Positions 1 to 64,000 of a DNA stretch of 64,000 nucleotides are shown here, in pieces. The position numbers were made by a program, and so were the translations under genes. The DNA comes from Mesorhizobium shangrilense (GTDB taxonomy: Bacteria > Pseudomonadota > Alphaproteobacteria > Rhizobiales > Rhizobiaceae): contig NZ_JAQGPN010000001.1 in assembly GCF_028826155.1 (NCBI RefSeq), positions 2,981,501-3,045,500 of the forward strand. The letters run 5' to 3'. The notes below the pieces were generated by a model. The model made no database searches, was not told the origin of the DNA, and was given only the letters and a program-made list of their open reading frames with translations. Numbering within the stretch: position 1 is the stretch's first letter; every line of letters begins with the position of its first letter.

Positions 1-365
1 CCGCCATCGCGCTCGGCGCCTCGGGGCCGGTGTCCACTCTCGGCTACGTCTTCCATGAGCAATGGGCGACAGAAAATCCCGCTGCGGCGATGGCGCTGGT
101 CATGGCTTCGGCCGACGCCAAGCGGCTGCTGGCGCAATCCGACGCGGAATGGCTGCGCCTTGCGCCTCTCGTGCGCGCCGAGGGCAGGGAACTCGACATC
201 CTGCGCGACCGCTATCGGGAGGGCATTCCAGGGCGGCCCGTGTCGGAGGATCAGGCCGACGCGGCCAGGCTCTATGCCGTTCTTGCCGAGCTTGGCGGCG
301 AGAAGCTGGTCGGCCAGGCGATGGCGATGGAGCCGGGGACGTTCTGGTCAGGGTTGATGAAATGA
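1..365 (+). CDS. ABC transporter substrate-binding protein, NitT/TauT-type (C-terminal part)
   Basis: Only the last ~120 codons are in the window, read from base 3; the gene starts to the left. The visible tail is helical and Ala/Leu-rich (FHEQWATENPAAAMALVMAS near its start). This resembles the C-terminal lobe of NMT1/SsuA-like periplasmic binding proteins, where a residue string ending before 'LLAQSDAEWLRLAPL' is typical. The strongest evidence is context: its stop codon overlaps the start of an SsuC/TauC-type permease by ATGA, and an ATPase follows. Such ABC sets are recurrent next to quinoprotein dehydrogenase genes. A GTG at base 30 is an in-frame codon, not a credible start. Substrate is unknown. 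Confidence 0.6.
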   Translation, partial: AIALGASGPVSTLGYVFHEQWATENPAAAMALVMASADAKRLLAQSDAEWLRLAPLVRAEGRELDILRDRYREGIPGRPVSEDQADAARLYAVLAELGGEKLVGQAMAMEPGTFWSGLMK

Positions 366-1186
366 CGGCGCCCGATACCGGCGCGGAAGAATCCCTGGCG
401 CGCGTTCCTTCGACCCCTTCCCGCGCCACTCCAACGCTGTTGCCGCTTGCGACTGTCGCGGTGTCCTTGCTCGGTCTCGGCCTGGTCTGGGGCGTTGCCG
501 CGGCGATCTGGCCGAGCCGCACATTCCCGTCGCCACTTGCGGTTTGGACGGTCCTCGTCCGCGATGCGGCGAGTGGCGAGTTGCCATTCCATCTCGCCAT
601 GACGCTGGGTCGCGTGGCGGCAGCCTTCATCGTCGCCATGGTCGTTGGATCGGTCATCGGTGTCCTGCTCGGCAATCACCGGCGCGCCGATCGCTTCTTC
701 GATCCGTGGGTCGTGCTGTTCCTCAATCTTCCGGCCCTGGTCATCATCGTCCTTGCCTACATCTGGTTCGGGTTGAACGAAGCGGCGGCCATCGGCGCGG
801 TGGCGCTGAACAAGATCCCGAATGTCGTGGTGACGATGCGCGAGGGCGCACGCGCGCTCGATCCCCGCTATGCCGAAATGGCGACCGTCTATCGCTTCGA
901 CGCGCTCGACCGGCTGCGACATGTGCTGCTTCCCCAGCTGCAACCCTATATTGCTGCGGCGTCGCGCTCGGGGATCGCGCTGATCTGGAAGATCGTGCTG
1001 GTCGTCGAGCTGCTCGGTCGTCCGAACGGCGTCGGCTTCCAGATCTACCTTTACTTCCAGATGTTCGACGTCGCCGCGATCCTGGCCTATACGCTCGCCT
1101 TCGTGGCCGTCATGCTCCTCATCGAACTGCTCGTGGTACAGCCCTTTGAACGACATGCGACCCGTTGGCGTCGGCGCGCCGCTTAG
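362..1186 (+). CDS. ABC transporter permease, NitT/TauT (SsuC-like)
   Basis: A 274-residue inner-membrane permease of the BPD_transp_1 type. The ATG at 362 overlaps the previous stop (ATGA), showing translational coupling. A hydrophobic segment lies at about residues 25-50, and further segments start near 85, 120, 205 and 245. The EAA loop that contacts the ATPase is visible as 'EGARALDPRYAEMATVYR' followed by the characteristic PQLQPYI. That arrangement fits SsuC/TauC-like importers of small oxyanionic or organic solutes. With the flanking genes it forms a complete importer located upstream of the PQQ/XoxF genes. The solute could be an alcohol-metabolism ligand or something unrelated; sequence does not decide. 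Confidence 0.85.
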   Translation: MTAPDTGAEESLARVPSTPSRATPTLLPLATVAVSLLGLGLVWGVAAAIWPSRTFPSPLAVWTVLVRDAASGELPFHLAMTLGRVAAAFIVAMVVGSVIGVLLGNHRRADRFFDPWVVLFLNLPALVIIVLAYIWFGLNEAAAIGAVALNKIPNVVVTMREGARALDPRYAEMATVYRFDALDRLRHVLLPQLQPYIAAASRSGIALIWKIVLVVELLGRPNGVGFQIYLYFQMFDVAAILAYTLAFVAVMLLIELLVVQPFERHATRWRRRAA

Positions 1187-1895
1187 CGTCGACATCGCCG
1201 AAAAGACCTTCCGGTCGGCGGAAGGCGTCTCGGTGGTGGCGCTGCAGAACCTCTCCTTCGAGGTGCGGCAGGGAGAGTTCGCGTGCCTGCTTGGTCCGTC
1301 CGGTTGCGGCAAGACCACGACGCTGCGCATCCTGCTCGGGCTCGATCGGGATTTTTCCGGCACGGTGCGGTTGCCGGAAGGCAGCGCCGATCGCATGGCC
1401 GTTGTGTTCCAGGAGCCCACGTTGCTGCCGTGGCGCACGGTCGAGCAGAACGTTCGGCTGGGATTTCCGAAAAGCCGCCGAAATGTCGATCTGAGTTGGC
1501 TTTTCGAGAGTCTTGGACTTGCCGGCATGCGCTCCCTCTTCCCGTCGGAACTCTCACTGGGCCTGGCGCGCCGCGCGGCGTTGGCCCGGGCTTTTGCCGC
1601 CGAGCCGGCCCTGATGTTGCTGGACGAGCCGTTCGTTTCGCTCGACGAAGCGACGGCCGAGCGGCTTCGCCACCTGCTGCTCAGCGTTTGGTCCAGGCGT
1701 CCGACCACCGCTCTCATGGTCACGCACAATCTGCGTGAGGCGCTGATGCTGTCGGACCGCATCATCGTGTTGTCCGGACGCCCCGCATATGCGCGCGGCG
1801 TGTTCGAGGTAGCGACGCCGCGGCAGCATCGAAGCCAGGACGTCATGAGCGAATTGCTGCGCCAGTTTCACGAGCGGTTTCCCGACGTGACCTGA
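1146..1895 (+). CDS. ABC transporter ATP-binding protein
   Basis: A 249-residue ABC ATPase. Walker A is GPSGCGKTT (residues ~52-60), the Q-loop is VFQEPTLLPW, Walker B is LMLLDEPF, and the switch His is in MVTHNLREA. The signature motif is degenerate: LSLGLARR where most relatives have LSGGQxQR. This is seen in some NitT/TauT-type ATPases but is worth noting. The frame opens with TTG at 1146, 40 bases inside the permease gene; ATG 1155 is an alternative start and neither has a strong ribosome-binding site. It energises the permease encoded just upstream. Confidence 0.85.
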   Translation: MNDMRPVGVGAPLSVDIAEKTFRSAEGVSVVALQNLSFEVRQGEFACLLGPSGCGKTTTLRILLGLDRDFSGTVRLPEGSADRMAVVFQEPTLLPWRTVEQNVRLGFPKSRRNVDLSWLFESLGLAGMRSLFPSELSLGLARRAALARAFAAEPALMLLDEPFVSLDEATAERLRHLLLSVWSRRPTTALMVTHNLREALMLSDRIIVLSGRPAYARGVFEVATPRQHRSQDVMSELLRQFHERFPDVT

Positions 1896-1931
1896 CAGTG
1901 CATGGCCGTCCTGGCGACGGAGGGATTTGGA

Positions 1932-2984
1932 ATGAGCACCGATCCGAGTGGCCCGAGTGAAATCGCGCGAGCTCTTACGGGGTTCGCCCCCGACGTGATG
2001 TCGAACTCCGGCGGGCTTCGAAAACACGACGCAGGTCGGCGCGGCCTCATGGCGAGCCTGGGTTGTGCGGGGCTCGGCGTCGGGCTGGGCCTGTGGCCAT
2101 GGCGGCAACTCCTGGCCCGCGCCGGCGCGGCGTTCGCGGTCCACGAAATCGCCGAGGGTGTCTTCGCCTTTCGCGGCGCGGATGAGATGATGACCGCCGC
2201 CAACGAGGGAGCGATCGCCAATCTGGGATTCGTCGTCGGCGCCGATGCGGTCGCCGTCGTCGACAGCGGCGGCAGCGCGGTGGAAGGCCGCAAGCTGTTG
2301 GACGCGGTGCGGGCGGTGACGCGCAAGCCGATCCGCTACCTGATCAACACCCACATGCATCCAGACCACATCTTCGGCAACGCCGTGTTCAGGGACGCAG
2401 GCGCGGCAATCGTGGGGCATCGCAACCTGCCTGCGGCGCTGGAGGCAAGGGGCTCGTTCTACCTTCGCCGTTTTCGCGAACAGATCGGCGCTGCGATGAT
2501 GGAAGGCGTCGAGATCGTGCCGCCGTCCATGCTGGTCGATGACCGGCTGGAACTCGACCTTGGCGGCCGGTTGCTCGGACTCCGCGCCTGGGCTGCTGCC
2601 CATACGGACAACGACCTGACGGTATTCGATCGCAACATGCGCACGCTGTTTGCCGGCGATCTCGTGTTTCTCGGGCATCTGCCGACGCTCGACGGTTCAC
2701 TCCTTGGCTGGATGCGCCAGCTTCCCGAACTCGCCGGCATGGAGGCGACGTCAGTGGTAGCTGGCCACGGTCCCGTACCGGCCGAATGGCCGGGTGCGCT
2801 GAAAGGCGAGCAGCGATACTTCGAGGCGCTGGCCGGCGACCTGCGCAAGGCCATCGCGGCTGGCGTACCGCTCGCCGAAGCGGTGAGAACGGCGGCCCAG
2901 GCAGAGCGGGGTAACTGGGATCTGTTCGATGAATACAACGAGCGCAATGCCACGGCCGCCTACGCCGAGCTCGAATGGGAGTGA
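1932..2984 (+). CDS. MBL-fold metallohydrolase, quinoprotein relay system type (SoxH-related)
   Basis: A 350-residue metallo-beta-lactamase-fold protein. The zinc motif THMHPDH lies at about residues 140-146, followed by the later ligands in AAHTDND, the Asp of FAGDLVF and the His of VAGHGPV. ATG 1932 is chosen because GGAGGG sits ~8 bases upstream; ATG 1902 is also in frame but lacks such a site. The N-terminus has an RRGLMASLG stretch before a hydrophobic segment, suggesting Tat-type export. Relatives occur next to PQQ-dependent dehydrogenases with a SoxYZ-like carrier, as here (next gene), and are named quinoprotein relay system zinc metallohydrolases. The actual reaction is not established. 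Confidence 0.8.
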   Translation: MSTDPSGPSEIARALTGFAPDVMSNSGGLRKHDAGRRGLMASLGCAGLGVGLGLWPWRQLLARAGAAFAVHEIAEGVFAFRGADEMMTAANEGAIANLGFVVGADAVAVVDSGGSAVEGRKLLDAVRAVTRKPIRYLINTHMHPDHIFGNAVFRDAGAAIVGHRNLPAALEARGSFYLRRFREQIGAAMMEGVEIVPPSMLVDDRLELDLGGRLLGLRAWAAAHTDNDLTVFDRNMRTLFAGDLVFLGHLPTLDGSLLGWMRQLPELAGMEATSVVAGHGPVPAEWPGALKGEQRYFEALAGDLRKAIAAGVPLAEAVRTAAQAERGNWDLFDEYNERNATAAYAELEWE

Positions 2985-3094
2985 GGTTTGCCGCAGGGCG
3001 GCGCTCGGGACGGCAAAATTTGCCAAGCCGTCGGCGCAGGCTTATGATCCGTGCAGCATGGGCACCACCTCTCGCGTTCGGTGGAGGCACTAAC

Positions 3095-3958
3095 ATGCAA
3101 CGCGAAGTCACCAGCCAACGGCACCCGCTCTCGCCCGTGCTGCAATTTCTGGCGGCGCTGCTTCTCACCCTGGCGGCCATTCTCAGCTACGTGGCATCCG
3201 CGCAGGCCCAGCAAACCATGGCCTCCTCGGAAAGGATCTGGTCCGGACTCCGGGGCGATGTCTTCGGCGACAGGGAGATCGTGACCGACACGGGGTTGGT
3301 GAGGATCGTAGCGCCCAAGCGCGCTCAGGATGCTGCGATCGTGCCCGTCGACATCTATCTCGATCCCTCCAGGGCGCCGGACGGCGTCAAGGCTGTCACC
3401 ATGATCATCGACGCCAATCCTGCGCCGGTCGCGGCGACATTCGAGCTAGGCCGCGACGCGGGGGTCACCCACCTGTCGACGCGCGTCCGCGTCAACGACT
3501 ACTCGTTCATCCGGGCGATCGCGGAGCGCCGGAACGGCGAGCTGCACATGGCGCAGACCTTCGTCAAGGCGTCCGGTGGATGTTCGGCGCCGGTCGTCAA
3601 GAATTCGGCCGAGGCGCTTGCATCCATGGGGCAAATGAAGCTCCGTCAGTTTTCGGCTGACGAGACGATGAGCAAGGCGCAGGAGTTGCAGCTGATGATC
3701 CGCCACCCGAACAATTCGGGGCTGCAGCGCGATCCGCTGACCCAGTATTTCATTCCCGCGCACTTCGTCCAGAAACTCTCCATCTCGCAAGGCGACAGGC
3801 CGATCCTTTCCATGGTCGGCGGCATTTCGATCTCCGAGGATCCGAACTTCCGCTTCGAGTTCGCGGCGCAGGGGCAGGGCGAGATCCGGGTCGAGGCGGT
3901 CGACACGGACGGAAAGGTCTTCCGCGAGCAATGGTCGCTGGAAACGACCGGGCTTTGA
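3095..3958 (+). CDS. Quinoprotein dehydrogenase-associated SoxYZ-like carrier
   Basis: A 287-residue exported protein in which a SoxY-like domain is fused to a SoxZ-like domain. ATG 3095 follows GGAGG by 7 bases; the frame is open further upstream but without support. A signal peptide spans roughly residues 12-38, ending in ASAQA. The SoxY-like part ends in SGGCSAP with Cys163, the position corresponding to the SoxY swinging-arm cysteine. The SoxZ-like half (about residues 190-287) begins at MSKAQELQLMIRHPNNSG. In the Sox system this Cys carries sulfur intermediates. Here, with an MBL protein upstream and xoxF downstream, it belongs to the poorly understood quinoprotein relay group. Confidence 0.85.
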   Translation: MQREVTSQRHPLSPVLQFLAALLLTLAAILSYVASAQAQQTMASSERIWSGLRGDVFGDREIVTDTGLVRIVAPKRAQDAAIVPVDIYLDPSRAPDGVKAVTMIIDANPAPVAATFELGRDAGVTHLSTRVRVNDYSFIRAIAERRNGELHMAQTFVKASGGCSAPVVKNSAEALASMGQMKLRQFSADETMSKAQELQLMIRHPNNSGLQRDPLTQYFIPAHFVQKLSISQGDRPILSMVGGISISEDPNFRFEFAAQGQGEIRVEAVDTDGKVFREQWSLETTGL

Positions 3959-3962
3959 GCGG

Positions 3963-4316
3963 TCAGAAGCAGCGTATGTCGGCTTCGGCCTGTGCGCGGC
4001 GGAGTGCGGTGCCCGCGGCCTTGGCGGGGGCGCTCTCGCGGAACAGCCCGCTGGCCTCACCGGTCGTCAACGACATCCGCCTGAATGTCTCTGCGCGCTC
4101 GTAGTCCTCGTAGGGGATGATCGACGCGATGACGTCGATCGAGCAGGAGCAGCGCTCGAGGGCCTCGCGCGTTTGGCCATTCGCCTTCATGCAGCCGAAC
4201 ACGTAGTCGGCGAGCGTGGATGTCGGATAGTCGTCTGCGGCACGCGCCGGTGCGGCAAAGGAGAGGCAGGCCGCAATCAGGAACGGCAGCATCGGACGTG
4301 CGCTTGGTTCAGCCAT
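3963..4316 (-). CDS. Small secreted Cys-containing protein of unknown function
   Basis: A 117-residue protein read from ATG 4316, preceded by AAGGAG at a good distance. A signal peptide covers about residues 8-26, ending PARAADD. The mature part holds a Cys in VFGCMKANG, a CSCSID motif and a C-terminal Cys (RCF end), so paired disulfides or a thiol role are possible. Its stop lies 4 bases from the 3' end of the convergent SoxYZ-like gene, and its promoter faces that of xoxF. I do not recognise the family. Location between quinoprotein relay genes and xoxF suggests a periplasmic accessory of methanol oxidation. Confidence 0.65.
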   Translation of the reverse strand: MAEPSARPMLPFLIAACLSFAAPARAADDYPTSTLADYVFGCMKANGQTREALERCSCSIDVIASIIPYEDYERAETFRRMSLTTGEASGLFRESAPAKAAGTALRRAQAEADIRCF

Positions 4317-5000
4317 GGAGCGGTCTCCTTCTGTTTCGGCTACCGGCGCACTCGCCGCGGGTCCAGCGAGCCGTCCCAGTTGGCAATGCAAGTCGGCCTC
4401 AGTCAAGCAGTCCGTATAGGACCAAAGGAGGAATGGCGTTCGGGGCGGAACATGGTCGCGCACCGCCCGGGAGGGATCAGATCGGCGATGTTCCCGCGAA
4501 GGGCATATCCATGTCCCGGCTTAATATCGCGAAGCAGCATCTCGCGTTCATACTTTGGAGGATCTGAATCCCGTGTAGTCACTAAATAGTGGCGATATAC
4601 AATCGGTGCGCGAATTCAACCAAATGACATTGGCGTGCCGTCTCTGATGAACTTGCGCAGCAAGCTATATATGTCTCACCAAGAAAACTGATGTGGATAG
4701 TTTGTTGTGTGCGCCGCATCATTTCAATACTGCGCTGCAGCAATCGAAATGGCCTTTTTGCTTGCCTGCATTATTCAAATGACATAGCCTTCCCTCGTTT
4801 CCGGCTTCAAGGGCGTCACCGTCATAGGGAGCGGCGACAGTCTTTCGTAGGCCAAGTGGGGTGGGCAGCAACGGTGCCCTCTGCTCATCTGGCTTAGGTC
4901 GTGACACGCTGCCGGAAATACTTCCCACCACAAGGATCGCTTGGGCAAGCCCATGGGGCTCAACACTCGATTCCTGGTTGTGAACCTCGGGAGGATTCGA
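4317..5000 (+). promoter_or_regulatory. Long divergent intergenic region upstream of xoxF
   Basis: About 680 bases without a credible gene separate the small secreted protein from xoxF. The stretch at ~4560-4800 is visibly more AT-rich than the surrounding DNA, as expected for promoters. A short open frame at 4691-4897 has no ribosome-binding site or recognisable protein and is not called. The 3' end carries GGGAGGA just before the xoxF ATG at 5001. No promoter elements could be assigned with confidence. Confidence 0.5.
4580..4591. promoter_or_regulatory. Inverted repeat, candidate operator upstream of xoxF
   Basis: The sequence CACTA-AA-TAGTG is a 5-bp inverted repeat with a 2-base spacer in the AT-rich part of the xoxF upstream region, ~410 bases before the start codon. 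A single short repeat like this can arise by chance. It is reported as a candidate regulator site only. Confidence 0.25.
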
Positions 5001-6902
5001 ATGCGTGTGTTCAGGAAGACCATCTGCATTTCCTTTGCCGTGGCGCTGCTGACGGGCGCCTCGGCCGTTGGCGCGTCGGCCAACGAGGAACTGTCGAAGC
5101 TTGCATCCGATGCCAAGAACTGGGCGATGCCGACGGGTGACTACGCCAACACCCGCTATTCCAAGCTGAACCAGATCAACAAGGACAATGTGAAGGACCT
5201 CCAGGTGAAGTGGACCTTCTCCACCGGCGTGCTGCGCGGTCATGAAGGCGGTCCGCTGGTGATCGGCGACGTGATGTATGTCCACACGCCATTCCCGAAC
5301 ATTGTCTATGCCCTCGACCTCAACAACGACGGCAGGATCCTGTGGAAGTACGAACCGAAGCAGGACCCGACCGTCATTTCGATCATGTGCTGCGACACGG
5401 TCAATCGCGGCGTGGCCTATGGCGACGGCAAGATCATCCTCAGTCAGGCCGATACAATGGTGACTGCCCTCGACGCCAAAACCGGGAAAGTCGCCTGGTC
5501 GGTGAAGAATGGCCAGGCTACCGACGGCAGCATCTCGGAATCGAGCACGTCGGCGCCCATGATCGTCAAGGACAAGGTGATCATCGGAATCTCCGGAGCG
5601 GAATACGGTGTCCGCGGTCACATCTCGGCTTACAACCTGAAGGACGGCTCGCTGGCTTGGCGGGGCTATTCGACAGGCCCGGACTCGGAGACCCTGATCG
5701 ACCCCGAGAAGACGACCCATCTCGGCAAGCCGGTCGGCAAGGACTCCGGCATCAACACCTGGGAAGGGGAGCAGTGGAAGACCGGTGGCGGTACGACCTG
5801 GGGATGGTATTCCTACGATCCCAAGCTCAACCTCATCTACTACGGCACAGGCAATCCCTCCACCTGGAACCCTGTCCAACGCCCAGGCGACAATCGCTGG
5901 TCGATGACGATCTTCGCTCGTGATGCCGACACCGGCGTCGCGAAGTGGCTCTACCAGATGACCCCCCACGACGAGTGGGACTATGACGGCGTCAACGAGA
6001 TGATCCTCGTCGATGGCATGCAGATCAATGGCGCGGCCCATGACGTCCTCGTCCACTTCGACCGCAACGGCTTCGCTTATACGATGGATCGTGCGAGCGG
6101 CGAGTTGCTGGTGGCCAAGAAATATGACCCAACGGTCAACTGGGCGACTGAAGTCGTGATGGACAAGAGCAGCGACCAGTATGGTCGTCCGCAGGTCGTC
6201 GCTAAATATTCGACGCAGCAGAACGGCGAAGACACAAACACAACCGGTGTGTGTCCGGCTGCGCTCGGTACAAAGGACCAGCAGCCGGCGACCTATTCGC
6301 CGAAGACCGGTCTTTTCTACGTGCCGACCAACCATGTCTGCATGGACTATGAGCCTTACAAGGTCAGCTACACCGCGGGCCAAGCCTATGTCGGCGCCAC
6401 CGTCGCGATGTATCCGACACCCGGCAGCCATGGCGGCATGGGTAACTTCATCGCCTGGGATGCGGCAAAGGGCGAGATCGTCTGGTCGAAGCCCGAGCAG
6501 TTCTCGGTGTGGTCCGGTGCACTGGCGACCGAAGGCGACGTCGTCTTCTACGGGACGCTGGAAGGCTACATCAAGGCGGTCGATAACGAGGGGAAGGAAC
6601 TCTACAAGTTCAAGACCCCGTCCGGTATCATCGGCAACATCAACACCTTCGAACATGGCGGCAAGCAGTATATCGCAGTGCTGTCCGGCATTGGCGGCTG
6701 GGCCGGAATCGGCCTCGCCGGCGGCCTGCTGCAGGCGGAAGGCGCTGCGGCGTGGCAGGCGGCGGTTGCGGGCCAAAATGCTCCGACTGACGAGGCGAAG
6801 TCCATCTCGACCGCGGGCCTCGGCGCAGTCGGCGGGTACGCTGCACTTGCCGATTACACGACGCTCGGCGGACAGCTGACTGTCTTTGGTCTCCCGGACT
6901 AG
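5001..6902 (+). CDS. xoxF: Lanthanide-dependent methanol dehydrogenase XoxF
   Basis: A 633-residue PQQ-dependent eight-bladed propeller alcohol dehydrogenase acting in the periplasm; oxidises methanol and passes electrons to the cytochrome encoded next. A signal peptide (about residues 1-27, ending VGASA) precedes the mature protein. Vicinal cysteines Cys130-Cys131 ([10 protein letters not shown]) form the disulfide ring characteristic of the family. The metal site reads [10 protein letters not shown]: Asp327 plus the extra Asp329, the residue that distinguishes lanthanide-type XoxF from calcium-type MxaF, which has Ala there. Start ATG 5001 is preceded by GGGAGGA. No mxaI or mxaF gene is visible. 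The close xoxG-xoxJ order supports a XoxF5-like clade, not proven here. Confidence 0.97.
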
Positions 6903-6922
6903 GAGCCATCCGGCACAAGAAG

Positions 6923-6961
6923 CGAGAGCCCGGCCGACCGGGAAGGTTTATCGGGCTCTCG
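6923..6961 (+). terminator. Hairpin between xoxF and xoxG
   Basis: A perfect 10-bp inverted repeat, CGAGAGCCCG (6923-6932) and CGGGCTCTCG (6952-6961), encloses a 19-base loop 21 bases after the xoxF stop. No run of T follows immediately. It is more likely a partial terminator or mRNA-stabilising stem that lets xoxF mRNA exceed xoxGJ than a full stop. Confidence 0.6.
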
Positions 6962-7047
6962 ATTTCGCCACGCAATCACGAAGCACATGTACCGCCGCAT
7001 CCCGACAGCACACCTGCGTCCGTGGCGAAATCAACAAAGAGGTCTGA

Positions 7048-7575
7048 ATGTCTGTTCGAAGTGGAGTGTTGGTCGTTGTCATGATCCTTCTGTCTCTCAC
7101 CGGTTTGAGCTCGGCTTCTGCCGAGGACACCAAGGAGAAAGCGGCTGCGGTGACCGACGAAGATGGCAAGTGGTTGGACGCTGACGGCAATCCGACCTTC
7201 AAGATCCAGGACGACGGCACCGTCGATTGGTACACCTTCAGCGGCTACCGTCGCTATCACTCCGACTGCCACGTCTGCCACGGCCCGGACGGCGTCGGTT
7301 CCAGCTACGCGCCCGCCCTGGCGGATTCCGTGAAGAACATTGACTACGGCACGTTCATTTCGATCGTCGCCGAAGGGCGGAAAAACATCTCCGCGGGCAA
7401 GGAAAACGTCATGCCGGCCTTCGGCGACAACAAGAACGTCTATTGCTACATGGACGATCTCTACGTCTATCTGCGCGCTCGCGCCGTAGGCGCGGCGCCG
7501 CGCGGCAGGCCACCCAAGAAAGCCGACAAGCCGCAGTCCGCCAAGGACCACGAAAAGTCGTGCATGGAAGGCTGA
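7048..7575 (+). CDS. xoxG: c-type cytochrome XoxG, methanol metabolism-related (four-Cys type)
   Basis: A 175-residue exported cytochrome c, electron acceptor for XoxF. A signal peptide occupies about residues 1-25 (ending SASA). The single haem site is CHVCH (Cys74, Cys77, His78), and MPAFGDN supplies the likely axial Met. Two further cysteines, in VYCYMDD and near the C-terminus (KSCMEG), give the four-cysteine pattern typical of methanol-metabolism cytochromes in XoxF loci. An AGAGG site lies shortly before ATG 7048. It is followed after 3 bases by xoxJ, so the two are co-transcribed. Confidence 0.93.
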   Translation: MSVRSGVLVVVMILLSLTGLSSASAEDTKEKAAAVTDEDGKWLDADGNPTFKIQDDGTVDWYTFSGYRRYHSDCHVCHGPDGVGSSYAPALADSVKNIDYGTFISIVAEGRKNISAGKENVMPAFGDNKNVYCYMDDLYVYLRARAVGAAPRGRPPKKADKPQSAKDHEKSCMEG

Positions 7576-7578
7576 CCG

Positions 7579-8442
7579 ATGTTCGTCTTCGGCCCCCTCC
7601 GCATCCTGCAACTGGCCCTGGCCGCGGCGTTTGCCGCATGCCTGCCGGTCGCGGCAGGGGCGCAGGGGGCGGGGCTCGGGGCTGCGGGCGAACTGGTCGA
7701 TCCCGATGTGCTGCGCGTCTGCGCGGACCCGTCGAACATGCCCTTCACCGACAAGAGCGGTGAAGGCTTCGAGAACAAGCTCGCGGAACTGGTGGCGAAG
7801 GAAACCGGCCGCAAGTCCGTCGCCTACACCTGGTTCCCGATGGTGATGGGCTTCGTGCGCAACACGTTGCGGGCAAACCATTGCGATGTAATCATGGGTT
7901 ACGCGCAAGGCGACGAACTGGTTCAGAACACCAATCCCTACTACCGCTCGACCTATGTTCTCGTGTTGCCGAAAGGCAGCGGTCTTGAGGATGTCGAGAC
8001 CATCGAGGACCCCCGTCTGAAGGGGAAGCGGCTCGGTGTGGTCCAGGCGACCCCGCCAAGTTCGAACATGGCGGTCGCAGGTCTCATGAAGACGGCGAAA
8101 ATCTATCCTCTCACAATCGACACGCGTCTCGCGCCGTCCATGGCCGAGGTGATGATCAAGGATCTAAAGGCGGGGACAATCGACGGGGCCGCGCTATGGG
8201 GCCCCATGGCAGGATACTACGTCCGGAAATCCGGCCTCGATCTCGTGGTGGTACCGCTGGTCAAGGAGAAGACCGGCTCGCGCATGGTCTACCGGATCAC
8301 CATGGGCGTGCGGCCTTCGGACCAGGAATGGAAGCGGACGCTGAACCGCGTCATCAAGGACAAGCAGGAGGACATCAACCGGATACTGCTCGACTACGGA
8401 GTGCCATTGCTCGACGAGCGCGACCAGCCGATCACCCAATAG
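7579..8442 (+). CDS. xoxJ: XoxJ, quinoprotein dehydrogenase-associated periplasmic binding protein
   Basis: A 287-residue exported protein of the SBP_bac_3 fold. The signal peptide runs to about residue 29 (PVAAGAQGA). The mature domain begins with LRVCADPSNMPFT, the usual opening of MoxJ/XoxJ proteins, and includes DVIMGYAQGDELV and GKRLGVVQATPPS. XoxJ is thought to bind and help activate XoxF rather than to serve a transporter; no permease accompanies it. It starts 3 bases after xoxG and ends 12 bases before the next gene. The length matches the family. Confidence 0.93.
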   Translation: MFVFGPLRILQLALAAAFAACLPVAAGAQGAGLGAAGELVDPDVLRVCADPSNMPFTDKSGEGFENKLAELVAKETGRKSVAYTWFPMVMGFVRNTLRANHCDVIMGYAQGDELVQNTNPYYRSTYVLVLPKGSGLEDVETIEDPRLKGKRLGVVQATPPSSNMAVAGLMKTAKIYPLTIDTRLAPSMAEVMIKDLKAGTIDGAALWGPMAGYYVRKSGLDLVVVPLVKEKTGSRMVYRITMGVRPSDQEWKRTLNRVIKDKQEDINRILLDYGVPLLDERDQPITQ

Positions 8443-8454
8443 GGAGCCGACATA

Positions 8455-9036
8455 TTGATCGAATCCGGAACGCGAGTGACCAAGGCGGGAAAGGCGATCT
8501 GGCTGGCTCTGGTCGTCCTTGGGTCGACGGCTGCAACCGGATGGACCGTAGAGATAGTGGAGCCTGCCGGCTACCGCATGGACGCCTACAAGGCTCCGGT
8601 TCCGGCGACGCTCCAAGGCGCTACCGTTGTCAGCACGGCGGACGCACAAAGACTGTGGCGTGAGAAGAAGGCGGTGTTCTTCGACGTCATGCCACATACA
8701 CCGAAGCCGGCAAACCTGCCGTCCGGAACGGTATGGAAGGAGAAGGACAGACAAGACATCCCGGGCAGCATCTGGCTGGCCAATGTCGGTTACGGCGCGA
8801 TCCCGGAGGAGACGGCAGCCTACTTCCAGAGGGCTCTGGACCTCCACACGGGATCGGACAAGACGCACCCGGTTCTTTTCTACTGCATGACGGACTGCTG
8901 GATGTCGTGGAATGCCGCCAAAAGGGCGATCGAATGGGGGTATCGTTCGGTGCTCTGGTATCCGTCGGGCGCAGACGGTTGGGAAAAAGCGAATCTGCCG
9001 CTGGAGGAGAACAGACCCTACGCGGTGACCGATTGA
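8455..9036 (+). CDS. PQQ-dependent catabolism-associated rhodanese-like protein (C...CW motif)
   Basis: A 193-residue exported protein. The frame opens with TTG 8455, 8 bases after GGGAG; GTG 8476 is an alternative. A signal-anchor lies at about residues 11-31. The domain is rhodanese-like: FFDVMPHTPKP matches the first strand, and FYCMTDCWMSWNAAKR holds a Cys at the rhodanese active-site position, then a second Cys followed by Trp. Proteins with this Cys-Trp signature are known from gene neighbourhoods of PQQ-dependent alcohol oxidation and may have a redox or cofactor role. It follows xoxJ closely and precedes pqqA. Confidence 0.82.
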   Translation: MIESGTRVTKAGKAIWLALVVLGSTAATGWTVEIVEPAGYRMDAYKAPVPATLQGATVVSTADAQRLWREKKAVFFDVMPHTPKPANLPSGTVWKEKDRQDIPGSIWLANVGYGAIPEETAAYFQRALDLHTGSDKTHPVLFYCMTDCWMSWNAAKRAIEWGYRSVLWYPSGADGWEKANLPLEENRPYAVTD

Positions 9037-9216
9037 GCTATGAAGTTTCGGATTGAATGTTCAAAATGTGATCATTTCTTCTCGGGATTTTGATGACGTT
9101 TTCCTTCATTTGTCCATTTTTCGACGGAATGGACATGCCGTTGCACAAAGGTGCCAAGCAACGGCGCCAACGACAGGAGCGGCTCCCACCGGAGCCGGTT
9201 GCGAAGGAGGAACTTG

Positions 9217-9312
9217 ATGAAGAAGAACTGGAAGAAGCCGGCAATGTGCCAGGTGGCTGCAGGCTTCGAGATCACGCGGTACCTGCCTGCTGAAGTGACT
9301 CCCAAGAAGTAG
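9217..9312 (+). CDS. pqqA: PqqA, coenzyme PQQ precursor peptide
   Basis: A 31-residue peptide beginning MKKNWKKP, with the core GFEITRYLPAE. The conserved Glu18 and Tyr22 separated by three residues are the pair that PqqE cross-links to build the PQQ skeleton. A near-ideal AAGGAGG lies 6 bases before ATG 9217. The gene is short enough to be missed by ORF callers. Compared with many PqqA peptides it has a Lys-rich tail (PKK) instead of an acidic one. A strong hairpin follows, then pqqBCDE. Confidence 0.96.
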   Translation: MKKNWKKPAMCQVAAGFEITRYLPAEVTPKK

Positions 9313-9320
9313 GCTGCGGA

Positions 9321-9348
9321 GGTGCGTGCCCCGGTTGGGGCACGCACC
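9321..9348 (+). terminator. Perfect 12-bp hairpin between pqqA and pqqB
   Basis: GGTGCGTGCCCC (9321-9332), loop GGTT, GGGGCACGCACC (9337-9348): a perfect GC-rich stem starting 8 bases after the pqqA stop and ending 11 bases before pqqB. Only two T follow, so leaky termination or RNA processing is likely. That would let the precursor peptide be made in excess over the enzymes. Confidence 0.8.
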
Positions 9349-9359
9349 TTGCGCAAGAC

Positions 9360-10391
9360 GTGTCCATGACAAGCCTCGGCGCATATGGTGGCCGTGAGGA
9401 GTTGGCCGCTGCGACGGCCGGGGAGGGAGAGCTCTGCAGCTCGGGCGTCGGCTTACGGCTGAAGGTCATAGGATCGGCGGCCGGGGGCGGATTTCCGCAG
9501 TGGAATTGCAACTATCGGCTGAGCCGCGCGGCGCGCAACGGTGCAGCGGGGGTACGACCGCGTCTGCAGTCCAGCCTCGCCGTGACCGCGGACGGTCGCG
9601 GGTGGGTGCTGTTCAACGCGTCTCCCGACATTCGTGAACAGATCGCGCGGACAGCGGAGCTCCAGCCGGCGCCGGATGCGCCGCTGCGCTCGACCCCGAT
9701 CCGAGCCGTGATGCTGACCAATGCCGATGTCGATCATGTCGCCGGACTTCTCAGCCTGCGCGAGCGACAGCCTTTTGCCATCTACGCGACGGAACAGGTG
9801 CTGCAGGTGCTGGACGCTAACCCGATCTTCAAGGTGCTCGACGCCGCTATCGTGCCGCGGCGCAGGCTGGACACGGACTCGGAGATCGAGATCCTTGACG
9901 CTGACGGTGGAGGCACGGGCATCGTCGTCGAGAGCTTTGCGGTGCTCGGAAAGGTCGCTCTCTACATGGAGGATGCAGCAAGGCCCGAGAACGACCTCCG
10001 CTCCGATCGCGGCAACACCGTCGGCGTGCGCATCGCCGGCCGCCGGGGAGGCGGCTCCGTTTTCTATATACCGGGCTGCGCGGGCGTCGATGCGGCGCTA
10101 CGCGATCGGCTCCGGAACGCCGCCTGCCTGCTCTTCGACGGCACCGTCTACACCGATGATGAGATGGTCGCGGCGGGCGTCGGGCAGAAGACGGGCGCGC
10201 GCATGGGGCATCTCGCCATGTCAGGGGAGGCGGGTTCGATTGCGGGACTTGCGGGCCTAGAGATCGGTCGCCGCATCTTCGTTCACATCAACAACACCAA
10301 TCCGGTGCTGGATCAAAACTCGGCCGAATATGCGGCGGTGCGGGCGGCCGGCTGGGAGATCGCATGGGACGGCATGGAGGTCGAGATTTGA
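9360..10391 (+). CDS. pqqB: Pyrroloquinoline quinone biosynthesis protein PqqB
   Basis: A metallo-beta-lactamase-fold oxygenase of PQQ synthesis. The family opening KVIGSAAGGGFPQWNCNYRL is present, as are TNADVDHVAGLL (metal-binding type motif) and the C-terminal FVHINNTNPVLD. From GTG 9360 the protein is 343 residues, about 33 longer than usual before the conserved start. ATG 9366 and TTG 9402 (just after GAGGAG) are shorter options, so the true N-terminus is uncertain. Its 3' end overlaps pqqC by 4 bases. Confidence 0.94.
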   Translation: MSMTSLGAYGGREELAAATAGEGELCSSGVGLRLKVIGSAAGGGFPQWNCNYRLSRAARNGAAGVRPRLQSSLAVTADGRGWVLFNASPDIREQIARTAELQPAPDAPLRSTPIRAVMLTNADVDHVAGLLSLRERQPFAIYATEQVLQVLDANPIFKVLDAAIVPRRRLDTDSEIEILDADGGGTGIVVESFAVLGKVALYMEDAARPENDLRSDRGNTVGVRIAGRRGGGSVFYIPGCAGVDAALRDRLRNAACLLFDGTVYTDDEMVAAGVGQKTGARMGHLAMSGEAGSIAGLAGLEIGRRIFVHINNTNPVLDQNSAEYAAVRAAGWEIAWDGMEVEI

Positions 10392-11146
10392 TCGGGTTCC
10401 ACGATGCTGCGCGCAACGGATTGAGCGCCGTCGAACTCGAGGCGGTCCTGCGGCAGGTCGGGGCTGAACGCTATCACAACCGCCATCCCTATCATCACCG
10501 GATGGTGAGCGGTGCTTTGTCGAAGCAAGAGCTCCAGGCCTGGGCGCTCAACCGATACTGCTACCAGGCCGTCATTCCCCGCAAGGACGCCGCCATCCTC
10601 ACGCGCTGCGAAGACCCGGCATTCCGGGCAGAGTGGCGCAAGCGCATCGAAGACCATGATGGTTGGGATGGCTGGAGTGGCGGTATCGCACGCTGGCTGC
10701 ATCTGGCGACGTCGCTCGGTCTCGATGCCGACGCGGTGAAGAGCCAGCGGCTGGCATTGCCGGCAACACGCTTCGCCGTCGGGGCCTATCTTTCCTTCTG
10801 TTCGGAACGAACTCTGCTGGAGGCGGTCGCGTCCTCGCTGACGGAGCTGTTTTCGCCCGTCATCATCGGCGAGCGGGTGCCGGCGATGCTGGCCAAATAT
10901 GACTATGTGACCACGGACACGCTCGCCTATTTCACGAAGCGGCCCGAACAGGCCGCGCGCGATTCCGACTTCGCGCTTGACTATGTGCTGCGGCACGCGG
11001 ACACCCCGGAGCGACAGCAGGCGGCGATAGACGCGCTGGTGTTCAAATGCGATATTCTGTGGGCCATGCTGGACGCCCTTCAGCACGCCTACGGAGAAGA
11101 CGGCCATGTTCCGCCAGGCGCCTTCCTGTCGGAGCGGGCCGGATGA
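10388..11146 (+). CDS. pqqC: Pyrroloquinoline-quinone synthase PqqC
   Basis: The cofactorless oxidase that performs the final ring closure and oxidation of PQQ. TTG 10388 is preferred: it overlaps the pqqB stop as TTGA and GGAGG lies 7 bases upstream. This gives 252 residues, the normal size. ATG 10364 would overlap pqqB further. Family motifs RYHNRHPYHHRM, WALNRYCYQAVIPRKDA and the DHDGWDGWSGG loop with active-site His are present. Translational coupling with pqqB and pqqD is evident. Confidence 0.95.
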   Translation: MIGFHDAARNGLSAVELEAVLRQVGAERYHNRHPYHHRMVSGALSKQELQAWALNRYCYQAVIPRKDAAILTRCEDPAFRAEWRKRIEDHDGWDGWSGGIARWLHLATSLGLDADAVKSQRLALPATRFAVGAYLSFCSERTLLEAVASSLTELFSPVIIGERVPAMLAKYDYVTTDTLAYFTKRPEQAARDSDFALDYVLRHADTPERQQAAIDALVFKCDILWAMLDALQHAYGEDGHVPPGAFLSERAG

Positions 11147-11439
11147 ACCGGCTGCGTGAAAGATCGCTCGTCTCGGCGGGCTCGATCCCGTCTCTGCCGA
11201 GGCACGTGCGCATTCAGCTCGACCCCGTTCGAAAGGCATATGCGGTCTTGTCTCCCGAGAAGGTGTTCTGGCCGAACGAGATAAGCCTCGACATATTGCG
11301 CCGCTGCGATGGACGGGCTTCCGTAAGCGAGATCGTTACCGGGCTTGCGTGCGAGTATGACGCGCGGGCGGAGGATATTTCTGAAGACGTCGTTGCGTTC
11401 CTGCAGGAGTGGGCTGACAAGCTCCTGGTGAAGCTATGA
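11143..11439 (+). CDS. pqqD: PQQ biosynthesis peptide chaperone PqqD
   Basis: A 98-residue RiPP-recognition-element protein that presents PqqA to PqqE. The start ATG overlaps the pqqC stop (ATGA). Family features are PSLPRHVRIQLDPVRKAY, LLSPEK-like 'VLSPEKVFWPNEISLDIL' and the winged-helix tail ending in VVAFLQEWADKLLV. It overlaps pqqE by ATGA, so the stoichiometry of PqqD and PqqE is probably coupled. Confidence 0.94.
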   Translation: MNRLRERSLVSAGSIPSLPRHVRIQLDPVRKAYAVLSPEKVFWPNEISLDILRRCDGRASVSEIVTGLACEYDARAEDISEDVVAFLQEWADKLLVKL

Positions 11440-12626
11440 GCGAGCCGCTGCTTCCCCCGATCGGCATGCTGGCGGAGCTGACCCATCGCTGTCCGCTGCA
11501 ATGCCCATATTGCTCGAACCCGATCGAGCTCCTGAAGGCCAATCGCGAACTCGACACGGCGACGTGGATCGACCTCTTCGACCAAGCCGCTGACCTCGGC
11601 GTGCTGCAGGTGCACCTTTCCGGAGGCGAGCCCACCTTGCGCCGCGACCTGGAACAACTGATTGCACATCTTTCAGCGCGCGGCGTGTACACCAACCTGA
11701 TCACCGCCGGCGTCGGGATCGCCGAAGGGCGCATCGAGGCATTCGCCGAAGCAGGCCTCGACCATCTGCAACTGAGCTTCCAGGGCGCCCGGCCGGAGAC
11801 GACCGACCGCATCGGCAATCATCGCGGCAGTCACGAGAAGAAGCTGGAAACAGCGCGCCGGGCGCGGCTCGCCGGCCTCCCGCTGACCATCAACGCGCCG
11901 ATCCATCGCCACAACATCGAGGAAGTGCCGGAGTTCATCGAACTGGCGCTGGCGCTGGATGCCGAACGTCTGGAAATCGCCAACGTGCAGTATGCCGGTT
12001 GGGCGCTCGCCAATCGCGACGCGCTGATGCCCGACCGCGCGGCGGTCGATCGCCAGGCGGCGATCGTAGAAGCAGCGCGCGCGCGCCTGACTGGGGTCAT
12101 GAACCTCGACTTCGTGACGCCCGACTATTTTGCCACCTATCCGAAACCGTGCATGGGCGGCTGGGCGCGCGACGCCTTCATGGTGACGCCCGACGGGACA
12201 GTTTTGCCTTGCCACGCCGCGCAGACCATTGCGAACTTGCGTTTTGAGCGCTTCGGGGAGCGATCGCTTGCCGATATCTGGACCTGTTCGTCGGCTTTCA
12301 ACGCGTTTCGCGGCACGGACTGGATGCGGGAGCCTTGCCGCAGTTGCGAGCGGCGCGAGGTCGATTGGGGCGGCTGCCGCTGCCAGGCGATGGCGATTGC
12401 CGGCGACGCGGCGGCGACGGATCCGGCGTGCATCAAGTCGCCGCTGCATGGGCGCATGGCGATGCTCATCGAGGCTGCTCAGGCGTCGGCGCAAGCCGTG
12501 CAAGGGGAGGGGGCGGCAGAACCGTTCATCTATCGGCGGATTGGAAGCTCACTACAGGAGTCCCCCTCGGCCACGCGAACGCCGACGCCCGGTGCGCCTG
12601 CACCCAAACCGGCGCTAACCGACTGA
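11436..12626 (+). CDS. pqqE: PqqA peptide cyclase PqqE (radical SAM)
   Basis: A 396-residue radical SAM/SPASM enzyme that cross-links Glu and Tyr of PqqA. The SAM cluster motif is CPLQCPYC (Cys19, Cys23, Cys26). SPASM-domain cysteines are seen in KPCMGGW, LPCHAAQT, EPCRSCERR, GGCRC and the final PACIKSP. The last ~50 residues beyond PACIKSP are Ala/Pro-rich and exceed the usual family end. The start overlaps pqqD. The 3' end overlaps that of the convergent folP by 12 bases. Confidence 0.96.
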   Translation: MSEPLLPPIGMLAELTHRCPLQCPYCSNPIELLKANRELDTATWIDLFDQAADLGVLQVHLSGGEPTLRRDLEQLIAHLSARGVYTNLITAGVGIAEGRIEAFAEAGLDHLQLSFQGARPETTDRIGNHRGSHEKKLETARRARLAGLPLTINAPIHRHNIEEVPEFIELALALDAERLEIANVQYAGWALANRDALMPDRAAVDRQAAIVEAARARLTGVMNLDFVTPDYFATYPKPCMGGWARDAFMVTPDGTVLPCHAAQTIANLRFERFGERSLADIWTCSSAFNAFRGTDWMREPCRSCERREVDWGGCRCQAMAIAGDAAATDPACIKSPLHGRMAMLIEAAQASAQAVQGEGAAEPFIYRRIGSSLQESPSATRTPTPGAPAPKPALTD

Positions 12627-13499
12627 ACCCTTCTCCCGCTCCAGGACCGCATCGGCAAAGGCGAGCGCGTCGCGGTTCATCGGGACATTGTGGACGCGGA
12701 AGATATGAGCACCCTTCTGGCGAAGAATGACACTGGTGGCGACGGTGCCGACGTCCTGCGATTGCCGGTCGCCCCCCGAGAGGTGCCGGATCATGCGCTT
12801 GCGCGACGTTCCGACCAGCAGGGGAAAGCCGAGGCCGTGCAATTCGCCAAAGCGGGCCATGAGCTGCAGATTTTCCTCGGCATCCTTGGCGAACCCGAAA
12901 CCGGGATCGAGCACGATCCGATCGTCCGAAATTCCGGCGTCGCGTGCAATCTCGACGGATTTCGCCAGGAACAGGAACTGATCGGCGATGACGTCCGGAA
13001 GCTTTTCGCGGTCGCGCCCGGTATGCATGATGACGAGGCCCGCGCCTGTGTCCCGCGCTACCTTGGCTATGTCGGGTTCGCGCTGCAGGCCATGGACGTC
13101 GTTGACGATATGCGCTCCAGCAGCCACCGCCAGCCGCGCCGTTTCGGCCCGGTAGGTGTCGACCGAGATGATGGCCTGGCCCTCTGCCGCCAATGTCTCG
13201 ATCACCGGGAGGATGCGCGCCTGTTCCTCTTCCGCAGTCACGGCCTCGGCCCCCGGCCGGGTCGATTCCCCGCCAACGTCGATGATGGCGGCGCCTTCGC
13301 CAAGCATCTTGCGCGCCTGTGCGAGCGCATTGTCCATGCTGAAAAACTCGCCGCCGTCCGAGAAGCTGTCCGGCGTGACATTGAGGATGCCCATCAGCAG
13401 CGCCTTGCTGCCGAGTTCGAGATGGCGGCCGTGGCCGAGTTGCCAGCGCGTCACGTACAAGCTCCGTAGGTGTCGATCCGCCCGGTCATAAGCAGCCAT
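12615..13499 (-). CDS. folP: Dihydropteroate synthase FolP
   Basis: A 294-residue TIM-barrel enzyme condensing 6-hydroxymethyl-dihydropterin diphosphate with p-aminobenzoate. Motifs: LMGILNVTPDSFSDGG, IIDVGGESTRPGA, DPGFGFAK and VGTSRKRMI. ATG 13499 gives the length expected for rhizobial FolP; ATG 13580 is in frame but would run into fhcC and has no better site. It lies 28 bases after fhcC on the same strand, as the last gene of the fhc operon. It is a bacterial-type enzyme. Whether it serves folate, or is dedicated to the one-carbon island, cannot be told. Confidence 0.93.
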   Translation of the reverse strand: MAAYDRADRHLRSLYVTRWQLGHGRHLELGSKALLMGILNVTPDSFSDGGEFFSMDNALAQARKMLGEGAAIIDVGGESTRPGAEAVTAEEEQARILPVIETLAAEGQAIISVDTYRAETARLAVAAGAHIVNDVHGLQREPDIAKVARDTGAGLVIMHTGRDREKLPDVIADQFLFLAKSVEIARDAGISDDRIVLDPGFGFAKDAEENLQLMARFGELHGLGFPLLVGTSRKRMIRHLSGGDRQSQDVGTVATSVILRQKGAHIFRVHNVPMNRDALAFADAVLEREKGSVG

Positions 13500-13527
13500 C
13501 GTTTCGAGGAAAAGACCGGTTGCCTGC

Positions 13528-14337
13528 TCATCGGGGAAAAAGCAGCTCCCCCCGGCCGGAGACGGCGTTGTCGCCGCCATATCTTCGCGGCGCTTTCCCG
13601 AGCAAAGGCGCGTCGAGGACACCGTCGTCAACCAGGTAGCGGTCGATCAAAGCGGCGAAGACCAAGTCCGGTGCGCCGGTCTCCACGAAGGAAGGTGACA
13701 GGCCGCCCGGCGCGCCGTCGAGCAGAATGGAGCCGCGCCGCATGAGGTAGCCGGGCATTTCGCCCACACCGCCGGTGACGACGAGCGTACCGGCGATCAT
13801 GCGGCAGCCGGCGTGGTCGCCAGCGCCGCCGAGCACCGCGACCAGTCCGCGCCGCAGGCGATCGGCGGTAAAGGCGCCGGATTTGCCGCGCACGATCAGC
13901 ACGCCGCCGTTCATGCCCGCGAGCTCGCCGGCAAGCGGGGCGCCGAGATGATCGCCCGCATCGCCTGCAATCTCGACGCGGCCGCCGCGCATGCCCGAGC
14001 CGGCGTGGGGGCCGGCGTCGCCCTCCACCAAAAGGCGTCCCCCGCGCATCAGCCGCCCCGCCTGGGCGCCTGCGTCTCCGATCACGCGAACCTCTCCAGA
14101 GTCCATTTCGGCGGCCACCCGGTCGAAGCGGCCGCTGCCGCCCTCGAAGACGATGTTTTCGGGGTCGTCCCCGGAGATATGGAAGACGTCCCCTGCCACC
14201 GACGCCCGTTTCGATTGACCGAGACGGATCGTCGCGATGTCGCGCAGCGCCATGCCAGCCAGTCGCCGCGGCGTCAGGGGCGAAAGATCCAGACGTTCCG
14301 GCGGTTCCTCCCGAATTGTGAAAGTCAGAGCGGTCAC
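13528..14337 (-). CDS. fhcC: Formyltransferase/hydrolase complex subunit C (FhcC)
   Basis: A 269-residue protein related to archaeal formylmethanofuran dehydrogenase subunit C. The central part is a series of Gly-rich beta-helix repeats, for example IGDAGAQAGRLMRGG, EGDAGPHAGSGMRGG and AGDAGDHLGAPLAGE. It is structural in the Fhc complex, which moves the formyl group from H4MPT to methylofuran and hydrolyses it to formate. ATG 14337 overlaps the fhcD stop (ATGA), giving the order B-A-D-C. Confidence 0.95.
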   Translation of the reverse strand: MTALTFTIREEPPERLDLSPLTPRRLAGMALRDIATIRLGQSKRASVAGDVFHISGDDPENIVFEGGSGRFDRVAAEMDSGEVRVIGDAGAQAGRLMRGGRLLVEGDAGPHAGSGMRGGRVEIAGDAGDHLGAPLAGELAGMNGGVLIVRGKSGAFTADRLRRGLVAVLGGAGDHAGCRMIAGTLVVTGGVGEMPGYLMRRGSILLDGAPGGLSPSFVETGAPDLVFAALIDRYLVDDGVLDAPLLGKAPRRYGGDNAVSGRGELLFPR

Positions 14338-15242
14338 GGCAGGAGATCCTTGAGGTGGTACAGGAACTTGCCGAGCTTGCCTCCAAAGTTGCCGGCGCTG
14401 ATGCGGATGGCGCCCTTTTCCGGGCCGAGCCCGGTCACGGCTCCCAAACCTGCCCGCATGGCGGCGGCAACGGCATCAGCGGTCTCGCCGTCGATGACTA
14501 TCTCCAGGACCGCATTGATGTCCGTTCCGAGCGCGCTCTTCACCGCGCCGCGCAGCGTCGGGGCGAATGCTTCGTTGGTCGAGGCGATTATTCCCTTATA
14601 CTTGCCGCCGATCTTGGATCCCGACCGCACGACGCCGCCCGGGAACGGCATGATCGCGCCGGGAACCGTGTTGATCGCGGCTACCGCGGCTTCGGCGGCA
14701 GCCAGGGCATTGGCGCTGCTGTCGGCCAGCAGGAGGAGATTGCCGCCGCCGACCGCCTCCTTGGTCATGCCGGTGGTCGCCTCGCACAGGAATTCGCCGT
14801 CCATCACGGGGACCCGCCAGAAATGCCGACCGCCGATCTTCTTGGAGATCTGCCAGCCGTCGCCGAAGTAACGGAGCGCCGCGCCGAGCTTCAGCAGGTT
14901 CGGTCCGTCGAGGCCCGCGAAGCAGGCGCTGCCCGGGGACGTCAGCACGCACTGGGCGACCCGCGCCTGCAACTGCTTCTGCAATTCGTCGGTGCTGACG
15001 GCGAAAAGCGTCACGCGAAAGCCGGGGCGTCCATCCGGCGTCTCGGATGGCTCCAGTTCGACGTCTATGGCTGCTTCGCACCCACAGCCGATCACCGAGG
15101 TGGCAAAGCCGGTCATGCTTACCGCCGCCTGGCGCGCCCATTTCCGGTTCGGGCCGGTGATGACGATGGCTGTGGCGCGCATCCCAAAGGCCTCGGCAAA
15201 GGTGTCGTCGATGGCAACGCCGTTGACTTCTAGCTGCGGCAT
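14334..15242 (-). CDS. fhcD: Formylmethanofuran:H4MPT formyltransferase-like subunit D (FhcD)
   Basis: A 302-residue homologue of archaeal Ftr. Recognisable stretches are EVNGVAIDDTFAEAF at the N-terminus, ITGPNRKWARQAA, the Cys-rich VIGCGCEAAID, GGRHFWRVPVMDGEF and SGSKIGGKYKGIIASTNE. It transfers the formyl group between H4MPT and methylofuran. It overlaps fhcA by 13 bases and fhcC by 4 bases, so the operon is translationally coupled. Confidence 0.96.
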   Translation of the reverse strand: MPQLEVNGVAIDDTFAEAFGMRATAIVITGPNRKWARQAAVSMTGFATSVIGCGCEAAIDVELEPSETPDGRPGFRVTLFAVSTDELQKQLQARVAQCVLTSPGSACFAGLDGPNLLKLGAALRYFGDGWQISKKIGGRHFWRVPVMDGEFLCEATTGMTKEAVGGGNLLLLADSSANALAAAEAAVAAINTVPGAIMPFPGGVVRSGSKIGGKYKGIIASTNEAFAPTLRGAVKSALGTDINAVLEIVIDGETADAVAAAMRAGLGAVTGLGPEKGAIRISAGNFGGKLGKFLYHLKDLLP

Positions 15243-16861
15243 CGGACCTCGCCGAAGGGCTCGTGCCGCTCAATGGCGGTGTCAGGAAACGTGAACCAGT
15301 CGATCGACAGGCCGTAGCGCTCCCGGTAATAGTCGTCGAGGCGGCGCACGATGGCCGCATCCTTCGGCGGATCGAGCCGCAGCGCCTTGCCCCAGCGGTA
15401 GTGCTTCACCTCTCCGTTGACGACCACCAGGTCGCCGTCCTTGAAGACCAGGGCCGCGGCGCCCAGCATCTTCGCGATGTCGGGGTCGCGCCGGTAGACC
15501 GCGATGTCCGCGATCGCGCCGGGGCCTAGATGCCCGCGGTCCTCAAGGCCCAGCAGCCTGGCCGGCGCGGCGCGGGTCATGATGGCGATCTCCTCAAACG
15601 TGTATTCGCGGTCGATCGACGCCAGCGTCGAGAGCGCCAGCGCTGCACGGGGCAGGGTGGACATCGCCTCGCTGCGCGCCTCGCGGCTCATCAGCAGCTC
15701 GAAGAGTTGCGGGTAGACCGTGAAGGGCGCGCCGTTTGGATGGTCGGTCGTGAAGAATACGCGCCAGGGATCGTTGATCAGGAGAAAGAGCTCCAAACCG
15801 ATCGCCCATTGCAGCGAGCCGTAGAAATCCGGGCGGTAGCGGTGAGGGACGATGCCGCCGCCATTGCCGTCGCCGTCGTAAATCACGGACTTTCTGGGGT
15901 GCGCCGTACTCCTGGCCGCAAACTGCCGCATGGCGTCGGAGGAGATGGTGACGGTCTGCCCGAACATCACCTGACCGACGTCGATCGTCACCTCGGGCGC
16001 GGCGTTGACAAGCTCGGCCAGCTGCGCGCCGGCCGACGAGAAGCCTCGGCTGCCTTCCGTGCCATAGCCGTAGAACTGCAGATGGGCGAGGTGGAGGGGG
16101 AGGCCCTCGGCCGCCGCGACGGTCTCGGCCGCGGTCGTGGCTGCGCCCGGAACGCCGAGATTGTTGCAGTGGACATGGAGCGGATGGGGAATGCCGAGCC
16201 GGCCGACCGCTGCCTGCAAGGTCTTGACGATGCCGCGCGAACTGACGCCGTAGGACGGCACCACATCGTCGAATGAAAACGTCCGCACGTTCTCCTTGAA
16301 CGCTGCGGCCGCGCCGGCATTGATCACCTTGACGCCGAGCGCCCGCGTCGCCGCCACGGTCCAGGCGACATAATCATCGATCATGGCGGACGAGGCGCCG
16401 TCGCGGATCATCGACAGCAGGAAATCGTCGTTGCCGAGGATGACGAGGGTCGCCTTGTCGATGATCGGGATGTCGGCAAGTTCGAGATGAGTATGCAGGG
16501 CGGCGCCCGGCGACATCGCCGGCTCGACCACTGTGGTGAAGCCCATTCGCGCATAAAGGCAACCGGTCTCGAACGTCGACCAGACCGCATTGGAGAGCGG
16601 TGTCGTGGCCGGTCGCGGCAGATGCGCGGCGTGATGCTCGGGCAGCAGCAACCGAGCCGTGTTCACGTTGCCGCCGCCGATATGCGAATGGATGTCGATC
16701 GCTCCGGCCATCACGATGCAGCCCGATGCGTCGAACGTGCGGTCTGCCTTGCCGCCGGGCGGAGACGCCACGATCCTGCCGTCGCTGATCCAGAGATCGC
16801 CCGTGCCGGCGCGGTCGTTCGCGGGATCGATGATCTCCCCACCTGAGATCAGGGTCAGCAT
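15230..16861 (-). CDS. fhcA: Formyltransferase/hydrolase complex subunit A (FhcA)
   Basis: A 543-residue amidohydrolase-superfamily protein related to FwdA/FmdA. The metal motif DIHSHIGGGNVNTARLLLPE (residues ~56-75) is typical, and VHCNNLGVPG and FFTTDHPNG supply later ligands. In the Fhc complex this subunit hydrolyses formyl-methylofuran to formate. It starts 7 bases inside the end of fhcB. Length and order match Fhc loci of other methylotrophic bacteria. Confidence 0.96.
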   Translation of the reverse strand: MLTLISGGEIIDPANDRAGTGDLWISDGRIVASPPGGKADRTFDASGCIVMAGAIDIHSHIGGGNVNTARLLLPEHHAAHLPRPATTPLSNAVWSTFETGCLYARMGFTTVVEPAMSPGAALHTHLELADIPIIDKATLVILGNDDFLLSMIRDGASSAMIDDYVAWTVAATRALGVKVINAGAAAAFKENVRTFSFDDVVPSYGVSSRGIVKTLQAAVGRLGIPHPLHVHCNNLGVPGAATTAAETVAAAEGLPLHLAHLQFYGYGTEGSRGFSSAGAQLAELVNAAPEVTIDVGQVMFGQTVTISSDAMRQFAARSTAHPRKSVIYDGDGNGGGIVPHRYRPDFYGSLQWAIGLELFLLINDPWRVFFTTDHPNGAPFTVYPQLFELLMSREARSEAMSTLPRAALALSTLASIDREYTFEEIAIMTRAAPARLLGLEDRGHLGPGAIADIAVYRRDPDIAKMLGAAALVFKDGDLVVVNGEVKHYRWGKALRLDPPKDAAIVRRLDDYYRERYGLSIDWFTFPDTAIERHEPFGEVRCRS

Positions 16862-17940
16862 GCCGGCGCATCCGCCTGAGGGAGGTGTTCCGCGATGGCT
16901 CGGAGAATGGACGCTGCAGACGGCAGGTCCGAGGCGGCGCTCGCCCGCACCGCCGCGAGCGTTCCGATGCGGCTGGAATAGAGGACGCCGTCGTGGTCGA
17001 TGCCCGCCTCGCCAATGGCGATCGTCACTTCCGCGTCCGCAACCGGCCTAGTTGCGCTCTCGATGGCGATAAGCGCGACATCGTCGACGTCGGCGCGTCT
17101 CATCCCGGGGTTTCGCGCGACGCGCAGATGGACGTCCGCCTCGCCTGACCCGATCATCCGGCTCGCGTCGAAACGCCAGGGATCATGTTCCGGGAAGCCG
17201 CGTCCGAAACCGGTGCGCGGCGGGAAGCCGGTGCTCCATGTGGAGGCAAGCGTGCCGCCCCAGCCGCTGTCGCTCGCCGGCAGGTGCAGCGCCGATGCGC
17301 GGGATTTTCTGTTGATGTCGCCGATCAGGCCCTGGAGCATTTCCAGCGCAAGCGGGTCGCAGGCTTCTCCGGAAAACAGGAAGACGGGGAAGCGCGCCTG
17401 GCCGAGAGCCACTTCGAAGGTCGCGAAATGTGAAGCGGTGGATGTGACCGGCCGGCCGGCATGCTGGGCGCGCGACGTGGCGAGCGTCGCCGCGACGCCG
17501 CCCGGACAGGCGAGGCGGGTGACCTGGCGTCCGGCGATCGACCGGGGGGCGGAACCATCGCCGATGAGGAAGAACGCGCGCGCGTTGCCCGGGGAAAGGT
17601 CGGGCGCAGTGTCGGCGAGCGCCGCCACGAAGTCCAGATGAGCCTCGGGCAGCGCGCCGACGATGACAACGACATCCGCGCGCCGTCGCACTTCGCCGGG
17701 CGCAATGAACATGCCGCCCTTGTCGGTAAAGAGCGCGGCTTCGCGAGCGAGTGCCGTGCTGGAGTTTTCATGGTCGTAGGCCGCGCCAACCCGCTCGGCG
17801 AGGGCGATCGCGGCGCGCGTCCCGTGTATGTCCGTGTCGAATGTGATGACCGGGCACCGGCTTGAATGCAGCAACGCCGCGGCGCGTTCCGCCGCGTGCT
17901 CCACCAGCGTTTCCCGGTTGCCGATCCAAGCAACCGCCAT
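16855..17940 (-). CDS. fhcB: Formyltransferase/hydrolase complex subunit B (FhcB)
   Basis: A 361-residue relative of the catalytic formylmethanofuran dehydrogenase subunit B. It is shorter than archaeal FwdB, and no CxxC-type iron-sulfur cluster or molybdopterin-ligating Cys motif is evident in its N-terminus (the opening MAVAWIGNRETLVEHAAERA has none). That fits bacterial Fhc, which acts as a hydrolase, not as a tungsten/molybdenum redox enzyme. It is the first gene of the fhcBADC-folP operon. Confidence 0.93.
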   Translation of the reverse strand: MAVAWIGNRETLVEHAAERAAALLHSSRCPVITFDTDIHGTRAAIALAERVGAAYDHENSSTALAREAALFTDKGGMFIAPGEVRRRADVVVIVGALPEAHLDFVAALADTAPDLSPGNARAFFLIGDGSAPRSIAGRQVTRLACPGGVAATLATSRAQHAGRPVTSTASHFATFEVALGQARFPVFLFSGEACDPLALEMLQGLIGDINRKSRASALHLPASDSGWGGTLASTWSTGFPPRTGFGRGFPEHDPWRFDASRMIGSGEADVHLRVARNPGMRRADVDDVALIAIESATRPVADAEVTIAIGEAGIDHDGVLYSSRIGTLAAVRASAASDLPSAASILRAIAEHLPQADAPAC

Positions 17941-18052
17941 TCGCGAAGCTACTTTCCGGTGCCGCCACGATTCTAGACGAAACGGGCTGGGCCGTGAACC
18001 CCGCCCGCTCCAGATTCGCGAATGTGCTCAGTCCCGGCGGCGCTCCGGCCGT

Positions 18053-18433
18053 TCAGTCATACTTGACGTAGGCGAAGCGCTGATCCGTGGGTGGCGTGCC
18101 CTCCAGGGCGCCGCCCTCCTTGCCAGGCTGCCATTGCACGACATCCTCGATCTTCTTCGCCAGTTCGAAGTCCTTGTCGGTGACGCCCTTGGCGGCATGG
18201 TTCATCAGCCGCACCTCCACCCAGGCGTAGGACGCCGTGATGTCCGGATGATGCCAGGCGGCCTCGGCCAGGTGCCCGACGGTATTGATCACCATCAGGG
18301 TCGATTTCCAGCTATGGGTCTTGTATTTTCGGCGTATCCAGCCGTTCTCATATCGCCATTTGGGCAGGTCGCGCTCGAGACGCGCGACGATCTCGGCTTC
18401 CGAGTAGACTCTTTCCTTTGCTGCCTCGCTCAT
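18053..18433 (-). CDS. Pterin-4a-carbinolamine dehydratase-like protein
   Basis: A 126-residue protein read from ATG 18433. Dehydratase (PhhB/DCoH) features are NTVGHLAEAAWHHPDITASY, containing the catalytic HH-P unit, then VEVRLMNHAAKGVTDKDFEL. Members of this fold recur in H4MPT-dependent one-carbon clusters, where they may act in pterin handling. It lies ~110 bases upstream of the fhcB start, same strand, so it may head the fhc operon; the gap shows no clear terminator. Confidence 0.88.
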   Translation of the reverse strand: MSEAAKERVYSEAEIVARLERDLPKWRYENGWIRRKYKTHSWKSTLMVINTVGHLAEAAWHHPDITASYAWVEVRLMNHAAKGVTDKDFELAKKIEDVVQWQPGKEGGALEGTPPTDQRFAYVKYD

Positions 18434-18583
18434 CGCGGCCTCCACGTCCTTCGATCCAGCAGGCGCGGCGTCAAAATGGATGAAGCCGACGCACATGTCC
18501 GCTTGCCCCTTCGAGGAAAGCGACTATCATGATGTCCGGGCACCTAAACCTTCCGTGACGCATATGCGTCCGTCGAGGGCCAG

Positions 18584-19552
18584 ATGTCCAATTCTGTTAC
18601 CATAAGCGTACCTGCCCGCCTACATCTCGGTTTCCTCGATCCGGGCGGCGGCGAGCGACGCCGTTTCGGCAGCCTCGGCCTGCCGCTAAGCGAGCCCGAG
18701 ACCGTGGTGAACCTCACCCGTGCGGGCGAGACGGTCGTGATCGGGCCGCAGGGCGACCGGGCGGCACGCCATCTCGAGTCGCTCAGGCGACGTCTCGGCA
18801 TTCGCGCCCAGCACCGCCTGGTCATAGAGAGGGCGATCCCTTCGCATGCCGGCCTGGGGTCCGGCACGCAGATCGCGCTGGCGGTTGCGGCGGCAGTACG
18901 TACGCTGCACGGCCTGCCACTGGACACTGAAGGCGATGCGATCCTGCTCGGCCGCGGCGGCCGTTCTGGCATCGGCATTGCAAGCTTTTCCGAGGGCGGC
19001 GTCATCATCGATGCCGGCAGCACGGACCGCGGCAAGGCGCCGCCGGTTATCGCCCGGCTGCCCATTCCAGAAGAATGGCGGGTGATCCTCATTTTCGACC
19101 GGGCTGCGGACGGACTGCACGGCGACAGCGAGATTGAGGCGTTCAGCTCGCTTCCGCCCTTTCCCGCGACGGGCGTCGGGGAGATCTGCCGGCGCGTCCT
19201 GATGGGCGTCATGCCGGCTCTGATCGGTCGCGACCTCGCTGGCTTCGGCGCAGCCGTCACCGACATCCAGATGCTGGTCGGCGCACATTTCGCGCCTGCC
19301 CAGGGCGGCGTCTTCATGTCGAAACGAGTGGAGGATGTCGCGCGCAGGCTTGCTGCGGTGGGAGCCGTCGGCATCGGGCAGAGCTCGTGGGGCCCGACCG
19401 GCTTCGCCTTCGCGGCGTCGCAAGCCGAGGCTGCGGCGATGGTCGCCAGCGTCGGCGAGAGCGACGGAGCCGGATTGGAGATCAAGATCGCACAAGGCAG
19501 GAACTCGGGCGCACGGATTGCTTCGGCGGGGCTCGGGCTCGTCGGCAGTTGA
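18584..19552 (+). CDS. Beta-ribofuranosylaminobenzene 5'-phosphate (beta-RFAP) synthase
   Basis: A 322-residue GHMP-kinase-fold enzyme that condenses p-aminobenzoate with PRPP, the committed step of H4MPT synthesis. Motifs: VPARLHLGFLDPGGGERR near the start, the Gly-rich SHAGLGSGTQIALAVA (~residues 86-101) and GRGGRSGIGIASF. The fit to methanopterin-linked RFAP synthases (MptG) is good. It begins a plus-strand operon (mtdB follows after 37 bases). Its presence shows that this organism makes its own H4MPT. Confidence 0.92.
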   Translation: MSNSVTISVPARLHLGFLDPGGGERRRFGSLGLPLSEPETVVNLTRAGETVVIGPQGDRAARHLESLRRRLGIRAQHRLVIERAIPSHAGLGSGTQIALAVAAAVRTLHGLPLDTEGDAILLGRGGRSGIGIASFSEGGVIIDAGSTDRGKAPPVIARLPIPEEWRVILIFDRAADGLHGDSEIEAFSSLPPFPATGVGEICRRVLMGVMPALIGRDLAGFGAAVTDIQMLVGAHFAPAQGGVFMSKRVEDVARRLAAVGAVGIGQSSWGPTGFAFAASQAEAAAMVASVGESDGAGLEIKIAQGRNSGARIASAGLGLVGS

Positions 19553-19589
19553 ACGTTGGGGGAAAGACCGTCTCGGACTGGAGACAAAC

Positions 19590-20486
19590 ATGGCCAACAA
19601 GCACATCCTGCACATGCTCACCCCGCTGAAGCATATGAGTCCGTTCGACGTGAACATGGCGCTCGATGCCGGCTTCGACGCGGTGCTTCCCTATGTCGAC
19701 GTTGGTCTTGCCGAAGTTTCCGGGCTGATTCAGGACGCCATCTTCTCACGACCGCCCGACGCGGGCGTCGATACCGGCATCTTCATCGGCGGCAAGGATG
19801 TGTCGTTGGCGCTCGACATGTTCGACGCGGCGAAGAAGGCGATGGTGCCGCCCTTCAAGATTTCGGTGTTCGCCGATCCGGCGGGGTCCTTCACAACTGC
19901 TGCGGCAATGATCGCCAAGGTCGAGAAGTCCCTCGCGGCAAACTTCGACCGCAGCCTCAAGGACACGCGTGTCGCAATCTTCGGCGCCACCGGAGTGGTC
20001 GGATTCTGCACTGCCGTGATCGCGGCAAAGGAAGGCGCTGACGTCACCATCGTTGGCCATGACGGCGTAGAACGCGTGGACCGAGCTGCTTCGGCCATGA
20101 AGAGCCGGTTCGCCGTCGATGTGAAGACGGCTGACGGCTCGACCGATGCGCACAAGTTGAAGCTGATAGTGGAGGCCGAGGTGATCCTCACGGCAGCAAA
20201 GGCGGGCGTCCAGGTGGTGTCGAAGGCACAGCTGAAGGAGGCGCATACGCTCCTCATCGCGGCCGACGTCAACGCCGTCCCTCCGGCCGGCATCGAAACG
20301 GTGGCGGTCAGCGCCAACAGCGAGCCGATCGAGGCGACAAAGGCTGTCGGGATCGGTCCGCTTGCCATCGGAAACGTCAAGTACAGGGTGGAGTCGGGCC
20401 TCTTCAAACGAATGATCCAGGCGGATGCGGCCGTCACGCTCGATTTCCAGGATGCTTTTTCCCTTGCACGCGAGATCGCGAAATAA
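19590..20486 (+). CDS. mtdB: NAD(P)-dependent methylene-H4MPT dehydrogenase MtdB
   Basis: A 298-residue cytoplasmic dehydrogenase oxidising methylene-H4MPT to methenyl-H4MPT. The N-terminus MANKHILHMLTPLKHMSPFD and AFYVDVGLAE-like 'LPYVDVGLAEVSGLIQDAIF' are typical of MtdB. A Rossmann motif lies at AIFGATGVVGFCTAV (~residues 130-144). ATG 19590 is supported by family length. The next gene overlaps its 3' end. Confidence 0.95.
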   Translation: MANKHILHMLTPLKHMSPFDVNMALDAGFDAVLPYVDVGLAEVSGLIQDAIFSRPPDAGVDTGIFIGGKDVSLALDMFDAAKKAMVPPFKISVFADPAGSFTTAAAMIAKVEKSLAANFDRSLKDTRVAIFGATGVVGFCTAVIAAKEGADVTIVGHDGVERVDRAASAMKSRFAVDVKTADGSTDAHKLKLIVEAEVILTAAKAGVQVVSKAQLKEAHTLLIAADVNAVPPAGIETVAVSANSEPIEATKAVGIGPLAIGNVKYRVESGLFKRMIQADAAVTLDFQDAFSLAREIAK

Positions 20487-21594
20487 CGCCCGAACGGTTC
20501 TGATCGCGGCGATCTCGGGCCGCGCGCTGGCCGCGGCGGCAGGGCTGGCGGGCTATCGTCCGCTGGTCGCGGATTTCTTTGGCGATACCGACACGGTCGC
20601 TCTTGCCGAACGCTCCGCAAAACTTCCGGGCGACCTGCAGGCGGGCATCGACGCGGATCGCCTGATCGACACGCTTCGACATCTGGCCGGGGACGAGGAG
20701 CCGGCCGCGGTCGTTCTGGGCTCCGGCTTCGAACGCAAGGCGGACGTCGTCGATGAAGTCGCAAGATACTTCCCTCTGGCCGGCAATGGCGCCGCCGCGA
20801 TACGGCGCGTCAAGGATCCGGCAGCGCTTGCGGCGGACTGCGCCGAACTCGGCATTCCGCACCCTGGCTACAGATGGAGCGCGCCGCCCGACCCCCAAAA
20901 CTGGATCACCAAGACCACGGGCGGGGCGGGAGGGGCGCACGTCCGGCACGCCAAAGGCGACATCCCCGCCACGGGGCGCTACTTCCAGCGCATGGTCCGC
21001 GGCCCGAGTCTGTCGGCCCTGTTCATCGGCGATGGCCGTGCCGCGCGCGTCGTCGGCTTCAGCCGGCAGTGGACATCGCCCATCGCCGCCGCCCCCTATC
21101 GCTACGGAGGCGCGGTGCGGCTGCGGCGCTTCGACCGAGGCGTGGCCGCCACGATCGGCAGATGGCTGTCCAGTCTGACGATGCGCGTCGGACTGGTCGG
21201 CCTGTGCAGCGCGGACTTCATCAGATCCGTGGACGGTTGCCAGCTCATCGAGATCAATCCGCGACCGGGCGCGACGCTGGACATCTTCGACAGCGCCGAA
21301 GCGCCGTTGTTCGAAGCGCATCTGCGCGCAGCGCGCGGAGACGTTTTCGACCTACCGCGATTCGAGGACTCCATGGCTTCCCTGATTGCCTACGCTTCCG
21401 CGCCGGTCGCACAATTTCCCGACCTCGCATGGCCCGAATGGACGGCCGATCGCCAAGCGGCGGGCAGCAGCCTGATCGCGGGCGATCCGGTCTGCACAGT
21501 CTTTGCCCGCGGCTCGAATGCCGGTGTCACCCGGCGGAGCGCCGAGGCCCAGGCCAGACAATTGCAGCGCTGCTGGGAGGCGAGCCCGACATGA
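20452..21594 (+). CDS. ATP-grasp protein of H4MPT/methylofuran one-carbon cluster
   Basis: About 380 residues with an ATP-grasp fold: KDPAALAADCAELGIPHP, a WITKTTGGAGGAHVR phosphate-binding loop, ACSADFIRS-like 'GLCSADFIRSVDG' and the metal-binding LIEINPRPGATLDIF. It sits between mtdB and mch, as an unnamed ATP-grasp ORF does in other H4MPT clusters (orfY in Methylobacterium-type loci, from memory). Archaeal MfnD, a tyramine-glutamate ligase for methanofuran, is also ATP-grasp, so a role in methylofuran synthesis is plausible but inferred. The exact start is uncertain: ATG 20452 overlaps mtdB, and TTG 20464 is another option. Confidence 0.85.
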   Translation: MLFPLHARSRNNARTVLIAAISGRALAAAAGLAGYRPLVADFFGDTDTVALAERSAKLPGDLQAGIDADRLIDTLRHLAGDEEPAAVVLGSGFERKADVVDEVARYFPLAGNGAAAIRRVKDPAALAADCAELGIPHPGYRWSAPPDPQNWITKTTGGAGGAHVRHAKGDIPATGRYFQRMVRGPSLSALFIGDGRAARVVGFSRQWTSPIAAAPYRYGGAVRLRRFDRGVAATIGRWLSSLTMRVGLVGLCSADFIRSVDGCQLIEINPRPGATLDIFDSAEAPLFEAHLRAARGDVFDLPRFEDSMASLIAYASAPVAQFPDLAWPEWTADRQAAGSSLIAGDPVCTVFARGSNAGVTRRSAEAQARQLQRCWEASPT

Positions 21595-22547
21595 AGGCGG
21601 GAATGGCGCACCTGAACGACAATGCACAGCGCATCGCCGAGGACATGATCCGGGATGCCGAACGATTGCGCATCGCGGTCACCAAGGGCGCCTCAGGCGA
21701 ATGCCTGATCGACGTAGGGGCAAGCGTCGTGGGCGGCATAGAGGCCGGATTGCGCCTGGCAGAGGCGGCGATGGGCGGTCTCGGTAGGGTCGCCGCCGTC
21801 ATTGACCGATCCGGCGACAAGTGGCCCTTCGGCATCCAGGTAGGGAGTTCCCAGCCTGTCCTTGCCTGTCTCGCCTCGCAATATGCAGGCTGGAACCTAT
21901 CGACCGAGGACTATTTTGCGATGGGCTCCGGGCCCGCGCGCGCTCTGGCTCGCGTCGAGCCGCTGTTTTCGACACTTGCCTACCGGGACAGGGCATCGTC
22001 GGCCGTGCTCCTGCTCGAGACCGCCGAACCGCCACCCCCGGCCATCGTGGAGAAGGTGGCCAAGACCACGGGTTTACCGCCGGACAAGCTTACCTTCCTC
22101 TATGCCCCCACCCAGAGCCTCGCCGGCACGGTGCAGATCGTGGCAAGGGTGCTGGAAGTCGCCATTCACAAGGCCAATGACCTGAAGTTTCCGCTGGACC
22201 GGATCGTCGAAGGGATCGGATCAGCTCCCATTCCCGCGCCGCATCCCGATTTTCTCACCGCGATGGGCCGAACCAACGACGCCATCATCTATGGCGGGGT
22301 CGTCCAGCTCTTCGTTACCGGGCCCGGAAAAGCCGCCAGGCAACTCGCCGAAAAACTGCCGAGCCGGGCCTCACGCGACTACGGGCAGCCTTTCGCGGAA
22401 ATATTCAAGCGCTTCAACGGCGACTTCTATGCGATTGATCCTCTGCTCTTCAGCCCCGCCGAGATCGTCGTGACCGCCATCGAAACGGGCGATACATTCA
22501 GGGCCGGCGCCAGGGATGTGGCGATGCTCGAGAAGAGCCTCGGATAG
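21591..22547 (+). CDS. mch: Methenyl-H4MPT cyclohydrolase Mch
   Basis: A 318-residue enzyme hydrolysing methenyl-H4MPT to formyl-H4MPT, which is then used by Fhc. The start ATG overlaps the previous stop (ATGA) and follows GGGAGG. Characteristic parts: AAVIDRSGDKWPFGIQVGSS-like segment, YFAMGSGPARALAR, VEGIGSAPIPAPHPDFL and MGRTNDAIIYGGVV. Open frame continues far upstream, but only the part from 21591 resembles the family. Confidence 0.96.
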   Translation: MKAGMAHLNDNAQRIAEDMIRDAERLRIAVTKGASGECLIDVGASVVGGIEAGLRLAEAAMGGLGRVAAVIDRSGDKWPFGIQVGSSQPVLACLASQYAGWNLSTEDYFAMGSGPARALARVEPLFSTLAYRDRASSAVLLLETAEPPPPAIVEKVAKTTGLPPDKLTFLYAPTQSLAGTVQIVARVLEVAIHKANDLKFPLDRIVEGIGSAPIPAPHPDFLTAMGRTNDAIIYGGVVQLFVTGPGKAARQLAEKLPSRASRDYGQPFAEIFKRFNGDFYAIDPLLFSPAEIVVTAIETGDTFRAGARDVAMLEKSLG

Positions 22548-22549
22548 AC

Positions 22550-23494
22550 GTGATACCCAATATCCTCATCTTCAACGACAATTCAGACTCGAGGGGGCTC
22601 GCATCGCGGCTGCGAAGGCGGGGCGCGGTGGTCGCGACGACGTCGCTGGCCTCCATCGCCTTCGATACGGAGCGCCCGCATGGGCTGGCGATACCCGGCT
22701 TCGAGCACGGACTGCCCGACGCCGTGCTGGTCCGTTCGATCTCGGCCGGATCCTTCGAGGCGATCACGAGGCGTCTGGGGGTGCTCCATGCTCTGGGCGG
22801 GCTTGCGGTCCCGGTGTGGAATTCCGCGCAGGCCATCGAGCGCTGCGTCGACAAATCGATGACGACTTTCCTCCTGCAACGGGCCGGCCTACTTACACCC
22901 CCCACCTTCGCCGTGGAAGGCCTGGCGGCTGCCGAGGCGATCGCGCTGCGCGAACTTGCCGTGTCGCCGCTGGTGCTAAAACCGCTGTTTGGCGCGCGGG
23001 GGCGGGGGATCCGGCTAGTCCAGGGACTTGCCGATCTGCCCGCGGCGGACGAGACGAGCGACGTCTACTATCTCCAGCACTATGTGCCGCGCGCCGGACC
23101 GCCCTTCCGGGACGTCCGTGTCTTCGTCTGCGCCGGCAACGCCGTGGCCATGATGAGCCGGCGCGGCGCCGACTGGATCACCAATGTGAACCGCGGGGCG
23201 GCGCCGGAGCCGGTTGCCGGCCACGACGTGGCGGAGCTGGAGCGCCTTGCCGTCGCGGCCGCCCGCGCCGTGGGCGCCGACTTTGCCGGCGTCGATATCC
23301 TGCCCGCCGCCGATGGCCGCCTTTTCGTGCTCGAGGTCAACAGCATGCCGGCCTGGTCCGGCCTGCAATCCGTCACCGCCGTCAACATTGCCGACGTTAT
23401 CGCCGAGAGCCTTCTGGCATGCTTGGCCCACCGCGCGCAGCAGGAAGCGTCTTCGGGACGTCCACTCCGCTTCGTCGCGCCGGCAAACCGATGA
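22550..23494 (+). CDS. RimK-like ATP-grasp ligase of H4MPT cluster
   Basis: A 314-residue ATP-grasp protein starting at GTG 22550, two bases after mch. ATP-grasp signatures are CVDKSMTTFLLQRAGLLTPP, LVLKPLFGARGRGIRLVQ, YYLQHYVP and a final VLEVNSMPAWSGLQ. RimK relatives add glutamate or similar amino acids; archaeal MptN does so for methanopterin. The equivalent gene in Methylobacterium-type clusters is, to my knowledge, called orf5, with no proven reaction. It overlaps the CitG-like gene by ATGA. Confidence 0.88.
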   Translation: MIPNILIFNDNSDSRGLASRLRRRGAVVATTSLASIAFDTERPHGLAIPGFEHGLPDAVLVRSISAGSFEAITRRLGVLHALGGLAVPVWNSAQAIERCVDKSMTTFLLQRAGLLTPPTFAVEGLAAAEAIALRELAVSPLVLKPLFGARGRGIRLVQGLADLPAADETSDVYYLQHYVPRAGPPFRDVRVFVCAGNAVAMMSRRGADWITNVNRGAAPEPVAGHDVAELERLAVAAARAVGADFAGVDILPAADGRLFVLEVNSMPAWSGLQSVTAVNIADVIAESLLACLAHRAQQEASSGRPLRFVAPANR

Positions 23495-24333
23495 CGCATT
23501 CGCGCGAGCGCATCCAGGCCGCCTATGAAGCCGCCTGCCGCATGGAGATCGAGGCGCTGAAGCCCGGCAACGTCCACGTCTTCGCTGACGGACACCGCAT
23601 GTCGGCCGAGCAGTTCCTCGTCAGCGCACGCGTCTCTTCGGGGCCGCTGACGGATCCTGCGCTGTCGGTCGGACGGCGCATTCTGAAGTCCGTTCAGGCC
23701 ACGCGCCGGGCGGTCGACGCCAACACCAATCTCGGCATCATCCTGCTGTGCGCTCCGCTGGCGCGGGCCGCCGAGATGCCCGGGGAACTCAGGCCGAATC
23801 TGCGCCTTCTCCTCGACGCCATGGATGTCGAGGACGCGGCCGAGGTGTTCGAGGCGATCGTCCTGGCGTCTCCGGGCGGGTTGGGATCCGCCGACGCGCA
23901 TGACGTACGCGTACCGGCGCAGGCGCCGCTTCTGGCGGCGATGCGCGAAGCGGCCGATCGCGACAGGATCGCACGTCAGTATGCGACCGGCTTCGAGGAC
24001 GTGTTCGGCGTCGGCCTGCCGGCGCTCGCAGGGGCCATCTCGAAAGGCGAGGGCGGTATGTGGCCGACGATCTTCGCCTATATGGCCTTCCTTTGCGGCT
24101 TTCCGGACAGCCACGTGGCGCGAAAGCATGGGACCGCGATCGCCGCGGCGATCCAGGACGAGGCACGCGCTGTGAGCGCCGCTCTGGAGACCGCAGGCGA
24201 CGAGGCGACCCGCGTGCGCCTCCTCACTGACCTCGATCGCAGCCTGAAGGCTCGCGGCCTGAACCCCGGCACCTCGGCCGACCTGACGGTGGCTTCTCTT
24301 TTGGTCCATATGCTTGGCGATCGCCTTGCATAA
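23491..24333 (+). CDS. CitG-like (triphosphoribosyl-dephospho-CoA synthase family) protein
   Basis: A 280-residue helical protein starting at ATG 23491, overlapping the previous stop. CitG-family features: ACRMEIEALKPGNVHVFADG, SVGRRILKSVQATRRAVDAN, TNLGIILLCAPLA and PGGLGSADAHDVR. No citrate lyase genes are near, so a standard CitG role is unlikely. In H4MPT clusters this gene (orf7 in Methylobacterium, from memory) is present but its reaction is unproven; transfer of a ribosyl-phosphate-type group in cofactor synthesis is a guess. It is the last gene before fae. Confidence 0.88.
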   Translation: MTHSRERIQAAYEAACRMEIEALKPGNVHVFADGHRMSAEQFLVSARVSSGPLTDPALSVGRRILKSVQATRRAVDANTNLGIILLCAPLARAAEMPGELRPNLRLLLDAMDVEDAAEVFEAIVLASPGGLGSADAHDVRVPAQAPLLAAMREAADRDRIARQYATGFEDVFGVGLPALAGAISKGEGGMWPTIFAYMAFLCGFPDSHVARKHGTAIAAAIQDEARAVSAALETAGDEATRVRLLTDLDRSLKARGLNPGTSADLTVASLLVHMLGDRLA

Positions 24334-24498
24334 AGGGAGGCTTGATGGTTGAATTTCGGCAGCAGGGACAGGGTCTCTGCGGCTATCTAGCCAACCGGTC
24401 CGGCTTGCCCGGACGCTGCCAACAAGGATAGTCGTCCATCGAGCGTCCGCTCGGTTGCGGCGTCTTTGGACTCCTTAAAAAATCTTGGAGGAAAAGGC

Positions 24499-25005
24499 AT
24501 GGCAAAGATTTCTAAGGTGATGGTCGGTGAATCGCTGGTCGGCGACGGCAACGAAGTCGCCCATGTGGACCTTCTGATCGGCCCAAGGGGCAGCGCCGTC
24601 GAATCGGCGTTCTGCCACGCGCTCACCAACAACAAGGATGGTTTCACCAGCCTGCTGGCGGTGATCGCGCCCAATCTGGCCTGCAAGCCGAACACGATCC
24701 TGTTCAACAAGGTGACGATCAAGGGCGCCAAGCAGGCGGTGCAGATGTTCGGTCCGGCTCAGCATGCGGTGGCCAAGGCCGTGCAGGACTGCGTGGCCGA
24801 GGGCATCATTCCCGCCGAAGAGGCGGATGACGTGTTCATCTGCGTCGGCGTGTTCATCCACTGGGACGCCGCCGACGACGCCAAGATCCAGGATTTCAAC
24901 TATCGCGCCACCAAGGAAGCGATCCAGCGCGCGGTCGAGGGCAAGCCGACTGCCGCCGAGGCGACTGCGCAGCGCGACAAGGTAAAGCACCCGTTCGCCG
25001 CCTGA
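24499..25005 (+). CDS. fae: Formaldehyde-activating enzyme Fae
   Basis: A 168-residue cytoplasmic enzyme that condenses formaldehyde with H4MPT. His22 in [14 protein letters not shown] is the catalytic His of the family; [14 protein letters not shown] and [12 protein letters not shown] are also typical. GGAGG lies 7 bases before ATG 24499. A 165-base gap separates it from the previous gene, so it may have its own promoter, as fits a highly expressed protein. It is followed by a hairpin. Confidence 0.97.
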
Positions 25006-25039
25006 CCGGCGCGTCCGGGAACGACCCGACCACACACGA

Positions 25040-25067
25040 GAGCCCGTCTTCGCGAGGAGGCGGGCTC
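25040..25067 (+). terminator. Hairpin after fae
   Basis: GAGCCCG (25040-25046) and CGGGCTC (25061-25067) form a 7-bp stem, 35 bases after the fae stop, with a partly pairable 14-base loop. No T-run follows, so termination efficiency is uncertain. Confidence 0.5.
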
Positions 25068-25127
25068 ATGTCGCGATACGAGAGCAGGCTCCTCGACACC
25101 AGACGAGCCCGTCTGCCTGCAAGTGCG

Positions 25128-25487
25128 CTACTGAGGCGTCAGCGTCTCCGTTCCGGCGCCGTCGCTGCCGGTGATTGTCCAGGCGCCGTCAAGGGACCCG
25201 TCGGCCTGCACCTTGTAGACGACGAGGCCGACCTCGTCGCCGAGCACGTAACCGGCCGAGAACGCATCCTCGTAGAGCATGCAGATACCCTGCGAGGTCG
25301 TCCCGCCCGTCTGCCACTCGATCATGCACGTGGTCTCGCTGGTCAGCGTGATGGCGGCTGTCCCGGAATAGGCGGATCCGTCGAGATTGGTGCCCTTCAC
25401 GTCATACACGCCTTCGCGGACTGTCTGCGCGGCTGCGGGCATGGCAAGGCCGACGCCTACAACGGCGGCTGTCAGATAGCGTTTCAT
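25128..25487 (-). CDS. Small secreted protein of unknown function
   Basis: A 119-residue protein. ATG 25487 is chosen because GGGGGAA lies upstream; an in-frame ATG 12 bases earlier is possible. A signal peptide spans about residues 1-21 (AMPAAAQ). The mature protein is beta-rich, with VREGVYDVKGTNLDG and YSGTAAITLTSETTC repeat-like strands and two cysteines. Rhizobial genomes carry many such 'VYDVxGTNxDGSxYxG' exported proteins, without known function. It is convergent to fae. Confidence 0.7.
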   Translation of the reverse strand: MKRYLTAAVVGVGLAMPAAAQTVREGVYDVKGTNLDGSAYSGTAAITLTSETTCMIEWQTGGTTSQGICMLYEDAFSAGYVLGDEVGLVVYKVQADGSLDGAWTITGSDGAGTETLTPQ

Positions 25488-25836
25488 GAATTCCCCCAAG
25501 AACTGCCGACTATGGCCGGCGCGCGATTCTATGAGGGACCTGGGGAAAAAGGAACGGCAATCCAGGAGAAATCTGCGCTGACGCGCCGGATTCGCCGCCG
25601 CACGGGGTAGCGATTTCCGCGGATCGCGCCGAGCAGCCGCATTCTACTAGCCTGGGAGGACCATAGCCCTCTGGGATTTTCAGTGATGCGAACGGTACGC
25701 ATTAGTTTTGAAATCCAGTCGGTAGCGCTTGCATGTGGTTCGGCTGGCGGAAACGTTCGGGGCCCATAGCCCCTGAACGTGCTGCCGGGCACCCGACCCG
25801 TATCAGCTGCGCGATCCTGACTGTGGCGACAGAACG
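25488..25836. other. Intergenic region, no gene recognised
   Basis: About 350 bases between the small secreted protein and the FMN reductase. No coding frame with a ribosome-binding site or recognisable product was found. A weak inverted repeat ATGCG...CGCAT (25686-25702) lies inside. This is the left boundary of the catabolic island. Confidence 0.5.
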
Positions 25837-26466
25837 TCAGCAGGCGGCGTTGCCGACAAGACCGCTACCCGTCGACCTATTCGACAAGATGCCTGCCAGT
25901 CCTTGCGCAGCCATGGTGATCCGATCCTTGAGAGCCTCTGCATGCGGAATGCCCTGCTCGAACTCGCCATCGCTAGCGTATACCGACGTGGCAATCGTAT
26001 TGGCGTTGAAGAAGCCCATCAGGGGTCGCAGTTGATGCTCTACGATCAGAGCATGGCGAAGCCCACCGCCCGTTGCGCCTACGATCACAGGCTTGTTTAT
26101 CAGTGCATCGGGCGCGAGAAGGTCCACGACGTGCTTGAACAACCCGGAATACGAACCCTTGTAAGTCGGCGATGCCAGCACAAGGCCGTCAGCCGTCTCC
26201 AGATCCTGGAGGATGGCCAGAGCCTGTTCCGACAATTGGTCCCGGCTGAAGGCCGTGCCAAGGCTCTCTCCGAAGTCGAGCACGTCATAGTACTGGGTTT
26301 CGACCGGTATGATCTGACCGACCGAGGCGAGAAGCGAACCGACAAGCGCCTGCGTTTTGGAAGGGCGGTGCGTGTTGCCGCTGAAACCAACGATCCGCAT
26401 CGGATAAAGAGCGTTCATCGGAGTGATGCCTTTGTGCTGAAAGGGTTCGGTAACTTGGTGGCTCAT
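25837..26466 (-). CDS. NADPH-dependent FMN reductase (MsuE-like)
   Basis: A 209-residue flavodoxin-fold reductase. MRIVGFSGNTHRPSKTQALV matches the FMN-phosphate loop (SGNTxRPSKT), and LVLASPTYKGSYSGLFKHVVDLL and VGATGGGLRHALIVEHQLRP are hallmark MsuE/SsuE segments. It supplies reduced FMN to two-component monooxygenases; the LLM-class monooxygenase encoded at 34907-36025 is the obvious partner. ATG 26466 follows GGAGAG. It is the last gene of the left arm of the island. Confidence 0.9.
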   Translation of the reverse strand: MSHQVTEPFQHKGITPMNALYPMRIVGFSGNTHRPSKTQALVGSLLASVGQIIPVETQYYDVLDFGESLGTAFSRDQLSEQALAILQDLETADGLVLASPTYKGSYSGLFKHVVDLLAPDALINKPVIVGATGGGLRHALIVEHQLRPLMGFFNANTIATSVYASDGEFEQGIPHAEALKDRITMAAQGLAGILSNRSTGSGLVGNAAC

Positions 26467-26483
26467 GACATTCTCTCCAGTGC

Positions 26484-27599
26484 CTATGTCTTTGACGATG
26501 CGACGGAGTTCAGCCGCGCGATCCAGTTGTCCAGGAGTTGTCTTCCACCTGCACCCGGGTGTGCCGGCCCGCCGTGGATGGCGCCGGGAGTGCGGGAAAA
26601 GCGCGGCGCCGCCGATGGCTGGAAGAGCTTGTCCCTAGTGACATAGGTCTCGCGCGCCTTGAGATGATCGAAGCCCGCGAGTTCATCGACGTCGAGGACC
26701 GGGCTCACGCAAGCGTCGGAGCCGTCGAATATCGCGATCCACTCGTCACGCGTTCGCGTCCGAAACGTTTCGACGAGAAGCCCAGTCACCTGCTGCCAGT
26801 CCTCAGGCGCCTGGCTGGGCACGCTCTCGAGGCCGAGCTTGCCTGCGAAAGTCGACCAGAACTGCGGTTCGATGGCGCCGAGAGCGATCCACCTTCCGTC
26901 CGCGCAGACGTAGCTTCGATAGTACGGAGCGCTGCCGTCGAGAAAGTACTGGCCGCGCCGCGTCCCGGTGCCGGTCCGCGCGCCCTGATGATGCGACAGG
27001 AGCATCGCGAGCATGCTCGCGGTTCCATCCACCATCGCTACGTCGATGACCTGCCCCATACCAGAGCGCTGCCGCTCGAGCAGCGCGCTGAGGATGCCGA
27101 ATGCCGCATAGAGGGCGCCACCGCCGAAGTCGCCGACGAGATTGATAGGCGCGACAGGCGGGGCTCCGTCCGGCCCGAACGCGCCGAGGGCGCCGGCGAC
27201 GGCGATGTAGTTGATATCGTGGCCCGCAGTGTGGGCAAGCGGGCCGCCTTGTCCCCATCCGGTCACGCGCGTGTAGACAAGATGCGGCGCTTTGACGAGG
27301 ACGGTGTCGGGGCCGAGGCCCAGTCGTTCCATCGCGCCGGGGCGAAGTCCTTCCATCAGGACATCGGCGTGGGCAGCCGCCTCAAGAGCCTGCTCCCTGC
27401 CGGCCTGTGTCTTGAGGTCGAGGATCATGGACGACTTGCCTCGCGCCAGGATGTCCGACGGTCTTTCCGGCGTGCCCGGCCGGTCGATGCGCAACACTTC
27501 AGCGCCGAGGTCCGCAAGCAGCATGCCGCAGAATGGCACCGGCCCGAGGGCTGCGAACTCGACGACACGGATTCCCGCCAGAGGGCCCTGCGTATTCAT
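26484..27599 (-). CDS. CaiB/BaiF CoA transferase family protein, alpha-methylacyl-CoA racemase-like
   Basis: A 371-residue family III CoA-transferase-fold protein read from ATG 27599. Signature parts: GIRVVEFAALGPVPFCGMLL, LADLGAEVLRIDRPG, YTRVTGWGQGGPLAHTAGHD and GHDINYIAVAGALGAFG. The GHDINY motif is the one expected in alpha-methylacyl-CoA racemase rather than in formyl- or carnitine CoA transferases. Racemisation of a 2-methylacyl-CoA allows stereospecific acyl-CoA dehydrogenase to act. Its start overlaps the acyl-CoA dehydrogenase gene by 4 bases, supporting joint function. Confidence 0.88.
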   Translation of the reverse strand: MNTQGPLAGIRVVEFAALGPVPFCGMLLADLGAEVLRIDRPGTPERPSDILARGKSSMILDLKTQAGREQALEAAAHADVLMEGLRPGAMERLGLGPDTVLVKAPHLVYTRVTGWGQGGPLAHTAGHDINYIAVAGALGAFGPDGAPPVAPINLVGDFGGGALYAAFGILSALLERQRSGMGQVIDVAMVDGTASMLAMLLSHHQGARTGTGTRRGQYFLDGSAPYYRSYVCADGRWIALGAIEPQFWSTFAGKLGLESVPSQAPEDWQQVTGLLVETFRTRTRDEWIAIFDGSDACVSPVLDVDELAGFDHLKARETYVTRDKLFQPSAAPRFSRTPGAIHGGPAHPGAGGRQLLDNWIARLNSVASSKT

Positions 27600-28765
27600 T
27601 GCGCGACCATCCCCGCATGTTCGCGCAGCATGGCGCGCGCGATGACCAGTTGCTGGATCTGGGTGGTGCCCTCGTAGATGCGCATCACCCGCACGTCCCG
27701 GTAGAATCTCTCGATACCAGAATCGCGCAAGTAGCCCGCGCCGCCAAAAATCTGCACGGCCCGGTCGGCGACGCGGCCGACCATTTCCGAGGCGTACATC
27801 TTGCAGCAGGAGGCCTGTTTGGCGACCGTCTCGCTGTTGTCGTAGCGGCGCGCCGTGTCTGCCACCATGCATTCCGTGGCGTAGAGCTCGGCCTGGCTGT
27901 CAGCCAGCATCGCCTGAACCAGCTGGAACTGCGAGATCTTCTGCCCGAACTGTTCCCGCGTCTCGGCATAGGTAAGGGCTTCATGGAGGATTCTCCGCGC
28001 CTGTCCCACACACGCCGCCGCGACCGCGATCCTGCCGCGATCCAGGGCCTTCATGGCGGTCGAGAAGCCTCGTCCGGGGATGCCGCCGATGATGTTTTGG
28101 GCTGGAACAAAGACATCGTCGAAGTAGACGTCCGCGGTCGCCGCGCCGCTTTGCCCCATCTTCTTGTCACGCGGGCCGACTGTGACGCCCGGGGTTCCCG
28201 CCGGTACCAGGAAGGCCGACACATGCGCGTTGCGGGGCAGGGGAGACGCGTTGGTGCGGGCCATGACGATGAACAGCCCTGCCAGCGGCGCATTGCTGAT
28301 GAACCGCTTGCTGCCGGTAAGGCGATAGCCGCCTTCGACCGCGGCAGCATTCAGCTTCAGCGAGGCGCTGTCGGAGCCGGATGACGGCTCGGTCAGACAG
28401 AAGGAGGTGATCGTCTCGCCGCTCGCGATGCGGGGCAGCCATTCACGCTTCTGCTCCTCGGTGCCGTCCTCGGCGATCGCCTTGGCGCCAATCCCGATGT
28501 TCATCGCCACCACAGATCGGAAAGCAAGGGACGCCCAAGTCAGTTCATAGACCAGCTCGATTTCCTGCGAGAGGGGCAGGCCCAGCCCCCCATACGCCTC
28601 AGGGACGGTCAGGCCGAAAAGGCCCATCTCCCGCATCTCGGCTATCACGTCGTGGCCGACACGGTCCTGTTCCGCTACCTCGGACTCCAGTGGCACCAGC
28701 CTGCCACGAACATACGATCTCAATCCTTGGAGAAGTTCCGAGTTGCCGGTCGTGTGCGTTGTCAT
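27596..28765 (-). CDS. Acyl-CoA dehydrogenase
   Basis: A 389-residue FAD-dependent acyl-CoA dehydrogenase. Motifs: FCLTEPSSGSDSASLK (FAD/substrate contact), KRFISNAPLAGLF, RGFSTAMKALDRGRIAVAA, the FGGAGYLRDSGIERFYRD helix and the catalytic Glu365 of RIYEGTTQIQ. It introduces the 2,3-double bond in acyl-CoA degradation. It is coupled by a 4-base overlap to the racemase-like gene. The chain length it prefers cannot be told. Confidence 0.92.
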   Translation of the reverse strand: MTTHTTGNSELLQGLRSYVRGRLVPLESEVAEQDRVGHDVIAEMREMGLFGLTVPEAYGGLGLPLSQEIELVYELTWASLAFRSVVAMNIGIGAKAIAEDGTEEQKREWLPRIASGETITSFCLTEPSSGSDSASLKLNAAAVEGGYRLTGSKRFISNAPLAGLFIVMARTNASPLPRNAHVSAFLVPAGTPGVTVGPRDKKMGQSGAATADVYFDDVFVPAQNIIGGIPGRGFSTAMKALDRGRIAVAAACVGQARRILHEALTYAETREQFGQKISQFQLVQAMLADSQAELYATECMVADTARRYDNSETVAKQASCCKMYASEMVGRVADRAVQIFGGAGYLRDSGIERFYRDVRVMRIYEGTTQIQQLVIARAMLREHAGMVAQ

Positions 28766-28773
28766 GGGAGGTC

Positions 28774-30294
28774 CTAGATTCTATTGGTATAACCGGCCCA
28801 ATAGGGCTCGCGCAGGACGCGCTTGCGGATCTTGCCGCTGTCATCGCGGGGCAGGGAGCCACGGATTTCAACAATCTTCGGCTGCTTGAAGCGCGGCAGG
28901 TGTTTCGCCAAGTGGGCTCGCAGGTCGCTTTCCTGAAGGTCTGAGCCCGGGTGTGCTTCCGCCAGCAAGGCTAGCGCCTCGCCAAACTCGGCATCAGGAA
29001 CCCCGAATACGGCGCAATCGGCGATGCCGCTGTAGCCCATGGCTGCGTTCTCGATCTCCACAGGATAGATGTTGACGCCGCCCGAGATCACCATGTCACG
29101 CTTGCGATCGCACAGGAACAGGTAGCCATCGGCGTCAAAATAGCCGACGTCGCCAGTCGCGATGAGGCCCTGCCGGTCGAGAACCGCGCGTGCTGCGGCA
29201 TCGTTGTTGTAGGTGAAATCGGGGTAGTTTGCGTTGGCGCCATAGACCTCGCCCGCGACGCCCGCCGGCACGGCGTTGCCTTCGTCGTCGAAAATCGCCA
29301 GCGTGACCCCGTCAATCGCGCGGCCGACGGTACCGGGACGCTCCATCCATTCGGGCGCGGTGACGAATGTCAGCGGGCCATGCTCGGTCGACCCGTAATA
29401 TTCGATCAGCTTGGGACCGAGCCACGCGATCATCGCCCTCTTCACGCTGACCGGACAGGGACTGCCGGCGTGCAGAACGCTTTCAAGCGAAGACAGATCA
29501 TACTGCGCGCGATGCTGCTGCGGCAGCGCGAGGAGCCGCGTGAAGATGGTCGAGACCGCGTAGAGATCAGTAATCCTGTGCTTCTCGATGAGTGCGAGGA
29601 ATTCGTGGGGGTCGAAACGTGCTGGTAGAACCAGCAATTCCGCTTCGCGGACCGCACGCGTCGCATACATGTTCGGCGCCGTGTGATACATCGGCGCCGT
29701 CAGGAGTACACGGGATGCCTTGCCGATCCGGGTGATGGCATGCCGCATCCGCGCAATGGCGGGGACCTGATCCGGATTCGGGACCGCGCGCCGGACGCCC
29801 TTCGGCAGGCCCGAGGTGCCGGAGGTGTAGAACAGGCTTTCAGCGGCCACGGCGGGGACGGTCTCAATGGGTACCTGCGCCACGACGAGGGCGCGCCAGT
29901 CGATCGTACCGGCAGGAGCGGTCCAGTCGGGGTCGCGCCCGCCCGAACCAGTGTCGCTTTGGCGGTCGACAACAAAGATGGGAATGCCGGGAAGCCGTTC
30001 CCGCACCTCGTGGGTCAGCAGGTCGTCATGCGCGATGAGCGCCTTGACCCCGGCGTCACGCAGGACATGTGCGATCTCGGCATGCGCAGCATGCCAGTTG
30101 ATAGGCAACACGTAGCAGCCGAGATGCTGCAAAGCTGCGCTTGCCTCCACGAATGTCAGCCCGTTGCGCAGAAGCAGCGCGACAGCATCAGAGCGGTCAA
30201 TCCCGTATGAACGTAGAACTGCTGCAGCCTTTCGACCTCGTTCGGGCAGTTCGCCCCCATCCAACCGGTTCTCGCCGAAGACGATTGTGCTCAT
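28774..30294 (-). CDS. Acyl-CoA synthetase (AMP-forming, ANL superfamily)
   Basis: A 506-residue adenylate-forming ligase that activates a carboxylic acid to its CoA ester, the entry to the beta-oxidation steps. Motifs: P-loop FYTSGTSGLPKGV, LIEYYGSTEHGPLTF, LIATGDVGYFDADGYLFL, DRKRDMVISGGVNIYPVEIE, and near the C-terminus DDSGKIRKRVLRE with the catalytic Lys. It lies 8 bases upstream of the acyl-CoA dehydrogenase and overlaps the MaoC gene by 4 bases. Substrate unknown. Confidence 0.92.
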   Translation of the reverse strand: MSTIVFGENRLDGGELPERGRKAAAVLRSYGIDRSDAVALLLRNGLTFVEASAALQHLGCYVLPINWHAAHAEIAHVLRDAGVKALIAHDDLLTHEVRERLPGIPIFVVDRQSDTGSGGRDPDWTAPAGTIDWRALVVAQVPIETVPAVAAESLFYTSGTSGLPKGVRRAVPNPDQVPAIARMRHAITRIGKASRVLLTAPMYHTAPNMYATRAVREAELLVLPARFDPHEFLALIEKHRITDLYAVSTIFTRLLALPQQHRAQYDLSSLESVLHAGSPCPVSVKRAMIAWLGPKLIEYYGSTEHGPLTFVTAPEWMERPGTVGRAIDGVTLAIFDDEGNAVPAGVAGEVYGANANYPDFTYNNDAAARAVLDRQGLIATGDVGYFDADGYLFLCDRKRDMVISGGVNIYPVEIENAAMGYSGIADCAVFGVPDAEFGEALALLAEAHPGSDLQESDLRAHLAKHLPRFKQPKIVEIRGSLPRDDSGKIRKRVLREPYWAGYTNRI

Positions 30295-31184
30295 ACGGAA
30301 AGATCCCTGGAGGGCGCCTGGCTGATGCTGTCCAGAACGATTGCGCTGCCTCGATCGAGGGCAAACTTGCTGCGCTCCATGACAGTCGTGGTGAAACGTC
30401 CATCGGGATAAATGTCGTGCAGCAAAGTCTCACCCGGAAAGACCAAGGCCGTCATTCGCGCGCTGAAGGAGCGCAGGCGCTGCGGTTCGTACGCGCACAG
30501 GCAGCGCAACACGGCGCGGCAGGCCATCGCCAGGCTGCACATTCCATGCAGGATCGGCCTTGCGAAGCCGGCGCGTTCGGCGCGGTCGGGGTCCGCATGG
30601 ATAGGGTTCAGGTCACCGTTCAAACGATAGAGCAGGGCCTGTTGCGGAAGTGTGCGCGTCTCGACAGAACAGGCTGGCTGGCCAGGTGCTTCTACCGTGC
30701 TCTTCACAGGGGGTTCGCCGCCGAAGCCACCGTAGCCCGCCAGCATGTGCGATTGGCGAACAACAGCAACCGGGCGACCGTCGGCATCGCTGATGTCGCG
30801 CCGCGATTGCAGGAGCGCGCCCTTGCCCCGACCGAGGTCGAACAGGTCGGTCACCCGCGTGTGCCCAATGACGCGGCCGGCCGGCGCAAGTGGCTCCAGG
30901 ATCTCGATCGATTGCTCGACATGCAGGATGCGGCCGAGATCGAGGCCGGTTTCCTGGTGGCCGAGCCAAAACCCCGGATACCCGAGGATCAGCGCCATAC
31001 TGGGCGTCACGCAAAAGTCTTCCCTGGCGTGATCAACGAATTTGAGTTCCCGGCGGTCGAGCGGGTCGTCTCCAAAGCCGACGCTCAGCGCATAAAGCGC
31101 GGCATCCCGTCGACTGTATTCGTGGCTCGTCGCCGGCACCTGCCAATTGCGCAGGCGCCGCGCTTGCTCGGCGGTCATGCTCAT
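30291..31184 (-). CDS. MaoC-like double hot-dog enoyl-CoA hydratase
   Basis: A 297-residue protein with two hot-dog domains. The hydratase-2 motif is clear: YRLNGDLNPIHADPDRAERA followed by GFARPILHGMCS, giving the Asp/His active site in the C-terminal domain. The N-terminal domain (about residues 10-150) lacks such a motif and is likely structural, as in (R)-specific hydratases of eukaryotic multifunctional enzyme type 2 and related bacterial proteins. It overlaps both neighbours by 4 bases. Confidence 0.9.
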   Translation of the reverse strand: MSMTAEQARRLRNWQVPATSHEYSRRDAALYALSVGFGDDPLDRRELKFVDHAREDFCVTPSMALILGYPGFWLGHQETGLDLGRILHVEQSIEILEPLAPAGRVIGHTRVTDLFDLGRGKGALLQSRRDISDADGRPVAVVRQSHMLAGYGGFGGEPPVKSTVEAPGQPACSVETRTLPQQALLYRLNGDLNPIHADPDRAERAGFARPILHGMCSLAMACRAVLRCLCAYEPQRLRSFSARMTALVFPGETLLHDIYPDGRFTTTVMERSKFALDRGSAIVLDSISQAPSRDLSV

Positions 31185-32428
31185 CGCTGGGGCGCCTCGA
31201 GGATGGTGACGACGCAGGCCGCCTCTTCTACCCCGTGGAAGCCGCCGCCGTTTTCCGCAAGGCCGAGCTTGGGCGTCGCGACCTGACGCTCTCCGGCTTC
31301 GCCGCGCAACTGCGTCACCAGTTCGACGATCTGGATCGCGCCGGTTGCGCCGATCGGATGTCCTTTCGAAAGCAGGCCGCCTGACACGTTGATCGGGAGC
31401 CGGCCGCCAAGCGTCGTATCGCCGCTTTCGACCAGTGGTCCCCCTTCGCCATAGGCGCAGAAGCCGACATTCTCGCTGTGAATGATCTCGGCGATGGCCG
31501 ACGCGTCGTGGAGTTCGGCGACCGAAATGTCGGCGGGGCCGACACCGGCCCGTTCATAGGCGCGGTCGGCCGCGACCCTGGTCAAGTGCTTGTCATATTC
31601 CTCGATCGACCGGTCGCTGCTGCTGCTCACCCCGATGCCGCGTATCGCGACGGCGCGCCTGGAGCCAAGGCGCGCGACCGCCCCTGCGGACGCGATGACC
31701 AGCGCAGCGGAGCCGTCGCTCATCGGAGCGCACATCGCGCGCGTGATTGGCCACGCAATCAGACGGTCGGCAAGAACCTCATCCACCGTCATCGGGAAGC
31801 GGTATTGGGCGTTGGGGTTGAATTGCGAGTGGCAATGATTCTTGGCGGCGACAGCGGCGATCTGGCGCCGTGTCGTGCCGAATGTCTTCATGTGAAAGCG
31901 GGCCTGAGCGGCATAGATGTCCATGAACACCGAGCGCTCGCCGGCTGCCTCCGATGCCTCCGGAGGGAGTTCCATACCTTTACCCGCAGCAAGCAGCGCC
32001 CGCATGTGCTGGTCGGCGAGATCCCGGTCCCAGCTTCCCTTGAAGGCCTCGAACATCTGCTCGCGCTTCTCGGGATAGTTCATCTTCTCAGCGCCGACGA
32101 CGAGCGCAATGTCAGCGAGACCCGCCTTGACGGCCGCATACGCCTGCATCAGCCCCGAACTGGAGCTGGCGCAGGCGTTGTCCGTATTGAAGATGGCTAT
32201 GCCGGCGAAGCCACATGCTCGCAGGGCTGCTTGACCGCGCACCCCGTGCTGGCCCTCGAGCGCGCCTTGTCGCGTGTTGCAGAACCAGGCGGCCTGAACA
32301 TCGTCGCGCTCGATTTCGGCGTCGGCCAGGGCGGCGTCCACCGACAGCGCCGTCAGATCCTTCACCGACAGCGTCAGATGCTTGTTGAGCGGCGTCATTG
32401 CCGCGCCAATGATGTACACGTCGCTCAT
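31181..32428 (-). CDS. Thiolase family protein (SCP2/lipid-transfer type)
   Basis: A 415-residue thiolase-fold protein. The nucleophile Cys86 is in NTDNACASSSSG, and the C-terminal GHPIGATG motif is present. The second catalytic motif, usually HDCF in SCP2-type thiolases, reads ELHDASA, so its Cys is Ala. The last loop is NGGGFHGVEE. This pattern occurs in unconventional thiolases, including aldolase-like relatives of steroid side-chain degradation. No DUF35 partner is nearby. The start lies 6 bases downstream of the end of iclR, so the regulator may be the first gene of this operon. Confidence 0.88.
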   Translation of the reverse strand: MSDVYIIGAAMTPLNKHLTLSVKDLTALSVDAALADAEIERDDVQAAWFCNTRQGALEGQHGVRGQAALRACGFAGIAIFNTDNACASSSSGLMQAYAAVKAGLADIALVVGAEKMNYPEKREQMFEAFKGSWDRDLADQHMRALLAAGKGMELPPEASEAAGERSVFMDIYAAQARFHMKTFGTTRRQIAAVAAKNHCHSQFNPNAQYRFPMTVDEVLADRLIAWPITRAMCAPMSDGSAALVIASAGAVARLGSRRAVAIRGIGVSSSSDRSIEEYDKHLTRVAADRAYERAGVGPADISVAELHDASAIAEIIHSENVGFCAYGEGGPLVESGDTTLGGRLPINVSGGLLSKGHPIGATGAIQIVELVTQLRGEAGERQVATPKLGLAENGGGFHGVEEAACVVTILEAPQR

Positions 32429-32434
32429 TGGGAG

Positions 32435-33310
32435 TCAGCGATCAAAATTTGTCGTGTCGGGTGGCGCGCCGTCGCCGCCCATCGCCCGTTCGATGTCTTC
32501 CGCGATCGAACGCAGTCGAAGACCGATCTCGCCGAGGCGTTCGATCGGGACAAGATATGCCGGCCCTCCGGCGTTGAGCGCGTAGACGCGGCCGTCCGGA
32601 AGACGGATGGGAGCGGCCGCGGCATGAATTTCCGGCCGCCATTCGCCGGCACTTGAACAGTAGCCAAGCTCTTCCAGATCGCGCATCGCCTGATCCAGTC
32701 CTGCGCGCGTCGCCTGCCATTCTTCCGGCGTTTGCGTTTCCCGCACCTGACCCAGGATTTCCTCGCGCTTTTGGGGTCCGTAGGCGAAGAGAATAGCGCG
32801 CCCCATCGATGTCTGCGGCAGCGGCAGACGCGTTCCGGAATAGAGCCGCAGCCCGATCAGCGGATTGCCCTCGTATGCGTCGATGTACATGATCTGAAGC
32901 CGGTCCTGCATGCCCAGGCCGACGTTGAGCGCCATGTCATTGGCCAACTGCTCGAGATAGGGACGAGCGACGTCGCGGACGCTTGTGTTTGCGAGAGCGG
33001 TGCTGCCTACCGCGATGGCGGATGGACCGAGGCTGTAACGGCGGCTTTCCGGATCGAAGACGAGGAAGCCCGCAGCGGTTAGCGTATATGCCAGGCGCGA
33101 GACGGTCGCCTTGGGGAGCAAGACGCGCGCCGCGAGCTCAGCATTGCCCAGATACTGGTCCCCTCGACGAAAAGCCTGAAGCAACAGCAGTCCGCGCTCA
33201 AGGGCTTCGACCTTGTGAGGATCCTTTGCCGGCTCGACCTGATCCATTTCGTCGTGCCCTGATTGCGGATTCGGTTCGCCAGCCTTGGTCGCGTTCCGTC
33301 TTGGACGCAT
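32435..33310 (-). CDS. IclR family transcriptional regulator
   Basis: A 291-residue regulator. The winged-helix HTH covers about residues 33-95 (ALERGLLLLQAFRRGD, LLPKATVSRLAYTL, with YSLGPSAIAVG closing it). The IclR effector domain follows (LQIMYIDAYEGNP, TSMGRAILFAYGP, INAAAAPIRLPDG-like 'EIHAAAAPIRLPDGRV'). It diverges from the SDR gene at 33.4 kb, and the intervening DNA has a near-consensus IclR box. The effector is unknown; an aromatic or short organic acid would fit the family. It probably controls both arms. Confidence 0.94.
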   Translation of the reverse strand: MRPRRNATKAGEPNPQSGHDEMDQVEPAKDPHKVEALERGLLLLQAFRRGDQYLGNAELAARVLLPKATVSRLAYTLTAAGFLVFDPESRRYSLGPSAIAVGSTALANTSVRDVARPYLEQLANDMALNVGLGMQDRLQIMYIDAYEGNPLIGLRLYSGTRLPLPQTSMGRAILFAYGPQKREEILGQVRETQTPEEWQATRAGLDQAMRDLEELGYCSSAGEWRPEIHAAAAPIRLPDGRVYALNAGGPAYLVPIERLGEIGLRLRSIAEDIERAMGGDGAPPDTTNFDR

Positions 33311-33325
33311 CTCTCTTCCTTCAGT

Positions 33326-33361
33326 GAAATCGTGTTTCGTTTATGATGGAATTGATTTCCA
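33326..33361. promoter_or_regulatory. Tandem IclR-type operators in the divergent promoter
   Basis: TGGAATTGATTTCCA at 33347-33361 is a near-perfect match to the known E. coli IclR box TGGAAATnATTTCCA (one mismatch), extending to a 6-bp arm each side (ATGGAA/TTCCAT). A second, weaker inverted repeat with the same 5-base spacing, GAAA-TCGTG-TTTC, lies at 33326-33338. Centres are 22 bases apart, about two helical turns. TTGACA (33362-33367) follows directly and could be a -35 element for the right arm. Confidence 0.72.
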
Positions 33362-33406
33362 TTGACAACAACAATCTTTCCCGACACCATAAATGCACAT
33401 TCGGGG

Positions 33407-34174
33407 ATGGCTGCAGCAGCGAGCATGATGGAACTTGGAATTGAGGGAAAGACGGCGCTGGTTACAGGTGCTGCCGGCGGCCTGGGCGCGGCAATCGCCG
33501 AGGCATTGGCAGCGCAAGGGGTCGTGGTCGCCGTAGCCGATATCCGGCTCGACCTGGCGGGTTCGGTCGCAGGCCGCATCCGCGCGATGGGCCATCGCGC
33601 CTTTGGCGTCGCGATGGATGTGACGGATGCAAGCTCGGTCGACGGCGCGTTCCAGGAGATCGAGGATCAGGCTGGATCGCCGGATATCCTGATCAACAAC
33701 GCCGGTTTCACACGCGACAACCGCATCGGCAAAATGCCGGAATCGGATTGGGACGCGGTCGTCGATGTCGTGCTCAAGGGCGCCTATCTCTGCACGAAGC
33801 GCGCTCTGCCGGCGATGGTAGCGCGAGAGTGGGGGCGCATCGTCTCCATCTCGTCACGGGCGCATCTCGGCAATCCGGGGCAGGCGAACTACTCGGCCGC
33901 GAAGGCCGGGCTGCTCGGCTTCACCCGCGCCATGGCGCTGGAGAACGGCAGGTTCGGCATCACCGCAAACGCCATCGCCCCCGGCATCATCGATACCGCG
34001 GCGGTGCGCCAACTCCCGCACTATGAGCGCATCGTGGAAAACGCCAAGGCGACCCTGCCCATCCGCCGCATCGGTTGCCCGCAGGACATCTCCGACGCGG
34101 TCTCGTTCCTGGCGTCTGAGCGCGCTTCATACATCACCGGCGAAGTGCTCCACGTCACCGGGGGGCGGTATTGA
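33407..34174 (+). CDS. SDR family oxidoreductase (3-oxoacyl-ACP/CoA reductase-like)
   Basis: A 255-residue short-chain dehydrogenase. Cofactor loop VTGAAGGLGAA, INNAGFTRD, catalytic Ser in ISISSRA and YSAAKAG (Tyr-Lys) are seen. ATG 33407 is used, but ATG 33425 or 33428 fit better with the family N-terminus and with the position of the presumed promoter. In an acyl-CoA degradation island it could be the 3-hydroxyacyl-CoA dehydrogenase between MaoC and the thiolase, or act on the ring substrate. It is the first gene of the right arm. Confidence 0.9.
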   Translation: MAAAASMMELGIEGKTALVTGAAGGLGAAIAEALAAQGVVVAVADIRLDLAGSVAGRIRAMGHRAFGVAMDVTDASSVDGAFQEIEDQAGSPDILINNAGFTRDNRIGKMPESDWDAVVDVVLKGAYLCTKRALPAMVAREWGRIVSISSRAHLGNPGQANYSAAKAGLLGFTRAMALENGRFGITANAIAPGIIDTAAVRQLPHYERIVENAKATLPIRRIGCPQDISDAVSFLASERASYITGEVLHVTGGRY

Positions 34175-34291
34175 GCCTCGGCCAGAGGCGTGATGGAGCG
34201 CCGTTTCCTCGAAAATAGCTTCGGTCGACAGGGCACGAAGAACGAACCTGGCCTTCTGAACAGAAGGCAATTCATCCCAAGGAATAGTAAA

Positions 34292-34870
34292 ATGACATCT
34301 GCATATCTTGTTCTCGACCTGCAGAACGACCTCGTCCACGACGACGGCGCTAGCGGAAAGGGTCCGCTCGGCGAAGCCGTCCGCAGCCGCAGGATTATCG
34401 AGAACACGAATAAGGTGATCGCCAAGGCTCGCGCGGCCGGCGCGCCGGTCATCTTCGTGCGTGTCGGCTTCTCCGAGGACTATCGCGAGTGCTCGTCAAC
34501 CTCGCCGATGTTCTCGGGACTGCGCAAGGCCGGCCTAATGAAGCTCGGCAGCTTCGGTACGGAAATCCACCCCGATCTCGAACGCAGGCCGGAAGACGTC
34601 CTGATCACCAAGCATCGCGTTAGTCCCTTCTACGGCACCGAGCTTGAAGTGATCCTGCGGGCGAAGAAGATTTCGAGGGTTGTCGCATCGGGCGTTTCGA
34701 CGCCGGCCGTCGTACAGGCTTGCATCCGCGAGGCTCACGATCGCGACTATGAATGCGTCGTCGTCGAGGACGCTTGCGCAGCTCCTGGTGCCATCGAGCA
34801 CGACGAGTCCATTGCCGTGCTGAAGCGGTTCGCGGCTGTCTCAACGGCCGACGAAGTCAGCTTCGCCTGA
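34292..34870 (+). CDS. Isochorismatase-fold hydrolase lacking the usual catalytic Cys
   Basis: A 192-residue cysteine-hydrolase-fold protein. Asp9 (LVLDLQND) and Lys107 (ITKHRVSPFYGT) of the usual Asp-Lys-Cys triad are present. At the Cys position (GVSTxxCV in amidases such as RutB), this protein reads GVSTPAVVQAC with Val140; Cys144 is displaced by one helical turn. True isochorismatases also lack the Cys, so the protein may still be an enzyme of a different chemistry. It is followed by an LLM monooxygenase, echoing the RutA-RutB pair for pyrimidine ring opening. ATG 34292 gives the family length. Confidence 0.87.
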   Translation: MTSAYLVLDLQNDLVHDDGASGKGPLGEAVRSRRIIENTNKVIAKARAAGAPVIFVRVGFSEDYRECSSTSPMFSGLRKAGLMKLGSFGTEIHPDLERRPEDVLITKHRVSPFYGTELEVILRAKKISRVVASGVSTPAVVQACIREAHDRDYECVVVEDACAAPGAIEHDESIAVLKRFAAVSTADEVSFA

Positions 34871-34906
34871 TCCGTCTCCATCCAGGCAGTTACCGGGAGG
34901 ACTTCC

Positions 34907-36025
34907 GTGAATAGAGAGCAATTGCGCGCGTATCGGGCCGAGCATGTCCCGCTGTTCAACAGCCAGAAGCTCAAGCTCGGGGTCTTCGCGCTGAACTGCA
35001 GTGGCGGCAGCATCATCACCAATTTCCCGACCGACCGGCAGATGACCTGGGACTACAACAAGTCGGTCATCCAGCTTGCCGACCGCATGGGGATGGAGGT
35101 CGCGCTGCCGATCGGCCGGTTCAAGGGGCAGGGTGGTTCGTCCAATCACAACGGCAACAGCTACGAGGTCTACACCTGGGCTGCCGCCATGGCGGCAGCC
35201 ACCGAGAACATCATGTGCTTTGCGACCTCGCATGTGGCGCTCACGCACCCGGTCATCGCGGCCAAGCAGGCCGCGACGATCGATCATATCTCGAACGGCC
35301 GCTTCGGCCTGAACGTCGTGATGGGATGGTTCGCGCAGGAAATGGCGATGTTCAACGTCGCCCTGCGCGAGCATGACGACCGTTACCGGTACGGCGACGA
35401 GTGGCTGACCGTGGTCAAGCGCCTGTGGAGCGACGACAGCGTCTTCGACTTCGAGGGGGAGTATCTCAAGCTAAAGGGGCTCGAAGCGCAGCCCAAGCCG
35501 ATCCAACGCCCCGGCCCCATTCTGGTGAACGCGGGCACATCTCCGGCCGGCGTCGATTTTTCGGCGCGGAACGTCGACGTCTGCTTCGGCTCTCCAGCCA
35601 AGCCAGAGGACATAGACAGGCTTCTGGCCGTCCGCACCATCGCGGACCAGAAGTTCAACCGCGACGTTGCACTGATGTGTTCCGCGCTCGTTGTCTGCCG
35701 GGACACGGAAGCGGAAGCCCAGTCCGCCTATCAGGAGATCCTGGACAATGGCGATTGGGACGCGGCGCACAGCATGCTGGCCGCATTGGGCGTGCAGAGC
35801 GGTTCGTTCAAAGAGGGACACGATGAACGCATGAAGCGCTTCGTGGCTGGCTACGGCACGCGTCCCCTTGTCGGCACGCCGGAGCAGATCGTCGACATGC
35901 TGATCGACTATTCCAACCGGGGTCTGCACGGCATCGTCTTCTACTTCAAAGACTACCTGGCTGAACTCACGTACTTCTCCGAAAAGGTGATGCCCCTCCT
36001 CAAGCAGGCGGGACTAAGACATTGA
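34907..36025 (+). CDS. LLM-class flavin-dependent monooxygenase
   Basis: A 372-residue (alpha/beta)8 flavin monooxygenase of the SsuD/RutA/SfnG group. GTG 34907 has GGGAGG 7 bases upstream. Visible segments: FALNCSGGSIITNFPTDR, WDYNKSVIQLADRMGMEVAL, IGRFKGQGGSSNHNG, ALTHPVIAAKQAATIDHISNGRF and NVVMGWFAQEMAMF. These enzymes use reduced FMN from a separate reductase and can cleave C-S, C-N or ring bonds. The reductase at 25837-26466 on the other arm is the likely partner. Substrate unknown. Confidence 0.92.
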   Translation: MNREQLRAYRAEHVPLFNSQKLKLGVFALNCSGGSIITNFPTDRQMTWDYNKSVIQLADRMGMEVALPIGRFKGQGGSSNHNGNSYEVYTWAAAMAAATENIMCFATSHVALTHPVIAAKQAATIDHISNGRFGLNVVMGWFAQEMAMFNVALREHDDRYRYGDEWLTVVKRLWSDDSVFDFEGEYLKLKGLEAQPKPIQRPGPILVNAGTSPAGVDFSARNVDVCFGSPAKPEDIDRLLAVRTIADQKFNRDVALMCSALVVCRDTEAEAQSAYQEILDNGDWDAAHSMLAALGVQSGSFKEGHDERMKRFVAGYGTRPLVGTPEQIVDMLIDYSNRGLHGIVFYFKDYLAELTYFSEKVMPLLKQAGLRH

Positions 36026-36774
36026 GCGGCTCGTCGGGTACTGCCGGCCGCCTGGCGGGCAAGATCGCTCTCGTCACCGGCGCCTGCGGCGGCATCGGCA
36101 TGGCGATCTGCCGCCGTTATACGCAGGAGGGGGCAACCGTCATCGGTGCGGACGTTGCGCCGCCGACGGCCGTCGATCCTGCTGTCATGTCCGCGTGCGT
36201 TCATCTCGACGTGGTATCGGAGTCGTCCGTACGGGGGCTGCGCGATCACGTAGCCGGCGTCCACGGCCGACTCGACGTGATGGTGAACAATGCCGGCGCG
36301 ATGGTCGGCCGGCCGCTCGTCGAAACCAGCGTCGCGGAGTTCGACCGCCTCTACGAAGTCAATCTTCGCGGACCCTTCCTGGTCATGCGCGAACTCGCAC
36401 CCCTGATGGGCGACACCGGCTCGATCGTTAACATGTCCTCGGCTGCTGCCGTCCGCAACACCAGCGGGATGAGTGCCTATTCCGGAACAAAGGCGGGCCT
36501 CGTGGCTCTTTCACGAATTGCCGCAATTGAGCTTGCGCCGATCCGGGTCAACTCAATTCTTCCCGGTGCGATCGATACGCCGATGCCCCGTGCCTTTCTG
36601 GCGAATCTGCCGGACACGAAGCAGGCACAGGCACTGCAAGCGCTGGGCGAGCAGCGGCTCGCCAAACGCCTTGGTCGACCGGAGGAAATTGCCGATCTGG
36701 CCGTCTACCTGGCTTCGGATGAAGCCGGTTTCGTCACGGGCTCCGACTTCGTCATCGACGGGGGGCGAGCCTGA
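36022..36774 (+). CDS. SDR family oxidoreductase
   Basis: A 250-residue short-chain dehydrogenase with VTGACGGIGMA, VNNAGAMVG, NMSSAAA and the Tyr-Lys pair in AYSGTKAG. TTG 36022 overlaps the stop of the LLM gene (TTGA), indicating coupling with the monooxygenase. It is the second SDR of this arm; the two differ in sequence and so are not a recent duplication. It could oxidise or reduce a product of the monooxygenase. Only the 60 bases after it separate the ABC transporter genes. Confidence 0.9.
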   Translation: MSGSSGTAGRLAGKIALVTGACGGIGMAICRRYTQEGATVIGADVAPPTAVDPAVMSACVHLDVVSESSVRGLRDHVAGVHGRLDVMVNNAGAMVGRPLVETSVAEFDRLYEVNLRGPFLVMRELAPLMGDTGSIVNMSSAAAVRNTSGMSAYSGTKAGLVALSRIAAIELAPIRVNSILPGAIDTPMPRAFLANLPDTKQAQALQALGEQRLAKRLGRPEEIADLAVYLASDEAGFVTGSDFVIDGGRA

Positions 36775-36834
36775 TCGGCGCGCCAGCGGGACTAACCGAT
36801 CAAGTTCTCAAAACATTCAAACGGGAGGAAACAA

Positions 36835-38043
36835 GTGAAACTAAAAGGGCTTCTTGCCGCCGTTGCGCTATCGGCGGCACTACCAACACCGGCGTCTGCC
36901 GATTTTTCCGGCAATGTCGTGAAGATCGGCGTGCTGACCGATATGTCCGGCCCATTCTCGCACCAGACCGGACCGGGTTCGGTGGCCGGCGCGGAACTGG
37001 CGATCGCCGAGATCAAGGGCAAGATCGGGGACGTGCCGGTCGAACTAGTCCTTGCCGACCACCAGAACAAGCCTGACATCGCGCTCAACCTCGCGCGCCG
37101 GTGGCTTGACGTGGACGGCGTCGATTTGATCGTCGACCTTGCCAGTTCCGCGGTCGCGCTGGCGGTGCAGGACGTCGTCAAGGAGAAGAACCGCATGGTC
37201 ATCTTTTCCGGACCAGGCACCGACCGTCTCACCAACGACGCATGTTCGCCCAACGGCATCCACTGGACTTATGACACCTACGCGACCGGTCATTCGATGG
37301 CCCAGGCAATCATCGAGTCGGGCGGCAAGAATTGGTTCTTCATCGGCAATGACAGCGCCTTTGGACGATCGATTGTCGAAGTCATGAGCGGCGCAATCGC
37401 CAAAGCGTCCGGCAAGGTCGTCGGAGAAGTGTGGCATCCGACCGGCGCGAACGACTACTCATCGTTCATCATGCAGGCACAGAGTTCGGGCGCCGACGTT
37501 CTCGTTCTGGCCAATTCCGGAACCGACTTCGTGCGCGCCGTCAAGCAGGCGCGCGAATTCGGCGTCGATGGCGACGCATTGCGCCTTGTCGGTCCCTCGA
37601 TCAGCATGGCCGACATATTGGCGCTCGGGCCGGAAGACGCAGAGGGCCTTCACTATATCGACGCTTTCTACTGGAACCTGAACGACAAGACGCGGGAACT
37701 GACGAACGCCTTCCTGGAAAAGCGCCAGGCGATCCCGGCGCAGGCTCATGCCGGCGTCTACTCAGCGGTCCGTTCCTACCTCGCCGTGGTTTCCGAACTT
37801 AAGTCCGACGAAGCCTCGGCTGTCATGGAGAAGCTTGGCTCCACGGAGATCTCGGACGGGTTCACGCCCTCGGGCAAGATCCGCGCGGACGGTCGCATGG
37901 TACACGACATGTACCTGATGCGGGCAAAGGGTCCGGATGCCGACAAGACCGCTGACTGGGATGCCGTCGAACTCGTAGCAACGGTCCCCGGTGACAAGGC
38001 GTACCGGCCACTCGCCGAAAGCCAGTGCCCGCTGGTCAAGTAG
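36835..38043 (+). CDS. ABC transporter substrate-binding protein (HAAT/LivK type)
   Basis: A 402-residue periplasmic binding protein; GTG 36835 is preceded by GGGAGG. Signal peptide about residues 1-22 (TPASA). The type-1 periplasmic fold shows VKIGVLTDMSGPFSHQTGPGS, LADHQNKPDIALNLARRW and FIGNDSAFGRSI. Many members of this family bind aromatic or short organic acids rather than amino acids, which suits the island. It has an 11-bp hairpin after it, as often seen where the binding protein is made in excess over the membrane parts. Confidence 0.9.
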   Translation: MKLKGLLAAVALSAALPTPASADFSGNVVKIGVLTDMSGPFSHQTGPGSVAGAELAIAEIKGKIGDVPVELVLADHQNKPDIALNLARRWLDVDGVDLIVDLASSAVALAVQDVVKEKNRMVIFSGPGTDRLTNDACSPNGIHWTYDTYATGHSMAQAIIESGGKNWFFIGNDSAFGRSIVEVMSGAIAKASGKVVGEVWHPTGANDYSSFIMQAQSSGADVLVLANSGTDFVRAVKQAREFGVDGDALRLVGPSISMADILALGPEDAEGLHYIDAFYWNLNDKTRELTNAFLEKRQAIPAQAHAGVYSAVRSYLAVVSELKSDEASAVMEKLGSTEISDGFTPSGKIRADGRMVHDMYLMRAKGPDADKTADWDAVELVATVPGDKAYRPLAESQCPLVK

Positions 38044-38064
38044 TCCCACCAAAAAATCCACCGG

Positions 38065-38090
38065 GGGAGGCGGGTCTCGACCCGCCTCCC
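38065..38090 (+). terminator. Perfect hairpin between binding protein and permease genes
   Basis: GGGAGGCGGGT (38065-38075), loop CTCG, ACCCGCCTCCC (38080-38090): an 11-bp perfect stem 21 bases after the binding-protein stop. No T-run follows, so partial attenuation or 3' end protection is likely, giving excess binding protein. Confidence 0.7.
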
Positions 38091-38118
38091 TGCAGGTCAC
38101 CGTCGAGAGAGACGACAA

Positions 38119-38994
38119 ATGGAATCGATTTCGGTTCAGATCTTGGCTGGCCAACTGCTGATCGGTCTGATCAACGGCTCCTTTTACGCCATTCTCAGTC
38201 TCGGACTGGCGATCATCTTCGGCCTGTTGAACGTCGTGAACTTTGCGCACGGTGCGCTGTACATGCTCGGCGGGATGTGCGCCTGGATGCTGATGACATA
38301 TGCCGGCATCGGCTACTGGTGGGCATTGATCATTGCGCCTCTGGTGGTAGGCGCATTCGGCATCGTCCTTGAACGAGCGCTTCTCGCGCGCCTGCGCGAC
38401 GTGGACCACATCTACGGATTGCTTCTGACCTTCGGCGTGGCGCTCATGCTGCAGTCGCTCTTCCAGGGCATCTATGGTTCGGCTGGCATGCCTTACGCGA
38501 TCCCCGGCGAACTCAAGGGCGGCTGGAACCTGGGCTTCATCTTCCTTCCCAAATACCGCGCCTGGATCATCGGCGTTTCCGTGGTGATCTGCTTCGGCAC
38601 CTGGTACGCGATCGAGAAGACGAGGCTGGGCTCGTACCTGCGCGCAACCACCGAGAACCCCGAACTCGTCGAGTCCTTCGGCATCAACGTCCAGGTGCTG
38701 ATCGCGCTGACGTTCGGCGTCGGCACGGGACTAGCCGCGCTCGCCGGTGTGCTGGCCGCGCCCGTCTACTCCGTCAGCCCACAGATGGGCGTGGAACTGC
38801 TGACCGTCGTCTTCGCCATCGTCGTCATCGGCGGCATGGGATCGGTGCTCGGCGCCATTCTCGGCGGCTTCTCGCTCGGCATCATCGAGGGCCTTACGAA
38901 GGTTGTCTATCCGGAAGCCTCTTCAGTCGTCGTTTTCGTCGTCATGATCCTGGTCATCATGACCCGTCCTGCCGGCCTCTTTGGAAAGCACTGA
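38119..38994 (+). CDS. Branched-chain amino acid/organic acid ABC transporter permease (LivH-type)
   Basis: A 291-residue permease with about eight hydrophobic segments. LivH features: LIGLINGSFYAILSLGLAIIFGLLNVVNFAHG at the N-terminus and the conserved DMLxxxF-like VIGGMGSVLGAILGGF loop before the last helices. It forms the translocation pore with the LivM-type protein encoded next (gap 2 bases). Substrate is set by the upstream binding protein, not by this subunit. Confidence 0.93.
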   Translation: MESISVQILAGQLLIGLINGSFYAILSLGLAIIFGLLNVVNFAHGALYMLGGMCAWMLMTYAGIGYWWALIIAPLVVGAFGIVLERALLARLRDVDHIYGLLLTFGVALMLQSLFQGIYGSAGMPYAIPGELKGGWNLGFIFLPKYRAWIIGVSVVICFGTWYAIEKTRLGSYLRATTENPELVESFGINVQVLIALTFGVGTGLAALAGVLAAPVYSVSPQMGVELLTVVFAIVVIGGMGSVLGAILGGFSLGIIEGLTKVVYPEASSVVVFVVMILVIMTRPAGLFGKH

Positions 38995-38996
38995 TC

Positions 38997-39995
38997 GTGT
39001 CGAACGCGAAAGAACTCGATGAATACGAAAGGGGCTCCGCTATGGCATCGGCGCTCCTCAACCCGAACGAGTCCAGGGGCCATTTCGTCTGGGTGTTCCT
39101 GGCCCTTGCGGTGGCGACCGCAATTCTCCCTGCATTCGTCTACCCGCTGTTCCTCATGAAGATGATGTGCTTCGCGATGTTCGCGATCGGCTTCAATCTT
39201 TTGCTGGGCTATTGCGGTCTGCTCTCGCTTGGCCATGCCGCATTCTTCGGCGCTGGCGGCTACACCGCCGCCTTCGTCGCCGCGAGTTGGGGCCTTTCTC
39301 CTGAGGCGGCAGTCCTGTTCGGCACGCTGGCCGGGTTGATACTGGGCGTCGCCTTCGGGCTTCTCGCGATCCGACGGCACGGCATCTACATGACGATGGT
39401 GACACTCGGCCTGGCGCAGATGGTCTACTTCATCGTCCTTCAATCGCCCTACAGCGGCGCAGAGGACGGAATACAGGGCGTACCACGCGGAACCCTGTTC
39501 GGCCTGTTCGACCTGCGCAGCGACATGACGCTCTATGTCGTCGTCTCGGTGGTGTTCATGCTGGTTCTTCTGGGCTCCTACCGTCTGACCTATTCTCCTT
39601 TCGGGCAGGTACTGCGGGCAGTACGCGACAGCGAAAGCCGGGCGACGTCGCTCGGATTGAACGTGCGGACCATCAAGCTCACGGTTTTTGCGATCTCGGC
39701 CACCATCTCCGGCCTCGCCGGCTCGATGAAGGCAATCATCTTCCAGATTGCGACCCTGGTGGACGTCCACCTGACCACCTCCGGCGAGGTGGTCCTGATG
39801 ACGCTGATCGGCGGCGTGGGCACGGTGCTCGGCCCTGTCGTCGGCGCCGCTGTCCTGGTGACCAGCCAAAACTACCTAGCGGGCTTCGGCCAGTGGGTCA
39901 CGTTCATCCAGGGGTTCATTTTCGTAGTCCTGGTGCTTGCCTTCAGGGAAGGCATCGTCGGTCTTCTCATTCGTCTCTGGAGGAGGCCGCTGTGA
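38997..39995 (+). CDS. Branched-chain amino acid/organic acid ABC transporter permease (LivM-type)
   Basis: A 332-residue permease beginning at GTG 38997; ATG 39042 would give a shorter protein that still keeps all membrane segments. LivM traits include FNLLLGYCGLLSLGHAAFFGAGGYTAA, LAIRRHGIYMTMVTLGLAQM and the loop VRDSESRATSLGLNV. It overlaps the ATPase gene by 4 bases (GTGA). Confidence 0.92.
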   Translation: MSNAKELDEYERGSAMASALLNPNESRGHFVWVFLALAVATAILPAFVYPLFLMKMMCFAMFAIGFNLLLGYCGLLSLGHAAFFGAGGYTAAFVAASWGLSPEAAVLFGTLAGLILGVAFGLLAIRRHGIYMTMVTLGLAQMVYFIVLQSPYSGAEDGIQGVPRGTLFGLFDLRSDMTLYVVVSVVFMLVLLGSYRLTYSPFGQVLRAVRDSESRATSLGLNVRTIKLTVFAISATISGLAGSMKAIIFQIATLVDVHLTTSGEVVLMTLIGGVGTVLGPVVGAAVLVTSQNYLAGFGQWVTFIQGFIFVVLVLAFREGIVGLLIRLWRRPL

Positions 39996-40775
39996 CCGAT
40001 CTTTCCGCCAACGGCATGCCGCGACGGAGCGCGCCGGACACCATGATTGAGACGCGCGACCTGACCATGGAGTTTGCAGGGTTCAGGGCGGTCGACGGCG
40101 TCAACCTAGCCGTCAAGCGGGGGGACATCCACGCCCTGATCGGCCCCAATGGCGCGGGCAAGACGACCTGCTTCAACATGATCACCAAATTCCTCACACC
40201 CACCCGCGGACAAGTGTTCCTTGAGGGCCGCGACGTGACGCGAACGCCGCCGGCCGAGATCGCGCGCGACGGCATCGTGCGTTCGTTCCAGATATCGGCG
40301 GTATTTCAGGATCTGACGGCGATTCAGAATGTATGCGTCGCGCTGCAGAGCAAGACGAAGCGCGTCTATTCGATGCTGCGTGCGGACACCGGACTGCAGG
40401 ACCTAATGGTCAGAGCAGGCGATCTGCTGGAGATGGTCGGCCTGTGGGAATACCGATACGAAAAGGCCCGCTTCCTGTCGTACGGCCGCAAGCGCGCGCT
40501 GGAACTGGCGACAACCCTCGCGATGGACCCCAAGGTAATGCTGCTCGATGAGCCGATGGCGGGTATGTCGCCGGAGGACGTTCGCCGGGTGACTGAGCTG
40601 ATCGTCCGGCTGCGCGCCGGCAGAACCGTCCTGATGGTTGAGCACAATCTCAATGTCGTGGCCGAGATTTCCGACCGCATAACCGTGCTTGCACGCGGAA
40701 AGGTGCTCGCAGAAGGCAGCTACCAAGACGTTTCCGGCAACACGGACGTGCAGTCCGCCTATATCGGAGCAGGAT

Positions 40776-40783
<8 letters not shown>
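39992..40783 (+). CDS. ABC transporter ATP-binding protein (LivG-type)
   Basis: A 263-residue ATPase. GTG 39992 overlaps the LivM stop and has GGAGGAGG upstream. Walker A GPNGAGKTT, Q-loop SFQISAVFQD, signature FLSYGRKRALELA and Walker B VMLLDEPMAGMSPED are seen. It is one of two ATPases of the HAAT system and overlaps the LivF-type gene by 8 bases. Confidence 0.93.
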
Positions 40784-41498
<715 letters not shown>

Positions 41499-41517
41499 CG
41501 AACGAGGAGAGACGGAC

Positions 41518-42375
41518 ATGGCCTCACTGCGCCAGATGATTGCGAACAAGGAGTTCGTCCTCGCACCGGGGGCCTACGATTGCCTGACGGCCGGCGCCGC
41601 GCAGCGAGCCGGCTTCAACGCCGTCTACATGACCGGGGCAGGGGTCTCGGCTTCCCACGGTTACCCGGACTTTGGCCTGATCACCATGACCGAGATGGTG
41701 ACGGTTGCCGGGCGCATGGCCGCCTCCGTCGATGTGCCTCTGATTGCTGACGCGGATTCCGGCTTCGGCAGCGAACTGAATACGGCCCGCGCGGTGCGCG
41801 CCTATGAGCGGGCGGGTGTGGCCGCAATCCACATTGAAGACCAGACCTTCCCGAAGAAGTGCGGGCATTTCGAGAACAAGACAATTGTTCCGGCCGAGGA
41901 CTTCGTCGCCAAGATCCGCACGGCCTGCAAGGCGCGCGAGACGCCCGACTTCATGATCATCGCGCGGACAGACGCGCGCGCCGTCGAAGGATTCAACGCG
42001 GCGATCGAGCGCGGCAAGCGCGCCGCAGATGCCGGCGCGGATATCATCTTCGTGGAGGCGCCGCAGACGCTGGAGGAGATGGCGGCGGTCCCCGAGCGCA
42101 TCGGCGCGCCCTGCCTCCTGAACGTGGTCTGGCGCGGCAAGACGCCGGAGATCGATTTCGAGACCGCGGCCGAGCTGGGCTACAGCATCGTCATCTTGCC
42201 CAGCATCCTGCTGAAGTCTGTGATGGGCATGTCGATGGAGATACTCAACGCTGCAAAGACCATCGGCCGTCATCCGGTTCCGCCGGGGGACATCGGCATC
42301 AAGGAAGGCGTCGCCATCGCCTCGGGCGCCGAATGGCGAACCATCAACGCGGCATTGGACGTCCCTCTCGCCTGA
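41518..42375 (+). CDS. Isocitrate lyase/PEP mutase family protein (carboxyvinyl or 2-methylmalate-type lyase)
   Basis: A 285-residue TIM-barrel lyase. Family features: APGAYDCLTAGAAQRAGFNA, YMTGAGVSASHGYPDFG, IADADSGFG (metal), IHIEDQTFPKKCGHFENK with the catalytic Cys, and MIIARTDARAVEG. The KKCGH motif marks lyases of the 2-methylisocitrate/2,3-dimethylmalate group rather than PEP mutase. Such enzymes split 2- or 3-hydroxy diacids into pyruvate and a second acid. The aconitase-type pair encoded next could make the hydroxy diacid. ATG 41518 has GAGGAGAG upstream. Confidence 0.9.
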   Translation: MASLRQMIANKEFVLAPGAYDCLTAGAAQRAGFNAVYMTGAGVSASHGYPDFGLITMTEMVTVAGRMAASVDVPLIADADSGFGSELNTARAVRAYERAGVAAIHIEDQTFPKKCGHFENKTIVPAEDFVAKIRTACKARETPDFMIIARTDARAVEGFNAAIERGKRAADAGADIIFVEAPQTLEEMAAVPERIGAPCLLNVVWRGKTPEIDFETAAELGYSIVILPSILLKSVMGMSMEILNAAKTIGRHPVPPGDIGIKEGVAIASGAEWRTINAALDVPLA

Positions 42376-42431
42376 CTCCAGCACCACACGAAACGGTTTT
42401 CCGGGTCGCTGCAACCCATGACGAGGTGACA

Positions 42432-43829
42432 ATGCCAACGACGCTTTTCGACAAGCTGTGGAGCAGACACGCGGTCATGGAGCATCCGCTTGCCGGGACC
42501 TTGCTGTTCATCGACCGCCACCTGCTTCACGAAGGCTCGCGCAATGCGTTCTCCCAGTTGCGCCGCCGCGGCCTGCAGGTACGCCGGCCCGACCTGAGCA
42601 CGGCCGTCGTCGACCACTATGCCCCAACCACCTCGCGCGATGTTGAGCAGATCGATGTCGCGTCACGGCGACAGGTTATCGCCGATCTCGCCAGCAACGC
42701 CGGCGCGGCGGGCGTCGAGATCCTCGATCTCGCTCATCCGTCGCAGGGCATCGTCCACGTCATCGGTCCTGAACTTGGGCTGACCCGGCCGGGCATGACC
42801 ATCGTCTGTGGCGACAGCCATACCGCGACACATGGCGCGATGGGGGCGCTCGCCTTCGGCATCGGCGCCTCGCAGGTTGCCCATGTTCTCGCGACGCAGA
42901 CGCTATGGCAGAAAAAGCCCAAACAGATGCGGATCGTCGTGCGAGGAAGCCTCAGGCCGCACGTCACCGCAAAGGATCTTATCCTGGCGATCATAGCCAG
43001 AGTGGGTGCGGCTGGTGGAACGGGCTACGCCATCGAATATGCGGGCCCGGCCGTCGAGGCGTTGAGCCTCGAGGGCAGGCTGACCTTGTGCAACATGACC
43101 ATCGAGGCCGGCGCCCGCTTTGGCCTAGTCGCCCCGGATCAGGTCACGTTCGACTATCTGCGCGAGCGCGCATTCGATGCCGACGATGCGGGATGGCAGG
43201 CGCGCCTTGACGAATGGCGGGAGCTGCGCACGGAAACCGGGGCGGCCTTCGACAGCGAAATCGAGATGGACGCGACGTCGCTGAAGCCGATGATCACCTG
43301 GGGAACGAGTCCGGAAGACGGGGTCAGTGTCGACGGCGTCGTACCCGATCCGGCGTCGATCCAAGAGGTGTCACGGCGCAACGGCAAGATGGCCGCCCTC
43401 GACTATATGGGTCTGATGCCGGGCACGGCGATCGAAGACATCCGCTTCGACCGCGTCTTCATCGGCTCCTGCACCAATGGCCGCATCGAGGACCTGCGCG
43501 CTGCGGCGCGAGCCATCGGCGGGCGCAAGGCCGTCATACCGGCCATGGTCGTTCCGGGCTCCATGGCAGTGAGGGCGCAAGCCGAACGCGAAGGACTGGA
43601 CACGATCTTTCTGGAGGCCGGGTTCGAGTGGCGTATGTCGGGATGCTCGATGTGCGCGGGCATGAACGGCGACCTGGGTCGCGCCGGCGAACGCTGCGCC
43701 TCGACGTCAAACCGCAACTTCGTCGGTCGCCAGGGCGCGGGTGTGCGCACCCATCTGATGAACCCCGCCATGGCCGCCACCATCGCCGTAACCGGCCATC
43801 CGGTCGACATTTCAGAGGCTGAACGATGA
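42432..43829 (+). CDS. leuC: 3-isopropylmalate dehydratase large subunit family (LeuC-like)
   Basis: A 465-residue aconitase-family large subunit; ATG 42432 follows GAGG by a few bases. It is close to classical LeuC: TLFDKLWSRHAV, VIGPELGLTRPGMTIVCGDSH, ALAFGIGASQVAHVLATQTL, the cluster cysteine in FIGSCTNGRIEDL, and SGCSMCAGMN. Leucine synthesis is therefore possible. However, leuC and leuD lie together at the end of a catabolic operon, right after a lyase of the dimethylmalate/methylisocitrate type. A hydratase of a substituted maleate or fumarate is the alternative I favour mildly. Confidence 0.9.
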   Translation: MPTTLFDKLWSRHAVMEHPLAGTLLFIDRHLLHEGSRNAFSQLRRRGLQVRRPDLSTAVVDHYAPTTSRDVEQIDVASRRQVIADLASNAGAAGVEILDLAHPSQGIVHVIGPELGLTRPGMTIVCGDSHTATHGAMGALAFGIGASQVAHVLATQTLWQKKPKQMRIVVRGSLRPHVTAKDLILAIIARVGAAGGTGYAIEYAGPAVEALSLEGRLTLCNMTIEAGARFGLVAPDQVTFDYLRERAFDADDAGWQARLDEWRELRTETGAAFDSEIEMDATSLKPMITWGTSPEDGVSVDGVVPDPASIQEVSRRNGKMAALDYMGLMPGTAIEDIRFDRVFIGSCTNGRIEDLRAAARAIGGRKAVIPAMVVPGSMAVRAQAEREGLDTIFLEAGFEWRMSGCSMCAGMNGDLGRAGERCASTSNRNFVGRQGAGVRTHLMNPAMAATIAVTGHPVDISEAER

Positions 43830-44425
43830 TTCCCTTCACCGCCCTCACCGCGACCGGCCTTCCGCTCGGTCTCGAGAACGTCGACACCGACCAGATCCTG
43901 CCCGCACGCTTCCTTTCGATGAAACCGGAGGACGGCTATGCCGACTTTTGCTTCCATGACCTCAGGTTTGACGCCCAAGGCGCGCCAAGGTCAGACACTC
44001 CCCTGACGTCCGGCGTGCATGCTGGCGCGGCGATCCTCGTCGCAGGCTCGAATTTCGGTTGCGGGTCCTCAAGGGAAGGCGCCGTATACGCTTTGCAGCA
44101 CCTCGGTTTCCGGGTGGTCATCGCGGAAAGCTTTGGCGACATCTTCTACCAGAACGCGCTGGTCAACGGCCTGCTGGCCATCCGAGCCGATGCCGGGATC
44201 ACTCAGACGATCCTAGAGCATCTGCGCGCCCAACCTGACGCGCCAATCCATGTCGATCTGGACAAGCAGACAGTCGATGTCGAGGGCAGCGTGACCTTCA
44301 CGTTCGACATTGACCCCTTCAAGAAACACTGTGTGCTGAACGGCACCGACGAAATCAGTTTCACTCTGGGCTTTCTGGAACAGATCCAGCGGTACGAAAT
44401 CAAGGGGGAGGGCACCCTCGGTTGA
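43826..44425 (+). CDS. leuD: 3-isopropylmalate dehydratase small subunit family (LeuD-like)
   Basis: A 199-residue swivel-domain subunit overlapping leuC by ATGA. Motifs: ENVDTDQILPARFLS, SNFGCGSSREGAVYAL, FGDIFYQNALVNGLLAI. The usual SSREHA stretch here reads SSREGA, i.e. His is replaced by Gly near the active site, a difference that might alter specificity. It closes the right arm of the island; beyond it the DNA is decayed. Confidence 0.9.
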   Translation: MIPFTALTATGLPLGLENVDTDQILPARFLSMKPEDGYADFCFHDLRFDAQGAPRSDTPLTSGVHAGAAILVAGSNFGCGSSREGAVYALQHLGFRVVIAESFGDIFYQNALVNGLLAIRADAGITQTILEHLRAQPDAPIHVDLDKQTVDVEGSVTFTFDIDPFKKHCVLNGTDEISFTLGFLEQIQRYEIKGEGTLG

Positions 44426-44808
44426 ATCGTATCGGCCTGCAGTTCTTCCAACGTCATGCGCCGCGCTGGGCGCCGCTATCAGAGTCGCCGCTTTCGGCGA
44501 TGAGCATGAGCAGCCATCTGAACAGAGAAGCGTCGCTAAAGCCTTGCCGCCCGCACGGACGAATTTGATGGCCTCGGCGAAAGCCGCACGCCAATCACCG
44601 CGGGCCATGCGTTCACCTGATGATTGTGGCGCCGGCCAGCCTCATGTTGAGCACCGTCCAGGTGCTCCTCGTGATGCGCGCCGAGCGGGTGTCCCCGGAT
44701 TTCCAGCCAGTCCATTGCGAGGACATGGGAAAGCGCGGTGCTGTTGCGACGGGCTTACTGTTCGGACGTAGTGGCAGACGTGTCGCGGACTAACGCGGTC
44801 CCCTGGCA
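44426..44808. other. Non-coding or decayed DNA between leuD and phage remnant
   Basis: No intact gene was found. Fragmentary frames such as that around 44570 on the minus strand (ARGDWRAAFAEAIKF) hint at former coding sequence continuing the phage remnant. They lack starts, stops and lengths consistent with function. Confidence 0.4.
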
Positions 44809-45107
44809 TCAACCGCCGGGGCAAAGAATCGAGAAGGCCTCCTCCACGCGCTGCCGATCGCCGTCGTCCATCTCGTCGTCACCTTCGCGGGGAAATCCAG
44901 CACCGGATGCTGCGGCTGCGACTCCTTATCGACACGATGAGCATTGGCGCGGATGAGATCGTCAACTTGCTTCCGCTCACGCGACGAATCGTGACGCTCT
45001 CGTAGAGCTTGCCGTCGAACTCCACGGGAGAGCCCAGCGTGACACTGGTCGAGCGGGGCTTCGGGGAGCGATACGTGCTTCAGGCTTGAGGCGCGTTCGT
45101 CGGTCAT
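44809..45107 (-). pseudogene. Remnant of a phage tail assembly chaperone-like gene
   Basis: On the minus strand, ATG 45107 follows GGAGA and begins MTDERASSLKHVSLPEAP. Within ~20 codons the resemblance shifts to another frame: VTLGSPVEFDGKLYESVTIR, much like tail-assembly proteins (VxLxxPVxFDGKxYxxLTLRRP). It shifts again to a third frame for the end (EMDDGDRQRVEEAFSILCPGG, stop at 44809). Three frames with consistent order imply frameshift decay of one gene. The match to the family is from memory and only moderate in the middle. Confidence 0.4.
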
Positions 45108-45382
45108 AGGGTAGATCTCCTGGTTGTCCAATGGAGAACCTATGGCCGATGTGAAAGGGTAAAAAGAACTGATTTTTCAGTTGTTTACGGTCGCTCCAAC
45201 AATCCGCAGCCATCGACGGTCCCAGGAAAATTTCATTCCTAAGGCGAGATTGCCGGGGCTTTGGGTGCAACGAGATCCCCCTCGTTCGGGGCGCAAGCGA
45301 ACGAAAGTCGCCTTAGGAAGGGGCTTAGAGTCGTCTAATTTTGTTCGGGAAAATACAGCGAAATCAATCGCTTGGCATAAGA

Positions 45383-45457
45383 TGGCTCCCCGGGCCGGAT
45401 TCGAACCAGCGACCAACCGGTTAACAGCCGGTTGCTCTACCACTGAGCTACCGGGGA
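45383..45457 (-). tRNA. tRNA-Asn (GTT)
   Basis: A complete cloverleaf on the minus strand: acceptor TCCCCGG pairs with CCGGGGA, the D-arm region is GCTCAGTGGTAGAG, the anticodon arm is ACCGG-CTGTTAA-CCGGT with anticodon GTT, and the T-arm is GCTGG-TTCGAAT-CCGGC. The discriminator G and encoded CCA follow. It borders the phage remnant and may have served as an attachment region. Confidence 0.95.
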
Positions 45458-45716
45458 ACGTTGGGCTCAAGCGAACGCGGCTGCCTATAGCAAAGACTTT
45501 TCGACTTTGCAAAGAAGCAATCGGCACTTTTTTCACTTCTCTCCACAGCCTGGCGGAAAACATGGTGTGACATTTCGGCCGCCTTGCGCGTGCAACCGGA
45601 AAAATGGCCGTCGGATGCATGTTCAGGGAGCGCACGACGCACGTCGGGCGGGCTTGCGGAGCGTCATTTTCCGCATCAGAGAATTGTCGCGTGACCCGGC
45701 GGCGGCAACGCACCAT

Positions 45717-45998
45717 ATGTCGCCGATGATCGAGACGAGACGAGAGACGAGGCGGGTGAGGCGAACCATCAACCTGTTCGGAAGGCATATCGCGCTGCCG
45801 CGCTCGCGCGGCATGCGAATCTCCATTGGCGTCCTGCTGGTGTTCTGCGGCTTGCTTGGGTTCCTGCCGGTCCTCGGATTCTGGATGATCCCGCTCGGCC
45901 TTCTGGTGCTGTCGCACGATTTCGCACTGGTGCGTCGGTGGCGTAGACGCCTGGCCGTGTGGTGGGAAAGAAGACGCCGCCCGGGGCAGCCGCCATGA
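45717..45998 (+). CDS. Small membrane protein of unknown function
   Basis: A 93-residue protein from ATG 45717 (ATG 45726 is an alternative). A basic N-terminus precedes two close hydrophobic segments (ISIGVLLVFCGLLGFLPVL and GFWMIPLGLLVL), then SHDFALVRRWRRRLAVWW and a basic tail. Similar short proteins with 'LPxLGFWMxPLGLLxLSxD' occur widely in Hyphomicrobiales without assigned function. It lies between two tRNA genes. Confidence 0.72.
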   Translation: MSPMIETRRETRRVRRTINLFGRHIALPRSRGMRISIGVLLVFCGLLGFLPVLGFWMIPLGLLVLSHDFALVRRWRRRLAVWWERRRRPGQPP

Positions 45999-46125
45999 TC
46001 CATCGAGCCGGCGTCAAACCGCCCCATGTGGGTAAGTCGTTTCGACCCGAGTAATTTGCGACCACATGCTTGTCCGCCTCGATACCCTCTGTTAACAGAG
46101 CCTCGCGCAAAGCGCCTCGACGGTT

Positions 46126-46199
46126 GGCCTCGTGGCGGAGTGGTTACGCAGAGGACTGCAAATCCTTGCACCCCGGTTCGATTCCGGGCGAGGCCTCCA
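46126..46199 (+). tRNA. tRNA-Cys (GCA)
   Basis: Acceptor GGCCTCG pairs with CGAGGCC; D-arm GCGGAGTGGTTACGC; anticodon arm GAGGA-CTGCAAA-TCCTT with anticodon GCA; T-arm CCCGG-TTCGATT-CCGGG; discriminator T and encoded CCA. It lies 84 bases before the methyltransferase gene. Confidence 0.95.
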
Positions 46200-46282
46200 C
46201 TCGATGGCGATTTTGCGACGGTCGATTCCCATCGACCTTCATCCCTCAGGGCCTGGCAAGCCACCACGCGGACCGAACGAGA

Positions 46283-46957
46283 ATGAACCCAGATTTTGCC
46301 GCGCTCCGTACGAAGATGGTCGATGGCCAAGTGCGCACCACCGACGTGACGGATTCGGCGATCCTGGATGCCATGCTTGCGGTGCCGCGCGAAGAGTTCG
46401 TGCCGGCCAAGCTGCGCCCGCTGGCCTATATCGACGAGGACGTCGAGATTGCCCCGGCTTCTTCCAGCGGCGGGGCGCGCTATCTGATGGAGGCGTCGCC
46501 TTTCGCGAAGCTGCTCCAGCTCGCCGAAATCCGAGCGGACGACGTCGTGCTCGATGTCGGGTGCGGTAGCGGATACTCGTCCGCAGTCCTGTCCCGCCTG
46601 GCGGGGTCGGTGATTGCCCTGGAGGAGAACGCCACGCTTGCCGAACGCGCGCAGTCGACCCTGGACAGGCTTGGCTACCATACGGTGGCCGTCGTGCAGG
46701 GCGCGCTTGCCGCCGGCCACGAGCCGGAGGCGCCCTATGACGTCATCGTCATCGAAGGCGGGGTCGAAACGGTCCCCGAGCCCCTGCTGGACCAGCTCAA
46801 GGAAGGCGGGCGACTGGTCGCCGTGGAGGGTGCCGGCAATGCCGGCATCGCCAAGGTTTATCTCAAGATCGACGGCCTAACCTCGGCCCGACGCGCCTTC
46901 AATGCGGCAGTAAAGCCACTACCCGGCTTCGAACGTACGCCAGAATTCGAATTCTAA
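46283..46957 (+). CDS. Protein-L-isoaspartate O-methyltransferase family protein
   Basis: A 224-residue SAM-dependent methyltransferase. MVDGQVRTTDVTDSAILDAM and VPREEFVPAKLRPLAYID are typical openings of the Pcm-like protein that precedes TolC in rhizobia. The SAM loop is VLDVGCGSGYSSAVL (~residues 90-104), with LEEN as motif II. ATG 46283 gives the usual size. Whether it repairs isoaspartyl proteins is not established for this subgroup. TolC follows after ~170 bases. Confidence 0.9.
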   Translation: MNPDFAALRTKMVDGQVRTTDVTDSAILDAMLAVPREEFVPAKLRPLAYIDEDVEIAPASSSGGARYLMEASPFAKLLQLAEIRADDVVLDVGCGSGYSSAVLSRLAGSVIALEENATLAERAQSTLDRLGYHTVAVVQGALAAGHEPEAPYDVIVIEGGVETVPEPLLDQLKEGGRLVAVEGAGNAGIAKVYLKIDGLTSARRAFNAAVKPLPGFERTPEFEF

Positions 46958-47128
46958 CGATCGTGTCCTTGCGACCGGCGGCATTTCATGTTGCCCTGTA
47001 ACGGAGTGAAAGAGTGGGGCGGGACTATGTCGTCCTGCCAGCCATAAATTGTTTGGCATCATTGGATTGGGTTGGCGTCGCGATGCAAGCCGCTGAACGA
47101 GTCTGCACCGAAGCTTGAGGGGATTGCA

Positions 47129-48490
47129 GTGTTTGGACGTCGAGTTTTCTTCGCCACGGTCTTGGTGTCCGCGACGGCCCTTTCGCCCGTCGCGGCGACC
47201 GCCGAGACTTTGCTCGGCGCTCTCGCCAAGGCTTACGGGAACAATTCGGAACTGAATGCCGCGCGCGCCGGCCTGCGGGTGACCGACGAAAACGTCGCGA
47301 TCGCCAAATCCGGGCAGCGTCCGATCATCACCGGGACCGGGAGCTACAACCTCGCGGAGCAGAACGGCATCGAGATCGAAACCGGTTCGTTCGGCGTACA
47401 GATCCAGCAGAACCTTTTCGACGGGTTTCAGACCAGGAACTCCGTAAGGACCGCGGAGGCGCGCGTCCGCGCCGGGGGCGAGGCGCTCCGCAACACCGAG
47501 CAGTCGGTCCTTTTCAATGCCGCAAGCGCCTATATGGACGTCATCCGGGATCGTCAGATCGCCGTGCTGACGGAGCGCAATCTGGAGTTCCTGATCGAAC
47601 AGGTGCGTGCGGCGCGATCGCGATTCGAAGTGGGTGAGGGCACGCGCACCGACGTCGCCCAGGCGGAAGCCAGCCGGTCGTCGGCCGAGGCGCAGCTTGC
47701 TGCCGCCCGCGCCCAGGCCGACGTGAGCGCCGCAACCTACCGGCAGATCATCGGCGATTCCCCTGGCAAGCTGAGAGCCGGCTCGCCGGCCCGAGGCCTG
47801 CCCAAGAGCCTCGACAGCGCCTATTCGATCGCCACCGTTCAGCATCCGGCGATTCTGGCGACGAGCCATCTCGTCGATGCGGCCGCCTATTCGGTCAAGG
47901 TGGCGGAAGGCGCGCTGTTCCCGCAGTTGAACGCCACGGCGGGCCTGTCGCGCAGTTTCGTCGACGAGAACACCCGCTTCGGCCGGCAGGACGAATACAC
48001 CAACTCCGCCACGATCGGCGCCCAGATCACCGTCCCGATCTATCAGGGCGGACGCGTCTCGGCCCAGGTGCGCCAGTCCAAGGAATCGCTCGGTCAGGCG
48101 CGCATCCAGGTGGATGTCACCCGCGACCAGGTCCGCGCCGCAGTCACCTCCGCCTGGACGCAGTTCGTCGCGGCCAACGAATCCGTGACAGCGAATCGGG
48201 CGCTGGTGTCGGCAGCGCAGCTGGCGCTCAATGGCGTCATCGAAGAGCGCAACGTCGGCCAGCGCACCACCCTCGACGTGCTCAATGCGCAGGCGGACGT
48301 CATCAGCGCTCAGATCAATCTCGCAAGCTCCGAGCGCGACGTCGTGGTGGCAAGCTACGCCATCCTCAGCGCCACCGGGCAGCTGTCGGTGCCAAAGCTC
48401 GGATTGAACGTCGAGCAGTATCGTCCGGAAGAGCACTACAATGCCGTCAAGGACAAGTGGTTCGGTCTGAGGACCCCCGACGGGCGTTGA
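47129..48490 (+). CDS. tolC: TolC family outer membrane efflux protein
   Basis: A 453-residue outer-membrane channel. GTG 47129 is chosen: AGGGG lies 8 bases upstream and the signal peptide FGRRVFFATVLVSATALSP then sits at the very N-terminus. The two repeats of TolC are visible: AYGNNSELNAARAGLRVTDE and later LGQARIQVDVTRDQVRAAVTSAW. VISAQINLASSERDVVVASY is near the C-terminus. It works with type I secretion or RND pumps encoded elsewhere. Confidence 0.93.
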   Translation: MFGRRVFFATVLVSATALSPVAATAETLLGALAKAYGNNSELNAARAGLRVTDENVAIAKSGQRPIITGTGSYNLAEQNGIEIETGSFGVQIQQNLFDGFQTRNSVRTAEARVRAGGEALRNTEQSVLFNAASAYMDVIRDRQIAVLTERNLEFLIEQVRAARSRFEVGEGTRTDVAQAEASRSSAEAQLAAARAQADVSAATYRQIIGDSPGKLRAGSPARGLPKSLDSAYSIATVQHPAILATSHLVDAAAYSVKVAEGALFPQLNATAGLSRSFVDENTRFGRQDEYTNSATIGAQITVPIYQGGRVSAQVRQSKESLGQARIQVDVTRDQVRAAVTSAWTQFVAANESVTANRALVSAAQLALNGVIEERNVGQRTTLDVLNAQADVISAQINLASSERDVVVASYAILSATGQLSVPKLGLNVEQYRPEEHYNAVKDKWFGLRTPDGR

Positions 48491-48653
48491 GCCGCGCCTT
48501 GCCGGCGCCAACTTACTTGTGAGAAATACGAACCCCGCGGAATTTGGGGATTCTCCATAGCGGACTGCTCCGCTACGCTCTCAGCATTGATTCGTCGCTC
48601 GCCTCAAGAGGTGAAGTCCGACGATCGGGTGAGCTCAGGGCGGCAACGCGACA

Positions 48654-49361
48654 ATGGCACAGGCAAGCAGCGCACAGCGTGAACCCTCCATGGAGGAGAT
48701 TCTCGCGTCGATTCGACGAATCATCGAGGATAGCGATGTCGAGAAGCGGCGCGACATTGACGAGGCGTTGCCCGCTCAGGTGGCGCCCGCCAACGACGTG
48801 ATGGATACGTTGAAGGGTATCGAAGCCTTCCGGGCGGAATTCCAGGAACCGACGCCGGCAGACGATGCTCCGGTCTCCGATCGAGTGATCTTTCGGGCAG
48901 TCGATGGCGACATGCAGCATAGTGCGCCGATCGCCGAGATTGCGGCAGTGGTGACGGCGGCTCCAGCGGAGCAGTTTGCGCCGTCAGAGCCCGAGACGGG
49001 TGAACAGCTGGCAGAAGACGGTCCGGCGACGAACGCCGAACCCGAAGTGACCCTTGATGCCGAGCCAATTGTCCCCGAACTGAGCGCGGTCCCGGTCGAT
49101 GCGCCCCTGGCGGCGACACAGAACAGCGCTCCTGCGGAGGCGCAATCTCGACCGTCTCTCATCTCGGAGCAGGCCGGACGTCAGGTGGCGGCGGCGTTCG
49201 GGGAGTTGTCGGAGGCCTTTGCGGCGAGCCGTCGCCGCAGTTTCGACGAGATGGCCGAGGAGATGCTGAGGCCAATGCTGCAGGACTGGCTGGACAACAA
49301 CCTCCCGCATCTCGTGGAGAGGCTGGTGCGCGAGGAAATCGAGCGCATAGCCCGCGGCTAG
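48654..49361 (+). CDS. popZ: PopZ family polar organising protein (DUF2497)
   Basis: A 235-residue protein: conserved N-terminal EPSMEEILASIRRIIED, an acidic Pro/Ala-rich disordered middle, and the C-terminal oligomerisation segment LRPMLQDWLDNNLPHLVERL ending VREEIERIARG. These two ends define PopZ/DUF2497. It anchors the chromosome origin and polarity factors at a cell pole. Its place directly before valS is conserved in rhizobia. Confidence 0.92.
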   Translation: MAQASSAQREPSMEEILASIRRIIEDSDVEKRRDIDEALPAQVAPANDVMDTLKGIEAFRAEFQEPTPADDAPVSDRVIFRAVDGDMQHSAPIAEIAAVVTAAPAEQFAPSEPETGEQLAEDGPATNAEPEVTLDAEPIVPELSAVPVDAPLAATQNSAPAEAQSRPSLISEQAGRQVAAAFGELSEAFAASRRRSFDEMAEEMLRPMLQDWLDNNLPHLVERLVREEIERIARG

Positions 49362-49383
49362 ACCTGGAACCAAATGCTGTTGG

Positions 49384-49401
49384 CGCCGCCCTCGGGCGGC
49401 G
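49384..49401 (+). terminator. Hairpin after popZ
   Basis: CGCCGCC, loop CTCG, GGCGGCG, located 22 bases after the popZ stop and followed by TTGTGCGTT. A GC-rich stem with a weak T-tract; plausible terminator before valS. Confidence 0.5.
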
Positions 49402-49537
49402 TTGTGCGTTCGGACCACACCATCGCCTGCTGTTGACTTGGCGCTGCCCTTCCGATTTACACCGGCGTTTAGGGCAAAGATGCCGTCAGACGGGCGGCGT
49501 CCTGCTCCAGCTTTCCCGATGGGCCGGATGTGCGCTG

Positions 49538-52321
49538 ATGCTTGAGAAAACCTACGATTCCAGGACGGTCGAACCAAAGATCGCGAAGATCTGGGACGAA
49601 GCAGACGCATTCCGCGCCGGCGCGGGCTCGCAAGCTGGCGCCGAGCCGTTTGCGATCGTCATCCCTCCGCCCAATGTGACGGGCTCGCTGCACATGGGGC
49701 ACGCGCTCAACAACACATTGCAGGACATCCTGGTCCGCTTCGAGCGCATGCGCGGCAAAAACGTGCTCTGGCAGCCGGGCATGGACCATGCCGGAATCGC
49801 CACCCAAATGGTGGTCGAGCGCCGGCTCATGGAGAAGAAGATTCACCGCCGCGATCTGTCGCGCGAGGCTTTTATCGACAAGGTCTGGGAGTGGAAGGCC
49901 GAATCGGGCGGCATGATCTTCAACCAGCTGAAGCGCCTCGGCGCTTCCTGCGACTGGTCTCGCGAGCGTTTCACCATGGACGAAGGCTTGTCCAAGGCGG
50001 TCCTCGAAGTTTTCGTCACGCTTTTCAAGCAAGGGCTGATCTACAAGGACAAGCGCCTGGTCAACTGGGACCCCAAGCTGCTGACTGCGATCTCCGACCT
50101 TGAGGTCGAGCAGTTGGAGGTGAACGGCAATCTCTGGCATTTCCGATACCCAGTCGAGGACAAGACGTTCGACCCCGAGGATGCGAGCACCTTTATCACG
50201 GTTGCGACCACGCGGCCCGAGACGATGCTGGGTGATACCGCAGTCGCGGTGCACCCCGATGACGAGCGGTTCCGCCATCTGATCGGAAAATCGCTGGTTC
50301 TGCCTCTGGTCGGACGCCGGATCCCCGTCGTCGCCGACGAGTATTCCGATCCCGAGAAGGGCACGGGCGCGGTGAAGATCACCCCGGCGCACGATTTCAA
50401 CGACTTCGAGGTCGGCAAGCGGCACAAGCTGCGCGCAATCAATGTGCTGACGGTGGAGGCGGCGATCAGCCTCCGCGAGAACGAGGATTTCCTGGAAGGC
50501 GTCGAGGAAAGCAAGACGCTCTTGGAAACGGTCGAGGCTCTTCAGGGACTGGACCGCTTCGCCGCGCGGCAGCGGATCGTCGAGATGATGGAGGCTGGCG
50601 GCTTCCTTGCCAAGATCGAACCGCACCGCCACACGGTGCCGCATGGCGACCGCGGCGGCGTGCCGATCGAGCCGTTTCTGACAGACCAGTGGTACGTCAA
50701 CGCCGCCGAACTGGCGAAGCCGGCGATCCGCGCCGTGCGGGACGGCAGGACGAAGTTCGTCCCGAAGAACTGGGAAAAGACGTATTTCGAGTGGATGGAG
50801 AACATCCAGCCCTGGTGCATATCGCGCCAGCTATGGTGGGGACACCAGATCCCGGCCTGGTATGGCCCGGATGGCCACGTCTTCGTCGAGAAGTCCGAGC
50901 AGGAAGCCCTTGACGCCGCAGTGGAATACTACCTGGCGCTGGATGGGCCGTGGAAGGCATGGGTCGAGGAGAAGCTGGAGAATTTCCGTCCGGGCGAGAT
51001 CCTGACGCGTGACGAGGACGTGCTCGACACCTGGTTCTCGTCGGCGCTGTGGCCGTTCTCCACTCTTGGCTGGCCGGACAAGACACCCGAACTGGACACG
51101 TACTACCAGACCGACGTGCTGGTGACCGGCTTCGACATCATCTTCTTCTGGGTCGCCAGGATGATGATGATGGGCATGCACTTCATGGATGAGGAGCCGT
51201 TCCACACGGTCTACGTCCACGCCCTTGTCCGCGACAAGAACGGGCAGAAGATGTCGAAGTCGAAGGGCAACGTCATCGACCCGCTCGAACTGATCGAGGA
51301 GTATGGCGCCGACGCGCTGCGTTTCACGCTGGCGATCATGGCTGCGCAGGGCCGGGACGTTAAGCTGGATCCCGCGCGGGTCGCCGGCTATCGAAACTTC
51401 GGCACGAAGCTTTGGAACGCGACGCGGTTTGCCGAGATGAACGGCGTCAAGCGGAACAACGATTTCTGGCTGAACGACGCGAAGCTGACGGTCAACCGCT
51501 GGATCCTGACCGAGCTGACGCGCGCCTCGCGGGAAATCACCGAGGGCATCGCCGCCTATCGCTTCAACGAAGCCGCCGCCGCCGCGTACCGTTTCGTCTG
51601 GAACCTGTTCTGCGACTGGTATCTGGAGCTGTTGAAGCCGATCTTCGCCGGCACTGACGAGGCAGCTAAGGCCGAGAGCCAGGCTGTGGCCGCCTTCGTC
51701 CTCGACGAGATCTACAAGTTGCTGCATCCGATGATGCCGTTCATGACCGAGGAACTCTGGGCGCATACCGCGCCGGAGGGCGGAGAGCGCGAGAGCCTGA
51801 TCTGCCATGCGGCGTGGCCGGAACCCGAGTTCGTGGATGCGGATGCGGCGGCGGAGATCAATTGGCTGGTCGAGATGGTGACCGGCATTCGTTCCGTCCG
51901 CTCCGAAATGAACGTGCCGCCGTCTGCGGTGGCTCCGCTGGTCATGATCGGGGCGAACGACGAGACGCGCGCGCGACTTGCCCGCCACGATTCCGCAATC
52001 AAGCGGCTGGCCAGGATCGGCGAGATTTCGCATGCAGAGGCCGCCCCCAAGCTCTCCGCCCAGATCGTGGTTGGGGAGGCTACGGCATGCCTGCCGCTGG
52101 GCGATCTGATCGACCTGGAGGCGGAGGCTGCGCGGCTGCACAAGGACGTTGCCCGCGTCACCCAGGAAATCGCCCGGCTGTTCAAGAAATTGTCCAACGA
52201 GAAGTATGTCGCCAACGCGCCCGAAGAGGTCGTCGCGGCCGACCGGGAAAAGCTTGCAGAGTTCGAAGACGCCCAGGCGAAGCTGCAGGCCGCACTTGCT
52301 CGCATAACGACCCCAGACTGA
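49538..52321 (+). CDS. valS: Valine--tRNA ligase
   Basis: A 927-residue class Ia synthetase. The HIGH-type motif is VTGSLHMGHAL (~residue 45-55), KMSKS is intact in GQKMSKSKGNVIDP, and the editing domain has TTRPETMLGDTAVAVHPDD. The C-terminal coiled-coil arm (AARLHKDVARVTQEIARL) is present. ATG 49538 matches the family start MLEKTYDSRTVEPKI; the longer upstream frame does not. Confidence 0.97.
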   Translation: MLEKTYDSRTVEPKIAKIWDEADAFRAGAGSQAGAEPFAIVIPPPNVTGSLHMGHALNNTLQDILVRFERMRGKNVLWQPGMDHAGIATQMVVERRLMEKKIHRRDLSREAFIDKVWEWKAESGGMIFNQLKRLGASCDWSRERFTMDEGLSKAVLEVFVTLFKQGLIYKDKRLVNWDPKLLTAISDLEVEQLEVNGNLWHFRYPVEDKTFDPEDASTFITVATTRPETMLGDTAVAVHPDDERFRHLIGKSLVLPLVGRRIPVVADEYSDPEKGTGAVKITPAHDFNDFEVGKRHKLRAINVLTVEAAISLRENEDFLEGVEESKTLLETVEALQGLDRFAARQRIVEMMEAGGFLAKIEPHRHTVPHGDRGGVPIEPFLTDQWYVNAAELAKPAIRAVRDGRTKFVPKNWEKTYFEWMENIQPWCISRQLWWGHQIPAWYGPDGHVFVEKSEQEALDAAVEYYLALDGPWKAWVEEKLENFRPGEILTRDEDVLDTWFSSALWPFSTLGWPDKTPELDTYYQTDVLVTGFDIIFFWVARMMMMGMHFMDEEPFHTVYVHALVRDKNGQKMSKSKGNVIDPLELIEEYGADALRFTLAIMAAQGRDVKLDPARVAGYRNFGTKLWNATRFAEMNGVKRNNDFWLNDAKLTVNRWILTELTRASREITEGIAAYRFNEAAAAAYRFVWNLFCDWYLELLKPIFAGTDEAAKAESQAVAAFVLDEIYKLLHPMMPFMTEELWAHTAPEGGERESLICHAAWPEPEFVDADAAAEINWLVEMVTGIRSVRSEMNVPPSAVAPLVMIGANDETRARLARHDSAIKRLARIGEISHAEAAPKLSAQIVVGEATACLPLGDLIDLEAEAARLHKDVARVTQEIARLFKKLSNEKYVANAPEEVVAADREKLAEFEDAQAKLQAALARITTPD

Positions 52322-52671
52322 GAATCCGGTCCGCGCGAACGGGTGTGATTCCCTGTAGCTGCGTCGGAGTGTTCGCCCGGCTCCCCACGAACCCGCTTTA
52401 TCGAAGCCTTCCATGATTTTCGGCCCCATTGTTGCCTTAATGCGACAGTGGGGCAAGGAGCTGGCAGACTTCCACGTATCTGCTTGAAATCCTTACGTAA
52501 GTGTAGGCCGTCAGAGCGCCCTTGGCGCGGTTTCGAAGGTGGGCGCGCAGCTGATCGGCGAGCCTCGGAACACAGGTCGAACCTTGGGTCTGGGGATGTC
52601 GGCCAAGATCACGGTTGCGCGACCCGACGGAAACCGGTCTAGCTTGTGCACGTGCTTCGGGGAGAGGGCTT
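52322..52671. promoter_or_regulatory. Intergenic region upstream of the outer-membrane protein gene
   Basis: About 350 bases with no credible gene. A 10-bp palindrome CTTACGTAAG lies at 52492-52501 and a TTGAAA hexamer just before it. The region ends with GGGGAGAGG before ATG 52672. No further elements could be assigned. Confidence 0.4.
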
Positions 52672-53826
52672 ATGTACGGGAATGCGCTGAAATCAGCATT
52701 GGGCGCGGGGATTGCGGCGCTCGTACTTGGAGGAGCCGCGCATGCGAATGGTTTCGCGCGCGGGACCGCCGATACCGACATCCTTTATGAGGAAGGTGGT
52801 TTCACATTTCGTTCGGGCATGACCTTCGTCAACCCGAGCCGCGAATACACCAAGCATGGCAATCCGGCGAACGTCGGCACCGACGCGTTCCAGGACTATG
52901 TGATCCCAAGCATCGCCTTCAAGCTCGATGTGTCTGATGCATTCCGCTGTGCCGGCACCTACACCACGCCCTATGGCGGCGCGGTGAAGTACGCCGCGCC
53001 GACGCTGTCGGGCAAGACGGAAGAAGATTTCGTCATTCATGAAATCGCGGCGACGTGTGCCGTGAAGTTCAGCGCTGGCAAGGGGAATGTCTACCTTCTT
53101 GGCGGCGTCTATCAGGAAGAATTCGACTACAACCGCTTCAACGTGTCTCCGCTCGGCGGGCTGCAGCTGGACCTCAGGGGCACCGAGATGGGATACCGCC
53201 TCGGCGTCGGCTACGACATCCCGGACATCGCGCTTCGCGCCCAGCTGCTCTACCGCTCGGGCACCGACTACGGCGCGAGTGGCACGCTGACCGGACCGGC
53301 AGGCGTTCTGGCTCCGCAACTGGGACTGCCGGCAACGATGCAGATCCCGGTGCGGGCGATCGGCATCGGCCATCTCCCGCAGACGGTCGAGGCAAAGTTC
53401 CAGTCGGGCATTGCGCCTGGCTGGCTCGCCTTCGCAAACATCAAATGGTCGAACTGGAGCGTCCAGGACAGCCTCGACGTCCGCTCCGCGGTCACTGGCC
53501 AGCTCATCAGCCGCGACATCTACAACTGGGACGACGGCTGGACGATCACGGCGGGTATCGGCCACGCCTTCAACGACGTGGTCTCCGGTGCGGTCAGCCT
53601 CACCTGGGATCAGGGTGTGGGCACCGGATGGGACCTGCAGAGCGATGTCTGGACCCTGGCCAGCGGCGTTTCCGTTAAGGACACTCTGGGCGGCGAGCTT
53701 CGCGCCGGCGTCGGCGTCAGCTATCTGACATCCGCCGAGGAGACGCAGTACGCGCCCGCGGTCAATTCGGCGGTGGACGATGGGTGGTCCTACGCTGGCT
53801 CCATTTCCTACAGGGTCAAGTGGTAG
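52672..53826 (+). CDS. Outer membrane protein transport protein (OmpP1/FadL-like)
   Basis: A 384-residue exported beta-barrel. The signal peptide ends around GGAAHANGFARG; mature N-terminus GFARGTADTDILYEEG is typical of alphaproteobacterial OmpP1/FadL proteins. Alternating beta-strand pattern continues to a C-terminal aromatic residue (SISYRVKW, Trp last). It admits hydrophobic solutes such as fatty acids across the outer membrane. ATG 52672 has GGGGAGAGG upstream. Confidence 0.88.
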   Translation: MYGNALKSALGAGIAALVLGGAAHANGFARGTADTDILYEEGGFTFRSGMTFVNPSREYTKHGNPANVGTDAFQDYVIPSIAFKLDVSDAFRCAGTYTTPYGGAVKYAAPTLSGKTEEDFVIHEIAATCAVKFSAGKGNVYLLGGVYQEEFDYNRFNVSPLGGLQLDLRGTEMGYRLGVGYDIPDIALRAQLLYRSGTDYGASGTLTGPAGVLAPQLGLPATMQIPVRAIGIGHLPQTVEAKFQSGIAPGWLAFANIKWSNWSVQDSLDVRSAVTGQLISRDIYNWDDGWTITAGIGHAFNDVVSGAVSLTWDQGVGTGWDLQSDVWTLASGVSVKDTLGGELRAGVGVSYLTSAEETQYAPAVNSAVDDGWSYAGSISYRVKW

Positions 53827-53852
53827 CCGTTCACGGACGGCGAAGTCTCCGG

Positions 53853-53875
53853 AGGCCGGCGCAGAGCGTCGGCCT
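53853..53875 (+). terminator. Rho-independent terminator after the OmpP1/FadL-like gene
   Basis: AGGCCGGCGC, loop AGA, GCGTCGGCCT (10-bp stem with one G-T pair), 27 bases after the stop, followed by TCTTCGTTTGG. Confidence 0.65.
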
Positions 53876-54501
53876 TCTTCGTTTGGGCAGCGAGCGGCGA
53901 TCGAGACGAACCGCGAGGCGCGCCGACAGGTGCGCGGCCCCAGGCCGTTTGTGTTGTTTGCGCAACACTCTCTCAACAAGCCCTGTTGTATAGATCCACC
54001 AGCGGGCGCCGCCAAGTTCCCGCCATAAACCCGGAGCACCCCACAAGCATTCCGGGCAAGGGTCGGGTCAGCCGCAACTGCCGCGGCGGGGAAAACGATG
54101 AACGCTGATGTAGTTTTGAGGGCGACAGCGCCAGTCGGCCGGGGGTCGAGCGAGGGCAAGGCGCGCTGTTTGCACCACGGCCCCACTTTGGCCGAAAACC
54201 ATCGGCAAAGTTCCTATACCGGCTCGCGCCATCGGCACCTTTGCCAGGCTGTCGCGCATGCGATCGAAGCGCTCCTGTCCAAGGCCCTTAGGCGGCGCGG
54301 CGAAGCCGGGATTGATCCGGAGGCTGCCATCCGCGGCCGAACCGGGCGCGTCCTGCTGGACGGAGAATTTGCGGTGAGGGCAAGGGGAATGAAGTCGCGC
54401 ACAGCCGCTTTTGCGGCGGGTGCGGGTGTTGAGTGCGGCTTGTCGCCGAACCTTGCGTGGATGGAGCATCGCTTCCTCGGCGCAGATGGAAGAGCAGACT
54501 G
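53876..54501. promoter_or_regulatory. Long intergenic region upstream of exoR
   Basis: About 625 bases. Several open frames exist on both strands, none with a ribosome-binding site or recognisable product. The length fits a regulated exoR promoter region. Nothing specific was identified. Confidence 0.4.
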
Positions 54502-55299
54502 ATGACAATGCGAGTGGCGCGTTCAGTATATTCTGCGGTCGTCGCTGCCGGTCTTTTCGGAGCATCGGGCGGCGCCCATGCCTTCGACACGAATGCTGCG
54601 AAGCCTGAGAAGTCGAGCCCGTGGGCCGTTTTCCAGCGGGGCTTCGACGCCTACAAGAGCGGGCATAAGGACGAAGCGGTCGAAGCCTACCGCTATGCCG
54701 CCGAGAATGGTCAGATCGGCGCTACCTGGAAACTCGCGCGCATGTATGCCGAAGGGGACGGGGTCAAGCGCAACGACTATGAGGCCTTCAAGTTCTTCAA
54801 CGAGATCGTCGCGCAGGATGTGGAGCCGGGCTCTCCTGAGGAGAGTTACATTTCGGACGCCCTGGTCGCGCTCGGAGGATATCTGAAGAACGGGATACCG
54901 GGGTCGGTCGAGCCCAATCCGGTCGCAGCGCAGGAATTCTATATGCGCGCAGCTGCGAACTACCGCAACGCGGAAGCCCAGTACGAGATGGGCAAGATGT
55001 TCCTCAAGGGCGAGGGCGGCATGAAGGCGAGCGTCCGCCAGGCTGGCCGCTGGCTGCAGCTGGCGGCCGCAAAGGGGCATGCCGGCGCCCAGGCGACCCT
55101 CGGAAACCTCCTCTTCGAGAGCGGCAAGGTGGTGCGCGGGCTTGCCATGATGACGGCTGCGCTCGAACGCGCGTCGCCGCACGACCAGCCCTGGATCCGT
55201 GGCATGCAGGAACAGGCCTTTGCGCTGGCCGGTGAAGCCGACCGCCGCACGGCGATCGCCCTTGCCGAGGACATGCTGGCCCAGGGCGCCAACCCGTAA
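54502..55299 (+). CDS. exoR: Exopolysaccharide production regulator ExoR
   Basis: A 265-residue periplasmic protein of Sel1-like repeats. Signal peptide about residues 1-28 (GGAHA), then FDTNAAKPEKSSPWAVFQRG. The stretch GFDAYKSGHKDEAVEAYRYA and MYAEGDGVKRNDYEAFKFF closely follow Sinorhizobium ExoR, which binds and represses the ExoS-ChvI two-component system and so controls exopolysaccharide and motility. LAMMTAALERASPHDQPWI near the C-terminus is also characteristic. ATG 54508 is an equally possible start. Confidence 0.93.
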   Translation: MTMRVARSVYSAVVAAGLFGASGGAHAFDTNAAKPEKSSPWAVFQRGFDAYKSGHKDEAVEAYRYAAENGQIGATWKLARMYAEGDGVKRNDYEAFKFFNEIVAQDVEPGSPEESYISDALVALGGYLKNGIPGSVEPNPVAAQEFYMRAAANYRNAEAQYEMGKMFLKGEGGMKASVRQAGRWLQLAAAKGHAGAQATLGNLLFESGKVVRGLAMMTAALERASPHDQPWIRGMQEQAFALAGEADRRTAIALAEDMLAQGANP

Positions 55300-55336
55300 G
55301 GGTGCTGCCGGTCTCTTGCGCAGATCCGGCGCGAAT

Positions 55337-55633
55337 TCAGATCGAACGTTCGTGACGCTCGTCGCCCGTCGGCAACGCGCGCAACGCCTGGCCCACGAGA
55401 CCCGGGTCCACGCCGGCGTGTTCTGCGAAGCGCAACAGGGTCGGCTCGTGTGCGAGGATGAAACCCAGTATCCCAGCCAGGAATCCGGGCTCAGACGCCG
55501 CCGTGCGGATCATCGACGCACTGATGCCCGTGATCGCCAGGAAGCGCGGCAGCAGCTCTGGATCTTCCGCAATGAAGACGAGAGCGGAGATGGCGAGGTT
55601 TTCGGCCGAATCCCGGTCCATGCTCGTTTCCAT
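55337..55633 (-). CDS. DUF3572 family protein
   Basis: A 98-residue protein, ATG 55633 (ATG 55621 in frame is possible). DUF3572 traits: SAENLAISALVFIAEDPELL, RFLAITGISASMIRTAA and PGFLAGILGFILAHEPTLL. It is a conserved alphaproteobacterial protein of unknown role, always small and helical. It is divergent from divK, and this pairing is common in rhizobia. Confidence 0.88.
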   Translation of the reverse strand: METSMDRDSAENLAISALVFIAEDPELLPRFLAITGISASMIRTAASEPGFLAGILGFILAHEPTLLRFAEHAGVDPGLVGQALRALPTGDERHERSI

Positions 55634-55828
55634 TTTCTGACGCCTCGATTCGCTTATTCGAGGTAAGGCTGTATTGTCTTCCATGCCAAGCTGGCGGTTC
55701 GAATGCAATCGATGCGCCAATTTCCGTTTCGTCAATGATCTGGCGGTATTGTTGTGTCGGGAATCGTGCCCGTGGCGGGGTACGGGCCGGCCCAGCGATT
55801 CGCCGCAGCCGGCCGGCAGGGCAGGGTG

Positions 55829-56203
55829 ATGATGCCAAAAAAGGTGATGATCGTCGAAGACAACGAGCTGAACATGAAGCTCTTCCGCGACCTCATTGAG
55901 GCCAGCGGCTACGAGACCGTGCGCACTCGCAATGGGCTCGAGGCGCTCGATCTTGCGCGGATCCACCGGCCTGACCTGATCCTGATGGACATCCAGTTGC
56001 CGGAAGTGTCCGGCCTCGAAGTCACCAAATGGCTGAAGGCCGATGACGACCTTCACGTGATTCCGGTCATCGCGGTGACCGCCTTCGCCATGAAGGGCGA
56101 CGAGGAGCGTATCCGGCAGGGAGGATGCGAAGCCTACATTTCCAAGCCCATCTCGGTTCCACGGTTCATCGAAACGATCAAATCCTATCTCGGCGACGCA
56201 TGA
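55829..56203 (+). CDS. divK: Response regulator DivK
   Basis: A 124-residue single-domain response regulator. [19 protein letters not shown] (acidic pair), phospho-acceptor Asp in [13 protein letters not shown], Thr in VTAFAMKG and Lys in YISKPISV are all seen. It has no output domain, as in Caulobacter DivK, which controls cell-cycle kinases. ATG 55829 or 55832 is the start. pleD follows after 33 bases. Confidence 0.95.
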
Positions 56204-56236
56204 CCCGAGTCTCGCGGGTCCGGAGAGTGACAACGC

Positions 56237-57610
56237 ATGACCGCCCGCATTCTTGTTGTTGACGACATACCGGCCAATGTGAAGCTGCTCGAGGCGCGCC
56301 TGCTGGCGGAGTATTTCGAGGTTCTCACGGCGAGCAACGGACCGGATGCGATCGAAGCGTGCGAGAACGCCAAGATCGACGTCGTGCTCCTGGATGTCAT
56401 GATGCCCGGAATGGACGGGTTCGAGGTTTGCCGCCGGCTGAAGAGCGATCCGGCGACCTCGCATATCCCCGTCGTCATGGTGACTGCACTCGACCAGGTT
56501 GCCGATCGCATCCGGGGTTTGGAGGCGGGCGCCGACGATTTTCTGACCAAGCCAGTCAACGATCTCCAGCTGATGACGCGGGTGAAGAGCCTGGTCAGGC
56601 TGAAGTCGCTGACCGACGAACTGCGGCTCAGGGCGTCCACGACGCGGAACATTGGCATCGAGGAACTGCTCAGCCGGACCAATCCTGACCTGTTCTCACG
56701 GCCTCGCGTGCTGCTCGTCGATGAGCAGCCAGCTTCGTTCCGGCGTGTGGTGCAGATGCTTGCGGACGCCGCAGACGTGGATGTCGGAACGGATCCGCAT
56801 GCGGCTTTGTTCCAGGCGGCCGAGAACGCATACGACGCCGTGATCATCTCCAGCCGGTTCGCCGATTTCGATCCGTTGAGACTGTGCTCGCAGCTGCGCT
56901 CCGTCGATCGCACGCGTCTTCTGCCGATCATCCTGATGGTCGAGGCCGGCGACGATGCGCGCATCATCCGCGGCCTCGAGCTGGGCATCAATGATTATCT
57001 GGTGCGGCCGGTGGACAAGCACGAACTGCTTGCGCGTCTCGACACGCAGGTGCGGCGCAAGCGCTACAACGACCATCTGCGGGCGAGCGTCGCGCAGACA
57101 ATCGAAATGGCGGTCACGGACGGCCTCACGGGGCTCCACAATCGCCGCTATCTCGACAATCATCTGCAGACGCTGTTCGACCGCGCTGTGGCGCGCAAGC
57201 GGCCGCTGTCGGTCGTCATGACCGATCTCGACCGCTTCAAGTCGATCAACGACACCTACGGACACGACGCCGGCGACCTCGTGCTGCGGGAGTTCGCCCG
57301 GCGGCTGCGCAAGAACGTCCGCGGGATCGACCTTGCCTGCCGCTATGGCGGAGAGGAGTTCATCGTGATCATGCCCGACACGGATGGCGACATTGCCGAG
57401 ATGGTCGCCGAGCGCATACGCGCCCAGATCGCGCAGACGCCATTCAGTCTAGGCGAAGGGAAGCCGGACCTCGAGGTGACGGTAAGCGTGGGTGTCTCGT
57501 CGCTGCGCCGTGGCGCGGACAACCCGCAAAACCTGATGAAGCGTGCCGACGTTGCTCTATACGAGGCGAAGACGGGTGGGCGAAACAGAGTAGTGGCTGC
57601 GGCCGCGTGA
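56237..57610 (+). CDS. pleD: Response regulator/diguanylate cyclase PleD
   Basis: A 457-residue protein with domains REC1 (about 1-120, phospho-Asp in VVLLDVMMPGMDG), a degenerate REC2 (about 155-275, no clear phospho-Asp: VIISSRFADFDP) and GGDEF (about 290-455). The active site is GGEEF at residues 371-375, so it should make c-di-GMP. RxxD-type inhibitory site was not confirmed. It is downstream of divK, the standard order for the polarity module. Confidence 0.95.
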   Translation: MTARILVVDDIPANVKLLEARLLAEYFEVLTASNGPDAIEACENAKIDVVLLDVMMPGMDGFEVCRRLKSDPATSHIPVVMVTALDQVADRIRGLEAGADDFLTKPVNDLQLMTRVKSLVRLKSLTDELRLRASTTRNIGIEELLSRTNPDLFSRPRVLLVDEQPASFRRVVQMLADAADVDVGTDPHAALFQAAENAYDAVIISSRFADFDPLRLCSQLRSVDRTRLLPIILMVEAGDDARIIRGLELGINDYLVRPVDKHELLARLDTQVRRKRYNDHLRASVAQTIEMAVTDGLTGLHNRRYLDNHLQTLFDRAVARKRPLSVVMTDLDRFKSINDTYGHDAGDLVLREFARRLRKNVRGIDLACRYGGEEFIVIMPDTDGDIAEMVAERIRAQIAQTPFSLGEGKPDLEVTVSVGVSSLRRGADNPQNLMKRADVALYEAKTGGRNRVVAAAA

Positions 57611-57983
57611 GACACGCCGGCCTGCCGAATCGTCAGCGCCGCCATGACAGGCTTGACCTTGGCGCAGAAATTTACCCTATTTGCCTGATTCGGCAGCGTT
57701 GGTTAAGAAACTATTGATTTTCAAGCGCTGTTGCGCAATTCTCTTACCTGAACGCTCAACACCTCGGGACGGTGGAACGATTTCAACCGACGCGAGCAGG
57801 TTTACCCCATGATGCTCAGGTCCGCCGCATCTCCTGGGTCCGTGGGGTTGGCCGGTCGACTCTGGCACATAGTGGCCTCCTCGTACCGCTGCTGGATGTC
57901 GACCGGCCCCCTTTCTCTCATTCTTCGCGAAGAAATGGCAGGATATCCCTGATATCGCAGGGTTTCCGTTTCTGAAACGAAAA
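57611..57983. other. Intergenic region between convergent pleD and rpmG
   Basis: About 370 bases between the 3' ends of pleD and rpmG. Only weak open frames with no recognisable product. The stretch near 57660-57740 is more AT-rich. No gene is called. Confidence 0.4.
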
Positions 57984-58003
57984 ACGCCGCCCGAAGGCGG
58001 CGT
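57984..58003 (-). terminator. Rho-independent terminator of rpmG
   Basis: Read on the minus strand: ACGCCGCC, loop TTCG, GGCGGCGT, then TTTTCGTTTC. An 8-bp stem with stable tetraloop and T-run, 24 bases after the rpmG stop. Confidence 0.85.
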
Positions 58004-58027
58004 CGAACCAGTGTCGCGTCGGCGCGA

Positions 58028-58195
58028 CTACTTGATCTTGGTTTCCTTGAACTCGACGTGCTTCTTCGCAACCGGGTCGTACTTGCGGAACGACATCTTC
58101 TCGGTCTTCGTGCGGCTGTTCTTGCTCGTCACGTAGAAGTAGCCGGTGTCGGCGGTCGAGAGGAGCTTGATCTTGATGTTTGCGGCTTTTGCCAT
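58028..58195 (-). CDS. rpmG: 50S ribosomal protein L33
   Basis: A 55-residue protein beginning [20 protein letters not shown] and ending [27 protein letters not shown] is typical L33. It has no CxxC zinc pair, so it is the Cys-lacking form. ATG 58195 is the family start; the longer upstream frame is not. Confidence 0.97.
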
Positions 58196-58427
58196 GGCTG
58201 TCTTCCGATCTGTTTGGGCACATACCGCTGAAACGCGGGCACGGCGCCCGGATGCGGAAATTTGCGCGAGACATACTGATGGCGGCGTGAAAGTCAAGGG
58301 CTGGAGCCGATCCGCCAGCGGAAACGCTTCGCGGATGCCCGTGCGGGTGCGGAGCGGTGAGGCGGCAAGAGGCGGTCGCCGCCCCACCCGACAGTTTCTG
58401 CCTCACACGCCGGGCGTGCGACAGGTC

Positions 58428-58784
58428 TCAGCCCCCGCTGATCGCAGTCAGCACAAATACCTCGCTTCCTGCCGGTATCCTCGTGCCAAGTTTTGCGCGC
58501 TCACCGTCAATGAAGATATTGATGTGCTTGCGGATGGCAGGCGAGGTGTCGCAGAGGCGGTCGCGCATGCCCGGCCATGACCGGTTGAGCCCATCCATCA
58601 TCTCGTCCACGGTGGTCGCCGACATCTCCACGCGCCGCGGCGCGCCGGGAAAAAGGTCGACGAGCACCCCGGGCAAACGCACGACGATGACGTTTGTCAT
58701 TTGGCCACTGTTGTGGCCAGGCCCGAAACTCTGGTCGTTCATCGCATGATCGCCGGTTGTGGCTTCCCTTTGAGTGTCCTGCAT
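58428..58784 (-). CDS. MoaD/ThiS family sulfur carrier-like protein
   Basis: About 118 residues; ATG 58784 with GAGG upstream is used, and ATG 58742 or 58700 are shorter choices. The beta-grasp part is VIVVRLPGVLVDLFPG to GSEVFVLTAISGG. The C-terminal Gly-Gly is the thiocarboxylate carrier signature. The N-terminus has FGPGHNSGQ. It lies 63 bases downstream of the BNR-propeller gene on the same strand, a pairing seen in other proteobacteria (from memory), with no known partner function. Confidence 0.82.
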   Translation of the reverse strand: MQDTQREATTGDHAMNDQSFGPGHNSGQMTNVIVVRLPGVLVDLFPGAPRRVEMSATTVDEMMDGLNRSWPGMRDRLCDTSPAIRKHINIFIDGERAKLGTRIPAGSEVFVLTAISGG

Positions 58785-58847
58785 CCCGCACGCCTCATCT
58801 GCGCAACATCGGAAGGAGGAGGTGACCGGCCCGTCCCGCGCGACAGG

Positions 58848-59930
58848 CTACCGCTCGACCACCATGGTTTCGACCGAGGAGATTGAAGGCAGGTGCTCGG
58901 CGATGGGCTGCCAGCTATCGCCTTCATCCGGGCTGGCGAAGAGGACGCCGCCGCTGGTGCCGAAATAGACGCCCGACGGGTCGAGCCTGTCCGTCGCCAT
59001 GGCCTGGCGAAGCACGCCGAAATAGGCGTTCTCCTGGGGCAGGCCGGCGCGCAGGTCTTGCCACGTCTGGCCGCCGTCGCGCGTGCGCCAGACGGCCGCC
59101 TTGGCGTCGGGCACGTAGCGGCCCTTGATGTCGCCGTTGAGCGGCAGCAGGAACAGCGTTTCGCGATCGCGTGGGTGCGTGGCTGCAGGGAAGCCGAAGG
59201 TGGAGGGAAGGCCGGCCTCGATGCTCTCCCAGCGCTTGCCGCCGTCGTCGCTGCGATACATGCCGCAATGGTTCTGCTGGTAGAGCCGGTCGGGCTCGCC
59301 GGGCGCCATCACCAGGCAGTGCACGCACTGGCCGAACTCAGGATAGTTCTGGCCCTCGGGCATGAAATCCGCGCGGGTGCCGCGGTTGCGGGGCTCCCAG
59401 GTCTCGCCGCCGTCGGCCGTGTGGAAGACGCCGGCGGACGAGATGCCAACCCAGATCTGGTTGTCGTCCTTCGGGTGAGCCACGAGGGAATGCAGGATGA
59501 GCCCGGCGCCGCCTGGCATCCAGTCCTTTCGCGTCGGATGCTTTTGCAGGCCGTCCAGATGGATCCAGGTCTGGCCCTGGTCCTCGCTGCGGAAGAGGCC
59601 GGCTGGCTGCACGCCGGCGTAGAGATGGCCGTTGCGTGGCGCGACGCTCCAGACCGCCTTGATCGGCTCCTCGCCGGCGTCATAGGCGAGACCCTCGCTG
59701 GAGTGCGTCCAGGTTTGCCCGAGATCGGTCGATTTCCATACGGCCGGCCCGAACCATTCGTTGCCGCCTCCGGCATAGATCGTTCCTGATTCGGCGTCGC
59801 CGATCGCATGATGGATCGGCCAGGTCTCGCAGTATGGGCCCCTGATGTCCCACTTCTTTCGGGCCGCATCGCTCTCGGCGATGAACACGCCCTTCTTGGT
59901 GCCGAGGAGAATCAGAATCCGTTTGGCCAT
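58848..59930 (-). CDS. BNR/VPS10-like repeat propeller protein
   Basis: A 360-residue cytoplasmic-looking protein, with no signal peptide (MAKRILILLGTKKGVFIAES). Asp-box repeats define a propeller: STDLGQTWTHSSE, SEDQGQTWIHLDG, TADGGETWEPRNR, SDDGGKRWESIEA, TRDGGQTWQDLRA and SPDEGDSWQPIAE. It resembles sialidase-like or photosystem-stability-factor-like proteins, but no catalytic Arg triad is seen. ATG 59930 has GGAGGA. Facing a MarR gene across a palindrome, it may be MarR-controlled. Confidence 0.88.
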   Translation of the reverse strand: MAKRILILLGTKKGVFIAESDAARKKWDIRGPYCETWPIHHAIGDAESGTIYAGGGNEWFGPAVWKSTDLGQTWTHSSEGLAYDAGEEPIKAVWSVAPRNGHLYAGVQPAGLFRSEDQGQTWIHLDGLQKHPTRKDWMPGGAGLILHSLVAHPKDDNQIWVGISSAGVFHTADGGETWEPRNRGTRADFMPEGQNYPEFGQCVHCLVMAPGEPDRLYQQNHCGMYRSDDGGKRWESIEAGLPSTFGFPAATHPRDRETLFLLPLNGDIKGRYVPDAKAAVWRTRDGGQTWQDLRAGLPQENAYFGVLRQAMATDRLDPSGVYFGTSGGVLFASPDEGDSWQPIAEHLPSISSVETMVVER

Positions 59931-60002
59931 GAAGCTTGTTCCTCCAGACTTTTGTCCTGTGCCTTCTGCACCCAAGCCGTGGTATGAAAGCATGAGAATT
60001 AT

Positions 60003-60014
60003 GTTGATATCAAC
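60003..60014. promoter_or_regulatory. Palindromic candidate MarR operator
   Basis: GTTGATATCAAC is a perfect 12-bp palindrome in the 96-base gap between divergent BNR-propeller and MarR genes. TTGATATCAA-type palindromes are common MarR family sites. It starts 24 bases before the MarR ATG, so self-repression and control of the propeller operon are plausible. Confidence 0.6.
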
Positions 60015-60026
60015 TGACAGAATCAA

Positions 60027-60467
60027 ATGACCGACGAGAACCTCCTCGACTTCAGCACCACACTGGAGGTTCGCGACAGCTGCCTGTGCATGCACGCGCA
60101 GCGGGCGGCGCGGGCGCTGGCGCGGCGCTACGACGAGGCGTTGCGACCGTCCGGCCTGACGAACGGGCAGTTTTCGGTGCTGATGGCGCTCAACCGGCCG
60201 GGCGGAGCGGGGATCAGGGATGTGGCGGAGGTTCTGGCGATGGACCGGACGACGGTGACCGCAGTGCTCAAGCCGCTGACCCGGCGCGGACTGGTCGAGG
60301 TCGCTGCCAGCCCCAAGGACCGGCGCGCACGCGCGCTCATCCTGACGCAAGCCGGCAGGGGGCTCCTCGTCGCGGCGCTGCCGGTGTGGCGCAAGATGCA
60401 GAAGGAGATCGAGAGCCTGTTGCAGGAGCCGGAGAGGCTGCGCACCGAAATGCGTAGTCTGTGCTGA
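60027..60467 (+). CDS. MarR family transcriptional regulator
   Basis: A 146-residue winged-helix regulator. GLTNGQFSVLMALNRPGG, the recognition helix region VLAMDRTTVTAVLKPLTRRGLVE and wing SPKDRRARALILTQAG are typical. Two Cys at residues 19 and 21 (SCLCMHAQR) precede the DNA-binding domain and might sense oxidants. No clear ribosome-binding site precedes ATG 60027. It diverges from the propeller gene across the palindrome. Confidence 0.92.
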   Translation: MTDENLLDFSTTLEVRDSCLCMHAQRAARALARRYDEALRPSGLTNGQFSVLMALNRPGGAGIRDVAEVLAMDRTTVTAVLKPLTRRGLVEVAASPKDRRARALILTQAGRGLLVAALPVWRKMQKEIESLLQEPERLRTEMRSLC

Positions 60468-60512
60468 CATGCGGGGCTTGTCTGTAAGCCGGGTTTGGGG
60501 CATCGCAAGGGG

Positions 60513-61400
60513 ATGAGTGACACCGCGCGGCCGATCGATCATCTCGTCTTGCCGACCGCAAGCCTGAAGGCGGCGAGGGCGCGGTTGGCTGCACTGGGCT
60601 TCACGGTCGCTCCCGACGGCGAGCATCCGTTCGGGACTGCGAACTGCTGCGTCTTCCTGTCCGACGGCGTCTATCTGGAGCCGCTCGCCACCGTCAGCAA
60701 CGCCTTGGTGGCCGATGCGCGGGCCGCAAGCAACGTATTCGTCGCACGTCATGAGGCCTTCCGCTTCAGGCGCGGAAACGAGGGATTTTCAGCCGTCGTG
60801 TTCGGCACGCACGACGCCGCCGCCGATCACGCGAGATTTGCCGCGACCGGCTGGTCGGGCGGGCCGATGCTGGAATTCTCCCGCGATTTCGTCGACGCTT
60901 CCGGCAACAAGGACCGGGCCTCGTTCAAGCTCGCCTTCGCAGGCGATGCGCGTGCGCCGGACTGCCTATTCTTCACCTGCGAGCGGGTCAACGTACCCAA
61001 GGTCGATCGCACGACACTGCAATCGCATGCCAACGGCGTGAGGCGGCTAAAGTCCGTTGTGCTCGCGGCGCCCCGAGCCTCCGCCTTTGCTCCCTATCTC
61101 GCCGCCGCCAGCGGCGCGACGGTCGACGGGATGTCGGACGATGACACGGTGGTGATGAATGCGGCCAACGCCAGCATCCAGTTAACGAGCAACCAGGCGC
61201 TGCAGCGGGATTTCGGGCGATCGTCCAGCGGCGATCAGGGGCTGGAAGCGCGCGCCATCATCTTCGGCGTGGATGACCTCCACGCCACCAAGGCCTATAT
61301 GACCGCCAACCGTATCGACTGCGAAAAGTTCCGCGGTCGGCTCATCGTGCTTCCTGCGCCTGGACAAGGCGCGATCCTTGCGTTCGAGGCGAATGAATGA
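60513..61400 (+). CDS. VOC superfamily (glyoxalase-like domain) protein
   Basis: A 295-residue protein with two betaalphabetabetabeta modules: IDHLVLPTASLKAARARLAALGF at the start and a second starting LKSVVLAAPRASAF. The N-terminal half fits the glyoxalase-like family of unknown function. ATG 60513 has AAGG nearby; a TTG 60495 is also in frame. Its stop overlaps the kdsA start by 4 bases. Substrate unknown. Confidence 0.82.
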   Translation: MSDTARPIDHLVLPTASLKAARARLAALGFTVAPDGEHPFGTANCCVFLSDGVYLEPLATVSNALVADARAASNVFVARHEAFRFRRGNEGFSAVVFGTHDAAADHARFAATGWSGGPMLEFSRDFVDASGNKDRASFKLAFAGDARAPDCLFFTCERVNVPKVDRTTLQSHANGVRRLKSVVLAAPRASAFAPYLAAASGATVDGMSDDDTVVMNAANASIQLTSNQALQRDFGRSSSGDQGLEARAIIFGVDDLHATKAYMTANRIDCEKFRGRLIVLPAPGQGAILAFEANE

Positions 61401-62230
61401 ACAAGCCCAACCACACCGTCGCCGCCGGCAAGGTGCGATTTGCCAATGACGCCCCGCTGGCGCTGGTCGCCGGTCCGTGCCAGCTCGAATCGCGACAGCA
61501 TGCCTTCGACATGGCCGGCGCGCTGAAAGAGATGACGGAAAAGCTCGGCATCGGGCTGGTCTACAAGACCAGCTACGACAAGGCGAACCGCACCTCGCTC
61601 TCGGCCACGCGCGGGGCGGGGCTGGAAGCGGCGCTCCCGGTGTTCGACGCGCTTCGCAAGGAGTTCGGCCTGCCGGTGCTGACCGACATCCACAGCGAGG
61701 AGCAGTGCGGCATCGTCGCGCCGCATGTCGATATCCTGCAGATCCCGGCGTTCCTGTCGCGACAGACCGACCTACTCGTCGCCGCCGCCAGCACAGGCAA
61801 GATCGTCAACGTGAAGAAGGGGCAGTTTCTGGCCCCCTGGGACATGAAGAACGTGGTCGCCAAGGTCACGGGCTCCGGAAATCCGAACGTGCTGGTGACG
61901 GAGCGCGGCGCATCCTTCGGCTACAACACGCTGGTTTCCGACATGCGCGCCTTGCCCATCATGGCCGACATCGGCGCGCCGGTGATCTTCGACGCCACCC
62001 ATTCGGTACAGCAGCCGGGCGGCCAAGGCGGCTCGAGTGGCGGCGAGCGGCGCTTCGTCGAAACGCTGGCTCGCGCAGCGGTCGCCGTAGGGGTTGCGGG
62101 CGTGTTCATCGAGACACATCAGGACCCGGACAATTCGACGTCGTCCGACGGTCCCAACATGGTGCCGCTCAAGGACATGCCGGCCCTTCTCGAAAAGCTG
62201 ATGGCGCTGGACCGCGTGGCAAAGGGCTGA
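61397..62230 (+). CDS. kdsA: 3-deoxy-8-phosphooctulonate synthase KdsA
   Basis: A 277-residue TIM-barrel enzyme making KDO-8-phosphate for lipopolysaccharide. Signatures: VAGPCQLESRQHAFD, VYKTSYDKANRTS, TDIHSEEQCG, NVKKGQFLAPWDM and FDATHSVQQPG. The Cys in AGPCQLES is the metal-binding Cys of class II (metal-dependent) enzymes; metal-independent ones have Asn there. It overlaps the VOC gene by ATGA. Confidence 0.96.
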   Translation: MNKPNHTVAAGKVRFANDAPLALVAGPCQLESRQHAFDMAGALKEMTEKLGIGLVYKTSYDKANRTSLSATRGAGLEAALPVFDALRKEFGLPVLTDIHSEEQCGIVAPHVDILQIPAFLSRQTDLLVAAASTGKIVNVKKGQFLAPWDMKNVVAKVTGSGNPNVLVTERGASFGYNTLVSDMRALPIMADIGAPVIFDATHSVQQPGGQGGSSGGERRFVETLARAAVAVGVAGVFIETHQDPDNSTSSDGPNMVPLKDMPALLEKLMALDRVAKG

Positions 62231-62344
62231 TCGGGCCGGCCGGCGTAGGGCCCGGCCCCAGTCCAGGACGGCCGGACAAGAGTCTGATTCAATCCGGGCG
62301 CGTGTTGCTCTAGGCTGGACCGGCGGGGGCCTCAGGAGGAACCC

Positions 62345-62548
62345 ATGTCGGTTGCACGTGTCACCGAAATCACCGCTTCGTCAACGACGAGCTTCGAAGA
62401 CGCCATCGCTCAGGGCATCGCCCGGGCCAACCAGACGCTGACGAATGTCGAGGGCGCCTGGGTCCAGCAGCAGACGGTCGCCTGCGAAGCGGGCAAGATC
62501 AAGGAGTACCGGGTGAATATGAAGGTGACCTTCATCCTCACCGACTAG
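62345..62548 (+). CDS. Dodecin family protein
   Basis: A 67-residue flavin-binding dodecamer. VARVTEITASSTTSFEDAIA and ARANQTLTNVEGAWVQ (Trp near the ligand) with VNMKVTFILTD at the end match dodecin. AGGAGG lies just before ATG 62345. It stores or buffers flavin. The gap from kdsA has a small hairpin-like repeat, so it probably has its own promoter. Confidence 0.93.
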   Translation: MSVARVTEITASSTTSFEDAIAQGIARANQTLTNVEGAWVQQQTVACEAGKIKEYRVNMKVTFILTD

Positions 62549-62609
62549 CTGCGGCGGACTGCAGCGGACGGGGAGGCACGACAACGGCACGCCGCGACGC
62601 GGCCGGCCG

Positions 62610-63092
62610 TTACGGGCCCCGGAGGCTGTCGGCGATGCCGCCAACCAGCGCGTCGTAATCTGCCTTGAGCGACGGCGGATAGGCGACGCTCACCGTATGG
62701 ATCACGCCGCCATGTCCGAACAGGCGGCGCTGGTAGAACACGTGGCCGTCCTTGAAGCCCGAAAGCACCACCCAGTCGCTGCCGATCCGGCTGTAGGTGA
62801 TGCGGTACGAGGAGTCCTGGTCGGCGGCAGCGCTGGCGGCGAAGCTCTTCGGCGTCTCGTCCATGACATTCTGGATGCCGGAGCAGACCAGGCTCGCCCC
62901 ATCGTCGGCCATCCACTGCTGCCCGTCGCCGTTGTCAGGTTCGGGCAGCCGCCGGATGAAGATCTCGTCCGGAAAGGTGCAGGTCGTGCCGAACCGCGAG
63001 TTCACATAGGTGTAGGGATCTGCTCCGGCCGTGGCCGCACCTGCCGCAAGCACGGCCAGGGCCAGGGAGAGCAGGGCGCCCCGGGGTCTCAT
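62610..63092 (-). CDS. Small secreted protein of unknown function
   Basis: A 160-residue protein with signal peptide ([14 protein letters not shown]). Mature part: [21 protein letters not shown], two cysteines, and [18 protein letters not shown], a pattern of an exported alphaproteobacterial family of unknown role (FxxRFGTxxxxP). It overlaps moaA by 4 bases, so the two may be co-translated. Confidence 0.75.
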
Positions 63093-64000
63093 CCCCCGGT
63101 CACGCTCATGTGACGCGACACCGCGGGGCGCTTGCTGCGCCGATCGATGACGAAGTCATGGCCCTTCGGCTTGCGGCCGATCGCCTCGTCGATGGCGGCG
63201 GAGAGCAGATCGTTGCCTTCGGACGCCCGCAGCGGCGTGCGCAGGTCGGCCGCGTCCTCCTGACCGAGGCACATGAACAGCGTGCCCGTGCAGGTGATGC
63301 GTACGCGGTTGCAGCTTTCGCAGAAATTGTGGGTCATCGGCGTGATGAAGCCGAGGCGGCCGCCCGTCTCGGCGACCTCGACGTAACGAGCGGGGCCGCC
63401 GGTCTTGTAGGGGATGTCGTTGAGCGTGAACTGGCGCTCGAGATCAGCGCGCAGCACGGAGAGCGGCAGGTACTGGTCGGTGCGGTCGACTTCGATCTCG
63501 CCCATGGGCATGGTTTCGATGACCGTGAGGTCCATGCCGCGGCCGTGGGCCCACCGCATCAATTCCGGGATCTCTGCCTCGTTGAAACCCTTCAGCGCGA
63601 CCGCATTCAGCTTGATGCTGAGCCCTGCGGCCTGCGCGGCGTCAATGCCGGCGATGACACGTCCGATATCGCCCCAGCGGGTAATCTCGCGGAATTTCAC
63701 CGGGTCGAGCGTATCCAGCGAGACGTTTATGCGCCTCACGCCACAGTCGACGAGTTCTTGGGCGAAGCGGGAGAGCTGCGAGCCGTTGGTGGTGAGCGTC
63801 AGCTCTTCCAGCGCGCCGGTCTTGAGATGGCGCGAGAGCTCGCGCACGAGATGCATGATGTTCTTGCGCACCAGCGGCTCGCCGCCGGTGAGCCGCAGCT
63901 TCTTCACGCCCTTCTCAATGAAGACCGTGCAGAGCCTGTCCAGTTCCTCGAGCGAGAGCAGATCCTTCTTGGGTAAGAAGGTCATGTCCTCTGCCATGCA
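63089..64000 (-). CDS. moaA: GTP 3',8-cyclase MoaA (N-terminus beyond the window)
   Basis: A radical SAM enzyme of molybdenum cofactor synthesis; ~304 residues are present and the start lies to the right. The codon at the very edge (63998-64000) is Cys, followed by MAEDMTFLP, which is the third Cys of the CxxxCxxC motif. [28 protein letters not shown] and the second cluster [14 protein letters not shown] with a later Cys are present. The C-terminal end is MSVTGG. It precedes the small secreted gene. Confidence 0.95.

Follow-up and report, generated by a model that had tools for sequence, protein, structure and literature searches.

A two-armed island of Mesorhizobium shangrilense that may join two separately evolved degradation gene sets under one IclR regulator

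The 64,000-nucleotide stretch of Mesorhizobium shangrilense DNA analysed here (the window) carries two divergent arms of catabolic genes on either side of a putative control region, which raises the question of whether they encode one pathway or two that have come together. Comparative analysis favours the second answer: with a probability of roughly 0.55, the island would consist of two separately evolved degradation gene sets, placed back to back and sharing an IclR-family regulator and its operator. The gene content was checked for the left arm (minus strand, 25837-33310, MsuE-like reductase to IclR) and for the right arm (plus strand, ~33407-44425, SDR1 to LeuD), as follows:

25837..26466, minus strand: MsuE-like NAD(P)H-dependent FMN reductase (PF03358), ending the left operon
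26484..27599, minus strand: alpha-methylacyl-CoA racemase (AMACR), type III CoA-transferase fold, GHDINY motif (PF02515)
27596..28765, minus strand: acyl-CoA dehydrogenase (PF00441, PF02770, PF02771)
28774..30294, minus strand: acyl-CoA ligase (PF00501; PRK12406 at 605 bits, below the cut-off of 701)
30291..31184, minus strand: two-domain MaoC-type (MFE-2 like) enoyl-CoA hydratase (PF01575 and PF22622)
31181..32428, minus strand: thiolase of the lipid-transfer-protein (SCPx-like) type (PF22691, PF00108; best match PRK08256)
32435..33310, minus strand: IclR-family regulator (PF09339, PF01614), heading the left operon
33347..33361, no strand: candidate IclR-type operator TGGAATTGATTTCCA, between the divergent operons
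~33407..34174, plus strand: SDR1, FabG-like, predicted 3-hydroxyacyl-CoA dehydrogenase, opening the right operon
~34292..34870, plus strand: isochorismatase-fold protein (ISC) with Val for the nucleophilic Cys (PF00857)
34907..36025, plus strand: LLM (luciferase-like) FMN monooxygenase with RutA-type pocket T107/N136/V138 (PF00296)
36022..36774, plus strand: SDR2, conserved alongside the LLM (homologues of 45-60% in all five other clade modules)
36835..38043, plus strand: HAAT-family substrate-binding protein (PF13458)
38119..38994, plus strand: HAAT permease, LivH type (PF02653)
38997..39995, plus strand: HAAT permease, LivM type (PF02653)
39992..40783, plus strand: HAAT ATPase, LivG type (PF00005)
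40776..41498, plus strand: HAAT ATPase, LivF type (PF00005)
~41518..42375, plus strand: PEP mutase/isocitrate lyase (ICL) superfamily lyase, KKCGH motif, predicted alkylmalate (dimethylmalate-type) lyase (PF13714)
~42426..43829, plus strand: LeuC-type hydratase large subunit (TIGR00170 at 638 bits, cut-off 560)
43826..44425, plus strand: LeuD-type hydratase small subunit (TIGR00171 at 173 bits, cut-off 116)

All genes named in the initial annotation are present at the coordinates it gave. Matches to curated families with E-values down to 4e-204, overlapping or abutting junctions and a right-arm order that is kept elsewhere indicate that they are real genes rather than chance reading frames. 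The AMACR had been listed as a 462-aa ORF, which starts too early; its likely start lies at the 4-bp overlap with the acyl-CoA dehydrogenase stop.

The right arm without SDR1 corresponds to a module (B) of ISC, LLM, SDR2, PEP-mutase/ICL-type lyase, LeuC and LeuD, which is also present in two further genomes of the order, in Bradyrhizobium AS23.2, in Pseudorhodoferax Leaf265 and on a Variovorax RA8 plasmid. These six proteins occur together in all five other members of the LLM clade (support 99/99), and the lyase and LeuCD accompany the LLM in both alpha- and betaproteobacteria. This constancy supports the proposal that a diacid branch ends in a hydratase and a lyase. Homologues of the HAAT binding protein were found at 55-70% identity in L008, L010 and L046, and at 53% in L015. 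Module B is conserved and apparently undescribed as a pathway; it probably uses oxygen to open a small ring compound, whose product is then broken down to ordinary metabolites. Across the whole LLM tree the LeuCD association requires five changes, and some actinobacterial relatives are paired with an aldehyde dehydrogenase (L016, L018, L023 and L045, assigned by eye) or with an HMGL-like lyase (L016 being the one case tested by HMM); since these partners differ, the endgame is not fixed.

The left-arm beta-oxidation genes together with SDR1 (module A) have relatives elsewhere without the LLM module. Thiolases 60-80% identical to that of the island are found on five plasmid records, and the LLM was absent from all four stretches fetched. 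In three of these (L123, L129 and L143) a MaoC homologue of 46-48% identity adjoins the thiolase, and L123 also carries a 46% AMACR homologue. The predicted racemase AMACR is closer to the racemases MCR and Far than to CoA-transferases: its closest solved structures are Far (E 7e-104) and MCR (E 1e-97), with racemases spanning 7e-104 to 3e-96 and the next group at 3e-35. The left-arm set does not adjoin module B in any of the five other clade members; the neighbourhood of the Bradyrhizobium module contains only a 43% MaoC and distant (32-34%) SDR and thiolase proteins. Both full arms were seen together in this genome only, and the three other genomes of the genus examined lacked the LLM (E <= 1e-120) and the thiolase (E <= 1e-90). 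In the five other clade members the expected synteny held for LLM, ISC, LeuCD and lyase and failed for the left-arm set, and the idea that the arms form one ancestral pathway is not supported.

What unites the two arms here is their putative control region. The IclR gene lies on the same strand as the left arm, with 6 bp between its stop and the thiolase start, which makes it the head of the left operon and not a gene standing by itself between the arms. Its HTH stretch, LPKATVSR, is identical in the IclR divergent from the ISC in L008 and L010. The shared divergent promoter region contains the palindromic IclR-type operator TGGAATTGATTTCCA, and a TTGACA begins at 33362; a consensus promoter scan detected no promoter in this region. 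A search of the whole 5.5-Mb genome with TGGAATNNATTTCCA gave one exact match. Two other genomes, G207 and G294, carry the identical 15-mer operator at their LLM modules; it was absent from the plasmid loci scanned (L123 and L129). IclR binding at this single operator would govern both arms jointly.

The arms are also interleaved. A single flavin reductase was found in the island; it is the presumed partner of the right-arm LLM and belongs to the left arm. Such a reductase lies within or near the LLM operon in all five other clade modules. SDR1 resides in the right operon and is assigned by synteny to the beta-oxidation set: a 56-58% homologue lies beside the thiolase and MaoC in L123, L129 and L143 (three of the four plasmid stretches fetched), and the loci of the other five clade modules gave no homologue above 33%. 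Judged by these neighbourhoods, the two arms have swapped SDR1 and the flavin reductase. The description of a single two-armed, IclR-controlled island is supported by the one putative operator between the arms and by each arm carrying a part that the other needs.

Active-site states indicate how far module B can be compared with pyrimidine degradation. Mutation of RutA T105, N134 or V136 abolishes activity, T105S excepted, in the mutants described in PMC7662398. By alignment, with numbering matched by identity and spacing, these residues correspond to T107, N136 and V138 of the LLM. The pocket is nothing special to the clade of the window LLM, since all but one of the 91 LLMs sampled keep it (T in 90/91, N and V in 91/91); SfnG has Ala at the Thr position. 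The LLM is far from RutA, scoring 158.7 bits with TIGR03612 (equivalog cut-off 498.3). The ISC belongs to PF00857 (145.4 bits, gathering cut-off 27) and misses the RutB equivalog cut-off (TIGR03614, 78.6 against 377.95 bits). Its Asp-Lys-Cys triad has Val for the nucleophilic Cys, which is absent from 10 of 11 aligned homologues and retained in L063 alone. The RutB-like amide hydrolysis suggested earlier is not supported, because the catalytic residue is missing, and the RutA-RutB analogy is good for the LLM only. Among 12 ISC matches listed, the four loci fetched had either CoA-transferases, MaoC and a CoA ester lyase or an Asp/Glu racemase-family protein nearby, which are the expected fates of an enedioate. 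In several different clusters, isochorismatase-fold enzymes without the catalytic Cys have enzymes of dicarboxylate processing as neighbours, one of these clusters being on a plasmid named pTiAF3.44.

Among solved structures the lyase matches 3fa3, named 2,3-dimethylmalate lyase, best (182.5 bits, E 7e-53), nearly equalled by a CPEP-mutase chain (181.9 bits, 1e-52). Of nine aligned homologues, three have KKCGH like the window lyase, four KRCGH, one KQCGH and one (L063) no motif. The LeuD meets the bacterial LeuD model and scores 90 with the LeuD/DmdB model (cut-off 109). Because both LeuCD subunits exceed leucine-pathway cut-offs, their substrate may be an ordinary one. This would agree with LeuCD being a spare isomerase of the leucine pathway and with the lyase, whose top NCBIfam model is prpB, acting on methylisocitrate; the right arm would then have no dedicated endgame. 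We regard this as extremely improbable: the genome has another LeuC (G000:C1:960320, 56% identical), the lyase misses the PrpB cut-off (TIGR02317, 258.5 against 354.4 bits), and LeuCD and lyase travel with the LLM across two proteobacterial classes. It is also very unlikely that the LLM acts as a monooxygenase on sulfones or alkanesulfonates, scavenging sulfur together with an MsuE-type reductase. SfnG is indeed its closest solved structure and best curated family (TIGR04021, 209 bits), and the reductase narrowly misses the MsuE cut-off (TIGR03566, 208.1 against 212.5 bits); however, the SfnG equivalog cut-off of 382.95 is missed, the pocket has the RutA-type Thr rather than Ala, no other sulfur-metabolism family occurs among the island's proteins, and the LLM partners are carbon-catabolic in all six clade members.

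Two further alternatives concern the relation between the arms. In a single linear pathway, one methyl-branched acid containing a heteroatom would be taken up, oxidised by the LLM, hydrolysed in a RutB-like step, activated with CoA, racemised and beta-oxidised, and a diacid would be handled in a side branch. The common operator, the interleaving and the complete beta-oxidation set including AMACR would fit such a scheme, which is nevertheless improbable given the Cys-less ISC and a conserved endgame formed by LeuCD and lyase, not by the CoA arm. A stronger, though still unlikely, alternative is that the left arm arose when an independent operon for the beta-oxidation of branched acids inserted by chance 3' of IclR, and that it has no metabolic tie to the LLM module. 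The separate occurrence of the two sets in the plasmid stretches and clade modules speaks for it, as do G207 and G294, whose 57-58% thiolases are distant from the LLM and have different HAAT and ligase genes as neighbours. Against it are the 6-bp junction, the position of the genome's only exact operator upstream of both operons and the swapped SDR1 and reductase.

The favoured reading, on balance, is a fusion of modules A and B under one dedicated IclR switch. Gene content, module B conservation, independent occurrence of A, the shared operator site, interleaving and active-site states are read from sequence; from these we infer IclR binding, every reaction, their order and the substrate. Module B, with its HAAT transporter and the left arm's reductase, would import a small cyclic compound; the MsuE-like reductase would supply FMNH2, and the LLM would attack the compound by RutA-like flavin-N5-peroxide chemistry. 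SDR2 and the cysteine-less ISC would convert the opened product to a cis-enedioate (alkyl-maleate), LeuCD would hydrate it to an alkyl-malate, and retro-aldol cleavage by the lyase would yield a carboxylic acid together with a 2-oxo acid, either pyruvate or glyoxylate. Module A (ligase, AMACR, acyl-CoA dehydrogenase, MaoC, SDR1 and thiolase) would take a 2-methyl-branched acid through one full round of beta-oxidation, this acid being either the substrate's side chain or the acid released. A more specific version is speculative and rather doubtful: a new aerobic ring opening, in which the RutA-type LLM, SDR2 and the cysteine-less ISC clade turn a methyl-substituted cyclic imide, lactam or hydroxybutenolide into a substituted maleate, relatives of isopropylmalate isomerase and dimethylmalate lyase yield pyruvate and propionate, and the CoA arm, having come under the same IclR operator, acts on that natural substrate too by shortening its acyl side chain. 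Fragments of tetrapyrroles and of furan acids would be examples of such ring substrates. Six proteins staying together in one clade and one assayable operator site make a testable unit beyond an annotation list, in a genome where a beta-oxidation operon seems to have been brought under a regulator that belonged to a different pathway.

Several known systems resemble parts of the island. Plasmid clusters of Variovorax SRS16, Sphingobium EP60837 and Paracoccus versutus share thiolase, MaoC and SDR1 at 46-72% identity, and the Variovorax one also AMACR at 46%; unlike the island, they matched neither the LLM nor LeuCD within the stretches fetched. A Sulfitobacter SK025 cluster has an ISC (also without Cys), lyase and LeuCD side by side, but with hydantoinase A/B (a hydantoinase/oxoprolinase pair), an FAD oxidoreductase, TRAP uptake and no annotated LLM in the stretch. 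The two-component SfnG/MsuE sulfone/sulfonate monooxygenases provide the nearest LLM structure and family and a similar reductase, and differ in missed equivalog cut-offs, the pocket Ala and the carbon-catabolic setting of the island operon. EntB and PhzD, isochorismatases proper that hydrolyse a vinyl ether, lack the Cys too, and this shared feature alone points towards a comparable reaction of the ISC. The Rut pyrimidine pathway (RutA LLM, RutB isochorismatase-fold amidohydrolase, RutF flavin reductase) offers the same trio of enzyme types and the pocket T, N and V, whereas in the island the RutA and RutB cut-offs are missed, the amidase Cys is replaced, and an SDR, LeuCD and a retro-aldol lyase are added. 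In anaerobic nicotinate fermentation, dimethylmaleate hydratase DmdAB is followed by 2,3-dimethylmalate lyase, the same succession of a LeuCD-type hydratase and a PEP mutase/ICL-type lyase; the island operon differs in having an FMN-dependent LLM.

All genes that the initial annotation assigned to the island are present in the window. The right arm reads, on the plus strand, SDR1, an isochorismatase-fold protein (ISC), a luciferase-like FMN monooxygenase (LLM), SDR2, a binding protein, two permeases, two ATPases, a lyase of the isocitrate lyase (ICL) superfamily, LeuC and LeuD. The minus-strand left operon begins with IclR, whose stop lies 6 bp from the thiolase start, and 4-bp overlaps join thiolase/MaoC, MaoC/ligase and acyl-CoA dehydrogenase/AMACR. 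AMACR probably starts at 27599 and ISC starts at about 34292; the listed SDR1 start at 33362 is unlikely because TTGACA is located there, and 33407 or 33428 is the start instead. A strong 12-pair hairpin stands at 38064-38091, between the binding-protein and first permease genes; stable hairpins of different sequence occupy this place in L008 and L010, the corresponding loci of G207 and G294, two further genomes from the order. A promoter and terminator scan stayed at shuffle level (2 versus 3.4 and 14 versus 12.9), and the repeats form short families of two or three copies each; the interpretation draws on neither result. On the right the island is flanked by tRNA-Asn, tRNA-Cys, TolC, a PopZ-like protein (score just below cut-off) and ValS, and on the left by the following set:

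4941-25005, directly left of the island: C1-oxidation genes, comprising a PQQ-dependent methanol/ethanol-family dehydrogenase, pqqB, pqqE, formylmethanofuran-H4MPT formyltransferase and formaldehyde-activating enzyme (Fae), with further members recognized by eye.

This methanol/PQQ/H4MPT set was set aside as a part of the island; none of it was noticed among the genes called in L008 and L010.

The LLM is rare. With the own genome counted, matches came from 3 of 297 genomes at the level of the order (E <= 1e-100), 1 of 394 at that of the family (E <= 1e-120), 9 of 385 for the class (E <= 1e-95) and 3 of 398 for the phylum (E <= 1e-95), all four sets being samples from larger groups; a single-sequence scan of genome contigs found no relative. 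An LLM 90% identical to that of the window is named from a Nitratireductor sp. MAG (P0001). G207 and G294 carry an LLM 71-73% identical to that of the window and keep the order ISC, LLM, SDR2, five HAAT transporter genes, lyase, FMN reductase, LeuC and LeuD, with a divergent IclR alongside. Among the named loci collected by an LLM profile (best 80 of 543), LLM, lyase, LeuC and LeuD occur together in four: L013 (Pseudorhodoferax Leaf265), L015 (alphaproteobacterium 65-37), L046 (Bradyrhizobium AS23.2) and L070 (a gammaproteobacterial MAG). LeuC and LeuD accompany the LLM without a window-type lyase in two of the 80, the actinobacterial L016 and L045. In L028 (Mycolicibacterium) the lyase occurs with a 30% LeuC, in L063 a 34% lyase occurs with a 32% ISC, and L044 has a 28% LeuC only. 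These counts are minima because several of the 80 loci are short contigs. A plasmid of Variovorax sp. RA8 (L093) bears a compact operon of MFS, LLM, SDR, ISC, lyase, LeuC, LeuD, RibBA and flavin reductase.

Maximum-likelihood analysis of 91 LLMs places the window protein in a six-member clade (support 99/99), and LLM, SDR2, ISC, lyase, LeuC and LeuD are present in every member. Across the tree as a whole, the association with LeuCD requires five changes (shuffled labels average 9.6), and it has therefore been repeatedly gained or lost outside this clade. In L016 and L045 (Pseudarthrobacter and Arthrobacter), LLM and LeuCD stand with an aldehyde dehydrogenase and a CoA-transferase, both recognized by eye, and with an HMGL-like lyase, which in L016 was tested by HMM, as though a CoA route had replaced the ICL-type lyase. 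Elsewhere in the own genome, two adjacent LLM paralogues (L012, G000:C1:920248-923174) are 38-41% identical to the window LLM. On Rhizobium etli p42d (L094), a 43% LLM neighbours genes for flavin reductase, RibBA, a binding protein and a lactonase-family protein; among the 25 plasmid matches listed, 24 are Rhizobium records carrying a 43% LLM. By title and opening of the abstract, none of the papers listed from the open-licence PMC library deals with the gene set; one that names dimethylmaleate hydratase is unrelated.

The left arm is of a different origin. Thiolase relatives 65-79% identical are encoded on plasmids of Sphingomonas JE1, Variovorax SRS16 and PBL-E5, Sphingobium EP60837 and Paracoccus versutus. 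Stretches of 23-29 kb were examined for four of these five (L122, L123, L129 and L143), and LLM, LeuC and lyase had no match in any of them. MaoC (46-48%) and an SDR1 homologue (56-58%) adjoin the thiolase in L123, L129 and L143, L123 also having AMACR (46%) and acyl-CoA dehydrogenases (29-38%) nearby; in L122 the thiolase is accompanied by neither MaoC nor a close SDR1. Since its homologue stands beside thiolase/MaoC in these three loci, the preferred reading of SDR1 is that of a beta-oxidation gene placed at the head of the right operon. The set makes up one complete cycle (ligase, dehydrogenase, MaoC hydratase, SDR1 and thiolase), and its racemase, closest to MCR/Far, suggests a 2-methyl-branched acyl-CoA. 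The Variovorax SRS16 and PBL-E5 plasmids (NZ_LR594669.1 and NZ_LR594673.1) each carry a 72% thiolase relative and a 56% ISC relative far apart, about 160 kb in SRS16.

Are the two arms linked? The left arm is without a 3-hydroxyacyl-CoA dehydrogenase of its own, SDR1 sitting in the right operon. The right arm yielded no flavin reductase, the sole one being the last gene of the left operon. All five other clade modules have a reductase from one of two Pfam families within or close to the LLM operon. In L008 and L010 it is FMN_red, located between lyase and LeuC; in the other three it is Flavin_Reduct, which follows SDR2 in L046 and the RibBA gene in L013 and L093. Near the LLM module of the last two (L093 24859-25986, L013 16823-17938), a flavin reductase domain is fused to an IclR C-terminal domain (24.4 and 30.1 bits; cut-off 24), which suggests a ligand-sensing reductase. 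Within the genus, none of the three other genomes sampled has either the LLM or the thiolase. Judged by similarity to window proteins and by visual inspection, only L046 among the five other clade modules has CoA genes in the fetched flanks (MaoC 43%, SDR 32%, thiolase 34%, a distant ligase and, by eye, a DUF35-like gene). This counts against a general link between the arms. The idea of both arms as one established pathway does not hold in general.

The proposed common control of both arms by IclR gained independent support from a predicted operator, TGGAATTGATTTCCA, at 33347-33361 between IclR and SDR1. It fits TGGAANTNATTTCCA, a form known for E. coli IclR. With at most one mismatch this palindromic pattern occurs at a single place in the window, read on both strands, and shuffled controls gave 0.03 matches on average, reaching two in 1 of 100. 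L008 and L010 have the identical 15-mer between IclR and ISC, and both also contain a second site, TGGAATACATTTCCA. Genome-wide, TGGAATNNATTTCCA has one exact match in the own genome (G000) and two each in G207 and G294, all at the LLM-module locus, and its reversed control has none in the three genomes. A TGGAA-N5-TTCCA palindrome was found in none of eight other loci scanned (L013, L015, L028, L046, L070, L093, L123 and L129). The IclRs of the window, L008 and L010 have the same helix-turn-helix stretch, LPKATVSR, and otherwise share 38-39% identity over the matched stretch. From these sequence comparisons we infer that the LLM module brought regulator and predicted operator with it, the beta-oxidation genes now lying inside the transcription unit of IclR itself.

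The nearest named solved structures to the LLM are SfnG and RutA, with an LLM chain of unstated function in between, and it scores below the curated cut-offs of both. According to a review, T105 and N134 of RutA occupy the distal part of its dioxygen pocket, V136 lines it, and mutations of the three, except T105S, abolish activity (PMC7662398). In our alignment they correspond in identity and spacing to T107, N136 and V138 of the window LLM; SfnG has Ala at the Thr position. The Thr is conserved in 90, and the Asn and Val in all, of 91 LLMs. Because nearly all sampled LLMs retain it, the triad marks a larger LLM group and not the six-member clade. A trigonelline-type TgnA/TgnB pair in L091 was also considered and rejected, because the LLM of that pair resembles SfnG in having Ala where RutA has Thr, and sits on a very long branch.

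The RutB analogy proposed for ISC does not hold in general. The family Asp and Lys are retained, and Val replaces the nucleophilic Cys of biuret hydrolase; this Cys is missing in 10 of 11 aligned homologues, L063 alone having it. Amide hydrolysis by a thiol nucleophile is therefore unlikely, and RutB-like ureido or maleamate hydrolysis was rejected. EntB and PhzD are Cys-less members of this fold that hydrolyse vinyl ethers. Dicarboxylate enzymes are nearby in all five ISC neighbourhoods inspected, four of them from 12 listed among 3224 matches and L126 from a LeuC search: LeuCD, lyase and hydantoinase A/B in L126, two CoA-transferases, MaoC and CoA ester lyase in L125, L127 and L128, and an Asp/Glu racemase-family protein in L124. 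ISC would thus deliver an enedioate. L128 (Ti plasmid pTiAF3.44) and L127 (a marine Salipiger plasmid) have a common gene order: HAAT genes, SDR, lactonase-family protein, GntR, Cys-less isochorismatase-fold protein, two MaoC, two CoA-transferases and CoA ester lyase.

Most likely, the LLM module would carry out the oxidative opening of a small cyclic compound, arriving at an alkyl-maleate that LeuCD would hydrate and the lyase then cleave. The beta-oxidation set most likely serves the breakdown of a methyl-branched acid that would accompany the substrate of the LLM module or be released from it. Candidate substrates considered include the strigolactone D-ring and other butenolides, tetrapyrrole maleimides, furan fatty acids, riboflavin fragments, and pyridine or pyrazine opening. 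Among nine aligned lyase homologues, the KKCGH motif of the window recurs in L010, L046 and L015, KQCGH occurs in L008 and KRCGH in L070, L028, L013 and L093; L063 has none of the three. Nicotinate fermentation employs dimethylmaleate hydratase and dimethylmalate lyase, which the pair of LeuCD-type hydratase and ICL-type lyase resembles; the operon in the window differs in additionally carrying an oxygenase.
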